64,000 bases of DNA from Sphaerolaimus hirsutus (Eukaryota > Nematoda > Chromadorea > Monhysterida > Sphaerolaimidae): assembly GCA_964036195.1 (NCBI GenBank), contig OZ038451.1, positions 27,483,927 through 27,547,926 of the forward strand, read 5' to 3'. Position 1 is the first letter of the stretch, and each line of letters starts with the position of its first letter. The position numbers and the translations under genes were made by a program. The notes below the pieces were generated by a model. It was not told where the DNA came from, did not search any database, and was given only the letters and a program-made list of their open reading frames with translations. This document shows, one piece after another, positions 1 through 64,000 of this stretch.

Positions 1-196
1 CAAACATAACATATACTTTTGGAGGTGAGTTTTACAAGGGAATGGGTTTTATTTTTATTTTTTCTACACTAAACTAAGGGGGGGGGGTCAAGAGGGAAAA
101 AATGGAGTAGCTTAGCATATTCCTTGGGAGGGTGTATAGAAATTTTTCAATTTGTCTCAATTTTTGCGTGTTTACTTTGATTTGTCTCAATGTGTC

Positions 197-849
197 TAGG
201 GTGTCAAATTTCCGTTTTCCGTTTTCCGTTTCCGTTTTCCGCAGGCAATTTTTTTCCGTTTTCCGTTCCGTTTTCCGGCTGCTGAAATTTTTTTTCCGTT
301 TTCTGTTCCGTTTTCCGGCAACTTTTTTTTCCGTTTCCGTTTTTCCGGCTCATTTTCCGTTTTCCAGCAATTTTCAGTTTTTCCGCCTTTTTTTTCGTTT
401 TCCGCCTCAATTTCCAGTTTTTCCGCCTTTTTTCCATTTTCTGCCTCAATTCTCCATTTTTCCGCCTCATATTACCTTTTTCTGGCCCAACTTTCTGTTT
501 TCTGATCAGCCAAACTGGTAAAAATTCATGCAGATTGTCAATGATGTGAAAAATTTTCTGTTTCCAGCAAAACTACTGCAAATTTTTTCCACTTCCAGCA
601 AAATTTCAGCAAATTTTATCCATTTTCCAGCAAAATTTCAGCAAGTTTTTCCATTTCCGTGCTAATTTGATTTTTCCGTTTCCGTTTTTCCGGCCTCTTT
701 TTCCGTTTTCCAGCCACTGAAAATTTTTTTCCGTTTCCGTTTCCCGCCAAGTCCAATTTTTTTCCGTTTTCCGTTCCGTTTTCCGGACGCTGAAACAATT
801 TTTCCGTTTCCGTTTCCGTTTTCCGTAGAAAAATTTTGTTGACACCCTA
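197..849. mobile_element. hAT-type MITE with TTTTCCG arrays, copy 1
   Basis: Ends TAGGGTGTCAAA and TTGACACCCTA are inverted and flanked by the exact 8-bp duplication AATGTGTC (189-196 and 850-857). The interior is arrays of CCGTTTTCCGTTTCCG. The 129-aa and 91-aa ORFs across it are repeat translations. Confidence 0.92.
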
Positions 850-919
850 AATGTGTCTACTTCTTTGTTACATGAGTACACATGCCAAATTTCAGCTCAG
901 AGCAGTTAGCGGTTCTTAC

Positions 920-1867
920 TAGGGTGTCAAATTTCTGTTTCTGTTTTCCCTTTCGCTTTTCCACATTTTACCGCTTTTTTTACCTTTTTGTTTTCCATTT
1001 TCCATCAGCTGAAATTTTTTAACTTTTCCATTTTCTGGCAGCCAAAATTTTTCACCTTATCATTTTCCATTTTCTGGCTGAAAATTTTTTACCATCCCGT
1101 TTCCATGTTTCCAGGCCATTTTTCAATTTTATGGCTTGATTTTCAGTTTTTTGGCTTGATTTTCAGTTATCTGGCATTTTTCCATTATTTTTCCAATCAG
1201 TATTTATCTTTTTCTTTATGTGAAACTGCATGCCAAACACATAAGTAATTTTGGACACATACTTGGCTATTTACACAGGTCCCGGCCGGCGACCGGTCCC
1301 CAGTGAAAAATAATTTTTTTCAAAGGTCAATAATTGGTGTGTATGGGTTGCTTGCATGTTAATTAGATAAATTACCACCAAATTTATATGCACAAAATTT
1401 TTGCAAGACAGTTACACGCATTGATGCATTTTCTTTGTACAGGTGTATAATTTTTTTTTGGATTTGTCTGAATTTTGGCATGTGAGTACTCCTTCAAATA
1501 GTGAGTATGCATGCCAAATTTCAGCTCAGCGCGGTTACTGATTGTTTTTTTATTGATACTTCAATTTTGTTCAATCACTGTATTTTTGTATAGTGATCGA
1601 AATCCTGCCGGGGACCGGTCCCCGGCAACATCTAAATGGCCCTGACCGGGGTAAAACGTTTCCGGTGAGAAAGTTTTTTTTCAGTAAACAAATAATTTTG
1701 GTCCCCGACCGGGGATGTTCGTCCCCAACCGTTGATGTTCATCCCCGACCGGGGATGTTCGTCCCCAACCGTTGATGTTCGTCCCCGACCGGGGATGTTC
1801 GTCCCCGACAGGGGAAAAATTTACCTTTCCATTTTCAGTTTTTCATAAAAAAATTTTTTGACCCCTA
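920..1867. mobile_element. hAT-type MITE of the same family, copy 2, with nested fold-back
   Basis: Left end TAGGGTGTCAAA, right end TTTGACCCCTA, exact 8-bp duplication GTTCTTAC (912-919 and 1868-1875). A fragment of the fold-back family (about 1278-1815) lies inside it, making three levels of nesting. Confidence 0.88.
1700..1815. repeat. 20-bp tandem array with CCCCGACCGGGG core
   Basis: About 5.5 units of a 20-bp word, GTCCCCGACCGGGGATGTTC, alternate with a variant reading CCCCAACCGTTGATG. The core is palindromic. It forms the centre of the inner fold-back. Confidence 0.85.
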
Positions 1868-2257
1868 GTTCTTACCAGTCCCCAGTGGGATTTTGTTCAC
1901 TATACAAAAATACAGTGATTGACAAAAATAAAAGCATTAAAAAATAAGAACCACTAACTGCTCTGAGCTGAAATTTGGCATGCGTACTCACTAAACGAAG
2001 TAGTCAACACATTGAGACAAATTGAAGTAACACACAAAAATTTAGACAAATAGAAAAATTTCTATACACCCTCCTAAAGAATATGCTAAGTTACTCCATT
2101 TTATCCCTCTTGACCCCCCCTGTTAGTTGAGTGTATAAAAAAATAAAAAAATACCTGCTCCCTCTAAAAAAACCCATTCTCTTGATCTTCCATCCCATTC
2201 CAATTGATGTCTGTGAAAACATTCATGGCAAAAATATATGTTACGTTTGTTAAATAA

Positions 2258-3172
2258 GGGACCGGTCCCAGTGAAAAATAATTTTTTCAAAAATCAATAA
2301 TGGGTGTGTATGGGTTGTTTGCATAATTAATTTGTGAATTATCACCAAATTAGCATGCACAAAATTGTTGCGACGGTTACATGCGCTGATGCATTTTCTT
2401 TGGGCGAGGGTATAATTTTTTTTTGATTTGTCTGAATTTTGGCATGCATGTACTCCTTCATTAAGTAAGTATGCATGCCAAATTTCAGCTCAGCACGGTT
2501 ACCGGTTCTTATTTTTTACGCTTTCATTTTTTATTTCACTGTATTTTTGTATAGTGAATGAAATCCCACCAGGGACTGGTCCCTGGCGGCAATAGAAATG
2601 GCCCCGATCGGGGCCAAATGCCACTGGTCAGAAAATTGATTTTTCAGTAAACAAAGAATTTTTGTCCCTGACTGGGGACATTCGTCCCAACACAACAGGG
2701 GACAAAAAATTTGTCCCCTGTTGGGGACAAATGTCCTCAGCTGGGGACCAAAATGATTTGTTTACTGAAAAAAAATTTTCTCACCGACATTTGGCCCCGG
2801 TCATGGCTTTTTCTATTGCCAACGGGAATGGGATTTCATTCACTATACAAAAATACAGTGAATGATAAAAATAAAAGCATAAAAAAGGTAGAACCGCTAA
2901 CTGCTCTGAGCTGAAATTTGGCATGTGTACTCATTAAACAAAGAAGTAAACACATTGAGACAAATCAAAGTAAACACGCAAAAATTGAGACAAATTGAAA
3001 AATTTATATACCCTCCCAAGGAATATGCTAAGCTACTCCATTTTTTCCCCCTTGACCCCCCCCCCCCCCCCCCCCGTTAGTTGAGTGTAGAAAAAATAAA
3101 AATAAAACCCATTCCCTTGTAAAACTCACCTCCAAAAGTATATGTTATGTTTGTTTTATAAAGGACCAGTCC
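2258..3172. mobile_element. fold-back element (GGGACCGGTCCC family), mosaic copy
   Basis: The left arm from GGGACCGGTCCC and the right arm (2790-2920) are inverted copies around GGGGAC/GTCCCC words. The distal right arm (2925-3160) switches to the sequence seen inverted at 1-196. Confidence 0.75.
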
Positions 3173-4007
3173 CCGGTGAAAAATATTTTCTTCCAAAAGA
3201 CAATAATTGGTGTGTATGGGTTGTTTGCATATTAATTACATTAATTATCACCAAATTAGCATGCACGAAATTTTTGCAAGATGGTTACATGCGCTGATGC
3301 ATTTTCTTTGGGTGAGGGTATAATTTTTTGGATTTGTCTGAATTTTGGAATGTGTGTACTCCTTCATTGAGTGAGTGTGCATGCCAAATTCAGCTCAGTG
3401 CGGTTATCGGTTCTTGTTTTTTATGCTTTCAATTTTCATTCACTGTATTGTTGTATAGTGAATGAAATCCCATCGGGGACTGGTCCCCAGCAGCAATAGA
3501 AATAGCCCTGATTGGGCCCTGGTCAGAAAATGTATTTTTCAGTTAACAAAGAATTTTTGTCCCTGACCCTGTCGGGGATGAATGTCCCCAGCTGGGGACC
3601 AAAATTCTTTGTTTACTGATAAAAAATTTTCTCACTGGGGATGTTTGGCCCCAGTCAGGGCCATTTCTATTGCCACCAGGGACCGGTCCCTGGTGGGATT
3701 TCGTTCACTATACAAGAATACAGTGAACGACAAAAATGAAAGCATAAAAATTAAGAACTGGTGACCGCGCTGAGCTAAAATTTGGCATGCATACTCACTA
3801 AACAATGGAGTACACACATGCCAAAATTGAGACAAATCCAAAAAAATTATACACTTGTACAAAGAAAATGCATCAGTGTGTGTAACTGTCTTGCAAAAAT
3901 TTTGTGCATGTAAATTTTGTGGTAATTCACCTAATTAACATGCAAGCAACCCATACACACCAATTATTGACTTTTGAAAAAAATTATTTTTCACTGGGAA
4001 CCAGTCC
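3173..4007. mobile_element. fold-back element, most complete copy
   Basis: Arms of about 400 bp: GGACCAGTCCCC...ATGCATTTTCTTTGG on the left and its inverse on the right, ending GGGAACCAGTCC. The centre is GTCCCCAGCTGGGGAC-type words. No coding frame of note. Confidence 0.8.
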
Positions 4008-4983
4008 TTTGTATGGGCTGCTGTAAATAGCGCCACAATACAGACAAAAGAATATATGACTAAAAAGAAAACAAACATACCATATTTCTTCGATCTTAAT
4101 GACGTGTTCATTCACATTGGCTTGCTCGATTACTTTGGCAAGTCTATCGAGCATCTGAAAAATACATTGCCCTGCTTGAATACATTGCCGTATGAAAAAA
4201 TTTATTTTGCATGATCATTTATGTTTTGATGTTTGCCGCCATACATATGCACACCATCTGTTCTGCCTATGTTTTGCTTTTGCTATCTACTCATACGATA
4301 TTGTGCAGCCTTATGTCACAAAATGACAATGATTTGCACTTATGTCACTAATTGCACTTGAATCATGAATACGATCTGAAAAATATATTGCCGTGCTCGT
4401 TTTACATTGCCGTGCTCTATTACATTGACCCCCCAAAACCGCTTATGAAACAATACATTGGCGGTCAATATGATTGAAGAAATACGGTAATATATTTTTT
4501 CCATGAATGTTTTCACAGGATCAATCGGAGAAGAGTTTTACAAAGGGAGTTGGGTTTTTAGAGGGATTTTTTCAGGTATTTTTTCGTTTTTCTACACTCA
4601 ACTAACAGGGGGGAGTTAGAAAGGAATGAAATGGGGTAAATACAGTAGCTCTATCAATTTTGGCAGAGGGTAATGTAAGTTACAACTTGTTTGCACTGTC
4701 TGCAAGTACCATGCAGGAATCGTGCACAAAATTAACCAACCAAGGACTAATCAATCTCAATCACATCTTACTGAAGCAAGGAATTACTAAATGAGGAGGG
4801 ATTTATTCAAGGGGTGTTATTCTAGTTTATTTATGGGGGATTATTTGAGCAAACAAAAATTTTTGGTCATAGCCCAGACAGTAGACCCCAAACCCAACAT
4901 ACTTAAATGACATCAAAATCGGCCAATGTATTTACAACAGCATGGGACACATGCATGTACATGGTCAGGCTGAAAAGTCCCTG
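4008..4983. other. gene-free stretch with repeat relics
   Basis: 4140-4430 repeats the phrase TACATTGCCGTG. 4495-4640 is another arm of the outer element at 1-196. 4840-4960 resembles the spacer of 44835-45400. Nothing coding seen. Confidence 0.6.
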
Positions 4984-5651
4984 GACAGTGCTCGCAATTC
5001 GCGCTAGGGGTAAGCTACGGTCATAAAATTGTAACATGTTAATACATCAGGTGTTTTGAGTTTTCATCCAAACTTTCACTCCTTTAGCTCCACCCACTGC
5101 GGAACTTTGGGGGTTACAATTTCGGTCATTTTGTACTGATGTACACATGGTGCTCTGCACATGCACACCGCTGTTGAACACAGGTAATGTGTCCAGTACA
5201 GATTAGTAATGAAACACAAATGAAATTTGATTGACATAATCATTTACTCCACATTTCAAAACAACATTAAAATCATTGTAATGCAACATGATCTCAGATG
5301 ATCACCAAAACATCCATCACAGTTCCCACGTTTTTTGCACATCACCCTGATTTGCATATTAATTTTACCTTAATAGCAATGATGTTGATAAAAGTGTTGA
5401 ATACTATCAGCACATTGCCAACACACTGGCTTACACTAGCCAAAGTTTCATGATCACAACTGAAAGCAGCGTTGAGCTAGAGCACCATGTGTACATCTGT
5501 ACAAAATGACCGAAATTGAAACCCCCACAGTTCCGCAGTGGGTGGAGCTAGAGGGGTGAAATTTCGGGTGAAAACGCAAAACACCCGTTCCGTTTACGTG
5601 TTAAAATTTTATGACCGTAGCTCACCCCTAGCGCGAATGGCGAGCACTGTC
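4984..5651. mobile_element. fold-back element with ~175-bp arms
   Basis: Left arm 4984-5158 (GACAGTGCTCGCAATTCGCG) and right arm 5475-5651 are inverted copies, about 320 bp apart. Both carry GGTGGAGCTA-type and GGTCATTTTGTAC words. Confidence 0.8.
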
Positions 5652-5689
5652 AGCCCGCTCATGTATTTATATTTAAATATAATCACACA

Positions 5690-6313
5690 AAATTAAACAC
5701 CCTAATGCAATAAATTTTTATAAGGCACACGGGCCGAATGGACCCTGTACGGTCCGAAAATTTTCTGTTTACTGAAAAAAAATTTATCTCACCGGGGTCA
5801 TTTGGCCCCGACCGGGGACATTTACCACAAAGTGCCGAAAAGTACCAGCAATTTTTGTGTGGTATCGGGCCAAACGACCCCGGTCGGGGACCAAAAATCG
5901 TTGTATACTGAAAAAATAATTTTCTCACCGGGGACGTTTGGCCCCGGTCGGGACCATTTCAATATTGCCGGGGACCGGTCCCCGGCAGGATTTCATGCAC
6001 TGTAGAAAAATACAGTGATCGACAAAACTTTAAGTATAAATAAATTAATATTTACTGACCGCTCTGAGCTCAAATTTGGCATGCGTACTCACTTAACAAA
6101 GGAGTACACGCATGCCAAATTTGAGAAAATCGAATGAATCTATTCACCCCCCAAAAAAAATTTGCATCGGCGTGCGTAACCGTCATGCAGAAATTTTGTG
6201 CATGCAACTTTGGTGTTAATTAACCTAATTAACACGCAAAGAACACATACACACAAATTATTTATTTTTGAAAAATATTATTTTTTGCCGGGTCCCGGTC
6301 CCCGGCCGGGACC
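5690..6313. mobile_element. truncated fold-back element (GGGACCGGTCCC family)
   Basis: Carries the core (GGTCATTTGGCCCCGACCGG), the right arm and the end CCCGGCCGGGACC, but not the full left arm. Confidence 0.75.
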
Positions 6314-6655
6314 TGTGTAAATAGCCTACGATGTGTTCAAAATTGATCAGAAAATTTGAAAATGCAATAATTTAGTGCAACAGTTAAAAACTCAAAAAAG
6401 TCCAAAAATCGAAAATCTAAACCCCATAAAAATTCAAATATTAGTCATTTTAGAAAAAAAACACTTTGAAATTTAAATACTGGTACGGTACCGGAATGAA
6501 CCGAATTAATGTGCGCCCCATGTATTAAAAACATAATTTTAACAACAACCATTTAAAAAAACGGAAATGTGTGAACAAAAACTTAAATCTGTGAAAAAAT
6601 AAAAATAAAAACGTTGAAAAATGTAAATGTAAAAACACGTCAACTTGGCAATGTG
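6314..6655. other. AT-rich, no feature; may be 3' UTR of the minus-strand gene
   Basis: No repeat end, ORF or clear polyadenylation hexamer was found on the minus strand. Confidence 0.4.
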
Positions 6656-6752
6656 TCAAAAATCTTCATCATCACTCTCAGAATCTTCACCGAGCAGCAT
6701 AGTTCTGTCTTTTTCAGCGACTCTGCCAGGTTCTGCAATAAATCGTGAGTTA
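6656..6752 (-). CDS. minus-strand membrane protein, exon 4 (acidic C-terminus)
   Basis: Acceptor atttgcag, phase 2. Encodes NSRFIAEPGRVAEKDR, TMLLGEDSESDDEDF and a TGA stop. An alternative acceptor at 6733 (ttattgcag) keeps the same frame but needs phase 1. The acidic end contains casein-kinase-2-like serines. Confidence 0.55.
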
Positions 6753-9209
6753 CTGCAAATCTTGTTTGATCGTGCTGCTATTTATTTACTACTGACTTGA
6801 ATAAGTCTCACTCAATAGAATAACTCGAACCCTTGAATAACTGTTGGATGCTGCCGTTCTATATTCTTTTCACCAATGTTTTTCACACATTTTTCATTTG
6901 AACGAAGTGTTTTTAAGGTAATATGAACAACATTTTTATATCAGAGGATCCACTCAAAAAAACAAACAAATTTGAAAACAACACTGAATCATAGTTCTGA
7001 ACACGCGTTGAATGTTCTTCCCACCCATTTTTTTAAAAAAATTCTTGGGATTTTGGCACTCTTCCCGTGTAATTTCTAACTGCCATTTTATTGAAGGTGC
7101 CGTTCTATTGGGGGTATGCCGTTAAATTCTACGAAATATGATAATTTGAAAATCCACCCCAACCCCAATCTCACCCTTATTCTTCTTCTCCTTCTCCTCC
7201 TGACAATCATTTTTATACAGGAATTGATGCAGCAAAGTAGGGCAAATGTTATTAGGGCGCACGAAATGCCCAAAACTGCCGGCAGAAAGGCGCCGTAGGG
7301 CTTTTTCTGAAGAAATTGTAAGTGAGGGGTCATTTGATGTGCAATTGTACAGTGTACATAAATACACGAGGGTTGAGAATTTAAAAAAATTTGGGTTTGA
7401 TTATTGGGTCGATAAAAGTTTGGGTTGGGTATCAGTTTCAAAAATTTTGCAGGGCTCGTGTCAGTCGTGTGGCTTCTTTAATCAAATTATGGTAACGTAG
7501 TGTGCAAATCATGCTGTCCGACCACCAGGGGTCTCCTAGGGGGGGGGCTGGGGGGGGGGCTGCCCCCCCCCAAATCGGCCAGCTAGCTATCTATCCCGGA
7601 GGCCGCTCAGCTATCTATCTACCCCAAGGCAAAATTTTTGCCTACTACCCCCAAAGACCCCCCCCCCAAATCGCTCAGCTATCTATCTATCTGGAGTGGT
7701 TTTTGAGAAATTTTGCCCCAATTTTCGCTCAAAATCACCAATTTTCGCACCTTTTTATAGTTTTTCACCTTCAACATCGTGCTTTCCGGCTATATACATG
7801 GTTATTTACCTATTTTTAGCCATTTTATACCTACTTTTGGCCACTTTTAAAAGGTTCTTAGCGATTTTTTTCCCCTTTCTGCCTTCTTAACATTGAAAAA
7901 GCCTATATATTTTGCCCCCGCCAGCCCCCTCAAGCCCCCCCAACCCCCCCAGCCCCCCCCCAGAAAATTTTTTCAGCTATCTATCCCTCCGGGGGAGCGA
8001 TTTGCTATCTATCCAGCCCCCGCGAGGGCCAAAATCCTGGAGACCCCTGCCGACCACTATACCTTTTTTATAAACGTTTTTCGTCGATCTTCGATTCCAC
8101 AATGGCCCACACACGCTAGTTGACATCGACACCAAATGTCAACTGGTGCCGATCCCGATTCAAAGCTTGCGTTTGAAGAACGCCGTTCGTCTGCTCATCA
8201 GCAAGCTTTGTATCGGGAACGACACCAGTTAACATTTGGTGTCGATGTCAACTAGCGTGTGTGGGCCCAATGGATGCGTCTATTTCCATAGGTCTATGAG
8301 TCCAAAAAATTAATTTGGACAAAGTGATCTGCCAGTAGGTAATGCATGTCCAGTGGGTTTGCTCGGTGAATATCATAAAATTCCAAATATTGATTGTAAA
8401 CTGTCACATTTACCGCCTATTCTTTCAACATAATGTGAACAGTCGCTTCATTTTTTCTTTCTGGAAAAAACTGAACTCACAAGCAAATCCTTCAGTTCCT
8501 GCATATGAAGATAAATTTCTAATAAACTTTCAGCCTCGCTGGAATTTCCCTTCGATGTTGAGATGGTCCCATTTTCCAACACTTGATAAAAAGTTTTTAG
8601 ATTTGAATTTTCATTTACTCCATTTTGAATTTCATTTTCATTATGTGCTGTTTGCTGGCTGGTTTCAGGTGAATTTTTTGATTCATCTGATGAGCTCAAG
8701 TCTGCTTCACTGGTATTAGTACTTTCTGATGACTCTGTGTTAAGAATTTGATGATTTTGCACATAATTTAAATGTTAGGTACCACTCCCTGACCACACCC
8801 TGTAAGATCGCATGTAAAATGTCAATTGCCATGCAAATTGTCAAAAATTTTGAATTTTATTGTTTTTTTTCATTGGTTTGACTATTTTACATATCATTTT
8901 ACATCACTTCTGATACTTTACATGACATTTTACAGTTTAATTGGTCTGTCTTGTAGCAGCCCCCTGTGTTAAAAAGTCATTTTGTCAAACAAACTCCTTT
9001 AGATGATCACAAATTGACAAATATTGGCGGAGAGTTTGAAAATGTCCAATTTAATATGCCTCATACTCACCATTTTTGGCTACTGCAGTAACATTCCTTC
9101 CATTACAACTTTGTAATGTATTGAAAATTATAAACACCAGAATAAGTGTTGTTTGTGTTATTAAGGATTTTCTGGATAGAAGTGAACTCATCCTTGACCC
9201 TGACCAATT
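6656..9209 (-). CDS. small single-pass (type I) membrane protein, 4 coding exons, family unknown
   Basis: I rebuilt four exons (9209-9071, 8734-8481, 7306-7164, 6752-6656) that join in frame to 210 residues. In order: a signal peptide or anchor (SLITQTTLILVFIIFNTL); a Ser/Asn/Glu-rich lumenal part with several N-glycosylation sequons (NVT, NTS, NGT, NSS); a membrane helix (FLPAVLGISCALITFALLCC); an Arg cluster of seven in a row; and an acidic end SESDDEDF. Topology by the positive-inside rule is outside-in. The plan recalls small type I proteins such as FAM174 or TGN-type proteins, but that is resemblance of layout only. Introns carry MITEs. Moderate confidence as a gene; the exon 3 donor is uncertain. 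Confidence 0.6.
6825..7140. mobile_element. GCCGTTCTATT-family MITE relic
   Basis: Carries GCCGTTCTAT near both edges, as in the better copies at 25131-25359 and 31702-32144. It lies in the last intron of the minus-strand gene. Confidence 0.5.
7164..7306 (-). CDS. minus-strand membrane protein, exon 3 (transmembrane)
   Basis: Acceptor tttcttcag, phase 0. Encodes KKPYGAFLPAVLGISCALIT, FALLCCINSCIKMIV and an Arg run. A consensus-like donor (gtgaga) at 7175 would be phase 0 and does not fit the last exon. Weaker donors after 7164 or 7158 give the phase 2 required. The 3' edge is thus uncertain, or a small exon is missing. Confidence 0.5.
7526..8049. mobile_element. hAT-type MITE with CTATCTATC words, copy A
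   Basis: Ends CAGGGGTCTCC and GGAGACCCCTG are perfect inverted repeats flanked by an exact 8-bp duplication CCGACCAC (7518-7525 and 8050-8057). The interior has CAGCTATCTATCTA arrays near each end and poly-C runs. Confidence 0.93.
8104..8264. mobile_element. short palindromic MITE (CCCACACACGCTAGTTGAC)
   Basis: Two inverted arms of about 45 bp, CCCACACACGCTAGTTGAC... and GTCAACTAGCGTGTGTGGG, around an AAGCTTGCGTTTGAAG centre. A related core is seen at 18400-18620. Confidence 0.8.
8481..8734 (-). CDS. minus-strand membrane protein, exon 2 (lumenal region)
   Basis: Acceptor cttaacacag, donor gtgagt; phase 1 in, phase 0 out. Encodes SSESTNTSEADLSSSDESKN through GNSSEAESLLEIYLHMQELK, ending DLL. 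Acidic, Ser-rich, disordered-looking, then a short amphipathic helix. This is the only long open minus-strand frame locally with biased protein-like composition. Confidence 0.65.
9071..9209 (-). CDS. minus-strand membrane protein, exon 1 (signal peptide)
   Basis: Encodes MNWSGSRMSSLLSRK, then LITQTTLILVFIIFNTL and CNGRNVTAVAKN. An in-frame TAA precedes the first ATG (9209); a second ATG lies at 9191. Donor gtgagt, phase 1. An acceptor-like ttatttccag ends at 9235, so this exon may extend to 9234 with a 5' UTR exon further up. Confidence 0.6.
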
Positions 9210-9234
9210 CATAGCGGATTACTTTGATGAGTGT

Positions 9235-9822
9235 CTGGAAATAATTAGCAATTTTATGTGATTCATTTGTAGTCGAATTATTATAAAAGTTTGAAAAAAT
9301 TATTTTGTTAGGAACATTTTCAGTTGTGTTATTTGCTCAAACACAATATAGAATTCAAATTCAGCCTAAAAATGGCTTAAAGGTCTTAAAGGTCTTGGTG
9401 AATTGGTCTTAAGTAAATTGGTCTTAAATGATGTTCAAATTACTATAAATACTTAAAAGTGGTATTAAATAGTGCACTCAACATCAAAAAGTCAATACAA
9501 CCTGGTTTGATGAACACGTCAGCATGTGCATTTTATTTTATATGGACATACTATTTACATGAAAATATGTTTGAGCCAATATTGCTTTACCTGTAGTATG
9601 ATATTTATGAAGCTTCCAATTGAAAGCTGTGCATCATTGGATGCACTAACTTGCAGGGTGACCCATTTAGTGGTAAATTTATCACATTTTTGCCATGTAC
9701 AAATAATGTGACAGGTTCTACTGGGAGTGGCTGGTTTTACATCTGTTTTTGCACCAGTTTTCATTGTATTTCATCCTGATAAAAAGTATGGCAAATTGTG
9801 AAGGCTAATAGTTTTGCCCTGT
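9235..9822. other. AT-rich flank of the minus-strand gene, nothing else seen
   Basis: Probable 5' flank or first intron of the minus-strand gene. No repeat ends or further exon recognised. Confidence 0.4.
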
Positions 9823-10187
9823 TACCGTAAATCCTAGAAAAACCCCAGGGGAGTTATTCTTTCGTCTGAGCTTTTGAGGGGGAGTTATGCAAGGGATGGA
9901 GTCATTTTTTCCTCAGAACTTTCAGGAGAACTAGGACTTTTTTCCTTGTATGAATTGCCCTGCTGTAGGCTAACATTCTTTTGTATTTTCCGTTTCACAC
10001 ACTGTACTGCTTTTGCATTCAATGAGTCAGCCCCCAGACGTAGATTTTTTGGTTTGTGTGACTAGATCGATTTTTGATATTTTTGCAGCATGTTTTCCAC
10101 TCATCACAGGGGGAGTTATTCGGAGGGGAGTTAGCTCTTGTACAATTTCCGCAGCCGACAGGGGGAATTTTTCGAGGATTTAGGGTA
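9823..10187. mobile_element. TACCGTA...GGGGAGTTATTC MITE
   Basis: Begins TACCGTAAATCCTAG and ends TCGAGGATTTAGGGTA. Internal GGGGGAGTTATTC words face the same way. Confidence 0.65.
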
Positions 10188-11074
10188 TCTAATAAATCTG
10201 TCTGATAACAATTGTTATATTCCTGTACGTTCATGTTTTGATAGCTTTTCCACTGGAAAATGATAATTTTATGTCGAAAAATTGCTGGATATTTTTCCCG
10301 GAACATTTTTTACTGGGTCACCCTGTATCACAGTACTTCGTTTACACTGCACCTGTGTATAATGTATTCATTTAGAATAATGTATGATGTGCAGAGCAGT
10401 TAAACGCATGCTAGCATAGGTAGATTCATAGTTATGTCTGGGCGGGCTGTGTGAAATTGAACGTGTGCAGTAAGCTGTCGCTTTTGAATATTATACTGTG
10501 ATGGGGACCTATTCTGCCCCATGTAAAGTGACAAATGTTGTATCGCAAAGTTTCAAATTCTGGTGGTTTTTTAGCTGTGCATCTGAAACTCACCGGTGCA
10601 ATTAGTACACTTGTAACAAGTTTACATGTTTGTTTGATGGAATTGAAAGGTAATGTCAAATCAATGCCTTTTTATGGATGCATGCGTGGTAGTGCGTTGT
10701 TTTCTGGGTTGGGGGGGGGGTAATTGAGTATCGTGTTTTACACTTTTGAATCTTCACTGCACAGACACAATATTGCCAGGAAATTTTCAATAATTTTTTT
10801 CCTGCATCCCTGTTGCTTTCTGTGATCGTATGTCAATACGTATAGCTTTTATTTCAATCAGTTCATTTACACGTTCTTTCCATTCACTCTTCCCATTTCC
10901 CAACCAACACAGATATTTTGCGTATTGACTGACTGTTTTTTAAATTATATTTATCAGTAAAAATCTATTTTTAGAAAACTAAAATCATAGTTTTGCCCAT
11001 AATATGTACATAAATATTTAAGGATTTTTTCATGTGCTGTACTTGACAGGTCACATTCCACCGAACCCCCACTC
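10188..11074. other. no gene or clear repeat seen
   Basis: Mixed AT-rich sequence with one G9 run (10710-10718). The two 60-75-residue ORFs lack protein-like composition or good splice sites. Confidence 0.4.
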
Positions 11075-11201
11075 TAGTGATGTAAAATCGCCATGGCGCT
11101 ACGTTGCTGTGGCGCCATTGGCGCCTAGCGCTGAGAGTTGGAAAAGCGCCATGGCGCTTTTGGCGCTTGGCGCCAAAGTCCTGGCGCTTTTCACATCACT
11201 A
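11075..11201. mobile_element. hAT-type MITE with GGCGCC core
   Basis: TAGTGATGTAAAA and TTTTCACATCACTA ends; flanks CCCCACTC and CCCCAGTC match at 7 of 8 bases. The interior is nearly all GCGCC/GGCGC words. Confidence 0.8.
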
Positions 11202-11880
11202 CCCCAGTCCATTGCTCATTTATAAGCTCTGCTTGCAGTTGTCTTGCGAATAAAATTGGGGCAGTATAAATGGGACAGTGTCCTTGTTAGGTTACACTCC
11301 AAGACGTTGTAAAATGTCAAATGTTATGCAAAGTGTCAAGAGTCATATCCAGTAAAAGAAAAAAAAGAAAATTTACAGGGTCCGGGTGTGGCCTCAGATG
11401 TGGCAGTGACAGATTTGGAAATTCAAGGTTCAAAAGATTTTTGTATCTGTCTGTGCGGCTTGAAACGATAGTCAGTTGAGAGCTTTTTTACCTATATATT
11501 TGTTTACATGTTTGCTGTGTTGACGCGCCAAAATTTACTTCGATGAGTGCTTTTTGAGGTATAGCAAATTTCTTCAAATAGAAGCGATTCAGAGGTAAGG
11601 GCTGGAAATCTGCCAAAAATGGAGACAATCCCTTTTAGGTAACTCTCCCCTCTTATAAATATAAATACACCCATGGCTACCTTTCCTCACTTTTTTCAAA
11701 AACCTAAAAGGGACACCCCCAACCCATCACAAATATCCCAGCTAACCCCATGTCCCTTTATCCAGCATGCACCTAAATGGGTTATGTTTATGCGAGCATC
11801 TCAAGTGCACGCGAGCGGCAAGGTGGAATGCCAGCGCATGATGTACTTGGCTTCAACTTGAGCATGCATGTGCTTCGAGC
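11202..11880. other. no gene seen; relic of CCCTGTAAAATGTC repeat
   Basis: 11290-11390 carries GTAAAATGTC words and TTTACAGGGTCC typical of that repeat family. The rest is featureless. Confidence 0.4.
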
Positions 11881-12381
11881 CACAGTTGTTAAAGGTACTG
11901 AACTTTTTTGAAGTATATGTAAATGTAGGTATTTATTTTTTACTCACACTCTGAGTGCAGAAAACGTTAAGTATTTTTTTACTCATGAATAAAAATGAGT
12001 AAAATACTTTTTCCCCAAGAATACATAAAACTGAGTATTTTTATGAATTTTGCCCCAGTTTTCACTCAAAATCACTTATTTTCGTACCTTTCGACCATTT
12101 TAACCTTCAAATTCATTAGTTCATGTGTTATTTGCCTATTTTAAGCTATTTTTGAATTTTTTCTCCTATTTTGCGCTTTTTTTCTTCCTTTTTTCCCATC
12201 TATGCCTTGAAAAATCCTATAACAAAGCCTAACTGAAATACGCTTTCTGTACTCCAGTACTTTCTAAAAGTAAACGTAAAAGCGATCACGGGTACTTTTT
12301 CAAAGTATATGTTAACATATTGCCTCAGTACTCGAGTATACGTACTTTTTGAGTAAACGTAAATACGTTTTAACAACTATG
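11881..12381. mobile_element. hAT-type MITE, CA(T/C)AGTTGTTAAA family
   Basis: Ends CACAGTTGTTAAAG and GTTTTAACAACTATG; flanks CTTCGAGC and CTTCAAGC match at 7 of 8. The interior carries ACGTAAA words and a middle (12040-12220) shared with the CAGGGGTCTCC family. Confidence 0.85.
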
Positions 12382-13520
12382 CTTCAAGCCGTTCTACGCG
12401 AATGCATGTAGAGGTACATGTATTTAGGTATTTTATGTACTACATGTAGGTATATATCCTCTGGCTATGTTTATGTATGTATTTATGTACTTTCAGGTTT
12501 ATGTATCTAGTATTTTTGTACATATGTACATGTGTAAAAGCTTTACGCTAGCCCAAAATCTACGTACGTATAGGGATTTTTACATTGTCGGAAAATCGTT
12601 GAAATGGATGCACGGATGGAAAATTTAATTTGTTTTATTTATTAAAATTAAATTAAAATTAAATTTTCAATGCAAAATGTCAAAAGTCAGCTAAAATGTC
12701 CAGTAAAATGTTTGACATGTTAAAGGGCATTCTACATGACTTTTGACACTATGCGTGACATTTGCAATTTTACAGGGAGGGTGGCCCCTGATTAGCATCT
12801 ATCTAGTCAAAAATCGTGTAAGCAACAAAAATCGATTTAGTTTATCCACGCCTTTAGTTTTTAGTTTTTAGCCTTCATACCCTTCCAAATTCACAAATTT
12901 CCTGGCAATGCTCCAAGTTTTCTGAGTCATGCTTATGCATGGCACCGCCACACAGACTGACTGAGTGACTGATGGAGGGAGAGTGAAAAAACAGCTTTTT
13001 CATGTGTGAAATCAATAATTCCACACCTGGGAATTTGCTAGCTGGATAAGGTAAGGTTCTTGAGTGGTTGTTTTTGTGAAGGGTTTTTCAGTTTCAATGT
13101 TGTTTTTTTCTAGGATTTTTTTCTCTCGAATTTTTTTTCCATTGGTTTTTACTGATTTCATCTTTGGGCCGCAATTTTTATTCGCATGTTTCCCGAGCCA
13201 TTTTATGACATTCTATTTGATTTTATTTGCAGAGAACACTATAAAATTGCTGTATCTCCTCTCAATGATGTTTGCATTGAGCGAGATTTCATTTCGTTGT
13301 CAATCTAGTGGAAAAATGTAATTTGATAAGCCCCCCCCCTTGCGGTGTGTCTGAGTGCGTGCGGTTTGTAGGAAATATTGGGATGTCTAGTTTTGTCATG
13401 TTTTGTATTTATGATATTTATTGGTTATTTTTTGTAGCGATAAACACAAGTTGAAAAGTTCAATATTATTGTAATTGCAGATGTTGAATGTTGATTTGCC
13501 CAAATTTGGATAGTTTATGG
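12382..13520. other. no gene seen; one repeat relic
   Basis: 12660-12790 carries inverted GTAAAATGTC words. 12960-13060 has a donor-like AAG-gtaagg but no supporting frame. Confidence 0.4.
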
Positions 13521-13524
13521 CTGT

Positions 13525-14066
13525 GTTGTGTATACTCCGTGGACCGCACGCTATGCATTTTTCTGAACGAAACACTCCATCATGACGTCATCGTCATTAA
13601 AGTCAGATGTGTTTAAAAAATTAGGCACAAAACATGTTCAAGGACGTATCCAGGGGGGCGGGGGGGCTGCAGACCCCCCTTCCCGGGGTGAGACCTAAAA
13701 AGTCCCGGAAAATTCAACTTTTCCTATATATTTTTCGATGTTTCTTAAAAAATTTGCTCGCAAGCGCGCAATATCATTCCCATGCATTGTATTTACAGCG
13801 GATCGGCCCATGTAAACCAATTTCCTTGGAAATGAACAGATTTTTTGCAAATTTCGCTGTATATGTATACGCCCCGTAAACAAGCAGCCCGCCGCTCAAA
13901 AATCCTGGATACGTCCCTGAACATGTTGGATCTACTCGGTTCCGCCTTTTTGTCTGTAAAATGTTATTCTTTCTGCGAAGGTGCATACATAAGTATCCTG
14001 CTCACACACATATTGACCAAGACATAAGTTATTCCGGGTGAGTTCTTTGCAGGTCTGCAGAGTACA
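13525..14066. mobile_element. GACGTCATC/ACATAAGTA repeat hosting a nested MITE
   Basis: The left part (GTATACTCCGTGGACCGCA, TGACGTCATCGTC) and the right part (ACATAAGTATCCTG, TGCAGAGTACAC) recur at 15395-15592, 21194-21985, 23785-23850 and 60070-60180. A hAT MITE (13639-13919) is inserted in it. Confidence 0.55.
13639..13919. mobile_element. hAT-type MITE, CAAGGACGTA(T/G)CCAGG family, copy 1
   Basis: CAAGGACGTATCCAGG and CCTGGATACGTCCCTG ends with an exact 8-bp duplication AACATGTT (13631-13638 and 13920-13927). Confidence 0.92.
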
Positions 14067-14125
14067 CCTGTGTGTGAAATGTATTCATGTAACCACAATA
14101 CAATCATGGTAGGGTAGGTAGGAAA

Positions 14126-14354
14126 GGGGGTGCACTGATACGCACATCTGCCCGATACGCACATTTGCCCGTTTTTTTCACTTGACACTTTTTTAAGTGA
14201 TGTTCAGATATGAGTGAAGTGAAAAAAGTCCACTAATGTCATTGCGCAACTTTTTTTCACTTTACTCATATCTGAAAATCACTTGAAAAAGTGTCAAGTC
14301 AAAAAACGGGCAAATGTGCGCATATCGGGCAGATGTGCGTATCAGGCCTGCCCC
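14126..14354. mobile_element. palindromic MITE (GATACGCACATCTGCCCG)
   Basis: Nearly a single perfect hairpin: CTGATACGCACATCTGCCCG is mirrored at the right end. Flanked by the direct repeat GGTAGGAAA (14117-14125 and 14355-14363). Arms include TTTTTCACTTGACAC words. Confidence 0.88.
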
Positions 14355-14363
14355 GGTAGGAAA

Positions 14364-14927
14364 TTTGAATGTTTTTGAGTTCAGTTGTCGGGTTCAAAGG
14401 TGCTTGGTTTGCAACGCACCCAGCACAATGATGTAAATTGTCTCAAATATTCCCATGTTTCAAAATTGTTTCAGTGTCACCACTGCTATGCTATGTACCC
14501 AAGTATTTTATGTGTTACCATTAATGCTACTCACTAGTGAATTGTGTTTGCTTTATCCAATCAGTTTGAAATCATGTTTTAGAAGCCTAAGCGAGCTTCA
14601 ATCCATTTTACTTGCAAAAACACTGGGTGTCATTTTTTACTGCTGGTTCAGGTTATTGTGTGTTTGATCAATCAGAGTTAGTGTTATAATTATTGACCAA
14701 TTTTTCAGTAAGGATGTAAATATATATAAAAATATTCAAATTGATATTTTTGAAAGCATACATAAAAAGCTAAATGTAGATGTTTGTAAATGTATAATTT
14801 AAAAATTACCTAGGTATTCAAATAAATATCCATAAATATATCCAAAAAGTATTTATCCAGCTTTTCAGAAAATAAGTACAAGCCATAACAACCATAATTT
14901 AAGGATAATTATTCACAGCATCCTTCT
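14364..14927. other. AT-rich, no gene seen
   Basis: 14705-14880 resembles the AT-rich MITE at 41102-41388 but has lost clear ends. Confidence 0.4.
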
Positions 14928-15220
14928 AAACACCTTCCCGGTCACGTCCGGCAGCTATTTTTTGATTTTACTTCTTATATCCTATCCCCAGTTCTACGGC
15001 GCCCATGAGGCTGAAACTTGGGGGAGATATTGGCGCAACCCCCCTCTACTTTGCATGAATTGGGGGGGGGTCGCGGCGACCCCCCCAATTCATGCGAAGT
15101 AGAGGGGGGTTGCGCCAATATCTCCCCCAAGTTTCAGCCTCGGGGGCGCCCTAGAACTGGGGATAGGATATAAGAAGTAAAATGAAAAAATGACTGCCGG
15201 ACGTGACCGGGAAGGTGTTT
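14928..15220. repeat. long near-perfect palindrome
   Basis: AAACACCTTCCCGGTCACGT on the left is answered by ACGTGACCGGGAAGGTGTTT on the right. The two halves of about 146 bp match with few changes around a GGGGGTCGCGGCGACCCCC centre near 15073. Confidence 0.92.
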
Positions 15221-15904
15221 ATTTTGATGAAAAAATGTTTTACTTTGCTGTTTTACAAATGTTTACTGAATTAGGTAAGTAAGAAAGTACCTAAAAATTG
15301 GTAAAACCTTATTTTATTAGGCATACCTGACAGGACCTGACAGGCATACCTGACAGGACCTGGTGCATGCTCTGAATTTTTGTGAATAAAACAATAATAC
15401 ATGCTACGTCATCATTAATAAAAGAATTTTCCCAAAAAGGAAAAAAGGTTCCAGACACAAAACGTGTGTTGTTTGTACCCTTTCTTCAAAATGTTTTTTT
15501 TTTTTAGTGAACATTCATAAGTATCTCGCTCACACATTATTGACTAAAACATAAGTAATTTTGGGCGCACACTCTGCGGTTCGCCGAGTACATGTTCGCA
15601 TTTCACCGATTTCGTAAATATAAAATGGATTAAACAGATGGTGGTAAACCCGCACAATCTCAAACCGGCGCGAGTACATTTTAATAACTGCAGCCTCAGT
15701 TCAGTTGGGCGTTGATTTGCAAATGCATCTCATAATTTATCAGCTTTGGCATTTGGCGCTGCCGCAGCGCAATCAAATGTGTCACATGCGAGCGTATAGA
15801 ACATGCACATTGCATTTCGGTGCCGGGTGGACCATTTTATGTGGAATTGGGAGAATTTTGGACGCGTCTCATTTTGTCCGGATGACATTTTTTTCAATGG
15901 TTAT
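15221..15904. other. no gene seen
   Basis: Contains a short CAGGACCTGACAGGCATACCTGA duplication (15328-15362) and ACATAAGTA/GACGTCATC repeat relics at 15395-15592. Confidence 0.4.
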
Positions 15905-17035
15905 GGAAGAGCCTGTGCCTCTCCGAATGTAAACCCGCCCCGAATGTATACCCGCCCCGAATGGAAGCATACCCGCTCCGAAGGTAAGCCCGGCCCGAAG
16001 GTAACTGATGCTACCTTCGGGCCGGGCTTACCTTCGGAGCGGGTATTCATTCGGGCCGGGTTGGAGATAAGCGGAGGGGGGGGGGGGGGGCACGACTGGT
16101 GGCGCATGTGCACCCATCGGCGCGGTGCGGCAAACACAAAGGGCAAATAACAATACAAAATGATACCCGAAATGAGTGGAAATTCAATTTCGGGTATCAT
16201 GTTCAACTGCTAATTTTCAACGTATTCGTGAAAACGACATGAAACTAGCAGTTGAAATTAAAACCCGAAATTGAAATTTTGTACAAAATTTCAATTTCGG
16301 GTTTCAATTTCAACTGCTAGTTTCATGTTGTTTTCACAAAAATGTTGAAAACTAGCAGAAATTGAATTTCAACTTATTTCGGGTATCATTTTCATCTGCT
16401 AGTTTTCATCATTTTTGTGAAAACAACATGGAACTAGCAGTTGAAATTGAAAGCCGAAATTGAAATTTTGTACCAGATTTCAATTTCGGGTTTTAATTTC
16501 AACTGCTAGTTTCATGTTGTTTTCACGAATACGTTGAAAATTAGCAGTTGAAAATTATACCCGAAATGAGGAGTAAAGATACCCCAAAATGTCGGCAGAT
16601 CGTTTTTCAAGATGTCGTTTTCTGTTCGATTAAATGTCGGCAGATCATGTTGCACAAATGTTGCTCGAAAAGACACCGAATCGCATGCCGAACCGAGGGG
16701 GGGGGGGTCACTCATCAAACATCAAACATCGGTTGCGGTCTTGGCGGCAAATATAAAGAGCCATGCATTGTTGGGCCTCATTTGTATTGTTATTTGCCCT
16801 TTGTGTTTGCCGCACCGCGCCGATGGGTGCACATGCGCCGCCAGTCGTGCCCCCCCCCCACTAATCTCCAACCCGGCCCGAATGAATACCCGGTCCGAAT
16901 GTATACCCGCTCCGAAGGTAAGCCCGGCCCGAAGGTAGCATCAGTTACCTTCGGGCCGGGCTTACCTTCGGAGCGGGTATGCTTCCATTCGGTGCGGGTA
17001 TACATTCGGGGCGGGTATACATTCGGAATGAGCCT
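15905..17035. mobile_element. compound palindrome, 1.1 kb
   Basis: Outer inverted arms 15905-16165 and 16770-17035 hold CCCGAATGTATACCCGC and CCCGGCCCGAAGGTA words. Between them are four alternately inverted units of about 105 bp (AACTGCTAGTTTCATG; CCCGAAATTGAAATT). The 192-aa ORF through it is repeat-derived. Confidence 0.85.
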
Positions 17036-17510
17036 TGGTCGTTATGGAATACGTTTTGGACGTTTTGTGACTTCCGGCGACCTAATTTTTCAATTATCAG
17101 TGACAGCCGACAGGAGGGTTGTTTGATGGATTTTATATGTTTTAAAGCGGCATGAAAATAAGGTGTAGAATTGTATTGTTTTATTTAGTACTTTTTTACA
17201 TTTATTACATTTTTATTTATCATTTTTTTTTATTTTTGCCAGTTGTTTTGCTACCCAAGCCGCAAATGTGGTCTGTTTTGCATTCACAATGGAATATTTC
17301 AAGTTTGTTCACATTGTAAAACAATTCATAAAGATCAATCAAAAATATATTTACAGTGAATACCGAAACGCTGACAGTTCGCTGACAACTGTAAAAAGGT
17401 AAGTGGTTGTCAGCTTACTGCTAGAAAGCTGCCAGCGTTTTCACTTTGTTTTCAGTAGGTTGTGTCATAATCACACAGCCTGTCAAATAATGACAGTTTT
17501 GGCATTCCAA
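17036..17510. other. AT-rich, no gene seen
   Basis: Only short inverted words (GCTGACAACTG, 17370-17430) were noticed. Confidence 0.35.
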
Positions 17511-17945
17511 ATGGGCGAGATCTCGGCCGTAAAGTAAACCCGGCCGTAAAGTAAATCCGGCCGTAATGCATTGTTGCACAAACTTATTTACGTTTACTCG
17601 ATAAATACGTATACTCGAGTGCTGCGTAAATACGTTTACGTTTCCTCCCGAAAAAATACCGGTACACAGTTACTCGCGTACTTTTTGAAAGTACGCGAGT
17701 ACAGAAAACTAGTATTTAGATATATTTACGTTTACTCACCTTTTACACAGCGTAAAAGTAGTAAATTTTTACTTTACGTTTTCTGTATTCAGGTGTGACT
17801 AAAAATAAAATACTTTACGTTTACGTTTACTTTGAAAAAGCTACAGTACTTTAAACAACTCTGCCGTAATGATGCCCGGCCTAAAGTAGCACCCTCTACT
17901 TTACGGCCGGCTTTACTTTACGGCCGGACCATCCCCAAATGTCCC
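17511..17945. mobile_element. CGGCCGTAAAGTAAA element hosting a nested MITE, copy A
   Basis: CCGGCCGTAAAGTAAA words occur in inverted orientation at both edges; a 285-bp MITE is inserted at CCGTAATG. The whole unit recurs, inverted, at 30345-30770. Confidence 0.8.
17579..17863. mobile_element. nested hAT-type MITE (CATAGTTGTT family)
   Basis: Exact 8-bp duplication CCGTAATG (17571-17578 and 17864-17871). ACGTAAACGTATTTACG words inside. Confidence 0.9.
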
Positions 17946-19350
17946 ATTTTATCCCCACTCTCGTTTTATCTGCGCCACCCATCGCATTATGCACAAATTT
18001 GCTCTGGCCCCCCGGTTATCAGTCATGAAACAGAAATCCAAGCACAATTGCCATTTCTTTGGAGATGCAGTGCTATGAATGTTCGCTTTTGAGATTGGCT
18101 GAACGTGGAAATGGATTTGTTATAGACTTTTTATTTCCTTTTTTTTGCGTCCATAAAATGTCTGAATTGAGTGGTTATTGTTCGAAATTTATTGACTTGT
18201 GATGACTTTTTGTTGTGGTAACGATAACTTTTTACCATAAATTCCGTAAACATATATTTTTACGATTAAAGTACTTTTTAAAGCCCATTTTTATGTGGAC
18301 TTTATTTCGCATCAGGGTCTAGTCACGTCAAATTGTCACACAAATATCATGTAAAATGTCAAATACCCAGTAAGATGTTGTTTCGAATGGCTGGCGAAGG
18401 GTTAGTTGACAAAGACATCCGGTGTCAACTGGGCGGAATGGTTTTCTTTCAGATTTTATCATTTTAGTACCTTAATCGCGGCCGCAGAACGATGTTCAAA
18501 TGCCCATACAAATATTAATTTGTTTTCGACATTGCCCAATGACTCCGTGTACTTGAAAAATGTACTGCCCCCCGTCCGTCAACTAAGATCTGAATTGAAA
18601 TGGAAGCCAGTTGACGTCCACTATGGGTATCGCCAATATTTTTACCGAGAATTGTAACTTTGCGTTACATTTTACAAACTTTTCGTGATATTTTAATCGA
18701 CATTTTACGTTATACATTTCACATTTCACATTGTGTTTCCTTTCCTTTCACTGCGTTTCTAGGCTAAATCCAAGCCAAATTTAACATACCCTGTGGCAAT
18801 TTATCACACACAAAGCTGGCTTCCCTTAAATTCTAGCAAAATGTGATGCTTTTGCCTTTGATGTGTCCAAATTGATGGCATCTAAATGCGTGTATTTATT
18901 ATATGCATGCGCATTGCATAATCCTAACTGTGGGTGACATTTCATGTGCACTTTACTCATCTCGAATTTATCACTGCCAGGGGATCGTGTAGCGATGGCA
19001 AACAGTGTGGAGAAAATGAGTTAACTGTTTTTTAACAGTGGATTTTTGAATGTCGATTTTTTCGATTTTTTTTTCGAATTTGTTTTTAAAATTTAGCATT
19101 TGTTTTTTTTTCGACGCTTGGTAAATATGCCGTAAAAGTTTAATGGGTTTTCGGAATGTTGTTTCAGACACCTTATATTTAGTTTATCAGCCAACAATAA
19201 GCACCTACTTGTAAAAATTAGGTATATGTTTTTTTGCATTATACATACACCTTCAACCCAAAATGCCAAAGAATTAAAATAGTTATTTATATTTATGAAT
19301 TTTCGAGTTTTTGACATTTTCCAAAAAAAATTTTGCATGTGTTTTTCCAA
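17946..19350. other. no gene seen; MITE relics
   Basis: 18330-18640 has GTAAAATGTC words and a GTTGACA/TGTCAACT inverted pair related to 8104-8264. An 83-residue ORF there has no splice support. Confidence 0.4.
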
Positions 19351-19351
19351 T

Positions 19352-19545
19352 GGCCCTACGCACACTGGTTGTCACACGAAATTTCGAAAACTCATAAATG
19401 AGTTTGTACGTGTTTTAGTTTTCCACAATGAGTCATTTTTAATCTCCGTCAACTGTAGTTGACGGCCACCTCATTGTAGAAAACTCCAATGTGTTCTAAG
19501 CCGATCTGTGAGTTTTCGAAATTGCGTGTGAACACTAGTGAGAGC
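19352..19545. mobile_element. MITE with GCACACTGGTTGTCAC ends
   Basis: Left GCACACTGGTTGTCACACGA and right GCGTGTGAACACTAGTG are partly inverted, with a GTCAACTGTAGTTGAC centre. Related to 40615-40856 and 57186-57360. Confidence 0.55.
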
Positions 19546-19660
19546 AGGCATAATGGAGCGATAAAAATGAGAAACTAAGGATTCGTAAATTCGAAAATGT
19601 TTTGAAATTTTGTTTGCCATCACTAGTGGCGTGATAAATACTACATGATTACATGTAAAT

Positions 19661-20029
19661 ACCGTGTTACCTCAAAAAAACCCATGGGGCGTATATTTTT
19701 TCGCCAGCAAAATTTGAGAGGGGTTAATCCGAGGGGGGGGGGGCTTTTTCGAGGACGGGTTATTATTTCGTCAAAAATTTTCGTAAGGATCATAGTAAAT
19801 AGTAGGCATTTGCGTACCCAAAACAGGTAATAAATGCGTCCAAACAGGATATATTTGGACATAAAAACGTAGATAGCAACACAAACTAGTCTATGTGTAG
19901 CTGCAATGCAATATTTACATGATGTACATCCTCCCGGAGGGGGGTATTTCTAGGGGGTTTATTATTTCCCCAACCCAATCTGAGGGGGGTTTTTCAAGGG
20001 GGGGGGGGGTAATTCGAGCTATTACGGTA
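19661..20029. mobile_element. TACCGT...GGGG MITE
   Basis: ACCGTGTTACCTC at left and ATTACGGTA at right, with GGGGGTTTTTC-type words between. Confidence 0.6.
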
Positions 20030-20555
20030 CATGAGTATGCAAATACGTGTATTTATGTAAATACATGCATAGATTTTAGGAGGCGATACACAATTGATGA
20101 GATGCAGATTGACATCAAATGCAAATTTCGTAAGTGGACATTGGACGAATGACAAGAAATGTAATCAGTGGTAGGTATGTCAGGTAACAAGGGAACATTT
20201 TAGTGACAGGGCAAGTAAATTTGTCACCACAAATACTTGTCGCTTAAACGATTACTTGTCACTTGACTTAGCACTTTTCGTACCACTTCACTATTTCTTC
20301 CCGAACTATCCCCAACTATCCCCAACTTTACCAGAAAGAAATACGAATTAAAATTCAATTATCTATCCGCAAACTGTCAAGCTCCTTGTCAACTGATGTC
20401 TTAGAGAAAATTTGTTTTTCCCGATCATGTGTAATAAAAGTTGTTTCGATGCTAGTCTCAATTAAAGTGTCAAATGACGCATCAATATAATATTTCTACC
20501 ACGATTTGAAACTTTGCCAAAAACATGTCACTTAGATTCCATACTAGACAACTAA
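20030..20555. other. no gene or clear repeat seen
   Basis: AT-rich; 20170-20290 repeats CTTGTCAC words, also seen at 43320-43420 and 55070-55200. Confidence 0.35.
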
Positions 20556-20940
20556 TAGAAACGGGGCAGGCCTGATACGCACATCTGCCCAATACGCACA
20601 TTTGCCCGTTTTTTTTCACTTGACACTTTTTCAAGTGATTTTCAGATATGAGTAAAGTGAAAAAAAGTTGCGCAATGACATTAGTGAACTTTTTTCACTT
20701 CACTCATATCTGAAAATGTGTCAAGTGAAAAAACAGTGGAAAATAGCCATTTTTCACTGTTTTTCACTTGACACATTTTCAAGTGATTTTCAGATATGAG
20801 TGAAGTGGAAAAAGTTCACTAATGTCATTGCGCTACTTTTTTCACTTTACTCATATCTGAAAATCACCTGAAAAAGTGTCAAGTGAAAAAACGGGCAAAT
20901 ATGCGTATCGGGCAGATGTGCGTATCAGTAGGGGGGATAG
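20556..20940. mobile_element. palindromic MITE (GATACGCACATCTGCCC), long copy
   Basis: Same ends as 14126-14354 but with an extra internal hairpin pair of TTTTTCACTTGACACATTTTC arms, so it folds as two stacked palindromes. Confidence 0.85.
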
Positions 20941-21193
20941 GGTACGTAACCCGAAACACCCTGCATTTATGCATTGCAATGCCTCAAATATAATCCATAA
21001 TGTTTCATCTCATCATAATCCGGTGGAATTATGAAAAGTAGAATAGGCTACAATTTTGTATCATCAGATTGAATTGATGACGTGAGAAAAGATCACTTCT
21101 TTTCTTGCTGGGGCATCCTTCATTTCCATGGGTCATTTCTATTTCTTTGTGTTTTAGTGGATTTTTCTAGATCTTAATTTTTGTTCAAATGTA

Positions 21194-21985
21194 TTTTTAC
21201 ACGGCGGACCGCATTCTATGCATTTTTCTGATCGAAACATATCATTATGACGTCATCATTAATAAAATAAAAATTGTTCAAAAAAGAAAACAAAATTTCT
21301 GGCAGGCAACATAATATCTTGGTTGTGCTTCACTAGGCTTTTTTCTTTTTAAAATATTTTTTTGGAGAATGTGAATCATGCTTAACTACGGCGTTGGATT
21401 GGTGCCGGCGCGTAAGACATAAGTATTTATGTGCGGATGCATAACTACTCTGCTGTCCGCCGAGCAGGGGTATGAAAGGGGGGATTGGGGGGGGGGTACC
21501 CCCCCAAAACTGCCTAGCTATCAATCTATCCCGGACGCCACTCAGCTATCTACCTATCTATCCCGGAGGCAAAATTTTGGGCTACATATCCCCTAAACCC
21601 CCCCCCCCCAAATCGGCCAGCTATCTACCTATCTGGAGCGATTTTTGAGTAACACGACCCCAATTTTCGCTCAAAATCGCTATTTTTCATTGCTTCTTAT
21701 AGATTTTCATCTCCAAAATTACTAGTTCATGCATCTTACTGCCTACTTTCAGCTATTTTTAGTAGTATTTATATGTGCTTATATAGGTACCCATTTTCAC
21801 CTACTTTTAGCTATTTTTCCTATTTTCTTCCTTCTATGCCTATATATTGAACCCCCGCGAACCCCCCAACCCCCCCCCCCCAGAAAATTTTCAGCTATCT
21901 ATCCCTCCGGAGGAGCGATTTGATATGTATCCAACCCCCCGGAGGGTCGAAATCTAGAAGACCCCTGCCACCGAGTATAGGTAAT
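21194..21985. mobile_element. GACGTCATC/ACATAAGTA repeat hosting a nested MITE
   Basis: Same family as 13525-14066 (GGACCGCATTCTATGCATTTTTCTG near 21204). A CAGGGGT MITE (21475-21967) is inserted at its CTGTCCGCCGAG site. Confidence 0.6.
21475..21967. mobile_element. hAT-type MITE with CTATCTATC words, copy B
   Basis: CAGGGGT and ACCCCTG ends; flanks CCGCCGAG and CCACCGAG match at 7 of 8. Sequence and layout follow 7526-8049. Confidence 0.88.
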
Positions 21986-22168
21986 GAGTTCACACTTTTA
22001 TAACATCACCGACACGATGTCCCGTTAGGCGGCCAGTCGTGCACCGTGTAAAACGTTAAATGCCCAGTAACATTTTTTCAAATTCATTTATCACAACATT
22101 TTTTTACGATGCCGTAAGCGTGCACTCCGGCCAGTATACATTGTTTTCCGGTCCATTTTCTTCCTACC

Positions 22169-22444
22169 TACCGTATTTCCTCGAAGCATCCCCCGTCGCG
22201 AAATACCCCTTAAAATGGCCACTATGAATTTAATAGGCTCCCTCGAAATACCCCCCCCCCCGTTTTACCCCTCCCCTCAAAATTCTCACTCTGAAACAAT
22301 CACCCCCCGGGGTTATTTCGAGGATACCGTATTTCCTCTAAATACTACCAGGGGGTTCATTTTTCCTCAGCTCGAAAACACCTGGGATTATTTCGAGGGA
22401 GGGGAGGGGTTAATTCAAGGGGAGTATTTCGAGGAAATACGGTA
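22169..22444. mobile_element. TACCGTATTTCCTCGAA MITE
   Basis: TACCGTATTTCCTCG at left and CGAGGAAATACGGTA at right are perfect inverted ends; CCCCGAAATA words and a second internal TACCGTATTTCCTC (22326) suggest a nested pair. Confidence 0.8.
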
Positions 22445-22796
22445 TCCTTCCCAACATCCAAACTCTTGATGAAAAACTTCATTTACCTATCTTTATTTCG
22501 TTTTTATGATCAGGGACATAAAGAAAAAAAGATTAAACATGCTTTACTTCGTCGAACAAAGGGTAATTTCCAAGACATCACAGTCATTCCAACCAAACCA
22601 ATTTTACTAATTGAGAACGTTTCTAATAGGTAATTTCGACCGCTCGAATTACTTGCATTGAGGGAAATAATTGAAAACTTTTAAGAATTTCTGCCCTGCC
22701 TCAGGTTAAATTCATTATTTAAATCTTGTAAATATTAACATATCTACTGAAAGCGCTGTAAATTTTGCTTTGCGATGGCCCATAGTTTATGGCACT
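22445..22796. other. no gene seen
   Basis: AT-rich unique sequence. Confidence 0.35.
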
Positions 22797-23223
22797 ACCG
22801 TGAATCCTCGAATAAGTCCCCAGGGGAGTTATTTTTTCGTCAGAATTTTTTGAGGGGGGACGTATTCGAGGGGGGGAGTTATTCGAGGGGAGGAGTTATT
22901 TTTTCGTCAGAATATTGAGTAAAATGCATGATCAGTAAATTGTATGAATGGGGTGAAATTCATGCACGAATCCATATTTAATGCAATAGAATCGATGCTA
23001 GTGAACATCAGCTACAAAAGAGTACATTCTTTTTACTGTACGCATACATTTACAACATGTTTATCTATGTACGTCGTTCCCACCCATAAAGTAGGGGGGA
23101 GTTATTCGAGGGGGGGAGTTATTTTTTCCCCAGTCTGCTAACAGGGGGGACTTATTCGAGGGGGGGACTTATTCGAGGGGGGGACTTATTCGAGGGGGAG
23201 GACTTATTCGAGGATTTACGGTA
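22797..23223. mobile_element. TACCGT...TTATTCGAGGGGG MITE with tandem words
   Basis: Ends TACCGTGAATCCTCGAATAA and TTATTCGAGGATTTACGGTA; the right part (23095-23215) tandemly repeats GGGGGACTTATTCGAG. Confidence 0.8.
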
Positions 23224-23248
23224 TTCTAACCTTGCCAGGGGCCTCTAC

Positions 23249-23450
23249 TAGTGATTTAAAAGCGTCACAGCACCGGAGCCTGGCGCTGGCACTAAACATA
23301 AAGCTCCATGGCGCTTTTGGCGCTTGGCGCCATTTTGCCCTGGCGCCAAAAAGCGCCATAAATCGTCTCGGCGCTTGGCGCTAGGAACAAAAGCATCTGG
23401 CGCCTGCGCTTGGCGCTAGCGCGAAAACAAAAAGCGCCATGGCGCTATCT
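23249..23450. repeat. GGCGCC-rich MITE relic
   Basis: TAGTGATTTAAAAGCG start as in 11075-11201, then GCGCC words; the right end is lost. Confidence 0.6.
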
Positions 23451-25130
23451 CGACATTTCGCAGCGTCAATTTTCAATTGCAACTTTCTGAATTCCATTTA
23501 TCGTTCAATTCATCATTCATTCGAACGCCATTTTATCGTTCAATTTTATATACATTTTCCGCCAATGTGAAAGGTCTTAGTATGATTAGCTAGTTTGAGA
23601 AGTGCTATATACGAAAATTTGCGTCATGCATTATTGCGTGCACTTGTCAGCACTCGAGCTTATAAGAAGGTGTTCGGAAGTATGAACGATTGCGTGCTTT
23701 TATATACCTAATGTGAAATGATTAATGTCGAATAAATTTTCGTTCACATTTCCTTCTCGTTGTCACATTCATGTATTCCGCTGACGGCACAGTGTGCATC
23801 CGCAGATACTTATGTCTTACGCACCATCGAGATACTTATGCACGCAATTTCAGGAAAAAAGAAAGATAATTTTTTTTGATTGGCAAGATGATAGGCAATT
23901 TTATCATAATTATCTAGAAATGGAAACATAGCTAAATAATTAGTTTCTTATTCTTTTGAATATCTCAGAGATTTTTCAATGCTAATCACATTGACAATTG
24001 AAACCAGATTAAAATGTTAAACTACAAAAACATAATATCAATCTGGACCACCCTGTAACTGCATTTGTTTGGTCCCACATTGCAGTTTCAAATATGAGTG
24101 TTGGTCAATGTGTGTACCTTAACACATGAAGTATTTACATAAGTATAATACATACATAGGTAAAGCTTGATTGAATTGGAATTAGCTGCAGCGTAGCAAA
24201 TATTTATATTGGTACACTTGGTAATTATGTGTAGGTAAGCTTGGAAATTTTAACCCTTTATTACAAACATCCTGGCAAAATTTGAATAGGGAACAAACTG
24301 CATGTTTATGCGTACTCATTATGGTGGTTGTGAAGTGTGTTAATCTAATAATTCCGTTTTTCTGAATGCAAGAAATTGTTGAGAACTTTTGAACATTCCT
24401 CGATTATGCCCCGCGCATGACATTCTTCAGACTGTGAATGTTCACTGATTTTTAGTTTGCGATGTGTCATTAGAGTTCATTTTTTTCATTTTCATTTTCA
24501 TTTCTTCATTAGGGTTTAATTATTAATTCTAGTTTATTTTTCATGTATGGCTTTCAAAAATTCTCCACAACCTGGACCTACCTAGTTCCAGTTTGATAAG
24601 TTAAGTGAAAATTCGTCAACTTGTAAGTGAACTCTTAAGTTGTATTAAGTTAAATTTATAAAAATTTTTAGTCGCTTGAACTAAAAACCTAAAACACCAA
24701 CAACTTTGTCATTTCGCACATTCTTGTTACTTGTCCACTGGGTAAATTGGTCCCTGAATACAAGTGAATTTATTATAAAAGTGTGATTGCGTATTAAAAT
24801 ATAACATTGAGTATAAAACCGCATTTTTAAACCTGCGGCGTTGCAAAATGCAAATTCTCAGCGCAAAATAACCCAATTTTAACATTTCCCACTGCTGTTT
24901 CTCACCGACAAACCGATGTGCACTAAATTATCAAGGGATTTATAGCGACGCAATTCAGCACGGCTTTAGTACATTGCGTATATACTCAAAGTTTCAAAGC
25001 TTGCGACACAAGTGCAACACTCTCAGTTCTGCGGTTATACTTGTAGTTAAAGCTTAAGCTTCATGTGCTTACTATACTTCCTTATTCATGACATGACCTT
25101 ATTCTGCGTGTAGTAAAAATTGTATGTATA
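23451..25130. other. AT-rich, no gene seen
   Basis: 23785-23850 carries ACTTATGTCTTACGCAC words of the ACATAAGTA family. Otherwise nothing recognised. Confidence 0.4.
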
Positions 25131-25359
25131 TACCGTATTTCTACTAATATAAGAGCGCTGTTATGTTCTTTTGTCGGCTATTCTACCTGGCCTTCTATTG
25201 GAGGTGGCGTTCTATTTCTTTTTTTTCCACACATTTTTCATAAACAAACATGTTTTAACAGCAATTTTTGATATCAGAACACCAATTTTGAATTTAACAT
25301 CGATTTTGTTTTACTGCCGTTCAATTGGAGGGTGCCGTTCCATCTGAAGAGATACGGTA
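25131..25359. mobile_element. GCCGTTCTATT-family MITE
   Basis: TACCGTATTTCT...AGAGATACGGTA ends with GGAGGTGGCGTTCTATT words. Confidence 0.7.
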
Positions 25360-27638
25360 TTTATATGCTGGTCGAACGCTATCCAAAAATTTTACCATAC
25401 TCCATACCAAATTTTACCACCAATTTTACCATTTTTACCATAATTTTTTTTACCGGTTTACCATACCATTTTTTTTACCATGAATAAAGTCACTTGAAAA
25501 ATTATTCATCAAATCCACTCATAGTGTGATCAATGTAACTCGACCAGATAAAAAAACCTCTTTTTTGACTTTCTATTCAGATGGAATACGGTAGCTTTCA
25601 TTATAAAGTGTGATACCAATGTGAGCTATAGTTAGATCATAGTAAACACTAGCTATAGTGTGTATAGATTTAGTTATGACCAAATGCCAGCGCCAAACCG
25701 AATTAGCTATGCACAAATGTGGCTATTCTTTTCTTCGCGTGCGACCATAAAGTTTGAGCTTTTGAATGTTTGATGACCACAATGCTGGGGCGTCCCGTTT
25801 TAGGGCGAGTCGACATTGGCGCTACATTTTTTTGTGGTATTTTGCGTGTGCCAAAAAGCGAAAAATGATTTTGTACAGGTATTTTTTTAATCTGACTTTT
25901 GACATTTTGCATGACATTTTACATTTTACATGGCATTTTACACTGTCAGGTAGTGGCATCGGCGTTGACACTTACAGAAACTATTTGTGTTTTATGCTAC
26001 TTGTGTAAAATATTCGGTATATTAAGAAAAACTCAAATGTATTTAATACCTTCAGTGTCAAAAAACAAGCTAACCCTATGCAATTTTTCTCAACTTTTTC
26101 CGCCCGTGCATTGAACCCCCCCCCCACTTCAATCTAGGCGTCCATTGTTCATTGCAAGTCCCGTGGACACCACCCAAAAGAGGGTCCGAAGCCATTGTGT
26201 TGTCCACTGGGTGGCTCATTGATTGGAGTTTTGAATTTGGAGATAAATTTACAAATAATTGCAGGCTCCGCACCCTGTAAAATGTCGTGTGAAATGTATA
26301 AAGCCATTGAAAATGTTAAATACAATCTGAAGTACCATGTAAAATGTCAAATTCCCAGAAAAAAGTTATTACTCGGCATTTTACATTCTACATGACACTT
26401 TGCATGATGTCTTACACTTTACATAACATTTTACATTCTATATGACATTTTACAAATGTGGGACTGGCTTCTGGCTGGCACCAGTATGAAAATCAGGCAT
26501 TATTAAGTGGGTTCTTTCCAATAATAATTTTAACCACTGATATCTGATGCACCCTGTACATGCTTTTGCATGCAGTTCTGGCTAGATGTCTTCAATTCAA
26601 GCATACATTCATGACTCACAAATGTTCTGATTTAGATTTTGTTATGTTCAGTTAATTTGGGCTAAAGTACTATTGACCATACATTTATTTTCAAATATTT
26701 AACTTTCCAACCCTCTGTTGTTGTTGTTGCAGTTGTTTATTTTCTTTCATTCAGCAAGTGCTGTGTATTTATTGCAACTTCATGCCTCCCATGGGATGTG
26801 CATGCTAAGTAACAATGCAAAATAACTTTTTTTGAGTTACACTGGAGCTCCACACTGAAGAGTTTGTATTTTACTGGTTAGTTGCTTTCTCAAACATTTC
26901 CAAATGTTCAAAAGGATGCAATTTGACTTTAAATTTTGCAACTCCCAGCATGAATAAAAAAATGTTTTGTTGGAATTTTATCAACAGAAAAATCTTTCAT
27001 CCTAACAGTAAAAATCCTTGAAATAGAGGTCCACTAAATGAAACAGAATAAATAAATACAAAGGGACTCCCTGTGGCCCATATCACATAAATCTTATCAA
27101 AATCAAAGGTCACTGATGAAGCCAGAAAGTCAATTTGGGCCACTCTACCCAATTGAATCAAATTACCCAGTTGAGTGCATTCAAGCATTACCGATGCAGG
27201 GTGGTTCATTTGAAGTGTAACATTTGTTTGGCTCCATTTAAATGCAGTGTGGCAGAGGTAATAAGTGTGTGACGTACTGTGAAGTGCTGTGAAGTGTGTG
27301 AAGTGACCTATCTGCACGATTTTGACGTCACACTTGATGGAGGTTGATTGTCGATCAAGCAGTTCCCATTTGGGGTCATCACATTACTTTTATAGCAAAA
27401 CAAAGCAAAGATAATCGCGGAATCTAGAGCTCAAATTCATCACTAGTGAATATATTAACACCCGATAACAAAAATTGAGATTAGCTTGAGGTTACTCCGT
27501 AGCAGTTCAGTGAGTTTCATGACATTTATGACACTATTGATTTGCATGAAGTTCATTCCACCAATTAAGACACTTCCACAGTTTTCACTAACTGTTGAAC
27601 TTCTGTGATACATTTTGCTTAGGTGGCTACATCATACA
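25360..27638. other. no gene seen; GTAAAATGTC repeat relics
   Basis: 25885-25945 and 26268-26455 are built of CATTTTACATGACATTTTACA words in both orientations, probably the two arms of one disrupted element. A 106-aa minus-strand ORF (26997-27317) looks random. Confidence 0.4.
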
Positions 27639-28026
27639 CCTATGGGGAAAATATTGTAGTCTCAGTTGTTCCAGGTAACGAAAAACAAGTTTTTACTCGT
27701 ATTTTTTCTGTTAAGTGTCCATTCTGTCATTTTTACATATGGCTCTTTCTGAGACTAATTTATGTCTGATTATGGATGTAATATGATGTCATACCATAAC
27801 CTGTTACCATAATATTTGGATACCATAATTCATGGAATATAGAAATGGGTGGTTTTTATGGTAACTTGTTATGATATGACGTCATATGACAAAACTGCCA
27901 CAATATGACATAAGTCTCGCAATGAGAAGATAGCATCACAAAATGGAAACTTTCTGAGAACAATATCAGTGAAACCTTGTTTTTCTTTACTTGAAACCAG
28001 TGACATTACAACATTTTCCCCATAGG
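27639..28026. mobile_element. MITE with CCTATGGGGAAAAT ends
   Basis: CCTATGGGGAAAATATTGTAG and CATTACAACATTTTCCCCATAGG are inverted ends of about 50 bp with an ATTTGGATACCATAAT interior. Confidence 0.75.
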
Positions 28027-28790
28027 TTCGAGGCCCCTAATATTCTGTTGACGTGTTTAAAAGCAATTCATGGACCCATATTATTTTTAGAATTTTATGG
28101 GCTACCCTGTATATTTACTTCCTCTGCTTAATGTTGGTTCTGTATGAATTTCTGCATTTCTTAAATTAACATTTCAACGAATTTCACAGTGTGCATTCAC
28201 TTGTGAAGTATATCCGATTTTGGGTTGTGTTCAATTTGTGAGATTGGGTTGGCGAATTTCTGTTTGATTGTGTGATCGAATCAAGGTTGTTTCCGAAATG
28301 TAGCGAGTTCAAAATGTGTTTATTTGTTTTCGTGATACTTTGGGGCACTTGAGTGGTACAAGAAACACTTCAGATGTTACCTATTTTTCATCACAAAACT
28401 TTGAGATAACTCATTTACCATGTCACTTTATTCAACAAAATATGGTAAAATTCTCTGCAAAACATGCGATCCGTTCATATATAATAAAATAAGGTTGCAT
28501 CAAGACATAGGTGCTCATTAAGACAGCTTTTGTTGTCTCATACACAAAAAGTGTCTTATTTATATTTATCATGCCAATGTTGACTTTGACTGCAACTGAA
28601 ACAGTACTGTTATAAAATGAAAATCTCCATTAGGAAAGGCAAGGCATTTGATCTGAGCATTCTGTCCCATTTTTCATACCACCCTAGCTGTCACCAGACA
28701 ATCAAAAATGCATGGCATTTTTCCTCAATTCTTACACTTTGCTGTGTCTACTCATCTGATATTTAAGTTCTTGGCATTATATAGTGAAAC
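28027..28790. other. AT-rich, no gene seen
   Basis: No repeat ends or protein-like frame recognised. Confidence 0.35.
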
Positions 28791-28850
28791 TACCGTAAAT
28801 CATAGAATAAGAGTGTATTTATTTGTACTGTATGTACTTTATATACCAAA

Positions 28851-29236
28851 TACCGTATTTACACAAATAGTTCCCGGGGAATTATTTTTCGTCAGATTTT
28901 TTTGAGGGGGAACTGTTCGAGGGGGGAATTATTCACGTGGGATATTTCAAGGGGGAATTGTTTTTCGTCAAAATTTTCGTGCATGTCTTTATCAAATAAT
29001 TTCATTAAACATGTGTTATTAACAGCATCACACTTTTTGTTCAAGTTATATACTCCTAATTGATCTAATGCCGAAAGGGAGGAATTATTCAAGTGGGTGA
29101 TTATTCAAGAGGGGGAATTATTCAAGGGGGTGATTATTCAAGAGGGGGAATTATTCAAGGGGGTGATTATTCAAGAGGGGGAATTATTCAAGTGGGTGAT
29201 AATTCAAGAGGGGGACTTATTCAAGAAAATACGGTA
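28851..29236. mobile_element. TACCGTA MITE with 33-bp tandem array
   Basis: TACCGTATTTACAC and AAAATACGGTA ends. Between about 29090 and 29220 a 33-bp unit (TTATTCAAGAGGGGGAAT + TATTCAAGGGGGTGA) repeats about four times. Confidence 0.8.
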
Positions 29237-30344
29237 TGTAACTGCACTGAGGTAAAACATTCCTTTGCACTGTATTAAAATAGAATCAAGCCGAGAATAG
29301 TTTATTTTTTTAGTCTGTCTGGCTCTATTGAATGTTTTAATTAGGTATGCATGTGACGTGTTGCCCGCCCACATGATTCATAAAGTAATTACAAGGGGAG
29401 TTATGTACATATTTATAAGTAGTGATGTAAAGGCACCGGGGCACCGGTGCCCCGGTGCTGGGCACCGAAGGGCACCAGCACCGGTGCTGGTGCGGTGCCA
29501 TTGCAATCTTCAGGGGTGCCATGCCGGTGCCTGTGCCATTTTTTTCAGAATAGCACCGGTGCCGGTGCGGTGCGGTGCGGTGCCATTTTTTTGCCGGTGC
29601 CAAAGGTGCTAGCACCAGGGCAAAGTAAAAGGCACCACGAAAGGCACCGGGGAAGGCTTCATGTGCTGTGCAATTTTGTCCATAGTATGTGCATTATTTC
29701 AAAAAACAGCGATATATTTACCCAACCGTTTTTGCATATTTTGTAAACCTCCCATCAAATAAATATACCTACTGTGAAATCCATTATACCCAATACGTTA
29801 TCTGATGAGCGAATCTAAAATTTTCTTGAATTTTAAATCATTTTTATATTTTTTATTTATCTTACTTTTTTGTTCAAAATTTGTTGTCAGTTTATGATAG
29901 AGATAGTTCCATTCTCTGTACAACAACGACTCCGATCAGTAGACAATAGTGGCTATGGACATTGTAATGAATTAAATATTTTATCTTTCATTTGTAATCG
30001 TTGTAATTGCTTCATAAAAGCGATTGCCACATCATTCTGATCATTTTAAATGCTCAACCATCAAAATCGGTTGAAAATTCATGGAAATATGCACTTCCAA
30101 AGGTGAGACCACTGAGAAACTGCCCGATATTTACTTCAGAAATTCCAGCCCGGTGCGGTGCCTTTCGGTGCTAGCACCGGCAACCCACCGGTGCCCTTCG
30201 GTGCCGGTGCCATTTTTTCCAAAAGGCACCGGTGCCGGTGCGGTGCGGTGCCATTTTCTGGCCGGTGCCCCAGGGTGCCAGGTGCCCTTTTCATCCGTTG
30301 GCAAAGGTGCCGGTGCGGTGCGGTGCCATTTTTCCCGGTGCCTT

Positions 30345-30770
30345 TAACGGGGATGGTCCGGCCGTAAAGTAAACCCGGCCGTAAAGTAGAGGGTGCTACT
30401 TTAGGCCGGGCATCATTACGGCAGAGTTGTGCAAAGTACTGAAATTTTTTTCAAAGTAAATGTAAACATAAAGTATTTTATTTTTAGTCACACCTGAGTA
30501 CAGAGAAGTAAAAATTCGTTTTTTGAGTGATTTTTTGCTTTTATGCACTCAAAAAATGTTCTCAATCACGTTTTCTGTACTCGCGTACTTTCAAAAAGCA
30601 CGCGAGTAAGTGAGTACCAGTATTTTTTCAGGAGGAAACGTAAACGTATTTACGCAGCACTCGAGTATACGTATTTATCGAGTAAACGTAAATACGTTTG
30701 TACAACTATGCATTATGGCCGGATTTACTTTACGGCCGGGTTTACTTTACGGCCGAGTTCTCGCCGCCTT
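30345..30770. mobile_element. CGGCCGTAAAGTAAA element hosting a nested MITE, copy B (inverted)
   Basis: Reverse-complement counterpart of 17511-17945, including the nested MITE at the same internal position. Confidence 0.8.
30422..30710. mobile_element. nested hAT-type MITE (CATAGTTGTT family)
   Basis: Starts CAGAGTTGTGC, ends GTACAACTATG; flanks CATTACGG and CATTATGG match at 7 of 8. Confidence 0.85.
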
Positions 30771-30873
30771 TAACATCACTATTTATAAGGAATTGTTAGT
30801 CTTAAACTTTACCAATGAAAGAGATTTTCAGTGTGTTTCAGAATGTTTTCTTGAATGATGGACGGTATTATAC

Positions 30874-31362
30874 CATAGTTGTTAAAACGTATTTACATTT
30901 ACTCAAAAAGTACGTATACTTGAGTAGTTAGTAAATACGTTTACGTATACTTTAAACAAAAGTAGCTGTGCTCGCTTTTACGTATACTTTTTGAAAGTAC
31001 TCGAGCACAGAAAACGTATTTCAGATAGGCTTTGTTATGGGTTTGTTTCAAGGCAACGATGGAAAAAGGGAGAAAAAGCGGAAAATAGGAAATTTTTCCC
31101 CAAAAATAGCTTAAAATAGGTAAATAACACATGAACTAGTGAATTTGAAGGTTTTACTGGTCAAAAAAGTATGAAAATTGCGGCAAAAGTCCAAAAAATA
31201 CTCACTTTTACGTTTTCTGTGGGGAAAGTGTTTCACTCATGTTTACTCATGAGTAAAAGTAAAAAAAAACTTTACGTTTTCTGTACTCACAGGGTGAGTA
31301 AAAAATAAATACTTTACGTTTACGTATACTATGAAAAAAGTTCGATACTTTTAACAACTCTG
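30874..31362. mobile_element. hAT-type MITE, CATAGTTGTTAAAAC family, full copy
   Basis: CATAGTTGTTAAAAC and TTTTAACAACTCTG ends with exact 8-bp duplication TATTATAC (30866-30873 and 31363-31370). Confidence 0.92.
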
Positions 31363-31701
31363 TATTATACTCCACGGATAGCACAGTTTTCATCCGCACA
31401 TACTGTATTTCTTCCATAGCTGTTAAAACGTATTTACGTTTGTTTGAAAAATACTGAAAAATTTAGCTTGAAATATACTTGAAAAATGCATCCAGTTATG
31501 GAAAACAGTCGTCATTGCCAAATAAAGTAACATGGTTTCTTCCAAGTAAGCCAGCATCGTAGTTTTCCTACACATCTATAAAATCGTACCACATTTTAAC
31601 TACTGATGGAAAGGTTTATCTGCCACATGTCCCTGTCTCCGATCGCGGTATTGGTGTTTCAAACATGAAAGTTTTCCAGGAAATACCATTAATTATTTTT
31701 A

Positions 31702-32144
31702 TACGGTATTTCTTCAAATATAAGAGCGCTGTTCTATTTTTTCGTCAACATTTTTACCTGCCGTTCTATTAGAGGTGCCGTTCTATTGGAGGCTGCCGTT
31801 ATATTCTTTTCACGTTTTTTTTCTCCACAAATTTCTCATTTCAACATAGCCAGAACAACAACATTTTTAATGAAACTTGGGCAAAATTTTAATATCAAAG
31901 CATCAATTTGAGATTTAACAGCTATTTGAATGCTTTGAATGTTCTCTTCTCACCATCCATTTTTGAAGTATTGTGTTTTGGCACACTACCAACATAGTTT
32001 CTACCAGCCGTTATATTGGAGGTGCCATTGAATTGGAGGCTGTCGTTCTATTGTTTTCGTGCAAAAACGCATAGTTTAGTGCAAAAACGTGCCTTACCTG
32101 CCGTTCTATTGGAGGTATGCCGTTCTATTAGAAGAAATACGGTA
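31702..32144. mobile_element. GCCGTTCTATT-family MITE, full copy
   Basis: TACGGTATTTCTTC at left, GAAGAAATACGGTA at right. GCCGTTCTATTGGAGGTGCC words occur in several copies near both ends. Confidence 0.8.
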
Positions 32145-33087
32145 CTCCCTGAGATATAATTCTCTCAACAAATAAAATAAAATTTAATCTGTCTGAAAAA
32201 TGCAGAGAAAGTATAAATAAATATTAATGAGAGATTTTTTTATATTTTTGTCATTAAATAGGTAGATACAATCAAATCTTCCCAGAAAAACATGGTGAAA
32301 ATATAAATAAATATAATTGTTTTATTTTCTCACATTAAACATAAATTTCCCAAGATTTTTGGAACACTACACGAGATGAAGTCAGTCAAAAGTACAACTT
32401 CATTCAGATGTGATGCAGCGGCACTTGCTGCCCGCATTTCACAAGAAAAGTGATCCATCAAGAAATTTCATGCTTGAGATATTCAGATTAAGATGCATCC
32501 CATTTGAATTCCCTGCGCCTGGTGGTGGAAAATTCTGATTTTATTTACTTGTTTATTTCTGCTTTGTGTTGTCGTTTTGGTTTGAGTGTGGCACATTATA
32601 GTTTACATAATAATGCTCTTTTTGGACTTGGTACAGAAAATAAATAAAAATGGAAATGCGGATATAGAAAACTTTTCTGCATTAGAATTTTTTGAGCAAA
32701 ATGTATTTTAATCATATTTCATTAGATTACTTTTAGCTAGTTTTTCTGATACATTTCAGTGCCCTCCCCGCTTGAAATTTGCCATCATCTACAAGATTCC
32801 GAGAAGATTTATAACTCACAAAAATTATGTGACTGCTATGAATATCTACAAACTATTTTTAAAAAACAAGGAAAATGGCATAATCAACAGAGGCATTTCA
32901 CAACTTCATTTCAGTACAGTTTCACGCACATGACTTACATTCAACAGATTACTGTAGAAAACTGTTTAGCATTTGCTAACAGAAGCCATCCATCCATCTA
33001 TTCCTATTTTGTAATCTAAGATGCAGAATTGAGCCCATCAATATTCAGATTGGATGGGGCCACTTTTGGCTATTTCATAAATGGAAA
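32145..33087. other. AT-rich, no gene seen
   Basis: 32155-32368 is a relic of the AT-rich MITE family. An 86-residue ORF at 32759 follows an acceptor-like ttcag but its real frame stops early and has no donor. Confidence 0.4.
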
Positions 33088-33250
33088 TAGTGATGTAGTG
33101 ACGCCATTTGAAACTTTTTTTCTGCCTCCACAGCTTTTAAAATGACACCAAAAGCATTGGCACCATTGAAGAGTAATTCACGGTGCCTGCTGCCCTTTTT
33201 GAAGTGTGCCATGGCGCCAGCGCCATTTTCATGGCGCTTTCCCACCACTA
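33088..33250. mobile_element. GGCGCC MITE relic
   Basis: TAGTGATGTAGTGACGCC and GGCGCTTTCCCACCACTA ends, degenerate; no clear target duplication. Confidence 0.6.
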
Positions 33251-36200
33251 TAAAGTCAACTGGACCGCACACCTCACAATGAAATCAACTATTTCCCAAC
33301 TGAACAAAAACCAACATTTTTGTAATTTTTTCTCTCATGACTTTGCTACATTGCTTTAACTAAATTGATTCATAATTGACTTTCAAAAGTGAAATTCATT
33401 CCCAATTTTTGATGTGGCTTAATTCATAAAGATATGGTAGCATTCTTTGTACAGTATTCAGCCAAGCAGATTACATACATATACTTTGTGGAGCTTATGC
33501 TATCTGAATTGATCAATTACCAAAATCAACATTTATGACACTTTTTTGACTATAGAGATGAGGAATGGCATGGGATTTTATATGTTTGATATTTTGTTGC
33601 AGATTGCATAACTGCTGTTTGCTTATGTTATATGTTGGGATCTATTATTGTTATTTTTATATGATTTTATAGTATTAAGCCACCAAAAGTGAGGTAAATA
33701 TGCATTTTATTATATTGCTGCATGTTTTGATGTTTTTCTGTTTTTTTTCTGCTCCTGATAATTTAGGGTGAATTCTGCAGTCTGCTGATGAGAAATATTT
33801 AATGTACCCACATAATTACACCTTTGTTGTTGCGGTGATGTGGCAAGTAACCTTGTAGGGTGGAAATGTTGTCACCTAAGAGTTGACTCCCTGAATAAGT
33901 TATGCACAGGATTACTTACAAGTTGATGCACCACTCATCATGGCAACATTGTGTTAAATCTCCACCTTCTATCTAAATAAATATAACATACAATTGACTT
34001 GATCTCACTCACTGTACTCAGGACACTTTTTCTCATGTCATACACTTGCATTTATTTGTCTGAACACTCAGACAAACACCCCTTGGATACTAATGCATGG
34101 TTGCTTTATGTTGCCATCAATTATGTTCAGCTTCAAATTGCTATAAACAAACAATGGGTATTATTCAGTTTGCCCAGTCAGGTGTAAGTTGGTGGTGCTA
34201 ACTATAGTTTTTTTTTGCTTTGGGGCAGGCGCTGTGTACTAAGCAAGAGCCTAATTCATGATTTAAAATTACAAGTACCATTTTTCCTTGAAATACCCCC
34301 AGGGGGTTTATTATTTTCCTAGCAGATTCTGAGTGGGTAATTTAAGGGGACCTGTTCCAGGAAATACAGCATAAAAAGTTATGTACATCCTCAAAACATG
34401 TATGTGCAGACATAAATACTATTTACATTTTCATTTCATCAGATAAATGCTTTGTACAGCATATATAAATATGTAGCAAATGACAAACATAAGCAATAAA
34501 TATGAAGTGCTTTGCAAACAGTGGATGCAGATAGCATCACATCTTAATGCATATAATTCATTCAGTGAATTAACTCTGCATAAAGTACTGAGTTACATTG
34601 ATTTTAGTTACAGATTTTATCCTCAAATACTAGCAAAATAGATCGAAGAAGTACATGCAAAAACCCTTTCTCATGTACTACAACTTGTGTCACCTTCTTA
34701 CTACAGATAATTGGCTATTTCCACATTGCATGTAGTAGAGTGAAATTGAGATACCTAAATGTACTATCTCCACTCTAACTGTACTACTACAAATACTACT
34801 ATAAATTAACTTACCTAGCTTGATAATTTACTGAATGTAACTTTCTATACTTGTATGCAGACCCTTTTAAATTAGTCACTATTATGCAAAATAATTGTCC
34901 TTTGTGTAAGCCATATTTATATTTTGATTATTTTTATCCAAAGAATATGATGCATTAATTTGATCTATCAAAATTGTGGAAAATTGTGTGTGCGCTGTGT
35001 ATTCTAAATGTGAAACTGTTTATTAGATAGGTATGAATTATATCTGAATTAAATTTAGCATGTCATGAAGTAGACATATCAAAGTGAAGAAATTTGACAC
35101 TGATAAGTTTTGACTTTTTCAGACGTGAATAGAGTCCCTAGACCCAGAATCTAACTGTCATTAACAGTTTCACTGCTCAAGGCTGAAAATGAAGTGCCAT
35201 GCACTTTTGCTGCTATATTATTCTGTGACACTGTAAATCCATGGATATTTTCTCTGTGAATGTGAGCATCTTCACATAGTATTTACCTGTTTTAGTCACC
35301 CTTTAGGTAAAAATCCTTATTTCAGTCTAGTATAGTTACTTAGTTGAAAAGTGTAATCATTGAAAGAAGTATATAAAGTGTATATTTTCACTGAAATAAT
35401 GGCATGTAATTTTCACTTCACTTACAACCCCCAATTACTTCCTGTGATGCTGTAGCTTTCCTGCAAACCAGAGGGACTTAATAAATAGTTGTGTTTTCTG
35501 AAAACACAGTAGTGTCTTTTGTTAACAATTCATTGCCTTTGATTGCTTTTCCTATTTTCTATTTGCTTTCAAGTGGGAAATGCTTGACCACTTAAAACCC
35601 GAGAAATGAAACACTTGACCAATTATCTGCCTTGTTAACTAAAAGGAAGCAATTAGATGTGTGGACTGTGGAGTTTTGACTTAAAGTCCATACATTCACT
35701 TTTTAACTTTATTTTTCATATATTCAATTTGTATTCATAACAAATATACCCAAAATGTTTTAGTTATCTGGCAAAATGTGCATAAATCATTCAAAATAAT
35801 CAACAGCTGCTTCAGCATTTTTTTTGTCACCTTTAGTTTTGATTTGAACATCACAATATAACCTGAAATCTGGCATTAGTCTACCAAAGGCCATAGGGCT
35901 ACCAAAATTTGAAAATGCCAAAAAATCCTTATCTCATGCACCTCAAAGTTCTCAACCAGTGAAAAATGGTACTGGGTGCCATCGCGGAAATGGTTAGAAT
36001 TAGTTTTCCATGCCAACACCACATAATCCACATAATCAACTTTCCCATTTCATTTTTTTATTAACGCACGTCATGGAAATGCACTTCCCTTTGACTGGTG
36101 CGCAGTGTGCAGATTCAGCACTGCACAGACAGTGTACAGAGTTGTTTGAAGAACAGTACTTTTTTAAAGTATGTGTAAATTTGAGGTACTTTGAATTTAC

Positions 36201-37786
36201 TGAGCACTTCAATTGTTAAAACACAAATTAGAAAATGTTGGAGCAGAATGCATCATGATTTTTTTCAAATTTTTGAACCAAAATCAATTAAATGTAACAA
36301 TTTTTTCTAGAAGAAATATTTTTTATAAATTCTATATTTGAAGCATGAAACAGTAATGTTCTTTAGTAGCAAAACATTACAGAAATTTCAATTTTTAAAA
36401 TAACAGACACATACCTACTTTAAATTTATTGGGTTAATACATGCAATACACAGCAATACAAAAAGTATGAGTACAATACAATGAATCAACATCAAAAATT
36501 TTATTCTCAGAATTAGAATACTTTGAAAAAGTATAGGATACTACCTTTTGTGGACACTTAGTCACGTTTGTGCAGCATCTACTATGGCATTAATCTAATA
36601 GAAGACCACCCTTCTATTTTTGTCAACTTTTTTACCCACCACTCTATTGGAGACGCCCTTCCCCCGACTTATGAAAGCCACCATTATATTTTTTCACTAT
36701 TTTTCAGACATTATTCTTCAAGTTCTACCTGGTTTTCTCAAAATATTCATTAGTTCACATTTTTCATTGTTTGTCAAACAAAAGTATCATAGAATTCAGC
36801 ATTTGATCTGAAAATGATGAAAAATGAACAGTCCAAAAATACAAATGAATGGGATCTGCTGCGATTTTTTTTGTATTTCAGACAGTTATAGTAGCATTTT
36901 TACTCTGAGTAAAATAAAATATGCTGACTGCACTTGAATTTATTCCATGACTAAAGAAATTTCAAAAAGTGTACATTCTTTTGGCAATGCCTTTCTATTA
37001 GAAGAAATATGTTATGTCCATTTTGAAAAATGTAAATATTTTTAACAACTTTGTCATGATGTACATTGCACTTATTTAATTATGACTCCCTGTGGCACTG
37101 GCAGTGACATATAGCCCCAGCCCCATATGTCATTAGTCATGCAAATTGCATTTTTCTTCTAAAGTTATGTACCTAGTGTTTTAGTTGTATGAATTTGCAG
37201 TCACGTTTTCTGCTTTTTGCTGTTTATAGGTGATGGGAGTATGCAATGAGTTGCATATATATACATATATATCCTGTGTATACCTGTTTTTTTTGACTTT
37301 CATATAAAAATCTATTGGGTGCATTTCTCCATGAAATTTTCCACAGCTTCGCGGCATTACTGCTTAGACTTTCAGAATGGTACATACTTGTTTTAATTTT
37401 CTACATGTTAACTTTGCTCATGATTTCAGTTCAGTGATGTCTACACAAATTATTAATGGTCACTAAGTTTGACAAATAGCATATCAATTGCCTTTCCAAT
37501 TGTTATATATTTGCAGATTGAACTATTCAAATTACTTTTATATACTAATAAATGATTATTGCAAATAATGTTAGTGCTATACAAAAGATGGCTGCACCTA
37601 GACATCAGATAATAATCTACATAAAACCTATCACTTCTCTATCCAAATGCAGTAATTTGGCAACAAACTAGCATAGTAGAAAATGACTGCGACTTGCTCA
37701 AAATCACTGATTTTTCTGCTGCTATATTTCGCCCGCGCCGCACTGGGACAAATTACACTGGAAGGGTCGCCCAGATCTTTCGCCAG
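33251..37786. other. long AT-rich stretch; likely neurexin 5' flank or first intron
   Basis: Relics only: TACCGTA family at 34279-34371 and GCCGTTCTATT family at about 36590-37015. Repeat density drops here compared with 9-32 kb. A weak first-exon candidate lies at 37189-37229; no promoter could be recognised. Confidence 0.4.
37189..37229 (+). CDS. candidate neurexin first coding exon (weak)
   Basis: An ATG after an in-frame TAG opens a 13-codon frame, MNLQSRFLLFAVY, then two bases AG and a GT (gtgatg). The phase, 2, is exactly what the LNS1 exon at 38214 needs. Joining them gives a short hydrophobic leader followed by RYPKWYHAW, and mature alpha-neurexins start LNS1 soon after the signal peptide. 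Against it: the hydrophobic run is only about 7 residues, the donor is mediocre and such a short match can occur by chance. The true first exon may lie elsewhere or outside the window. Confidence 0.2.
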
Positions 37787-38211
37787 GTGCCACTCCCAAA
37801 CCCTGTAAAAGACCCTGTAAAGTGTGAAAGACCCTGTGAAATGTCATGTAAAAGATCCGATAAAATGTCAGGTGTCATGTAAAAGACCCCATGAAATCTC
37901 ATGTGTCATGTAAAAGACCCTGTGATGTATCATGTGTATCCAACCGTTATCTTATCGTATCCAAATATTATGTTTTGTATTCCAATATTTCTTTTTACAT
38001 AATATTTGGATACGAAAACTTAATATTTGGATATGATAAAATAAGATTTGGGTACACATGGCACATTACAGGGTCTTTTACATGGTACATGACATTTACA
38101 GCGTCCTTTACATGACACATGACATTTTACAGGGTCCTTTACATGACGCATGACATTTTACAGAGTCTTTTACAGTTTACAGGGTCTTTTACAGGGTGTG
38201 GGAGTGCCCCC
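37787..38211. mobile_element. CCCTGTAAAAG MITE abutting neurexin exon 1
   Basis: Left GTGCCACTCCCAAACCCTG and right CAGGGTGTGGGAGTGCC are inverted ends. The interior repeats CATGTAAAAGACCCTGTAAA words and a TATTTGGATA centre. The right end is 2-3 bases from the exon 1 splice acceptor. Confidence 0.8.
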
Positions 38212-38213
38212 AG

Positions 38214-38347
38214 GTATCCAAAATGGTACCATGCATGGGAGAATGTGCTTTCTTTTGAGTTCAATACAAAGAGTAGGGATGCATTGATATTGTATACTGA
38301 TGATGGCAAGTTGTATGGCAACTTCTATGAGATAATGGTGATTAGAG
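38214..38347 (+). CDS. NRXN: neurexin exon 1 of 29: LNS1, first strands
   Basis: Encodes YPKWYHAWENVLSFEFNTKS followed by ALILYTDDG, the opening beta strands of neurexin LNS1. Entry phase 2, exit phase 1, strong donor gtgagt. The acceptor (cccccag) sits 2-3 bases beyond the right end of a MITE and lacks a good pyrimidine tract, so the 5' edge is the least certain of the gene. The frame stays open upstream, but that part is transposon sequence. Confidence 0.75.
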
Positions 38348-41300
38348 GTGAGTTTATTGAGGTGTTGAAAATGCAAGGACGTAGCCAGGAGGCAGGGGGG
38401 GGGGCGGCCGCCCCCCCCCCCCCCCCCCTTCCCGGGCTGGACCAAAAAATGTGCCAGAAATGGCACTTCCCGAAGACGATTTTGTCGCTGTATGAAAAAA
38501 ATTTGCGCGCAGGCGCGCATTTTCCCTTTCCCACAACAGATATTTTCGGCTGACGCGTCTCCGCAGCCTCTAACCAGTGAAAAACCTAAAGTTTTGTCCA
38601 TGTCGCTGTATATGCCTGTAAGATACAGACATATACAGCTGTTTTGGCGCCAATGCCAACGCCAGTGGCGCCATTCCCTTTACTACAGGGGCAAAATTTT
38701 AGGGGGGGGGGCGCCGCCCCCCCCCGTTCGCCGGCCTCAGTATACAATCCGCCCCCCCCCCGCTCAAAAATCCTGGCTACGTCCCTGTGAAAATGTGCAT
38801 TTTTTTTGCCACTGGCAGCGTAAATATTTGAATATACTTGTATTTATTGTGATGTAAAACTTTTGTGGCCTGAGACTGACACCTAGGTGCCTAAAATCAA
38901 ACCATGTTTCAAGTTTTGATAAAGTGTTCCTAGCGAATGTACTTTCAACTATACATGTCATTTCATGTGATGTGACAGGGTATTAAAACTTTTACACTTA
39001 AAACTGGGTCTTGAAACAATGGCATGAAAGCAGGATTTTGGTATCTTTTGGTAATTTCTGATTAAAAAATTGATCAAGGTCTTACTCATAGTGCTCATAA
39101 AAATATGAATGTTAAAATTTCAGGTAAGCTCAGAGTGAAATTCAGAATTGGTAGAGAAAAACGACGATCAGAAACAGTTATGATGGTCATAAATGCAACA
39201 GTAAATGATGGAGAATGGCATAAAATGACCCTGTTCCAATACTGGCAAAGATGCAAATTACAACTGGATGCACTGAATGAATTTCATACATTGAGCCAAA
39301 GTGATTATAAATTTGGTAATTATGATACAAACTTAGGGGTCTATGTTGGTGGTTTGCCACAGGTAATTTTTATCTATTTTTTGATATTTTCAATATTTAA
39401 CAACATTTTTGCATTCTTCTTTCTATAACAGGAATTTCCTGAGCGCAATTTGAGCAATGCATTATCAAAGGTTCTACCACATTTTGATGGGTCAATAAGG
39501 AACCTAATGTACAGAACTTTAACTTATGGGGTTACTGCCCCAGAAATGTTGGACCATGGTTTGTTTCCACAGAGCTGCATTTTTATGATTTCCAAATAAA
39601 GTTGAAAAACTGACTGGTGGATCAGCTCTGCAAAGAATTTTACAATAGATTTTGAATAAAAAAAGCCCATGACAAATTCTGCATGTCAATGTATTGTGTA
39701 GAGAAAAATACTATTTTGGTTCATCACAAAGTACACATCCACGTGTGCTGTGCAGTTATAACAGACTACAACATAAAAAATTTTGCCAAATGTTTAGATA
39801 TTTTTTATCATACAGCCCAAATACAGCCCAAATTGCTTCTAAAAAGCACACCGTCATTATGTGTGACAAGTTTAGAACATATTTTATTCTGATGCCATAA
39901 CACCACATTTTCATTTCAACTGACATTTTTTCATTTCAGAGGGTGTTCGAAGAATTTCAGATGACTACTGTAAATCGGCATCGCAAAATGTGGGTGATAA
40001 CCACAGTTATTGTAAAAACAATGGGATCTGTTACAGTACCAATGATGGGCCCAAGTGCAATTGTTTATATACGCAATTCAGAGGGGAGTTTTGTGAAGTT
40101 GGTGAGTTGTTTTTCATCATTAATTATGACAAACTCATGGTGCTCTGTGGTTTATGTACACAATGTTGGTTTAAAAACTTTGAATGTGCATTAAAATGTC
40201 CATTTTAAATATATTTTTTTTTGCATATTTACACTATGATTTTATTCCAAACTACACAGAACAAGAATCACAAAAAGTGTCATTTTTCGGAAATGACTAT
40301 CTATACTTCAATTTTGAGGATGTTGGCAATGGTGCTGTTTCTATGGAAGAGAATATCACTTTGAGCTTCAAAACGTCTCAATCAAAAGCATTTTTGTTTT
40401 ACACTGGTGATCAGGAAGTGAGTTTCAATTTTTCAATTCGTCTGGAGTTTCCATTTTCACCAATGGAGAAGTAGTAGAATAAAAGTAGCCAGAAAATCAA
40501 GTCATTATGAGATTATTTTCATTCACAAGTATAAATACTTGTTACTTGTCAATTTACCTGTCATGTACATTAACCTTTTCTGTTCACAACTTCACTTGCA
40601 AAACTTCACAATGTGCCCGCGCACACTAGTTTTCACTGTGACTTCTGTGAAAACTGAATTTTTTTCAAATGTGTATTAATCAACATGGTTGAATGCTTTA
40701 ATTTAATTTGAATGTGAATTTAAATTAATTACTGTATAAATTTGAAAATTTTAAAACTGAAACACGTATAGCATACAAGAAGAGTAGGCTGAATGTCGCC
40801 ATGTGGCCATTTCAGTTTTCACATAAGTCACGGTTAAAACTAGTGTGTGTAGGGCCAATGCAAAATATTCTAAAATTCTAAAAACCCCATTCAGGATTAC
40901 CTGCACATTTCCCTGCAACAAGGCAGCGTCGTTGCAACATCTAATTTAGGTGGCAGAGCGAATACTGTCAGAGTGCAGCCATTAATAAGGGACAAAACTG
41001 GCCATTTCAGGTTTAATGACAACACTTGGCACACTTTGATTGCTCACCGTAGATTGAACTTGGTTGGTTTTTATGAATGTTTCTTGTGTTCTGGTATGTA
41101 GTTAGCATTCCAAAAATGTTTGTTTTTTTTAGAAAATATAATTAAATATAATTTCAGATAATCAATAAAAAAATAATAAATACAACTCCCTGAAAAAATG
41201 CACATAAAGTGTAAAAATGAAAAAATATATATAGGAGAGCCTCTTTTGTATTTTCTTATCATAAACTAGATAAAACTAAATCTCTTGGATTTTTTGATAA

Positions 41301-44300
41301 AATATAAATGAATTTAAGATCTTTTATATTTTCTTATATTCAAAAAAATATAAAATAAATATAAATCTCCTGAGATTTTTGGAATGCTGTATGTAGAATT
41401 CTAGAAGGATGGAAAGAGAGGATAGAATAAAAGTGAGAAGTTTTTGAAAATGTTTTTATTTATTTTGTTCCAATAAAATTGGGAGGACATTTTAATCTCT
41501 GTGAGTGAGTTCTCTATTCCAATAATTAAAGTGAAAAATAAATGGTGGCACTTGGAAACTTCTCATTTTTATTGTTATTTTCATTATATAGGGGGTCACA
41601 ATTTGTTTGTGGGGATGATTTTTGTTGGGAGTGTTGGCTATGGAGTGAATAGCCATTGTTCAAATGAATATAAATGTTTTGTCATGCATTTGAAAAGTTT
41701 TGGCATATAAATTATTTTATGTATCTGAAAGTTTGTAGTAGTGATAGCATGACTTTATAAAATGGGAATTTAGCTAATGTAGTTCATCAAAATTAATTAT
41801 GAGAAAATTTCAGTTCCATTTGATCACACATCCACTTTCTACCACATTTGTAATGAATCTTACCCTATGTCGGCATGCATGTAGATGTGGGTATCCATCT
41901 TTATCAATTTTTTTGAATTGACATAAATATATCAAATGGGTTCTCAGGGAGTAGATTCTACAAAGCATGCACATGTAAGTTTTTAAATTTTTATGTGAAA
42001 ATAATTAGTTCATTGCCTAATGAAATTGTTTGCTGTGTCCCTTAGAATAAAGTGGTCTGTTGTTCTAAAATAATTACAAAAGTGTTGTGTTTAGCAGTTG
42101 GGGCATTTCTTTAATTTAAGTGTGGAACATTTTTATGCAATGCATTGAGGTCAAAGGGATGTCATGTATGGTGATGGGATATTAATACTAATCTATAATT
42201 ATTTCAATGGGATATAATAATATGTGGCTTCTGGTGAAATATCAGTTGGAAATCATCTGCTGTAAATACCATTTCATATGGTGTAAATTGTAAATACCCT
42301 GTCAATCAAGTGTCTAATGTCATGTAAAATGTCACACAATTTGTCAATAATCATGCCAGTGTTAAGTTCAGCAATAAATATATTACTATTTATTTTATTT
42401 GGCATTTCATATAACATTTTACATAACATTTGGCTGTACCCATGGGAAGTGTGGTCCTTAGTTTACATTGATGTTGTCCATACGCTATTGTACCTTAGAT
42501 TTATCTTTATGTACCTAGTGCAGGTGCATCAATTTTTCAGAAATTTGGTTATTACAGGTATTTTAAAACTTTGGTTATTACTGGTAGCAGCTGTCAACCG
42601 CTGAGACAGACATTAGGGCCCATAACTACATTTATATGCTCAGCTATTTAAGATGCAACCATTTGAAAATAAGTTTATCTTATTCAATATATGCAACAGT
42701 TTAGATGTGTGCTACTTTGTATTTGCTGCAGTGTACAATCATTTTTAAGTGTGCATGCATAATCACCCTAATGTTTCATTATAGTTTGGAATTTGGTAAT
42801 TGTTGTGACATGTAACTACTATGTAAACATGTACATGTAAATATAACTATACATATAACATGATACCCCAAAACATTGTTCAAACCAAATTTGCATGTGT
42901 GTGTGCAGTGTCTGCAGAGTAAAATCTGGAAGGTGTACTAATTTTGTAACTGGCATTTGAATGAAAAAAACAGTAAAATATTACCCATCCCTTATCTTTT
43001 CAGCTGACCCTCACAGTGGATCACACTGTATCAGATATAAAAACAAGTATCGGTGACAGACAGTGGCTTATAAATGTCTTTGCTTATGTGGCTTCAGCCC
43101 CAGTTGGAAAGGTGCCAAGCGGTTTAGTGAGTGAAGGATTTGCTGGGTGTATGAAAGAGGTGGGTGTATCTGTTTTGTACTACAAATAGCAACGATATGA
43201 GCATGATGTGCATAGAAGAGAGAGCCATTTATGCATGAACCTGTTTGAGAAAACTGATGTGCATGTTGGCAAGTAGCAAATTAAGTACTGATTGGTAAAT
43301 ATATAAATGGTAGGTCAAGTGACAAGAAACTTTTAAAATGAAAATTTTCTCACTGATCGAGTTAACTAAGTTTACTGTCACTTAACTTACTACTTCTCTT
43401 GTCACTTGTCCACATGTGCAATTTTACACCATTTTGCATTCACCCTTCAGTCTTTTCAACAAACACAACATGACACATTAGATTTGAGTTTCTAAAAGAA
43501 TTTCCACCCAAACAATTCAGATAATCTACCATGCTGGTGAATACACAATAAACTTTCTTCAATCATCCAATGCTGCCACCCACCCTGCGAGTCAGGCAAA
43601 TTTTGATTTGAATTTTTTACAAGTGACATCATCACTGATCACTCCAAGTGGCCAAGTTGTGTTCAATTGTGGAGATACACTCGTACCTGAGCCAATTTCA
43701 TTTTTGCAAAGTGAAGCATATCTGAGATTACCAGCTTGGAGTGTCATGAGTGGAGGCACTATAGGTGTGTGATTTAAATATTTTATATACCTTTATGATT
43801 GAGTTTGGCTTGCATATTTTCACAATGACATTTTTACAGCTTTTCAAATCAAGACTATTGAACCAGATGGTTTGATTTTGTACAATGGCTGGCACACAAT
43901 GGATGGGGATGTTTCAAGTGGAAACTTTTTAGCTGTTGAGCTCATTGATGGGCACATTTATGTTGTAATTGACATTGGAACAGGCAGTGTGAGAACTCAG
44001 GTGAATAAAATTGTTGCATATAACCATTAATTTGAATTGTTATGTTGTTGAATAGGGAACTTGTCTCACCAGTGTTTCCCAGTGTTTCCAAAAAAATACA
44101 AAGTTAATTTTTCTCTTCAAATCAACAAACTTCTTCTGCCCCCCACTCACCCCTCACGTCAAATCCACCCAATCTCACTTAACCCCCCCCCCCACAGGCC
44201 AGTTCCAGCCCTCTCTCAGACAACATGTGGCATTCCATTTCTCTGCACACCCAATCAACTGGCCTCAGAGGCACCGTGCAGGTGGATGGGGTCCACACAG

Positions 44301-47300
44301 ATTTCAGTCTGCCCGCTGCCACACTGGCGGGTGGGAGTGGGCGGAGTCATGGGGTGCAGGTGTGTCAGGGGGTGATAGTCATTTTTTGCTGGTGGGGGTT
44401 GCAGGGTTTGGGGAGGATAATTTTACTCATTTATGTTGGGGATAATGGCAAAAAGTATGTAGAGAGGTGAAAAAGCATGCCAATTTGTGATGGTTGTCTG
44501 TAAAAGTGTCAGTGTTTGAAGTTTATCTAGTGATTAGCTCTGTTAATTCATGTAGTAATCACTGACTGCACAACTATTCATTTGGCTTCAATCATTAAAT
44601 TATGGTAACACCCACTGTCTTTTCAGTCTCATCACAATCAGTATATTTACATGAATTTTTTTCCAGCTGACTGGCTCAATGTATCTTGGTGGTGTGGAAT
44701 TCCGCAACAGTGAAACGATGGCAAAAATGCCAGAGTCTGTGTGGTCAGCATCATTGAAGAAGGGATACCTCGGCTGTGTTAAAAGTTTTACAGTGAATGG
44801 TTAGTGTTTGTAGAGTGAGAGATTGCGTCACATACAGGGGTGGGCATTTTCAGTTACCGCTGGAAAAACGCGATAGCTTGAGCTACGGTTGAGCTATCAC
44901 AGTGAAATTTTAACACAATAGAGTAGACTCCATAGGACACCTATTCTAAAGGTTGCAACCAAAACGGCCACATTTTGGGTGAGTTGTGGAACACACAGTT
45001 TTTGTGTAATTTTGTGACTTAACCCCCCTTATCTTGGAACTGGGGGACTGTTCGAGAAAAAAAGCGAATTAGGTCATAGCCCCGCCCCCAAACCCGAACA
45101 TACTCAACGGGCATCAAAATCGGCCAATGTACGACAGAATGGGACGACACCAAAGGCCAGTGATCCGCACCCCCCCACAAATGCCACCCTTGATTTATCC
45201 TATCGGTGACGCCAAGTCACAAAATTACACTAAAAACTGTGTCTTCCACATCTCACCCAAAATGTGGCCGTTTGGGTTGCAAACTTCAGAATAGGTTTCC
45301 TATGGAGTCTACTCTATTGTGTAAAAATTTCACTGTGATAGCTCAACCCTAGCTCAAGCTATGACGTTTTTCCTGCGGTAACTGAAAATGCCCACCCCTG
45401 TATATGCAATTGAGTATTCTAGAGTGGGGGAGACCTCTCTACCCCATCTGTCCAGCTGAAAATTTTTTGGTATCTGCCCAAAAATCCAAAATTTTCAGCT
45501 ATCATTATCTTTGCAGAGTTTTCATTAACTGCCTGACTGATGTGTTCCATATCGATTTTCTCAATTGGAAAATGTTCTCACTGTGTTGGCTGACAAAAAG
45601 AAATGCCCTCTATTTTTCTGCCAGTACAGGTTCCACTTATATTTATATCAGATTTGATTTTTAATGTTGATACTTTCACACAGGCATCACCTTAGAATTA
45701 GTGCAACACCTTCACCAAAGGAACAGCATTGGTACAGAAATTGGCTGCATAGAACCTCCATTTCTGATGTCTCAGAAGGATCAGAAATCAAACATGAGTG
45801 CGGTTTTATCACTATCAACCTTTCATCCAAGCATGAGCACGGACAAAGCATGTAAAAGCATGCACCATATGCCACGTGGGGACATAAGTTCCACAGACAC
45901 AAGTTCAGAAGTGGATTACTGTAAGAATGAAGCTCATTGTATGCTTGGCTGGCATAGAATCAAGTGTGATTGTGCATCAGTAAGAAGGCCTTATGAGGGA
46001 GTCACTTGTGCTGAAGGTTGGACATTTTGAATTAAAAATAATGATTCCTGTGGAAGTTGACCCATTTGGATGGTGTATTTTAGCTAAAATAAAAGTTTGT
46101 TGCTGTACATAACCTTTTGGCAAGTTTGAAACTACTAGACTTTTTGAGACATTCATGTGTACAGGTAATCAAAAGAGAAATCTAATACACTGAAAGTGTG
46201 ACAACACTAATAGAAACTGCATTGTAAAATAGAATAGGTATGCTTGATTGAAATTCCATTTTTTTATAGATGCTGTCAGACTGGCATTCGATGAAGATGG
46301 CGAAATGCTGCAAATAACAAAGCCTTGGCTGGTATCTACACAGGCAGAGGATTTACAGGTGGATTTTTAACATTATTCTGTTTCAAAGTGATTTGCGTGT
46401 TCTCAAAAAATTTCAAAAACTGCAAAAAATTGGTGTGTTCATGCAGATTTTCCTGAAGTGTGTGGAAGCGCCTTGTGAAGCGTTGGGGAGTGTATCACAG
46501 CGATTCAGCAACGTTATGACATGTAGTGCCAACAGCGAAACAACGTGTTGACAAGGCCTTGTCAACACGTTGTTTCGCTGTTGTCTCGATGTGTCATAAT
46601 GTTGTTTCAATGCTGGGTTTGTGCGCGTCACAATAAAAGCATGCATTTACATGCTGTGGGATGATGTTGTCCCAACGCTGAAAATTTTGTCAGAACGTTG
46701 TTTTCAAGTTGGTGGAAATGTTGTCCCCAAGTTGGCACTACATGTCATAACGCTGGTGAATCGCTGTGTATACATGAAGGCATTTCACAACAATTCACAG
46801 CGCATCAACACACCCATATTTTGCTTTGTATGGAGTATAAATTGTTACAAACTGCCCTTGAATGAGTCCCTTCAATGGATATATACAAGATATATTTACA
46901 CAAAATGTATACAAAAATATACAAAGTATACATCTGCCAGTTTAAGCAGTGGGGACTTACCTAACAAAAATGCACATTTTAGGTAATTTTTCACTTTCTC
47001 ACTCACAGATAAAATTTAGGACTGACAGACATCACGGTGCCCTGTTTCTTGCTGCAGTGGCGCATAGACATCATTTGTCCAGAAGAGATAAAAGCTGGCA
47101 AAAGCAGGCAATTCAACTAGTTTTATCTGGAGCCAGATTGAAATTGAGGCTAAATTTTGGTGGACAAGATGTGGTTAGTCTTTTGAATATGGATGTTATT
47201 TAGGTTAAAAAATGTGTGTGGTTGGAAAAATACTTTTGATAATTGATGTATTTTGACATTTCCAAATGAAAAGTGTTCGATGCCATTTGAGTCATGCCAC

Positions 47301-50300
47301 TTTTGGAGGACCTTAACTCCTTAAATATGTAAACATTATATTGTTTCAAACATTTGATATTAGAAAAAGTGGCCAGTAATCAGCATTCAATATTGAATAT
47401 GTCCTTTAACAGTTATGTAAAGTGTTAAACAATAAAGTGCTTCACTTCACGTCCAATCAATCTCATCATTTGCAGATTTACAGTTGGGGCTCAAATTTAG
47501 CAGATGACAATTGGCACAGTGCCAAAATCAAAAGAAGAGCAAATAGACTATGGTTATATTTAGATGGAGTGTGGGACTTTGTTCCAAGTGTGTATTTTCT
47601 GTGGTTTTGATGTTTTCACTTATCCTGTCTTTAAAAAAATCTTTAATTACAGAAACAATTTCATCACAAAAACTGACAATACAACATGACTCAATATTTG
47701 TGGGACAGGCCCCAGGGAATACCAAGGCCTTTATGTTCTCCGCATCAAATGATATTGATGATGATCAAAAAGATTTTGGGCAAGATGAAAACATTGAGTT
47801 GGATGCAACAAATTTCAATGGGGAACTCAGCTCATTGGTATTCAATGGGGAGAATCTATTTGAAATTGCTGTTCAAAATTTGGGTGCTGACGTTGGAAAT
47901 AAAGTTGGCAGCACAAAATTTGGTTCAAATATTAGTGTGACAGCAAGTTTTGCACAGCACAGGTGAAATTCTCTGTTTTTCTTTAATTTATATTAGCATT
48001 GTATAAGTGCAAGCAATACCATCTGATATGTTTTTCAATCTGAAATGGTTTTGTGTGCAGTTATGCAACAAATCGGGCAAAGCCTACTACATTTAATAGC
48101 AAGATCATTTTTAGGTTTAGAAGACACAAGCACATTGTGCTCTTACAATGCAGCATTTTCTATGCAGTAACGTTTGTAATCAGATGCTGTAGATGAATAT
48201 TTTGTTTGTAGAACTTCACCTTCAAGACTTTTATGCCATGATATTTTGCACCTTTTTGATTCAATCTTTTCCTGACAATGCAGTGAACTTATTATATTTT
48301 GAAGAATTTGATATTTTGATGACAGATTCAGTAAAATGTCAAAATTTTACATCTTTATAAATGGTGAGTTTGATTGAATGTATGCACATTTGGTTTGAGA
48401 TTCAATTAGCCGCACAAAGTTTTTTTTTGGCAAAAAGTTTTTCAAAGAGGGAGTTTTTCGAGGGAGACTTTATTGAGAATATGTGGTAAATAATAATGTC
48501 TTGTGTCAGCGTTGCACCACTATCTACCATAACACAAATATCACCATTGTTTGGCATTAAATAAATATACTTATAAAGGTTGGCACATTGCCAATTTCAA
48601 CTGTGTGTGCACAATATCTAATCACTGAAAAGTTATCAGAGTCAGCAATTGTATAAGGAAGCACATAATTAGATAAAAACAACCAGGCATAAAATTTGAG
48701 GGGTCAATTAAATCTCACACCTCAATAATTTTCATCAACTATTTATATTTACAAAGTTTTCTGAATGAAGCATTATTAAGCAGTATTTACCCTAACTAAT
48801 ATGACAAAATGTTTTTTTTACATTCAGGTTGCTACGTGAGAAAACAGTCAGCTTTACCAGTCAATTGGGATATGCTAAACTTCATAGAATGTTTGCAAGG
48901 GAAACATTGTTTGATGGTGTCAATTTGAGATTGCATTTTCAATTCAGAACTTTGGAGAAAAATGGCCTCATTATGTTTGTTGGGAACCAATGGGAATTTC
49001 TGGCTGTGGAATTGAATGAGGGAAAGGTGAGTATCACCTTAATTTTTTGTTATTCCATATTCTCACATGGGCTGTTTCCAGGTAACATGAGACTTACTGT
49101 GTTACATATTTATGGGTGAAAATTGGCCAACATTTTTGTGTCAGTGTAATGTTGACAACATAAACTGATGGACATTTGATAATTAAATGGAATTCAACAT
49201 CCCTCATTTTTCAGTTAAAATGTAAATGCAATATCAAGTCCAACGTATGAAACAAATTTATTTCATAAATCATACATGCAAAATTCCCAGATTCACTTCA
49301 TCCTGAGCCCTGATCAAAATTCTGGCATCAAGACATTGATATCGAAAACTGAGTACCAGTTCTATGCAACAAACAATCATGTTCTCCCAAAACACACTCT
49401 ATTTTCCCCAAATTCTAAAATGTCACAAAATTTGGCTGATTTTGAATGGCATAATGTGGCTGTGATTGAAAGAAACTTACCTAAGCATGAATTATTGCTG
49501 ATTGTGGATAAGCTGGTTACAAAAATGGACGGAGGTGATTGGCTGAACAAAAAGATCATGTTTGAGAATATGAAGGTTTGTTTTTGGATTTTAAAATGAA
49601 TTTGCTATTTAGTTGTTCATGTTATTATCAATTCAAAATATTCAGTTGGTGCCAGAAATTGTAGCATTTTCCACCAGATTCAAATTGACATAAAAAATGA
49701 TTTTAGCACAGTTTGAATTTTGTATTTTATGCATCACTTTAAATATTTACTTCTGTATATGTTTTTATAAAAATGCAGGGCCCTCTGTACATTGGTGGCA
49801 TGCAGAACATTTCATCTTATGCAAACTTGCCTATTGCCCTCAAATCATCACATGGATTCAGGGGTTGCATTGCATCTTTAGAGGTTGGATCAAAAAAAAT
49901 TGACCTTTTTAAAGAGAGCCAAAAGGTGCACATGGTGGAGAAAGGATGCATAGGTGAGTTTTACTGTGCAGAATGAAAATCCAGTAAAGCACCAGCTAAA
50001 TGGCTAGTTGGTGCAGCATCATAAAGGACTGCATTGACATTGCACCCAGCCCCAGGCATTATTCTTCTTGGTGTTACTTTATCAAAATGCCTTCACACTT
50101 CACTGAAAGATTCTGTGATTGGTGAAGTTCATGTGAATGTGTTTGATGCTTGGAAGTAGACTTTATGTGTTTTTTTGTGAAGTATCTGTGTAAAGGCACT
50201 ACATGAAACTTCATCTTGAATCACACACCCAGTTTGATATTAGATTTTTTTATATATGGATTTTACACAGAGCCATCTGCCCAGTGCAACAGCAACACCC

Positions 50301-53300
50301 ATTCATGCAAAAATGGTGCTATTTGTGTGCAAAAATGGAATGGAATCAGGTGTGACTGCACACATACTACCTTTGTAGGTAAAAAGTGTGATCAAGGTAA
50401 GTACACTTACTTGTGTAAGAATGAGAGTATTTCATTTTTTAGAATGTTTCAGTTTGTCAGACTTTTAATGTTTTTCACAATATCTGTGGACTAACCATGA
50501 CACATTACATTTCCCACAGAGTCAACTACCTATGAATGGTCTGGAAAGACTGAAAGTGCCATAGTCTATGAATATCCATTGTATTACAGACCCAGCACTG
50601 ATGAGGACAAATTTTCATTTGCTTTCAAAACAAAGTCAGCCAATGCATTTCTTTTAAGTGTGAAATGTATTGTTGACAATGAATACATCACTGTGAGAAC
50701 TGTGAGTTTTTGTTCCTGTTATATTTTATGTTCAACATCAGTGATGTTTAAAAGTACTAGTGGAGGATGAGGTAAATATTGGTGATGATAAACAATTTGC
50801 CTTTTGGAAATTTAAATTACCAAACATTATCAATGGTGGTAAATTTAGCTTTTGGATCAATATATTTATTGATAAATTCAATATATTTGGGTTCAAATGA
50901 GACAAGTTTTCAAGACCAATAGTGAGGCTGACATTTTTTCTGAAAATGGAATCGATATTTAGATTCGCATAGCAGACCTTTTAGCAGAAAACAAAAAACA
51001 ACAACAACACTTTCTTTCCTCACACAATCATCAACACCACAAGCCCAACCCCAAACCAAACATCACACTTGAAGAAACCCCTCCCCCAACCTCCCAGACA
51101 AACAGCTACATATCCATAGCTTACAATCTGGGCACCCAAGAGCACAGAATGACAGATACAACATTGAAAGTGGACAATGGTCGCAGACATGTGGTGCGGT
51201 TTTACAGAAACGAGGCAAATGCTACATTGTGGTTGGATGGGCAGGTGCCTGTGGTCAAGGAGCCTTTTGGTTGGTTTTGCTCCGTGGCTGTATGAGAAAT
51301 TCTTACATGAGAATTTATGTGCTGTGATGGCATCTTGAGTGTCATGGTGGGAGAGAATAGATAAAAAATGCATGAAGCTTGAAGATGTTCTGGAAGATTG
51401 TTTCATTAATTATTGATTGCAATAAATTTTTTTTTGTTAAACTGGCTGAAAACATTCTAACGATCTGAAGTATCCTCTTCAAAAAATTGAAAATCTATTT
51501 TTAGATATGACATTTGAAAATGAAACTTTTTAAAATGTAAAAACAATTTTTTGAAAACTTTAAAATGTTTTTCAACTCACAGGTCCTCAATTAAAGACAC
51601 TCAGTCAAGTAAGGTATATCATAGTGGGCTCCCCAGATGTTCCAGAAAGCAGAAAGCAGAAAAATGGTAGAAGAAAGCGATCAGAAGTTGACAACTTCTT
51701 GCAAGATGAGGGCAGTTCAAGGGAAATTACTGCATATCCATACAAAGGAGATATTATTGGCTTGAATTTCAACAATTTGAACATTTTGGACATGGCAGCA
51801 AATAGTTATGAAAGAATAACAGTTTATAATGATGTCAAATTGGTGCATAAAGCTGAGGAATATGTCTCAACTGAGGATCAAGACCCCCATACTTCTGTGA
51901 GTTTCACAATACCACATTTTATTTTCTGTGGTTGAAACAATATATCATATTGAATATTGGATATGCATCTCTAACATTGATATTGAAAATGTTGAATTAT
52001 TTTTTGAATTTTGATGGAAACAAATTCTGATATCATATCAAATTGCAAACACTTTTTTATTTAATTTCAAATTGCAAACACAATTTTGATATAGAAAAAT
52101 TACAAACAGATATTAAAGGTTTTGAAGAAATCTTTAATTAAATATAAAAAACATCATGTCTTATTAATATCATCTAATTATCAACCCCATGCCATCAATT
52201 TTAAGTTAATGTGTAATCTCACTCTAAAATACCAAACACACTCTACACCAACCCAAATCTACAGATACCCCAAAGTGACTCAATGTACTCATCTCAAGCC
52301 ACCAGAAGCCCAGAAAGCATGGAACTGATAACCCCATTCAGTATTCCATGTCCAGACTCAGATGAAGTCACATGCAATCCAAAAACTACTACTGATTTTG
52401 ATGTGGATGACAAATTGCAAACAGAATTGGTGCACCCAAAGAAACCAGTTGAGAAGGAGCAGTTTGATAAGATTGAGGGGAGTGGTGACCCTTGGGTGAG
52501 TTATGTATTTATGTGTGTGTGTAATTTATTTGTGTGCTACATTTTTTTAGATTTATATTATTTACAAGTACATATCTTTTCATTTGAACCAGTATTCATA
52601 GTATTTATTTTAAATAAATGGTTACAAAAACTGACAGTTTTATTCAAATTTAGTCTGGGTATTTATTTACTAAGTGTACTTTGTTTTATTGTCACTGTTT
52701 AAGTAAAAAATTTGGTAAATGAGAATACTTAGAATAATTGAAAATTGTTTTATCATCATATTCCTTCACATATTTTATGGTTATACCGAATCCTCCAGCT
52801 GTAGTCAAATCACACCCAAATACAATGGATCACTTAACATTTAAATGCTTTGCCTACACCCACATAATTCAATTCCTTGTTTTTTTTACAAAATAAAGAT
52901 ATTTTTACAAGATTAAAAAACAACCAGTCGATAAACAATTCCCATTCACTTCCCTCCCCCTCAGGCACCCATACTCCCTCCAACCACAACAACATCAAGC
53001 ACCTCTACATCGACCTCAACATCGACATCGACATCGACGACAACCACAACAACAAGCACAAGCACCAGTACGACACCTACTACTACTAGTACAACCACGA
53101 CTAGTACTAGTACAAGTACCAGGTGTGATGTTTTTGCGGGTTTGAATTTTGGGTTGGGTGTACACTGAATCAAATATGAATGGGTGTTAAATTGTAGTAT
53201 GTGTCGGGTTGGGTGCATTTATGGAAGAAAATATAACATGTTTTAGATGTGGTTTTACTCACTCATTGCGCCTACACACTACTTTTTTTACTGAAATTTT

Positions 53301-56300
53301 GGAAACTGATATAAATATTAATATTGAGTGTTGAATGCATTTGAGTTTACTGGGATGGGTTATTTTTCATGATTATTGACTGTAGTTACCTAATAGGCAA
53401 CTCATTAACTCAACTAGACAAGACAAGACAACTCAACTACTTAACTCAGCATTATTTTTTTTTGATTTTGAGAAAATATTAGGGTGTCAAAATTTTTTTT
53501 TATGGAAAACGGAAACGGAGACGGAAAAAAAATTTCAGCAGCCGGAAAACGGAACGGAAAACGGAAAAAAATTTGCACTTGGCGGGAATCGGAAACGGAA
53601 AAAAAAATTCAGTGGCCGGAAAACGGAAAAATGGGCCAGAAAAACGGAAACGGAAAAATGGAATTTGCATGGAAATGGAAAAATTTGCTGAAATTTTGCC
53701 AAAAAAAAATGATAAAATTCGCTGAAATTTTGCTGGAAACAGAATTTTTTACATAATTGACAATCTGCATGACTGTTTACCAGTTTGGCTGGAACAGAAA
53801 AGAGAAAGTTGAGCCAGAAAAGGGTAAAATGAGGCGGAAAGCATAATATTGAGGCGGAAAATGGAAAAAAGGTGGAAAAACTGGAAATTGAGCTGGCAAA
53901 TGGAAAAAAAGCGGAAAAACTGAAAATTTAACCGGGAAACGGAAAATGAGCCGGAAAAACGGAAACAGAAAAAAGGTGGCCGGAAAACGGAACGGAAAAC
54001 GGAAAAAAAAATTCAGCAGCCGGAAAACGGAAAACATTTGCCTGCGGAAAACGGAAACGGAAAACGGAAAACGGAAATTTGACACCCTAGAAAATATAGT
54101 AAAATAAAATCTCAGAATAGTTAATTTTCTCTGAAAAAAAAAACTGAAAAAATAAATAAAAACATAGGTAAATCAGATATATTTAATATTTTCTTCGCTT
54201 AAAAATATAATCAATTCTCTCTGGAAAAAGTGTGGAGAAAATATGAATCAATATAAGATGCTTTGATATTTTCTGATATTTTAGAAATTGAAACATACAT
54301 CTCCCAAGTTTTTTTCCAATGCTATATACAATTGCATGCAAGGTCAGGTAATTTTTAATTTATGACCAACTAGGTAACTTTGCACAAATTTTATACAAAT
54401 TATAACATTTCACAGACAAGACAGGCCATTCGTTTCTGGTTTCCTTTAATGTCTGTTTCTGTTGAACCAAATCAAAGAGTAACAACCTCACGGTATTTTG
54501 AAATCTAGACTGCATTTACGTTTTTCATATCAGTGTTTCAATATTTTTCAAAACACAATATATTTACGTGCATTTATAGCACATTTTATTCACATATAAA
54601 GTACATATTGAGCGTTTTTATTCACATATTGAGCATATTAACATGCATGCTTTAAGTACTAATCAGCGTGCTTCCATACAAATACACATACAAAAATATA
54701 CACAATAATGAGTAAATGCAGGTGAAAAGTGCACCTGCAAATTGCATACTTCCTACTTCCCCTAGGTGCATACTTCCCCGGCACCCACTAAGCCAATTTG
54801 AACACATAAAGGAATTTGTATATCTACACATACAGTAAATACAATGTTCACACTAGGTCCTATCTGCCTACAGCTGGGTTTTCATGCTCCCTTTTCCGTG
54901 TTGAAATGCCATTTAGTGTTGGAAATATTCCACATTGAAAATGTGAATCTAAATTCATTTATATAGTAGCCATTTTTTGAGAAATTTGAATATTAATGTT
55001 GAATGAAAACAACAGATGTGAATGACTTCTGTCAGGTGGAAATGTAGTAGTTTGTAAAATGTACCTAAGTGAAGTGACAAGTAAGCTCAAAACTGACAAG
55101 TTCATTTCCTAAAAATGCTGTCACTTGTATAATAACTTGTTTATTATGGTTTGTCAACACTTGCAACTTTATTTACCACTCGCCACCTTCCTCGGCACTT
55201 GTTCACTTGAAAAATTCCTGGCACAATGCCAGTAATTCTCACATTTCCCATCAAAATCTATCAATACTTCCCAACTCAACGGAACAGAGATAAACAGTGC
55301 ATGCATTGTTAGGTTCTAAGCGAGGTAAAAGCACTGTAAGCACGCATTGTTGGCTCCAATATTTAGCACATGCATTTTGCATTGAACTGCAACATTTTGT
55401 AGATAGTACACTACTGGTAAAATGTATTTAAATTCATGTCACTAATAGGAAATGGGCCCAATCCATATTTTCACATCTAAAGTCATTTCATGTATTTTTT
55501 ATGTGTGTAACTATAATGTTTTATTGAACATGTAAATATGTATTTTAGGTATGTGGCAATTGACCTTTGTTAATGAACATGTAGGTTTTTTTATTAAATA
55601 CATCTGTAAAAAACGTTTCACATCTCATTTCACAGCACTACAACAACATCAAAAGCGAAACCCACTGTACCTTTTTGGCTGCCAGCAAGCACAAAGGGCA
55701 CCAGAGTCAGTTCAACATTGCCACCTACAACTACTTCAGCACCAAGTACATCGAGCTCACCAGCAACAAAACCAGTGACCGAGAACATTTGGACACCCCA
55801 ACCCGATCCCTGGGAACCAGACTTTGGGCTTTCACTGACTACTACAGTCAGTAGAGAGGTTTGGTCAAAAAGTTCCGAGACACCCAGAGCTGTGGAAAAA
55901 GCTGCAGGTATGTGGGTATGGGGTAGTGATTGATATTAAGTGCCCAAATAAGGTGCCATGGTGGCATACTGCCATTCCATCACTAGTCTGGAGCCAGTGG
56001 TTTTTCACGTGGTAAAGTAGCTTTGGAGTTGGGATAAAGGATATTGTGAACATGTCAAAAATGACAGAAAAATGTATTTAGGCCATTTGTGTAGAAAAAC
56101 GTTCCATTTTTTAAATTACTTTACAATTTTGACTGATCTCTTATCCTACAGACACAGAGAAGCCGACTGGTGCCGCCAAAACGGAGCCTAGCAAAACATC
56201 CATGATAATTTTGCTGTCATTAGGCCTCCTTTTGACTATAATTATCATTGTGCTAATTGTGTTCAAGTGCTACAACAGGAGATCTGTCGCTGCTGGTAAG

Positions 56301-58261
56301 TGAAATTGGCACTTAAAAATATTTTTGTTTAATTGAAGAGTTCTAATTTGTTTGTACTTTTCACTAAAATATGAAAAAAGAGTTGAAAGAATGAACCTAT
56401 ATTATTAGTAATCACCCCAGGGGCCAGATTTAATTCTCCCTACAGATTTGTAGGGTAAGGCGTACGCCCGATAGATTTTTTAAAGTTCAGCCGCATCGAC
56501 GCACGTGCACCGAGAGCAAGGCGGGTTGTAAAATATACGAAACCATCCCTTAAGGTCGCCGATATTGCAATATGGCGTATATCACTTCGATTTTGGCACG
56601 GAAATTATGATTTCGTCATTTCTTGGCCATCGGCCAATTCGTTTTTTATTTTATTTTCTCGGGCGGGTTACTCGCATAAGTCGCGCTTTTGTGTAGTCAG
56701 GTGGTCACTTTTTTGGTGTTCACTGCCTACAACCGAAACCATGAGGGCAGCGACAAGAATGAAATGCATGCACGAGCGTACAAAAGCGCGACTTATGCGA
56801 GTAACCCGCCCGACAAAATAAAATAAAAAGCGAATTGGCAGACGGCCAGGAAATGACGAAATAGTGATTTCCGGGCCGAAATCGAAGCGATATACGTCAT
56901 ATTGCAATATCGGCGACCTTAAGGGATGGTTTCGTATATTTTTTTCAAACCGCCTTGCTCTCGGTGCATGTGCGTCGATGCGGCTGAACTTTAAAAAATC
57001 TATCGGGCGTACGCCCTACCCTACAAATCTGTAGGGAGAAATAAATCTGGCCCCTGGCGTTTGTCATCAAAGAATTTAAATGGGAGGAATTTATCATACT
57101 GAACTCACTATTTGTTTACTAATTATTTTTGCAAACTTTCACCATTGAATACAGCAAAAATCGTAACAGCTACACGTGTTTACCAGTGCGGCACACACTA
57201 GTTTACTGTCAGTAAACTGAGAATTTAGGAAACTCATAAATCAGCTTTGAATGGCACTTGAGTTTACTGGAATGAGCTGTTTGGCAGCTTTAGTTAGCAG
57301 GGAGTGAACACAACTCATTACAATAAACTCAAATGCACTCAATTGCACTCAATGACTGATTCATGAGTTGCCCATTTCTTATAGATCGCTAGTAAACTAC
57401 CGTATGTCCTCAAATAAGTCTCCTGGGGAGTTATTTTTTTGCCAGTTTTTGAGGGGGGGGGGGTTATTCGAGGGGGCGGTAATTTTTACATCAGAATGTT
57501 CAGTGAAATTTATGATTGATTTACTGCGGGGTTTTTCGAGGGGGAGTTATTCGAGGGGGGGAGTTATTGTTGCCTCACACTCACTCATTGACTTATTCGA
57601 GGATATACGGTAGTGTGTACAGCAACACCAAATCCACCCACCTCACCCAACTATCCATCACACTTGCAGCGAGTGCGACGTCAGTGGCTGGTGGTTATGT
57701 CATAGATGCACCATTTGGAGCACCCGTGCCCATACAGAGTAGCACCACTGCTTATGCGCCACTGCCCAATATGGATGTGAGTTTTTGGGGTTTCTGTTTT
57801 TTTACCTGTTTTCATTGGAAATTTTGCAAGGGTTTGTTAATTTCAGCAGAAAAATTGTGGGGGGATTAATTTGAATTTTGAGGGGACTATTTGAGGAGGG
57901 ATCATTATTTTGCCAGAATTTTGTTTGTTACTTGACAAGGTACGAAATCGTTAATACAAACACTTTTCGTGAAAATTAGCAACAGAAGCATGTCATTGAC
58001 TGTTAGGTAATAAGCATTCATCATATTTGCATTAACAGTACCCCCTCCCTCACACTCGCACCGCACATGCAACTTTTTTGTCAAATATGCAAACATTTTG
58101 GAATTCAGCCCCCCCCCCCCCACATACAGGGTGGTGCAAGTCCCCCCGAACCCAATTTTGAACCACACCTCATAAGTGCACCAGCGAATGGGTTGGGAAT
58201 GGCTGGCAAAAATGGCACGGCTGGAAGGCGGAAAAAAGATTACAAGGAGTGGTATGTATGA
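38214..58261 (+). CDS. NRXN: alpha-neurexin gene, 29 coding exons (signal-peptide exon not securely found)
   Basis: Presynaptic single-pass adhesion receptor. In known neurexins the extracellular LNS (laminin G-like) and EGF modules bind neuroligins, LRRTMs and other partners, and the tail binds PDZ scaffolds such as CASK and Mint. I joined 29 exons by GT/AG sites; all phases agree and give 1,782 sense codons plus a stop. Order: LNS1, EGF1, LNS2, LNS3, EGF2, LNS4, LNS5, EGF3, LNS6, acidic Cys-loop segment, Thr/Ser stalk, one transmembrane helix, tail ending KDYKEWYV. This is the alpha-neurexin architecture at about the usual length. The first visible codon is split (two bases come from a missing upstream exon), so the signal peptide lies upstream, perhaps at 37189-37229. 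Oddities are an RGD in EGF2, an RRKR site in LNS6 and a cysteine-free LNS4. Family call is near certain; individual boundaries are inferred from sequence alone. Confidence 0.97.
38374..38787. mobile_element. hAT-type MITE, CAAGGACGTAGCCAGG family, copy 2
   Basis: CAAGGACGTAGCCAGG and CCTGGCTACGTCCCTG ends with exact 8-bp duplication TGAAAATG (38366-38373 and 38788-38795). Sits in the intron after neurexin exon 1. ORFs of 121-143 residues here are spurious. Confidence 0.93.
39124..39362 (+). CDS. NRXN: neurexin exon 2: LNS1 core
   Basis: Starts K-L-R-V-K-F-R-I-G, contains the LNS hallmark NDGEWHKM and ends LGVYVGGLPQ. One N-glycosylation sequon (NAT) is present. Acceptor ttcag, donor gtaatt; phase 1 in, phase 0 out. 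Confidence 0.93.
39432..39558 (+). CDS. NRXN: neurexin exon 3: end of LNS1
   Basis: Encodes the last LNS1 strands, with HFDGSIRNLMYRTL matching the 'F.G.I.NL' signature that closes this LNS domain. Separated from exon 2 by a 69-bp intron. Phase 0 in, phase 1 out (donor gtttgt). Confidence 0.92.
39940..40101 (+). CDS. NRXN: neurexin exon 4: EGF1
   Basis: A single-exon EGF-like module with six cysteines: DDYCKSAS, SYCKNNGICYS, KCNC and EFCEV. The first two cysteines are further apart than in vertebrate EGF1. Flanked by phase-1 introns on both sides, as is usual for shuffled EGF exons. Confidence 0.93.
40260..40417 (+). CDS. NRXN: neurexin exon 5: LNS2, first strands
   Basis: Encodes VSFFGNDYLYFNFED, then ENITLSFKTSQSKAFLFYTGDQE, the typical first half-sandwich of LNS2. 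One NIT sequon. Phase 1 in, phase 0 out with strong donor gtgagt. Confidence 0.92.
40615..40856. mobile_element. MITE with GCGCACACTAGTTTTCAC ends, neurexin intron 5
   Basis: GCCCGCGCACACTAGTTTT and AAAACTAGTGTGTGTAGGGC are inverted ends; interior AT-rich. Confidence 0.7.
40895..41062 (+). CDS. NRXN: neurexin exon 6: LNS2 centre
   Basis: Starts DYLHISLQQGSVV, the DYxxLxLxxG motif of neurexin LNS2, and contains FNDNTWHTLIAHR, the conserved NDNxWH turn. Phase 0 to phase 0; acceptor ttcag, donor gttggt. Confidence 0.92.
41102..41388. mobile_element. AT-rich MITE with AGCATTCC ends (neurexin intron 6)
   Basis: Ends AGCATTCCAAAAAT and ATTTTTGGAATGCT are inverted repeats, flanked by an exact 8-bp direct repeat GTATGTAG (41094-41101 and 41389-41396). 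The interior is AT-rich with no ORF. Degenerate relatives appear near 14705-14880, 32155-32368 and 54168-54335. Confidence 0.7.
42300..42430. repeat. GTAAAATGTC repeat relic, neurexin intron 6
   Basis: CATGTAAAATGTC at left and CATTTTACATAACATTT at right, inverted words of the CCCTGTAAAATGTC family. Confidence 0.5.
43004..43159 (+). CDS. NRXN: neurexin exon 7: end of LNS2
   Basis: Encodes LTLTVDHTVSD through GLVSEGFAGCMKE. The closing GFxGCMKE is the LNS terminal signature and its cysteine pairs with one in the next exon. Phase 0 to phase 0. The 1.9-kb intron before it shows no extra exon-like frame. Confidence 0.92.
43521..43764 (+). CDS. NRXN: neurexin exon 8: LNS2/LNS3 junction
   Basis: Begins IIYHAGEY and runs through GQVVFNCGDTLVPEPISFLQ to AYLRLPAWSVMSGG. 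FNCGD closes LNS2 and the rest opens LNS3. Phase 0 in, phase 1 out (gtgtgt). Confidence 0.9.
43840..44000 (+). CDS. NRXN: neurexin exon 9: LNS3
   Basis: Encodes IKTIEPDGLILYNG, then NFLAVELIDGHIYVVIDIGTG, matching the LNS3 strands with a 'FxAxELxDGHxYxxxDxGxG' pattern. Only 75 bp of intron separates it from exon 8. Phase 1 in, phase 0 out. Confidence 0.94.
44198..44359 (+). CDS. NRXN: neurexin exon 10: LNS3
   Basis: Encodes LSDNMWHSISLHTQ, the LNS 'DxxWH' turn, and GTVQVDGVHTDFSLP. It follows a poly-C acceptor tract and is clearly more GC-rich than neighbouring exons. Phase 0 to phase 0. Confidence 0.9.
44667..44799 (+). CDS. NRXN: neurexin exon 11: LNS3, GG and GYLGC motifs
   Basis: Encodes LTGSMYLGGVEFRN, then LKKGYLGCVKSFTVNG, the YLGG and GYxGC motifs that end LNS3. 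Phase 0 in, phase 1 out (gttagt). Confidence 0.92.
44835..45400. mobile_element. fold-back element in neurexin intron 11
   Basis: Roughly 190-bp inverted arms begin and end CAGGGGTGGGCATTTTCAGT / ACTGAAAATGCCCACCCCTG. The spacer (about 45040-45200) resembles 4840-4960 of this window. The CAGGG end is hAT-like, but I see no clean 8-bp target duplication. Confidence 0.7.
45684..46016 (+). CDS. NRXN: neurexin exon 12: end of LNS3 plus EGF2 with long loop and RGD
   Basis: Finishes LNS3 (EIGCIEPPF) and contains all of EGF2: KACKS, YCKNEAHC, KCDC and VTCAE give six cysteines. The spacing between cysteines 1 and 2 is about 25 residues, against a handful in vertebrate EGF2, and this loop carries PRGDIS (RGD at 45875-45883). 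Phase 1 in, phase 1 out. The first two of those facts are read from sequence; integrin binding would be inference. Confidence 0.92.
46270..46358 (+). CDS. NRXN: neurexin exon 13: start of LNS4
   Basis: Short exon encoding AVRLAFDEDGEMLQITKP to QAEDLQ, the first LNS4 strand. Phase 1 in, phase 0 out. Acceptor tatag; correct phase with both neighbours is the main support. Confidence 0.85.
46440..46825. repeat. fold-back element with perfect 50-bp central palindrome
   Basis: Inverted arms (for example CAGCGATTCAGCAACG near 46498 and its partner near 46755) lie around the palindrome 46532-46581, whose two 25-bp halves are exact reverse complements. No coding potential. It lies in neurexin intron 13. 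Confidence 0.7.
47009..47173 (+). CDS. NRXN: neurexin exon 14: LNS4
   Basis: Encodes IKFRTDRHHGALFLAAVAHR, then IQLVLSGARLKLRLNFGG, matching the LNS pattern 'F.T....G.L......L.L..G.L.L..N.G'. Unusually rich in His and Arg. Phase 0 to phase 0. Confidence 0.9.
47476..47587 (+). CDS. NRXN: neurexin exon 15: LNS4
   Basis: Encodes LADDNWHSAKIKRRANRLWL, the conserved DDNxWH turn and next strand, ending LDGVWDFVP. Phase 0 in, phase 1 out. Confidence 0.92.
47653..47962 (+). CDS. NRXN: neurexin exon 16: end of LNS4
   Basis: Encodes DSIFVGQAP, an acidic loop, NFNGELSSLVFNGENLFE (the 'F.G.LS.LVFNG' signature), then the LNS4-LNS5 linker. Vertebrate LNS4 has a cysteine pair around this point; no cysteine occurs in exons 13-16 at all. 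Phase 1 in, phase 2 out. Confidence 0.92.
48828..49026 (+). CDS. NRXN: neurexin exon 17: start of LNS5
   Basis: Encodes VSFTSQLGYAKLHRM, then LHFQFRTLEKNGLIMFVGN and EFLAVELNEGK, typical LNS5 opening strands. Phase 2 in, phase 0 out. The 865-bp intron upstream holds only a faint relic (48420-48490) of the TTCGAGGGG family. Confidence 0.93.
49291..49575 (+). CDS. NRXN: neurexin exon 18: LNS5
   Basis: Encodes IHFILSPDQN through ADFEWHNVAVIERNLPKHEL to KIMFENMK. FEWHNVAVIERN corresponds to the 'QWHNVVVSRD' stretch of LNS5. Phase 0 to phase 0, donor gtttgt. Confidence 0.92.
49779..49953 (+). CDS. NRXN: neurexin exon 19: end of LNS5
   Basis: Encodes GPLYIGGMQN, then GFRGCIASLEVGSKKIDLF and EKGCI. 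The LYIGG and GFxGCIASL motifs with two cysteines close LNS5. Phase 0 in, phase 1 out. Confidence 0.95.
50271..50396 (+). CDS. NRXN: neurexin exon 20: EGF3
   Basis: Complete EGF module: AQCNSNTHSCKNGAICVQKW, then RCDCTHTTFVGKKCDQ, with six cysteines in the standard spacing and close to vertebrate EGF3. Phase 1 on both sides. Confidence 0.96.
50520..50701 (+). CDS. NRXN: neurexin exon 21: start of LNS6
   Basis: Encodes STTYEWSGKTESAIVYEYP, then DKFSFAFKTKSANAFLL and NEYITVRT. It corresponds to the 'TTYIFGKGGALITY' start of LNS6, the neuroligin/LRRTM-binding domain of known neurexins. Phase 1 in, phase 0 out. Confidence 0.92.
51098..51269 (+). CDS. NRXN: neurexin exon 22: LNS6 core
   Basis: Encodes YISIAYNLGTQEHRM, then DNGRRHVVRFYRNEANATLW and LDGQVPVVKEPFG, matching the 'NVGT...DGKYHVVRFTR...NATLQ' stretch of LNS6. 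NAT sequon conserved. It ends in phase 1 at the position of vertebrate splice site 4. Confidence 0.93.
51583..51896 (+). CDS. NRXN: neurexin exon 23: end of LNS6 with RRKR loop
   Basis: Encodes PQLKTLSQVRYIIVG, an inserted basic loop containing KQKNGRRKRSE (RRKR at 51669-51680), then YKGDIIGLNFNNLNILDMAA, the 'F.G.ISGL.YN.L..L..AA' end of LNS6. The RRKR-S sequence fits the furin/proprotein-convertase consensus; cleavage is inference. Phase 1 in, phase 0 out. Confidence 0.92.
52265..52495 (+). CDS. NRXN: neurexin exon 24: acidic linker, Cys loop and Ser-Gly site
   Basis: Encodes the segment after LNS6. It holds IPCPDSDEVTCNP, matching the short cysteine loop found near the membrane in vertebrate neurexins (Cys codons at 52349 and 52373). 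It also holds DKIEGSGDPW, a Ser-Gly with acidic neighbours (52472-52489), at the place of the heparan-sulfate site of known neurexins. Phase 0 to phase 0. Confidence 0.9.
52965..53122 (+). CDS. NRXN: neurexin exon 25: Thr/Ser-rich stalk
   Basis: After APILPP the exon is almost only Thr and Ser, with ACA/TCG/ACT/AGT codon runs that look like an expanded microsatellite. This is the mucin-like, O-glycosylated stalk of neurexins. The antisense frame gives an artefactual poly-Val ORF. Phase 0 in, phase 2 out. The length is likely to vary between individuals. Confidence 0.88.
53480..54089. mobile_element. hAT-type MITE with GGAAAACGG arrays, intron 25
   Basis: Starts TAGGGTGTCAAA and ends TTTGACACCCTA, flanked by an exact 8-bp target duplication GAAAATAT (53472-53479 and 54090-54097). 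The interior is built from variants of GGAAAACGG, the reverse complement of the arrays at 197-849. ORFs here simply read the repeat. Confidence 0.9.
55636..55907 (+). CDS. NRXN: neurexin exon 26: second half of stalk
   Basis: Encodes STTTTSKAKPTVPFWLP, then LPPTTTSAPSTSSSPATKP and WTPQPDPWEPDFGLS. Pro/Thr/Ser-rich with several Trp; continues the stalk. Phase 2 in, phase 1 out (gtatgt). The upstream intron is the longest of the gene, 2.5 kb. Confidence 0.88.
56152..56295 (+). CDS. NRXN: neurexin exon 27: transmembrane helix
   Basis: Encodes TEPSKTSMIILLSLGLLLTI continuing as IIIVLIVFKCYNRRS: one hydrophobic segment of about 22 residues (about 56202-56264), followed by a basic stop-transfer stretch. 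Phase 1 in, phase 1 out (gtaagt). Confidence 0.94.
56418..57056. mobile_element. large fold-back element, intron 27
   Basis: Arms of roughly 285 bp, nearly perfect inverted copies, starting CAGGGGCCAGATTTA and ending in CCCCTG. They surround a short centre near 56700-56760. The arms are more GC-rich than flanking intron. No clear target duplication. It could extrude as a cruciform or give a hairpin transcript. Confidence 0.85.
57186..57365. repeat. CACACTAGTTTACTG MITE relic, intron 27
   Basis: GGCACACACTAGTTTACTGT start as in 40615-40856; carries AAACTCA words, no clean right end. Confidence 0.45.
57398..57612. mobile_element. TACCGTA...TTCGAGGGG MITE, intron 27
   Basis: Ends TACCGTATGTCCTC and GAGGATATACGGTA are inverted; the interior repeats TTATTCGAGGGGG words. 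Same family as 9823-10187, 22797-23223, 28851-29236 and others. Confidence 0.75.
57670..57776 (+). CDS. NRXN: neurexin exon 28: cytoplasmic tail, first part
   Basis: Encodes SATSVAGGYVIDAPFGAPVP, then YAPLPNMD. No catalytic motif; neurexin tails are short and lack enzymatic domains. Phase 1 in, phase 0 out (gtgagt). Confidence 0.88.
58130..58261 (+). CDS. NRXN: neurexin exon 29: C-terminal tail with PDZ ligand
   Basis: Encodes GGASPPEPNFEPHLISAPAN through GRRKKDYKEWYV and a TGA stop. The end matches the vertebrate KKNKDKEYYV PDZ ligand with Trp for Tyr. An upstream acceptor at 58108 (ttcag), 21 nt earlier and in frame, would add PPPPHIQ through the poly-C run. Start is therefore 58130 or 58109. 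Confidence 0.95.
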   Translation, partial: GGASPPEPNFEPHLISAPANGLGMAGKNGTAGRRKKDYKEWYV

Positions 58262-58448
58262 AATTTGGTGATTCAGCGCTGTTTTTGACTGTGATGGAAA
58301 GTTGATGATGAGATTTTTTTAAACCAGAATAATCTAGAAATTGGTTCGATAGAAAACATTGATGTTAGATAATTCTGCACGTGGACAAATGGCGAGTAAA
58401 TCAGTGAGTGCTGTAGTATAATCAAGTGGCTATAGAAAAAAATGGACA

Positions 58449-58454
58449 AATAAA
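58449..58454 (+). promoter_or_regulatory. possible neurexin polyadenylation signal
   Basis: AATAAA about 190 bases after the stop. It is the first such hexamer I noticed, but AT-rich DNA yields many by chance. Confidence 0.2.
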
Positions 58455-59795
58455 CAGTGATAAGCTAAAGTCTTAATGAAAACACTTAACACTTGAATAT
58501 GACTACCACAATTACCACTTTTGTTGTCACTTGTTCATTTGCAGAATTAGTTCAAGGTGTGTTTACATAATCAAGTTTCCATCATTGTCTTTTTTGAGCT
58601 TTATGGTAATCTCAGCAATTTCTGACACTGGTATTTATAAAAAGCTTTGGCTCTGTTTTTCTCTCTTGTAAAATCATTTTCTTTTATGATTCAGTATTCA
58701 GATACTCACTCTATTTAGTTATTTGTAACTTTTTGACAATAATGCTACCTTGTACTTTGTAGTCTCATTACATTTTGCATTTTACCTGTTATTTAACTTA
58801 TCACATGTGCCATTTTTCGGAATCATTTTTTTTGTTGCATATTTGATAAAATTACTTTCATGATTCTATCAGTGTTTGCAAAGATTACAGACAATTTTTT
58901 TAAACTAGCACTAACTGTAGTCCATTTTACTGTAGGTAAGAATATTATTCAATTATGTATCACTGGTGCTTATTTTTTGTTTTTAATGTTTATGTACCCT
59001 GCATCCTGATTTACAAAGTTTCTTGATACTATGTGCATGCACAGTTAGGTACTTATGTCTGCATGTTGATAGTAATGTTAAACAAATCTCACAAACGCAT
59101 CCCTTGCAAAAAATGTAAAAAAAAATTATTCTTGTAGAAGCATACATAGAGAATTCTCACCACAACAATTATTTCAGTATTTTACAAAAATTGTACATGA
59201 GTTTTGACCACAATAGCTGCATGTGCATGTATCAAGCCATCACTGATGCTATGAACTTTATGATAACTTTCTTAATGAAAGAAATTTGATCAGCAAAAAG
59301 CATAATGATTTTAATGTACATTAATGTCACCCTCTTTACAGGGCAAATAATAGTGATAAATTGATGTAATCATTAATTAAAAACCAGGTTGTATTTACAC
59401 CTTGTCAATCATGGACTGATTTCAACATAATATGCTCTTTTGTTATCACAATTGCACTGCATCCTTTATTATCATCGTTTTTCTGTTTGTTGATATGCAT
59501 TTTTCCTAATATTGATCAATTATTTATCACTGCTACATCATTTTTGAGGGTAGATGTTTGTTGTACATTTTATATTTACATGCATATTATCTTGTGGGCA
59601 ATCTCACCTTGTGTTTCATCTGCTTACTTGTTTTTGAAGGAATTACAAGTGAAATAACATATGAACATACCTATTCACATACATTGAACTTGAACATATT
59701 GTTACCACTGTTGAAACAAATTGTGCTCATGTTAAAAAAAGAAAATGTACAAAATTAAACAGAAACAGGCTGAACATTTTTACCCATGCCCATGC

Positions 59796-59850
59796 TGTGT
59801 TCTGCTGATGTAAATACAGTACTAAATACACCAATACAGGCTCCATAACG
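59796..59850. repeat. 54-bp direct repeat, first copy
   Basis: GCTGTGTTCTGCTGATGTAA... through CAGGCTCCATAA recurs almost exactly at 60829-60882. Confidence 0.75.
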
Positions 59851-60540
59851 TTGTGCATGGATGCTATATGAAAATGGGTGCAATGTATTACGCAAAATCA
59901 CTTCTACTGCTTTGAACACCGGTCGGCTGTATCCTATAATGCTTACGTGGAAATATGAGACCATTAATATGGACATATGTAATACATTTGCTATGAAATT
60001 TTCTTCCCTTCAATGAATAATAAAAATTCAAGTAACACCGAGCGGATTATGGCTTTACAGTGAATGGTATAGTCGGCGGACGGCACAGTATGCAGCCTTA
60101 TGTACTTATGTCTGTGTACCACAGTACTTATGTCTTACGTGTCAACAAACCAACGCGATACTTATGCACTCACTTTCACAACAAAAAATTGAAAAGAAAA
60201 AAGGAGTCGAGTACAACCAACATCATTTTGCTAGAAATTATTTCTGAACACTTTTTTTATTTTATTAATGATCACGTTTTGATAGTGTTCGTTCCAGAGT
60301 TGTACAAATACTGGTATTTTTAAAAAACGTAAACGTAAACGTAAATACCTTTTTCAAATCAAAAGTATAAATACTAAAACGTAAGGTATTTTTAAAATAC
60401 CAGGGAAAACGTAAAATAAAACGTAAACGTAAAAATTATATCAAGTGCTTCCGCTATCAGAGAATACAAAAAAAAACAATGTTTTTTTTACAACATTATG
60501 GATGTTCATGTGATCTCCATCGACATTTTCTGCTTACCTG

Positions 60541-60544
<4 letters not shown>

Positions 60545-60596
<52 letters not shown>
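60545..60596. repeat. (AT)n microsatellite
   Basis: About 25 uninterrupted TA dinucleotides. Confidence 0.95.
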
Positions 60597-60597
<1 letters not shown>

Positions 60598-60997
60598 GAT
60601 GGGATCGGGATATTGAATTGGGATTGGAGGTGACATTTTGCGTCGTTGTCAACTAGTGGGTGTAGGGTCTTAAGGTGCTAATTCCGTAACAGGAGAACTA
60701 AAAAAAATTTATGAGTGAGAAGTAATGGCAGGTTGAAAGGCAAGGAAAAATTGAAAGAAAAATAAATTTGTGAGTAAAATGGCAAGTTAAAAGACAAATG
60801 GCCAGTCATGAGAAAACACTCAAAAAGGCTGTGTTCTGCTGATGTAAATACAGTACTAAATACACCAATACAGGCTCCATAAATTTGCATTTCAGTTCTC
60901 CCTCACAAAAATAATTTCCTTCAACTTTTTACTTTTCACTTACAAATTGGTGTTTCAGTTCTCCAATTGCGGAATTAGAACTCCTCAACATTAGAAC
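60597..60997. other. no gene seen
   Basis: Contains the second copy of the 54-bp direct repeat (60829-60882); otherwise unremarkable. Confidence 0.4.
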
Positions 60998-61005
60998 ATG
61001 TTGAA

Positions 61006-61393
61006 TAGGGTTCAAACGATATCACTTTTCGATATCGATATTCGATATTCGATATTTTTTCAAAATTTTCGATATCGATATTCGATATTCGATATTTTTT
61101 CAAAATTTTCGATATCGATATTCGATATTCGATAGTTTTTCAAAATTTTCGATATCGATATTTGATATTCGATATTTTTTCAAAATTTTCGATATCGATA
61201 TTCGATATTCGATATTTTTTCAAAATTTTCGATATCGATATTCGATATTCGATATTTTTTCAAAATTTTCGATATCGATATTCGATATTCGATATTTTTT
61301 CAAAATTTTCGATATCGATATTCGATATTCGATATTAAAAAATGGTCGATATCCGATATTCGATATTCGATACGATATATCGTTTGAACCCTA
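61006..61393. mobile_element. hAT-type MITE made of a 40-bp GATATC tandem array
   Basis: Ends TAGGGTTCAAACGATAT and ATATCGTTTGAACCCTA are inverted, flanked by exact 8-bp duplication ATGTTGAA (60998-61005 and 61394-61401). The interior is about eight copies of a 40-bp unit: GATATCGATATTCGATATTC followed by GATATTTTTTCAAAATTTTC. Confidence 0.94.
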
Positions 61394-61401
61394 ATGTTGA
61401 A

Positions 61402-62009
61402 CTAATCATAATACAGTATACTCGGATGACATTACATCGTACATTTTTCCGGAGGAAACACTCCATCATGACGTGATCAATTTTGTTGCCATCCTCATCT
61501 CTCGCCATCACGTCGTCTTCGTCACGTATTCCATAAGTTCTCGGCTGGCCGTCTGCCAGCCGAAGATATAACTCCTATCTGTTTGTAGAGTATCGTGTCT
61601 GCCGAGTATACATTTGTCAAACAATACGGTTCCGTGTAGCATATTTTTACGTTTTCTCTGGTACCCGGGTAATTGTGCCAGGAAAACGTAACAAAGCGTA
61701 ACGGTATTTTTGGAAAGCGTAAACGTAAACGTAAGTATAAATACCCGAATAACCGGGTATTTCGGGTAAACGTAATTACGTTTTCGCAACTCTGGTTCGT
61801 TCTGAAAAATGGATAGCGTGCGTTCCTCGAATAAAAACATATTTTGACCAATAAAATAACAATATACATAATCTACCAAATACATTGATACCAAGGTTAC
61901 CTGATAAGAAAACAATTCTGTTTTTTTTGGGTGGGGTAGATTTACTGTAGATTTCACAATGACGTCTACAATAAGTTCACGTTTACATAGTAAAGCACGT
62001 TTAAACAGC
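61402..62009. other. no gene; CGTAAACGTAAA relic
   Basis: 61640-61800 has ACGTAAACGTAAACGTAAG and TTACGTTTTCGCAACTCTGG words of the CATAGTTGTT family; 61440-61480 resembles the GACGTCATC repeat. The 149-aa minus ORF is repeat-derived. Confidence 0.5.
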
Positions 62010-63605
62010 TACCGTATTTCCTCGAAATACCCCCCCCCCTCGAAATACCCCCCTCGTTCTACTCCCCCCTCTCGGGACCAACGATGGAAAAAACACAGAA
62101 ATTGAACACAGAAACTCATTGAGTTTCTGTGTTTTTGTTTTACACAGAAACACGGAAACTCATAAATTTTGAAAAACTCAAAACTCATATGAGTTTTTTT
62201 TTGGAGAACACAGAAACACAGAAACACGGAAACACAGAAAAGTTTTTTGAGTTTTTGTGTTTTTTTCAGCGAAGCAGTTGACTGCACATTAATTCAGTTA
62301 AACTAAACAAGATAAAATAAGCATGTATAGTACATAATGTATTCATATTTTATGATGGTACAAAAAAGAAATTCAAGATGGCATGCACATCTCATGGTGG
62401 ATTAGACAATTTAAGTTTTGACATTCAAGTATACCTTATTACCTTGAATTAACCCCCCTCAAAATGAACTGGTGAAATAATTAGCCCCCCCCCCCCCTTG
62501 AAATACCCCCCTCTGGGATGATGTACATCATGTATCCAATGTACATGATGTATTTATTACTGCTAGTTTGCATCGCAGCTACACATAGACTGTACTAGGT
62601 TGTGTAGCTATCTACATGTTTATTTCAAATATATCCTGTTTGTACGCATTCATAACCTGTTTTGGGTACGTAAATGCCTATTATTTTCTATGATCCTTTC
62701 AAAACTTTCTGATGAAATAATAAACCCCCATGGGGGTATTTCAAGGTAAATGGTAGTTGTAGTTCAAATCAATTCCGTAGTCTTCCATACAGTGCACATC
62801 CATTGAAGAATTTTGGAGTACTGCGTAAATTGTTGTTTCTGGGCATTTTGTTGCTGGTGTTGTGATGTTGATGTCCTCATTGTGGACATTTTTATGGACT
62901 TTTTTGACACTTGAATGAATACACAAATGTTATGTGGGGTTAAAACATGTGTAAAACCAATATTTTATAAGAAAACCACTGTTTCCAGATCGAAATGCTG
63001 TAAATCGAAAACAAAATTTGGGAAAAACTCAAATTTTTTGGATAAAACTTGAGTTTTTTTTAGAAAAAAACTAAAAAAACTCAAGTTTTTACAAAAAACA
63101 CAGAAATAAAAACAGAGTTACTCAAGTTTTTTTTGAGGAAAAAACTCAAAACACAGGTATTCATTTTTGAAAAACTCAAAACACAGAAAGTGTTTTTTTT
63201 TTGAGAACTTACCCATCGTTGCTCGGGACCACTATGAAACAATCACCCCCTCCTCGAAATACCCCCCCCCCAAATTGAGTGTAAACGGAACGTACATGAC
63301 AATAACTGTAGTTTGTGTTCTGTGTACTGCAGAACACACGTTAAAACAATGTCGGTGTCACGTTAGAACGTGTACATACCATCTACATACTAATATTAGT
63401 CTACAGATCCTTATAAATGGCGGTTTTTGTTGCATTTTTCAACGTCTGCGTACGTTTCAGATGACAATTTCGTACTTGGTTTTCAAAAATTTTCTTGTGA
63501 AATAATAACCCCCCCCTCGAAATACCCCCCTCGTTTAATCCCCCCCCCTCTCGGGGCCACTATGAAACAATCACCCCCCGGGAGGTTTTTGGGGGAAATA
63601 CGGTA
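62010..63605. mobile_element. TACCGTATTTCCTCGAAATA MITE split by a nested element
   Basis: TACCGTATTTCCTCGAAATA at left and GAAATACGGTA at right, with CCCCCCTCGAAATACCCCCC words. It is interrupted at CTCGGGAC by 62079-63221; the uninterrupted phrase is seen at 63549-63574. Confidence 0.82.
62079..63221. mobile_element. 1.14-kb hAT-type element with CACAGAAAC words
   Basis: Ends CAACGATGG and CCCATCGTTG with exact 8-bp duplication CTCGGGAC (62071-62078 and 63222-63229). Arms at 62085-62270 and 63010-63205 are arrays of ACACAGAAAC/AAACTC words. An older TACCGTA-family relic (about 62430-62760) lies in the middle. Confidence 0.88.
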
Positions 63606-64000
63606 GGTAAGTATATACTATTTTTGTACACATTCGCACACTGGATCATGCACCTAGACATACTGAATACCTATTTTATGTACACATCCATGTGTGCGTT
63701 TCATTACAATAAAATTCAGCTAAGCTACATTCAGCTACACAAACAGTGTAATAAATAACACATATATCACACAGAATAATATTTTTACATTTATGATCGA
63801 TAAAATATGAGCAGATAGATCGAAAAAGTCGATTATTCAGATATTTTAATAGATAGAAAAATGTCCGTTGGACATCCACTTCTGAGGCAGCTGAAAGGTG
63901 AGTTTAAAAACAATCTGACAATTGTGAATCAATAATTATGTCAATTGGGGTTGCAACGATATCATATCTGATATTGACTATATTTGGGTAAATGATCCAA
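63606..64000. other. no gene seen; possible edge of another GATATC MITE
   Basis: From about 63947 the phrase GGGGTTGCAACGATATCATA resembles the start of 61006-61393 but is cut by the window end. Confidence 0.35.

Follow-up and report, generated by a model that had tools for sequence, protein, structure and literature searches.

Results

The short-word arrays in a 64,000-nucleotide stretch of the Sphaerolaimus hirsutus genome (the window) are very probably the subterminal repeat regions of several hAT lineages, each lineage carrying its own word, which is the predicted binding site of its own transposase.

Mobile elements of the window and their copies in the genome

We scanned the window for 11-bp inverted tips with at most one mismatch lying beside exact 8-bp duplications. 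This gave 16 cases, compared with 3 in total over 20 dinucleotide-preserving shuffles and 2 in a control with reversal but no complementing. Five of the 16 are elements that the original prediction had named as hAT-type mobile elements with inverted ends, and the remaining cases include runs of C and one long inverted repeat counted three times. Matching inverted ends were found in all eight named elements, with an exact target site duplication (TSD) in six of them and one mismatch in the other two, and the array words differed from family to family as had been described.

Family A is represented by a MITE at 197..849 on the plus strand (tips TAGGGTGTCAA, word TTTTCCG/AAACGG, exact 8-bp TSD AATGTGTC), both ends of which align with the hAT-bearing loci L009 and L014 while its centre does not, and by a second copy at 53480..54089 on the minus strand (exact 8-bp TSD GAAAATAT) that is 83% identical to it over the full length. 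The family B1 MITE (11075..11201, plus strand) has tips TAGTGATGT, the word GGCGC, the TSD CCCCACTC/CCCCAGTC with one mismatch, and relatives elsewhere in the genome. Family B2 is found at 29420..30781 on the plus strand, with tips TAGTGATG, an exact 8-bp TSD TTTATAAG and an array of GGCACC/GGTGCC towards each end, one at about 29432-29650 and the other at about 30150-30345. It is an element of a 936-bp type with a nested insertion near its right end. The nested element lies at 30350..30765 (limits approximate, no strand assigned), carries the word CGGCCGTAAAGTAAACC and a duplication of about 9 bp judged by eye (GCCTTTAAC), and is missing from the 936-bp B2 copies. The family C MITE at 61006..61393 (plus strand, tips TAGGGTTCAAAC, exact 8-bp TSD ATGTTGAA) consists of arrays only, namely seven 40-bp GATATC/GATATTC units and an 88-bp end piece. 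Both family D elements are on the plus strand: one at 7526..8049, with tips CAGGGGTCTCC, the word CTATCTATC with G/C runs and an exact 8-bp TSD CCGACCAC, and a second whose existence stood while its start had to be moved from 21475 to 21465, its end being at 21967 and its TSD CCGCCGAG/CCACCGAG having one mismatch. The family E element (62079..63221, plus strand, 9-bp tips CAACGATGG, words ACAGAAA and AACTCA, exact 8-bp TSD CTCGGGAC) is apparently inserted in a TA-target element, and a second copy was found at L020:1816-2646 with the TSD GCCGTCAC. Finally, a family F MITE that had not been listed before lies at 30874..31362 on the plus strand (tips CAKAGTTGTTAAAA, words ACGTAAA/TACGTTTAC, TSD TATTATAC).

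Copies were then examined across the genome. Exact 8-bp duplications, each different, flank family A in 8 of 8 fetched loci, the window copy included. They were also present in 11 of 12 family C loci (L044 had no complete element), in 9 of 11 GGGACC (C2) cases, in 8 of 11 GGCGC (B1) end pairs, in all five of the family I cases checked (of 7 matches), and in all ten GGCACC (B2) loci, with 11 elements, from a listing that took elements with at most one mismatch. These families carry the 8-bp TSD that is a hallmark of hAT elements. They likewise show the hallmarks of MITEs, being short, non-coding and of high copy number, with inverted tips. A first look at the genome, counted without checking candidates one by one, gave 3622 candidates for A, 1483 for C and 1947 for B2. 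All 40 scored B2 candidates were 95-100% identical, the window copy at 100% and the others at 95-97%, and the ten complete B2 copies outside the window (L057-L065) measure 904-937 bp, nine of them 934-937 bp.

Transposase sequences in four lineages

A profile search of the genome gave 28 matches to the hAT dimerisation region at E<=0.001. Similarity or flanking ends placed 26 of them (11 in A, 4 in C, 4 in F and 7 in I), leaving L031 and L035 unplaced. Looking for a transposase with each kind of end had a mixed outcome: the C-terminal dimerisation region lies within elements of families A, C, F and I, but the genome profile search, with 6 of 32 extra sites read, found no transposase for B1, B2, C2 or D, nor inside an E element. 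These five are putative hAT families, classed by their tips and 8-bp duplications. The extra sites come from a search with PF05699 at E<=10, which gave 108 candidates, 32 of them above the cut-off beyond the first 28. Six of these were examined together with roughly 600 bp of flanking sequence, and none lies inside a complete B element. One of the six, L103, is surrounded by family A words and holds a nested 193-bp family I MITE. Matches of the first family C query to B1 loci in tblastn were rejected as an artefact, that query having started with a translated GGCGCC array. A 5702-bp GGGACC element gave no hAT match to four C-terminal queries (best E 0.54); no frame could be recognised in it, its DNA being non-coding and repetitive throughout, with an internal stretch of a different repeat.

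The most complete evidence comes from a 6006-bp family F element (C3:40743-46748, L011 and L055) with the exact TSD CCTTGGCG, the only element with frames along its whole length. The family F MITE of the window has identical tips and similar words. In the 6006-bp element, ACGTA is the commonest at the ends of the four words counted; its density is 12.5 and 10 per kb within the outermost 400 bp of the two sides and falls to 0.19 per kb in the interior. The C-terminal frame of this element matched four distinct Hermes transposase sequences (E 7.8e-13 to 2.2e-12), and splicing of one GT-AG intron yielded a zf-BED match (E=4.1e-5, passing its cut-off); the frames outside these two parts, the middle ones included, matched no Pfam hAT family. 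A BED finger was seen in no other family, where the copies read keep C-terminal remnants only. The genome-wide BED search, which would miss exons split by an intron, gave 8 matches, none beside a dimerisation match. Seven of these 8 lie at C1:7.47-7.68 Mb.

The arrays are subterminal

We counted the words in 20 elements with transposase remnants from four lineages, using words picked by eye for each family and two related words for family F. In all 20 the word lies in the outer 250 bp of both ends, at 2-25 copies per 250 bp on each side, and the middle is free of it in 16 elements, with no more than 1.52 copies per 250 bp in the remaining four. The arrays adjoin the tips, and long copies have a centre of other sequence separating the two arrays, which measures about 500 bp in the element at 29420. 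The two arrays of an element resemble each other, with left/right 6-mer similarities of 0.82-0.93 in A, 0.86-0.98 in C, 0.78-0.87 in B2, 0.61-0.94 in B1 and 0.69-0.89 in I, and lower values in F (0.37-0.64), D (0.61), E (0.62) and C2 (0.40, one element tested).

The original prediction had read the arrays as interiors that arise or are replaced while the ends stay mobile, and as a possible source of satellite DNA. Array length does vary among copies with identical ends, since array-only GATATC copies measure 388 bp (7 units), 228 bp (3 units) and 190 bp, the first two differing by 160 bp, or 4 x 40, and the different repeat inside the 5702-bp GGGACC element is also in line with replacement. 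Against this, copies that hold transposase remnants have their arrays in subterminal position, and the arrays go with the ends; in B1 it is the centres that differ while the arrays are common to the elements; the GGCACC copies are conserved in both sequence and length, as given above; and no long tandem array of any word was seen outside elements in the window or in the 106 loci read. We therefore consider replaceable interiors unlikely, and favour subterminal regions of the parent transposons.

By eye, the same plan was seen in a TA-target family and in the family with a duplication of about 9 bp, so it is not confined to hAT elements or to BED proteins.

Families with the same tip and different words

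Two pairs of families have a common tip. As predicted, the 12-bp tip TAGTGATGTAAA is found with both GGCGC (B1) and GGCACC (B2) words, and occurs at 7815 exact sites genome-wide against 226 occurrences of the reversed pattern. The 12-bp tip TAGGGTTCAAAC is common to the GATATC (C, 3241 exact sites) and GGGACC (C2, 2549) families. Despite their common tip, B1 and B2 arrays have a mean 6-mer similarity of 0.04-0.05. Since deamination of GGCGCC can yield either GGCACC or GGTGCC, CpG decay was considered as the origin of the B2 word. This was not supported: the GGCACC arrays retain CCGG sites and have an observed/expected CpG ratio of 0.75, compared with 0.67 in the window. An ancient origin of GGCACC from GGCGCC by deamination is still conceivable.

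Word orientation and array-only copies

Despite the inverted tips, words in the A, C, GGCACC and GGGACC families mostly keep one direction from one end to the other. This was observed in 19 of 19 A elements, 7 of 7 GGGACC elements, 10 of 12 C elements (2 ties) and 6 of 8 GGCACC elements (1 opposite, 1 tie); as the copies of a family do not count as independent cases, the rule has about four lineages behind it. The left and right arrays are consequently direct repeats, and a deletion between them would drop the centre and leave an array-only MITE. The GATATC copy of the window is probably such a case, its left and right arrays being fused through loss of the centre: its units 1-3 match the left array of the long copy L049, with the GATAG variant at unit 3, and its unit 4 matches the right array, with the TTTGATA variant. 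Array-only copies are a minority, facing ends less than 400 bp apart being found in 1 of 38 GATATC pairs and 5 of 32 GGGACC pairs among the first 100 sites listed. L044, a candidate array-only copy, was rejected on finding its centre present.

Orientation also bears on whether the words serve DNA shape instead of protein binding, as palindromes forming hairpins that aid excision or replication. Several words are their own reverse complement or nearly so (GGCGCC, GATATC, TTCGAA). However, AAACGG is non-palindromic and lies on one strand only in the 19 A elements tested, and GGGAC is mostly on one strand in all seven of its elements, which does not favour hairpins and makes this explanation very unlikely. 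It is highly improbable, too, that the arrays are functionless, the repetitive ends of an ancestor inherited by all copies. The copies are indeed related by descent, and the case for function comes from sequence data, but lineages A, B1, B2, C, C2, F and I all follow this plan with unrelated words, each repeating its word at the two ends, and common descent would not yield one plan with different words. The idea of independent satellites that chance to flank the ends is refuted by duplications lying outside the arrays and by word densities that drop outside the tips, from 8.05 to 0.54 per 200 bp in family A (n=37) and from 13.33 to 0.13 in family C (n=15), even though, with one mismatch allowed and chance tips included, fewer than three words lie inside 5 of 37 A tips, neither word is present at 5 of 22 B tips, and GATAT arrays accompany 10 of 15 C tips.

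Discussion

Altogether, these results point to subterminal regions that work through protein binding. In each lineage, many copies of one word lie in the 200-250 bp or so next to each tip, on either side of a transposase gene or its decayed remnant. The word would be bound by the lineage's own transposase, presumably through its BED zinc finger; the transposase would assemble on the clustered sites of each end, and the conserved 10-12 bp tip would be cut. Non-autonomous copies would lose or change the centre and retain tips and arrays because the transposase needs them, and in some copies direct-repeat deletion may have fused the two arrays. Families in which no transposase was found would obey the same rule.

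The words most likely serve as transposase binding sites, by analogy with maize Ac, where subterminal AAACGG repeats are bound by the transposase (PMC3260210); family A has this same hexamer. The likeness extends to 8-bp duplications, 11-bp tips and short words in the outer ~200 bp, and to derivatives such as Ds2, with Ac ends around filler DNA, and Ds-l4, with about 30 bp kept per end (PMC3260210). In contrast to Ac/Ds, several lineages coexist here with different and denser words, families with the same tip differ in their word, and the arrays are mostly one-directional, possibly also a difference from Ac. In Hermes, BED domains bind subterminal repeats, with several sites per end (PMC10368747); the 6006-bp element resembles it in its C-terminal frame, its BED finger and its several subterminal sites at each end, whereas the Hermes ends contain 17 and 14 short motifs and not a near-continuous array. 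For each of four hAT-encoded proteins the motif agrees with the protein's own subterminal regions, and a preference for CGG, CGC or AT-rich sites is common among such proteins (PMC8097297). The CGG-binding proteins domesticated from hAT transposases show a similar diversity of DNA-binding motifs, measured there over many species (PMC8097297), while here it is read from the elements of one genome. Xstir, miDNA4, BIV160 and Drosophila Tetris are also non-autonomous elements linked to tandem repeats (PMC9659126), but here the repeats belong to the ends of the parent transposon, and no satellite came to light in the window or the loci read. Coral piggyBac-type MITEs, with conserved internal regions and less conserved tips (PMC2872659), are a different case.

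A search of an open-access library by title and opening of the abstract did not reveal any description of hAT families that, within one genome, combine common tips with differing subterminal words. We tentatively suggest, as a possibility that falls short of being probable, that hAT lineages here have repeatedly swapped the subterminal word across both arrays while keeping the 12-bp tip. Tip and word would then be separate modules, the one-directional arrays would mark left against right, enforce left-right end pairing and yield array-only MITEs by direct-repeat deletion, and the genome would hold a natural word-to-BED-finger code.

To our knowledge, it is understood only in part how a hAT transposase distinguishes its own ends from the ends of relatives. 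In this one genome, lineages with a common tip differ wholly in their subterminal word, each member of the pair counted having thousands of exact tip sites, and the genome is thus a natural test of hAT self-end recognition. The word of each lineage predicts the sequence that its BED finger should bind, which makes the division of labour between tip and word testable, and the GATATC copies document in their sequence a route from a long element to an array-only MITE.

Elements and families in the window

All eight elements that the original prediction named in the window (G000:C2:27483927-27547926 of a 348-Mb assembly) are real, with inverted tips and 8-bp target duplications, although one start was wrong by ten bases. 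A scan detected 16 window cases of tips with exact 8-bp duplications against 3 in 20 shuffles. Five of these 16 are elements of the finding. A sixth of the named eight, at 62079, combines shorter tips with an exact duplication; in the remaining two, the duplication has one mismatch. Families were named by tip and array word: A (197 and 53480; TAGGGTGTCAA, AAACGG), B1 (11075; TAGTGATGTAAA, GGCGC), B2 (29420; TAGTGATGTAAA, GGCACC), C (61006; TAGGGTTCAAAC, GATATC), C2 (TAGGGTTCAAAC, GGGACC), D (7526 and 21465; CAGGGGTCTCC, CTATCTATC), E (62079; CAACGATGG, ACAGAAA), F (CAGAGTTG, ACGTAAA) and I (TAACGATGGCAAA, TTCGAA).

The window also holds an extra B1-like end at 23249, absent from the original prediction, where a TAGTGATGTAAA tip with one mismatch leads into a GGCGC array (15 words within 200 bp). 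Two elements at 13639-13919 and 38374-38787, the latter with long G/C runs in its interior, have CARGGACGTA tips and exact 8-bp duplications, and the same scan gave a long inverted repeat at 56468-57006 with tips CCGATAGATTT and an extended match of at least 80 bp. Pfam matches at 39066-51292 (+), to Laminin-G in three frames and EGF-like in one, point to an animal gene whose introns are long and which is possibly neurexin-like.

Relatives of the named elements are dispersed in the genome. Family A copies of the 197-849 type had exact 8-bp duplications, all different, at 8/8 fetched loci including the window copy. Identical 8-bp flanks were found for B2 at each of 10 loci (11 elements with the window copy, in a listing confined to elements with at most one mismatch) and for C at 11 of 12. 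Duplications were exact in 8/11 facing TAGTGATGTAAA pairs listed on contig C1, the other three having 2, 3 and 7 mismatches, and in nine of the 11 C2 pairs read. At L017:38-1314 (L numbers are loci fetched from this genome), a GGCGCC element with duplication CTTATGGT is inserted in GATATC-type hAT sequence; this site is uninterrupted in a related copy, L019:1086-2474.

The word goes with the tip

Words were counted in the 200 bp inside and outside each tip, with one tip mismatch allowed, in the window and a first set of fetched loci. Tip and word go together: family A has 8.05 words inside against 0.54 outside (n=37), family C 13.33 against 0.13 (n=15), and family B 5.55 GGCGC plus 3.45 GGCACC against 0.27 and 0 (n=22). 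The exceptions were 5/37 A tips with fewer than 3 words and 5/22 B tips with neither word, one of these due to a nested element at that end. GATAT arrays were found at 10/15 C tips, and two of the other five are the ends of one GGGACC element in L028.

The GGCGCC and GGCACC families had been predicted to share their ends, and this was borne out. B1 and B2 arrays are unrelated (mean 6-mer similarity 0.04-0.05) despite the common tip TAGTGATGTAAA. Within a single element, the left array resembles the right one, at 0.61-0.94 in B1 (10 elements) and 0.78-0.87 in B2 (8 elements); means between other families were 0.01-0.32, the highest for I with E, which have AACGATGG in common and different words. 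Of nine TAGTGATGTAAA sites on the plus strand, taken from early in the C1 listing irrespective of word, six ran into GGCGC, two into GGCACC and one into neither; two of the six GGCGC sites have a common flank and probably represent a single site that was duplicated. GGCGC stood at both ends of 11/11 facing pairs of the same listing. The left end of L071 is mixed, with two GGCGC and two GGCACC.

Likewise, 3241 exact TAGGGTTCAAAC sites run into GATAT (C) and 2549 into GGGAC (C2), with 0 for both reversed-pattern controls. In 11 C2 pairs picked to cover 130 to 5702 bp, GGGAC was present at both ends of all; GATAT was absent from ten and had two copies at one end of the other. For the sole C2 element included in the 6-mer comparison, which is 139 bp long, left/right similarity was only 0.40.

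Arrays as end regions of hAT transposons

The word arrays are the end regions of hAT transposons. At E<=0.001, the genome yielded 28 matches to the hAT dimerisation region. Of these, 11 were placed in A, four in C, four in F and seven in I, which left two unplaced. Elements with their own family's tips and 8-bp duplications enclosed 9 A, 1 C (L019), 3 F and 5 I matches, the duplication having one mismatch in one of the nine A and in L019. To these we added two C elements: L097 (4341 bp, duplication ATTATCTG), with a decayed transposase remnant, and L016, which has both tips and five extra bases before the second duplication copy. In these 20 elements, each outer 250 bp held 2-25 copies of the word; the rest of the element held none in 16, and in the other four the word did not exceed 1.52 per 250 bp there.

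The search for a transposase behind each kind of end, proposed in the original prediction, yielded dimerisation remnants for A, C, F and I; none was found for B1, B2, C2, D, nor inside an E element, with six read out of 32 additional dimerisation sites that passed the cut-off. Since the remnants are about 53% identical in this region between A and C and about 46% between F and I, the transposases differ between lineages that differ in word.

The longest of the 20, an F element (C3:40743-46748, 6006 bp, duplication CCTTGGCG), has a once-spliced BED finger (E=4.1e-5) and a C terminus that resembles Hermes (E about 1e-12); its remaining frames matched no hAT family in Pfam. ACGTA reaches 12.5 and 10 per kb in its outer 400 bp, compared with 0.19 per kb in the interior. 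In the copies read from A, C and I, the transposase is left as C-terminal remnants only. Six BED zinc finger domains cluster at G000:C1:7466186-7488779, with another at C1:7679975, away from the dimerisation matches, and are possibly a transposon-derived host gene.

At L097:21-6584, the left 2.2 kb of the 4341-bp element apparently stands in tandem duplicate with the same 8-bp flank, which seems to be a real duplication or an assembly artefact. A short element read by eye at about L041:2830-2985 (CAGGGTTG...CAACCCTG, duplication GTCACAAT, AAATAAAAATAAAATGG array) adjoins an unassigned hAT remnant and is possibly one more word family.

Centres are missing or differ while arrays are kept

Copies made up of arrays alone are the minority: facing pairs shorter than 400 bp were 1/38 for C and 5/32 for C2, counted over the first 100 sites listed on C1. 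In each of the nine long C copies (L046-L054), the centre showed a short transposase remnant. In the two of them compared unit by unit, L047 and L049, three 40-bp units stand to the left of the centre; on the right come part of a unit, two complete units and a piece of 88 bp. The window C copy starts with three left units, including a GATAG variant that is unit 3 in both long copies, and continues with the TTTGATA variant of the L049 right array and more units. L045 has a single plain unit and then the right-array variant; L100 is a third, distinct array-only copy (190 bp, duplication CATTTAAC). This structure fits a deletion between direct repeats of the left and right arrays, by which the centre would be lost and an array-only MITE left; the two extra units of the window copy would require an additional duplication.

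Both ends of the window A copies match hAT-bearing copies, and the centre is missing. In B1, the arrays are kept and the copies fall into at least three groups with different centres, a pattern reminiscent of the filler DNA of Ds2 elements (PMC3260210).

Words mostly keep one direction at both ends

The tips are inverted, yet the words mostly run in the same direction on one strand at both ends. Orientation was equal in 19/19 A elements, with zero counter-oriented copies, and in 7/7 C2 elements tested out of 11 read. As GATATC is palindromic, a 15-base stretch from within the unit served to score C, giving equal orientation in 10/12 and two ties. In B2, six of eight agreed, with one opposite and one tie; in F, the majority agreed in 5/6, some by a single copy, with one tie. 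Because copies of one family are not independent of each other, the polarity rule rests on about four lineages.

Probable clustered binding sites and the plan beyond hAT

According to the respective papers, subterminal AAACGG is bound by Ac transposase (PMC3260210), subterminal repeats are bound by the Hermes BED domains (PMC10368747), and the motifs measured for four DNA-binding domains encoded by hAT elements match their own subterminal regions (PMC8097297). By this analogy we infer binding, and on the simplest reading each word would be the binding site of its lineage's own transposase.

Within the B2 element, a nested element at window 30350-30765 with a 17-bp word CGGCCGTAAAGTAAACC and an apparent 9-bp duplication GCCTTTAAC is probably of another superfamily. 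A family with ends TACCGTATTTCCTCGAAATACCCCCC has, by eye, word arrays and an apparent TA target (window 62010-63605 and L038:4196-4636, both approximate, L037:573 and L057), the target being read from a filled copy within the B2 element of L038 and the uninterrupted site in L057. Its window copy seems to contain the E element, and L037 is the same stretch without E.

Since this TA-target family also appears to have arrays, the plan is not limited to hAT. Another family, whose duplication is of roughly 9 bp, shows the same plan by eye; clustered binding sites may therefore be general in this genome rather than a peculiarity of hAT elements.
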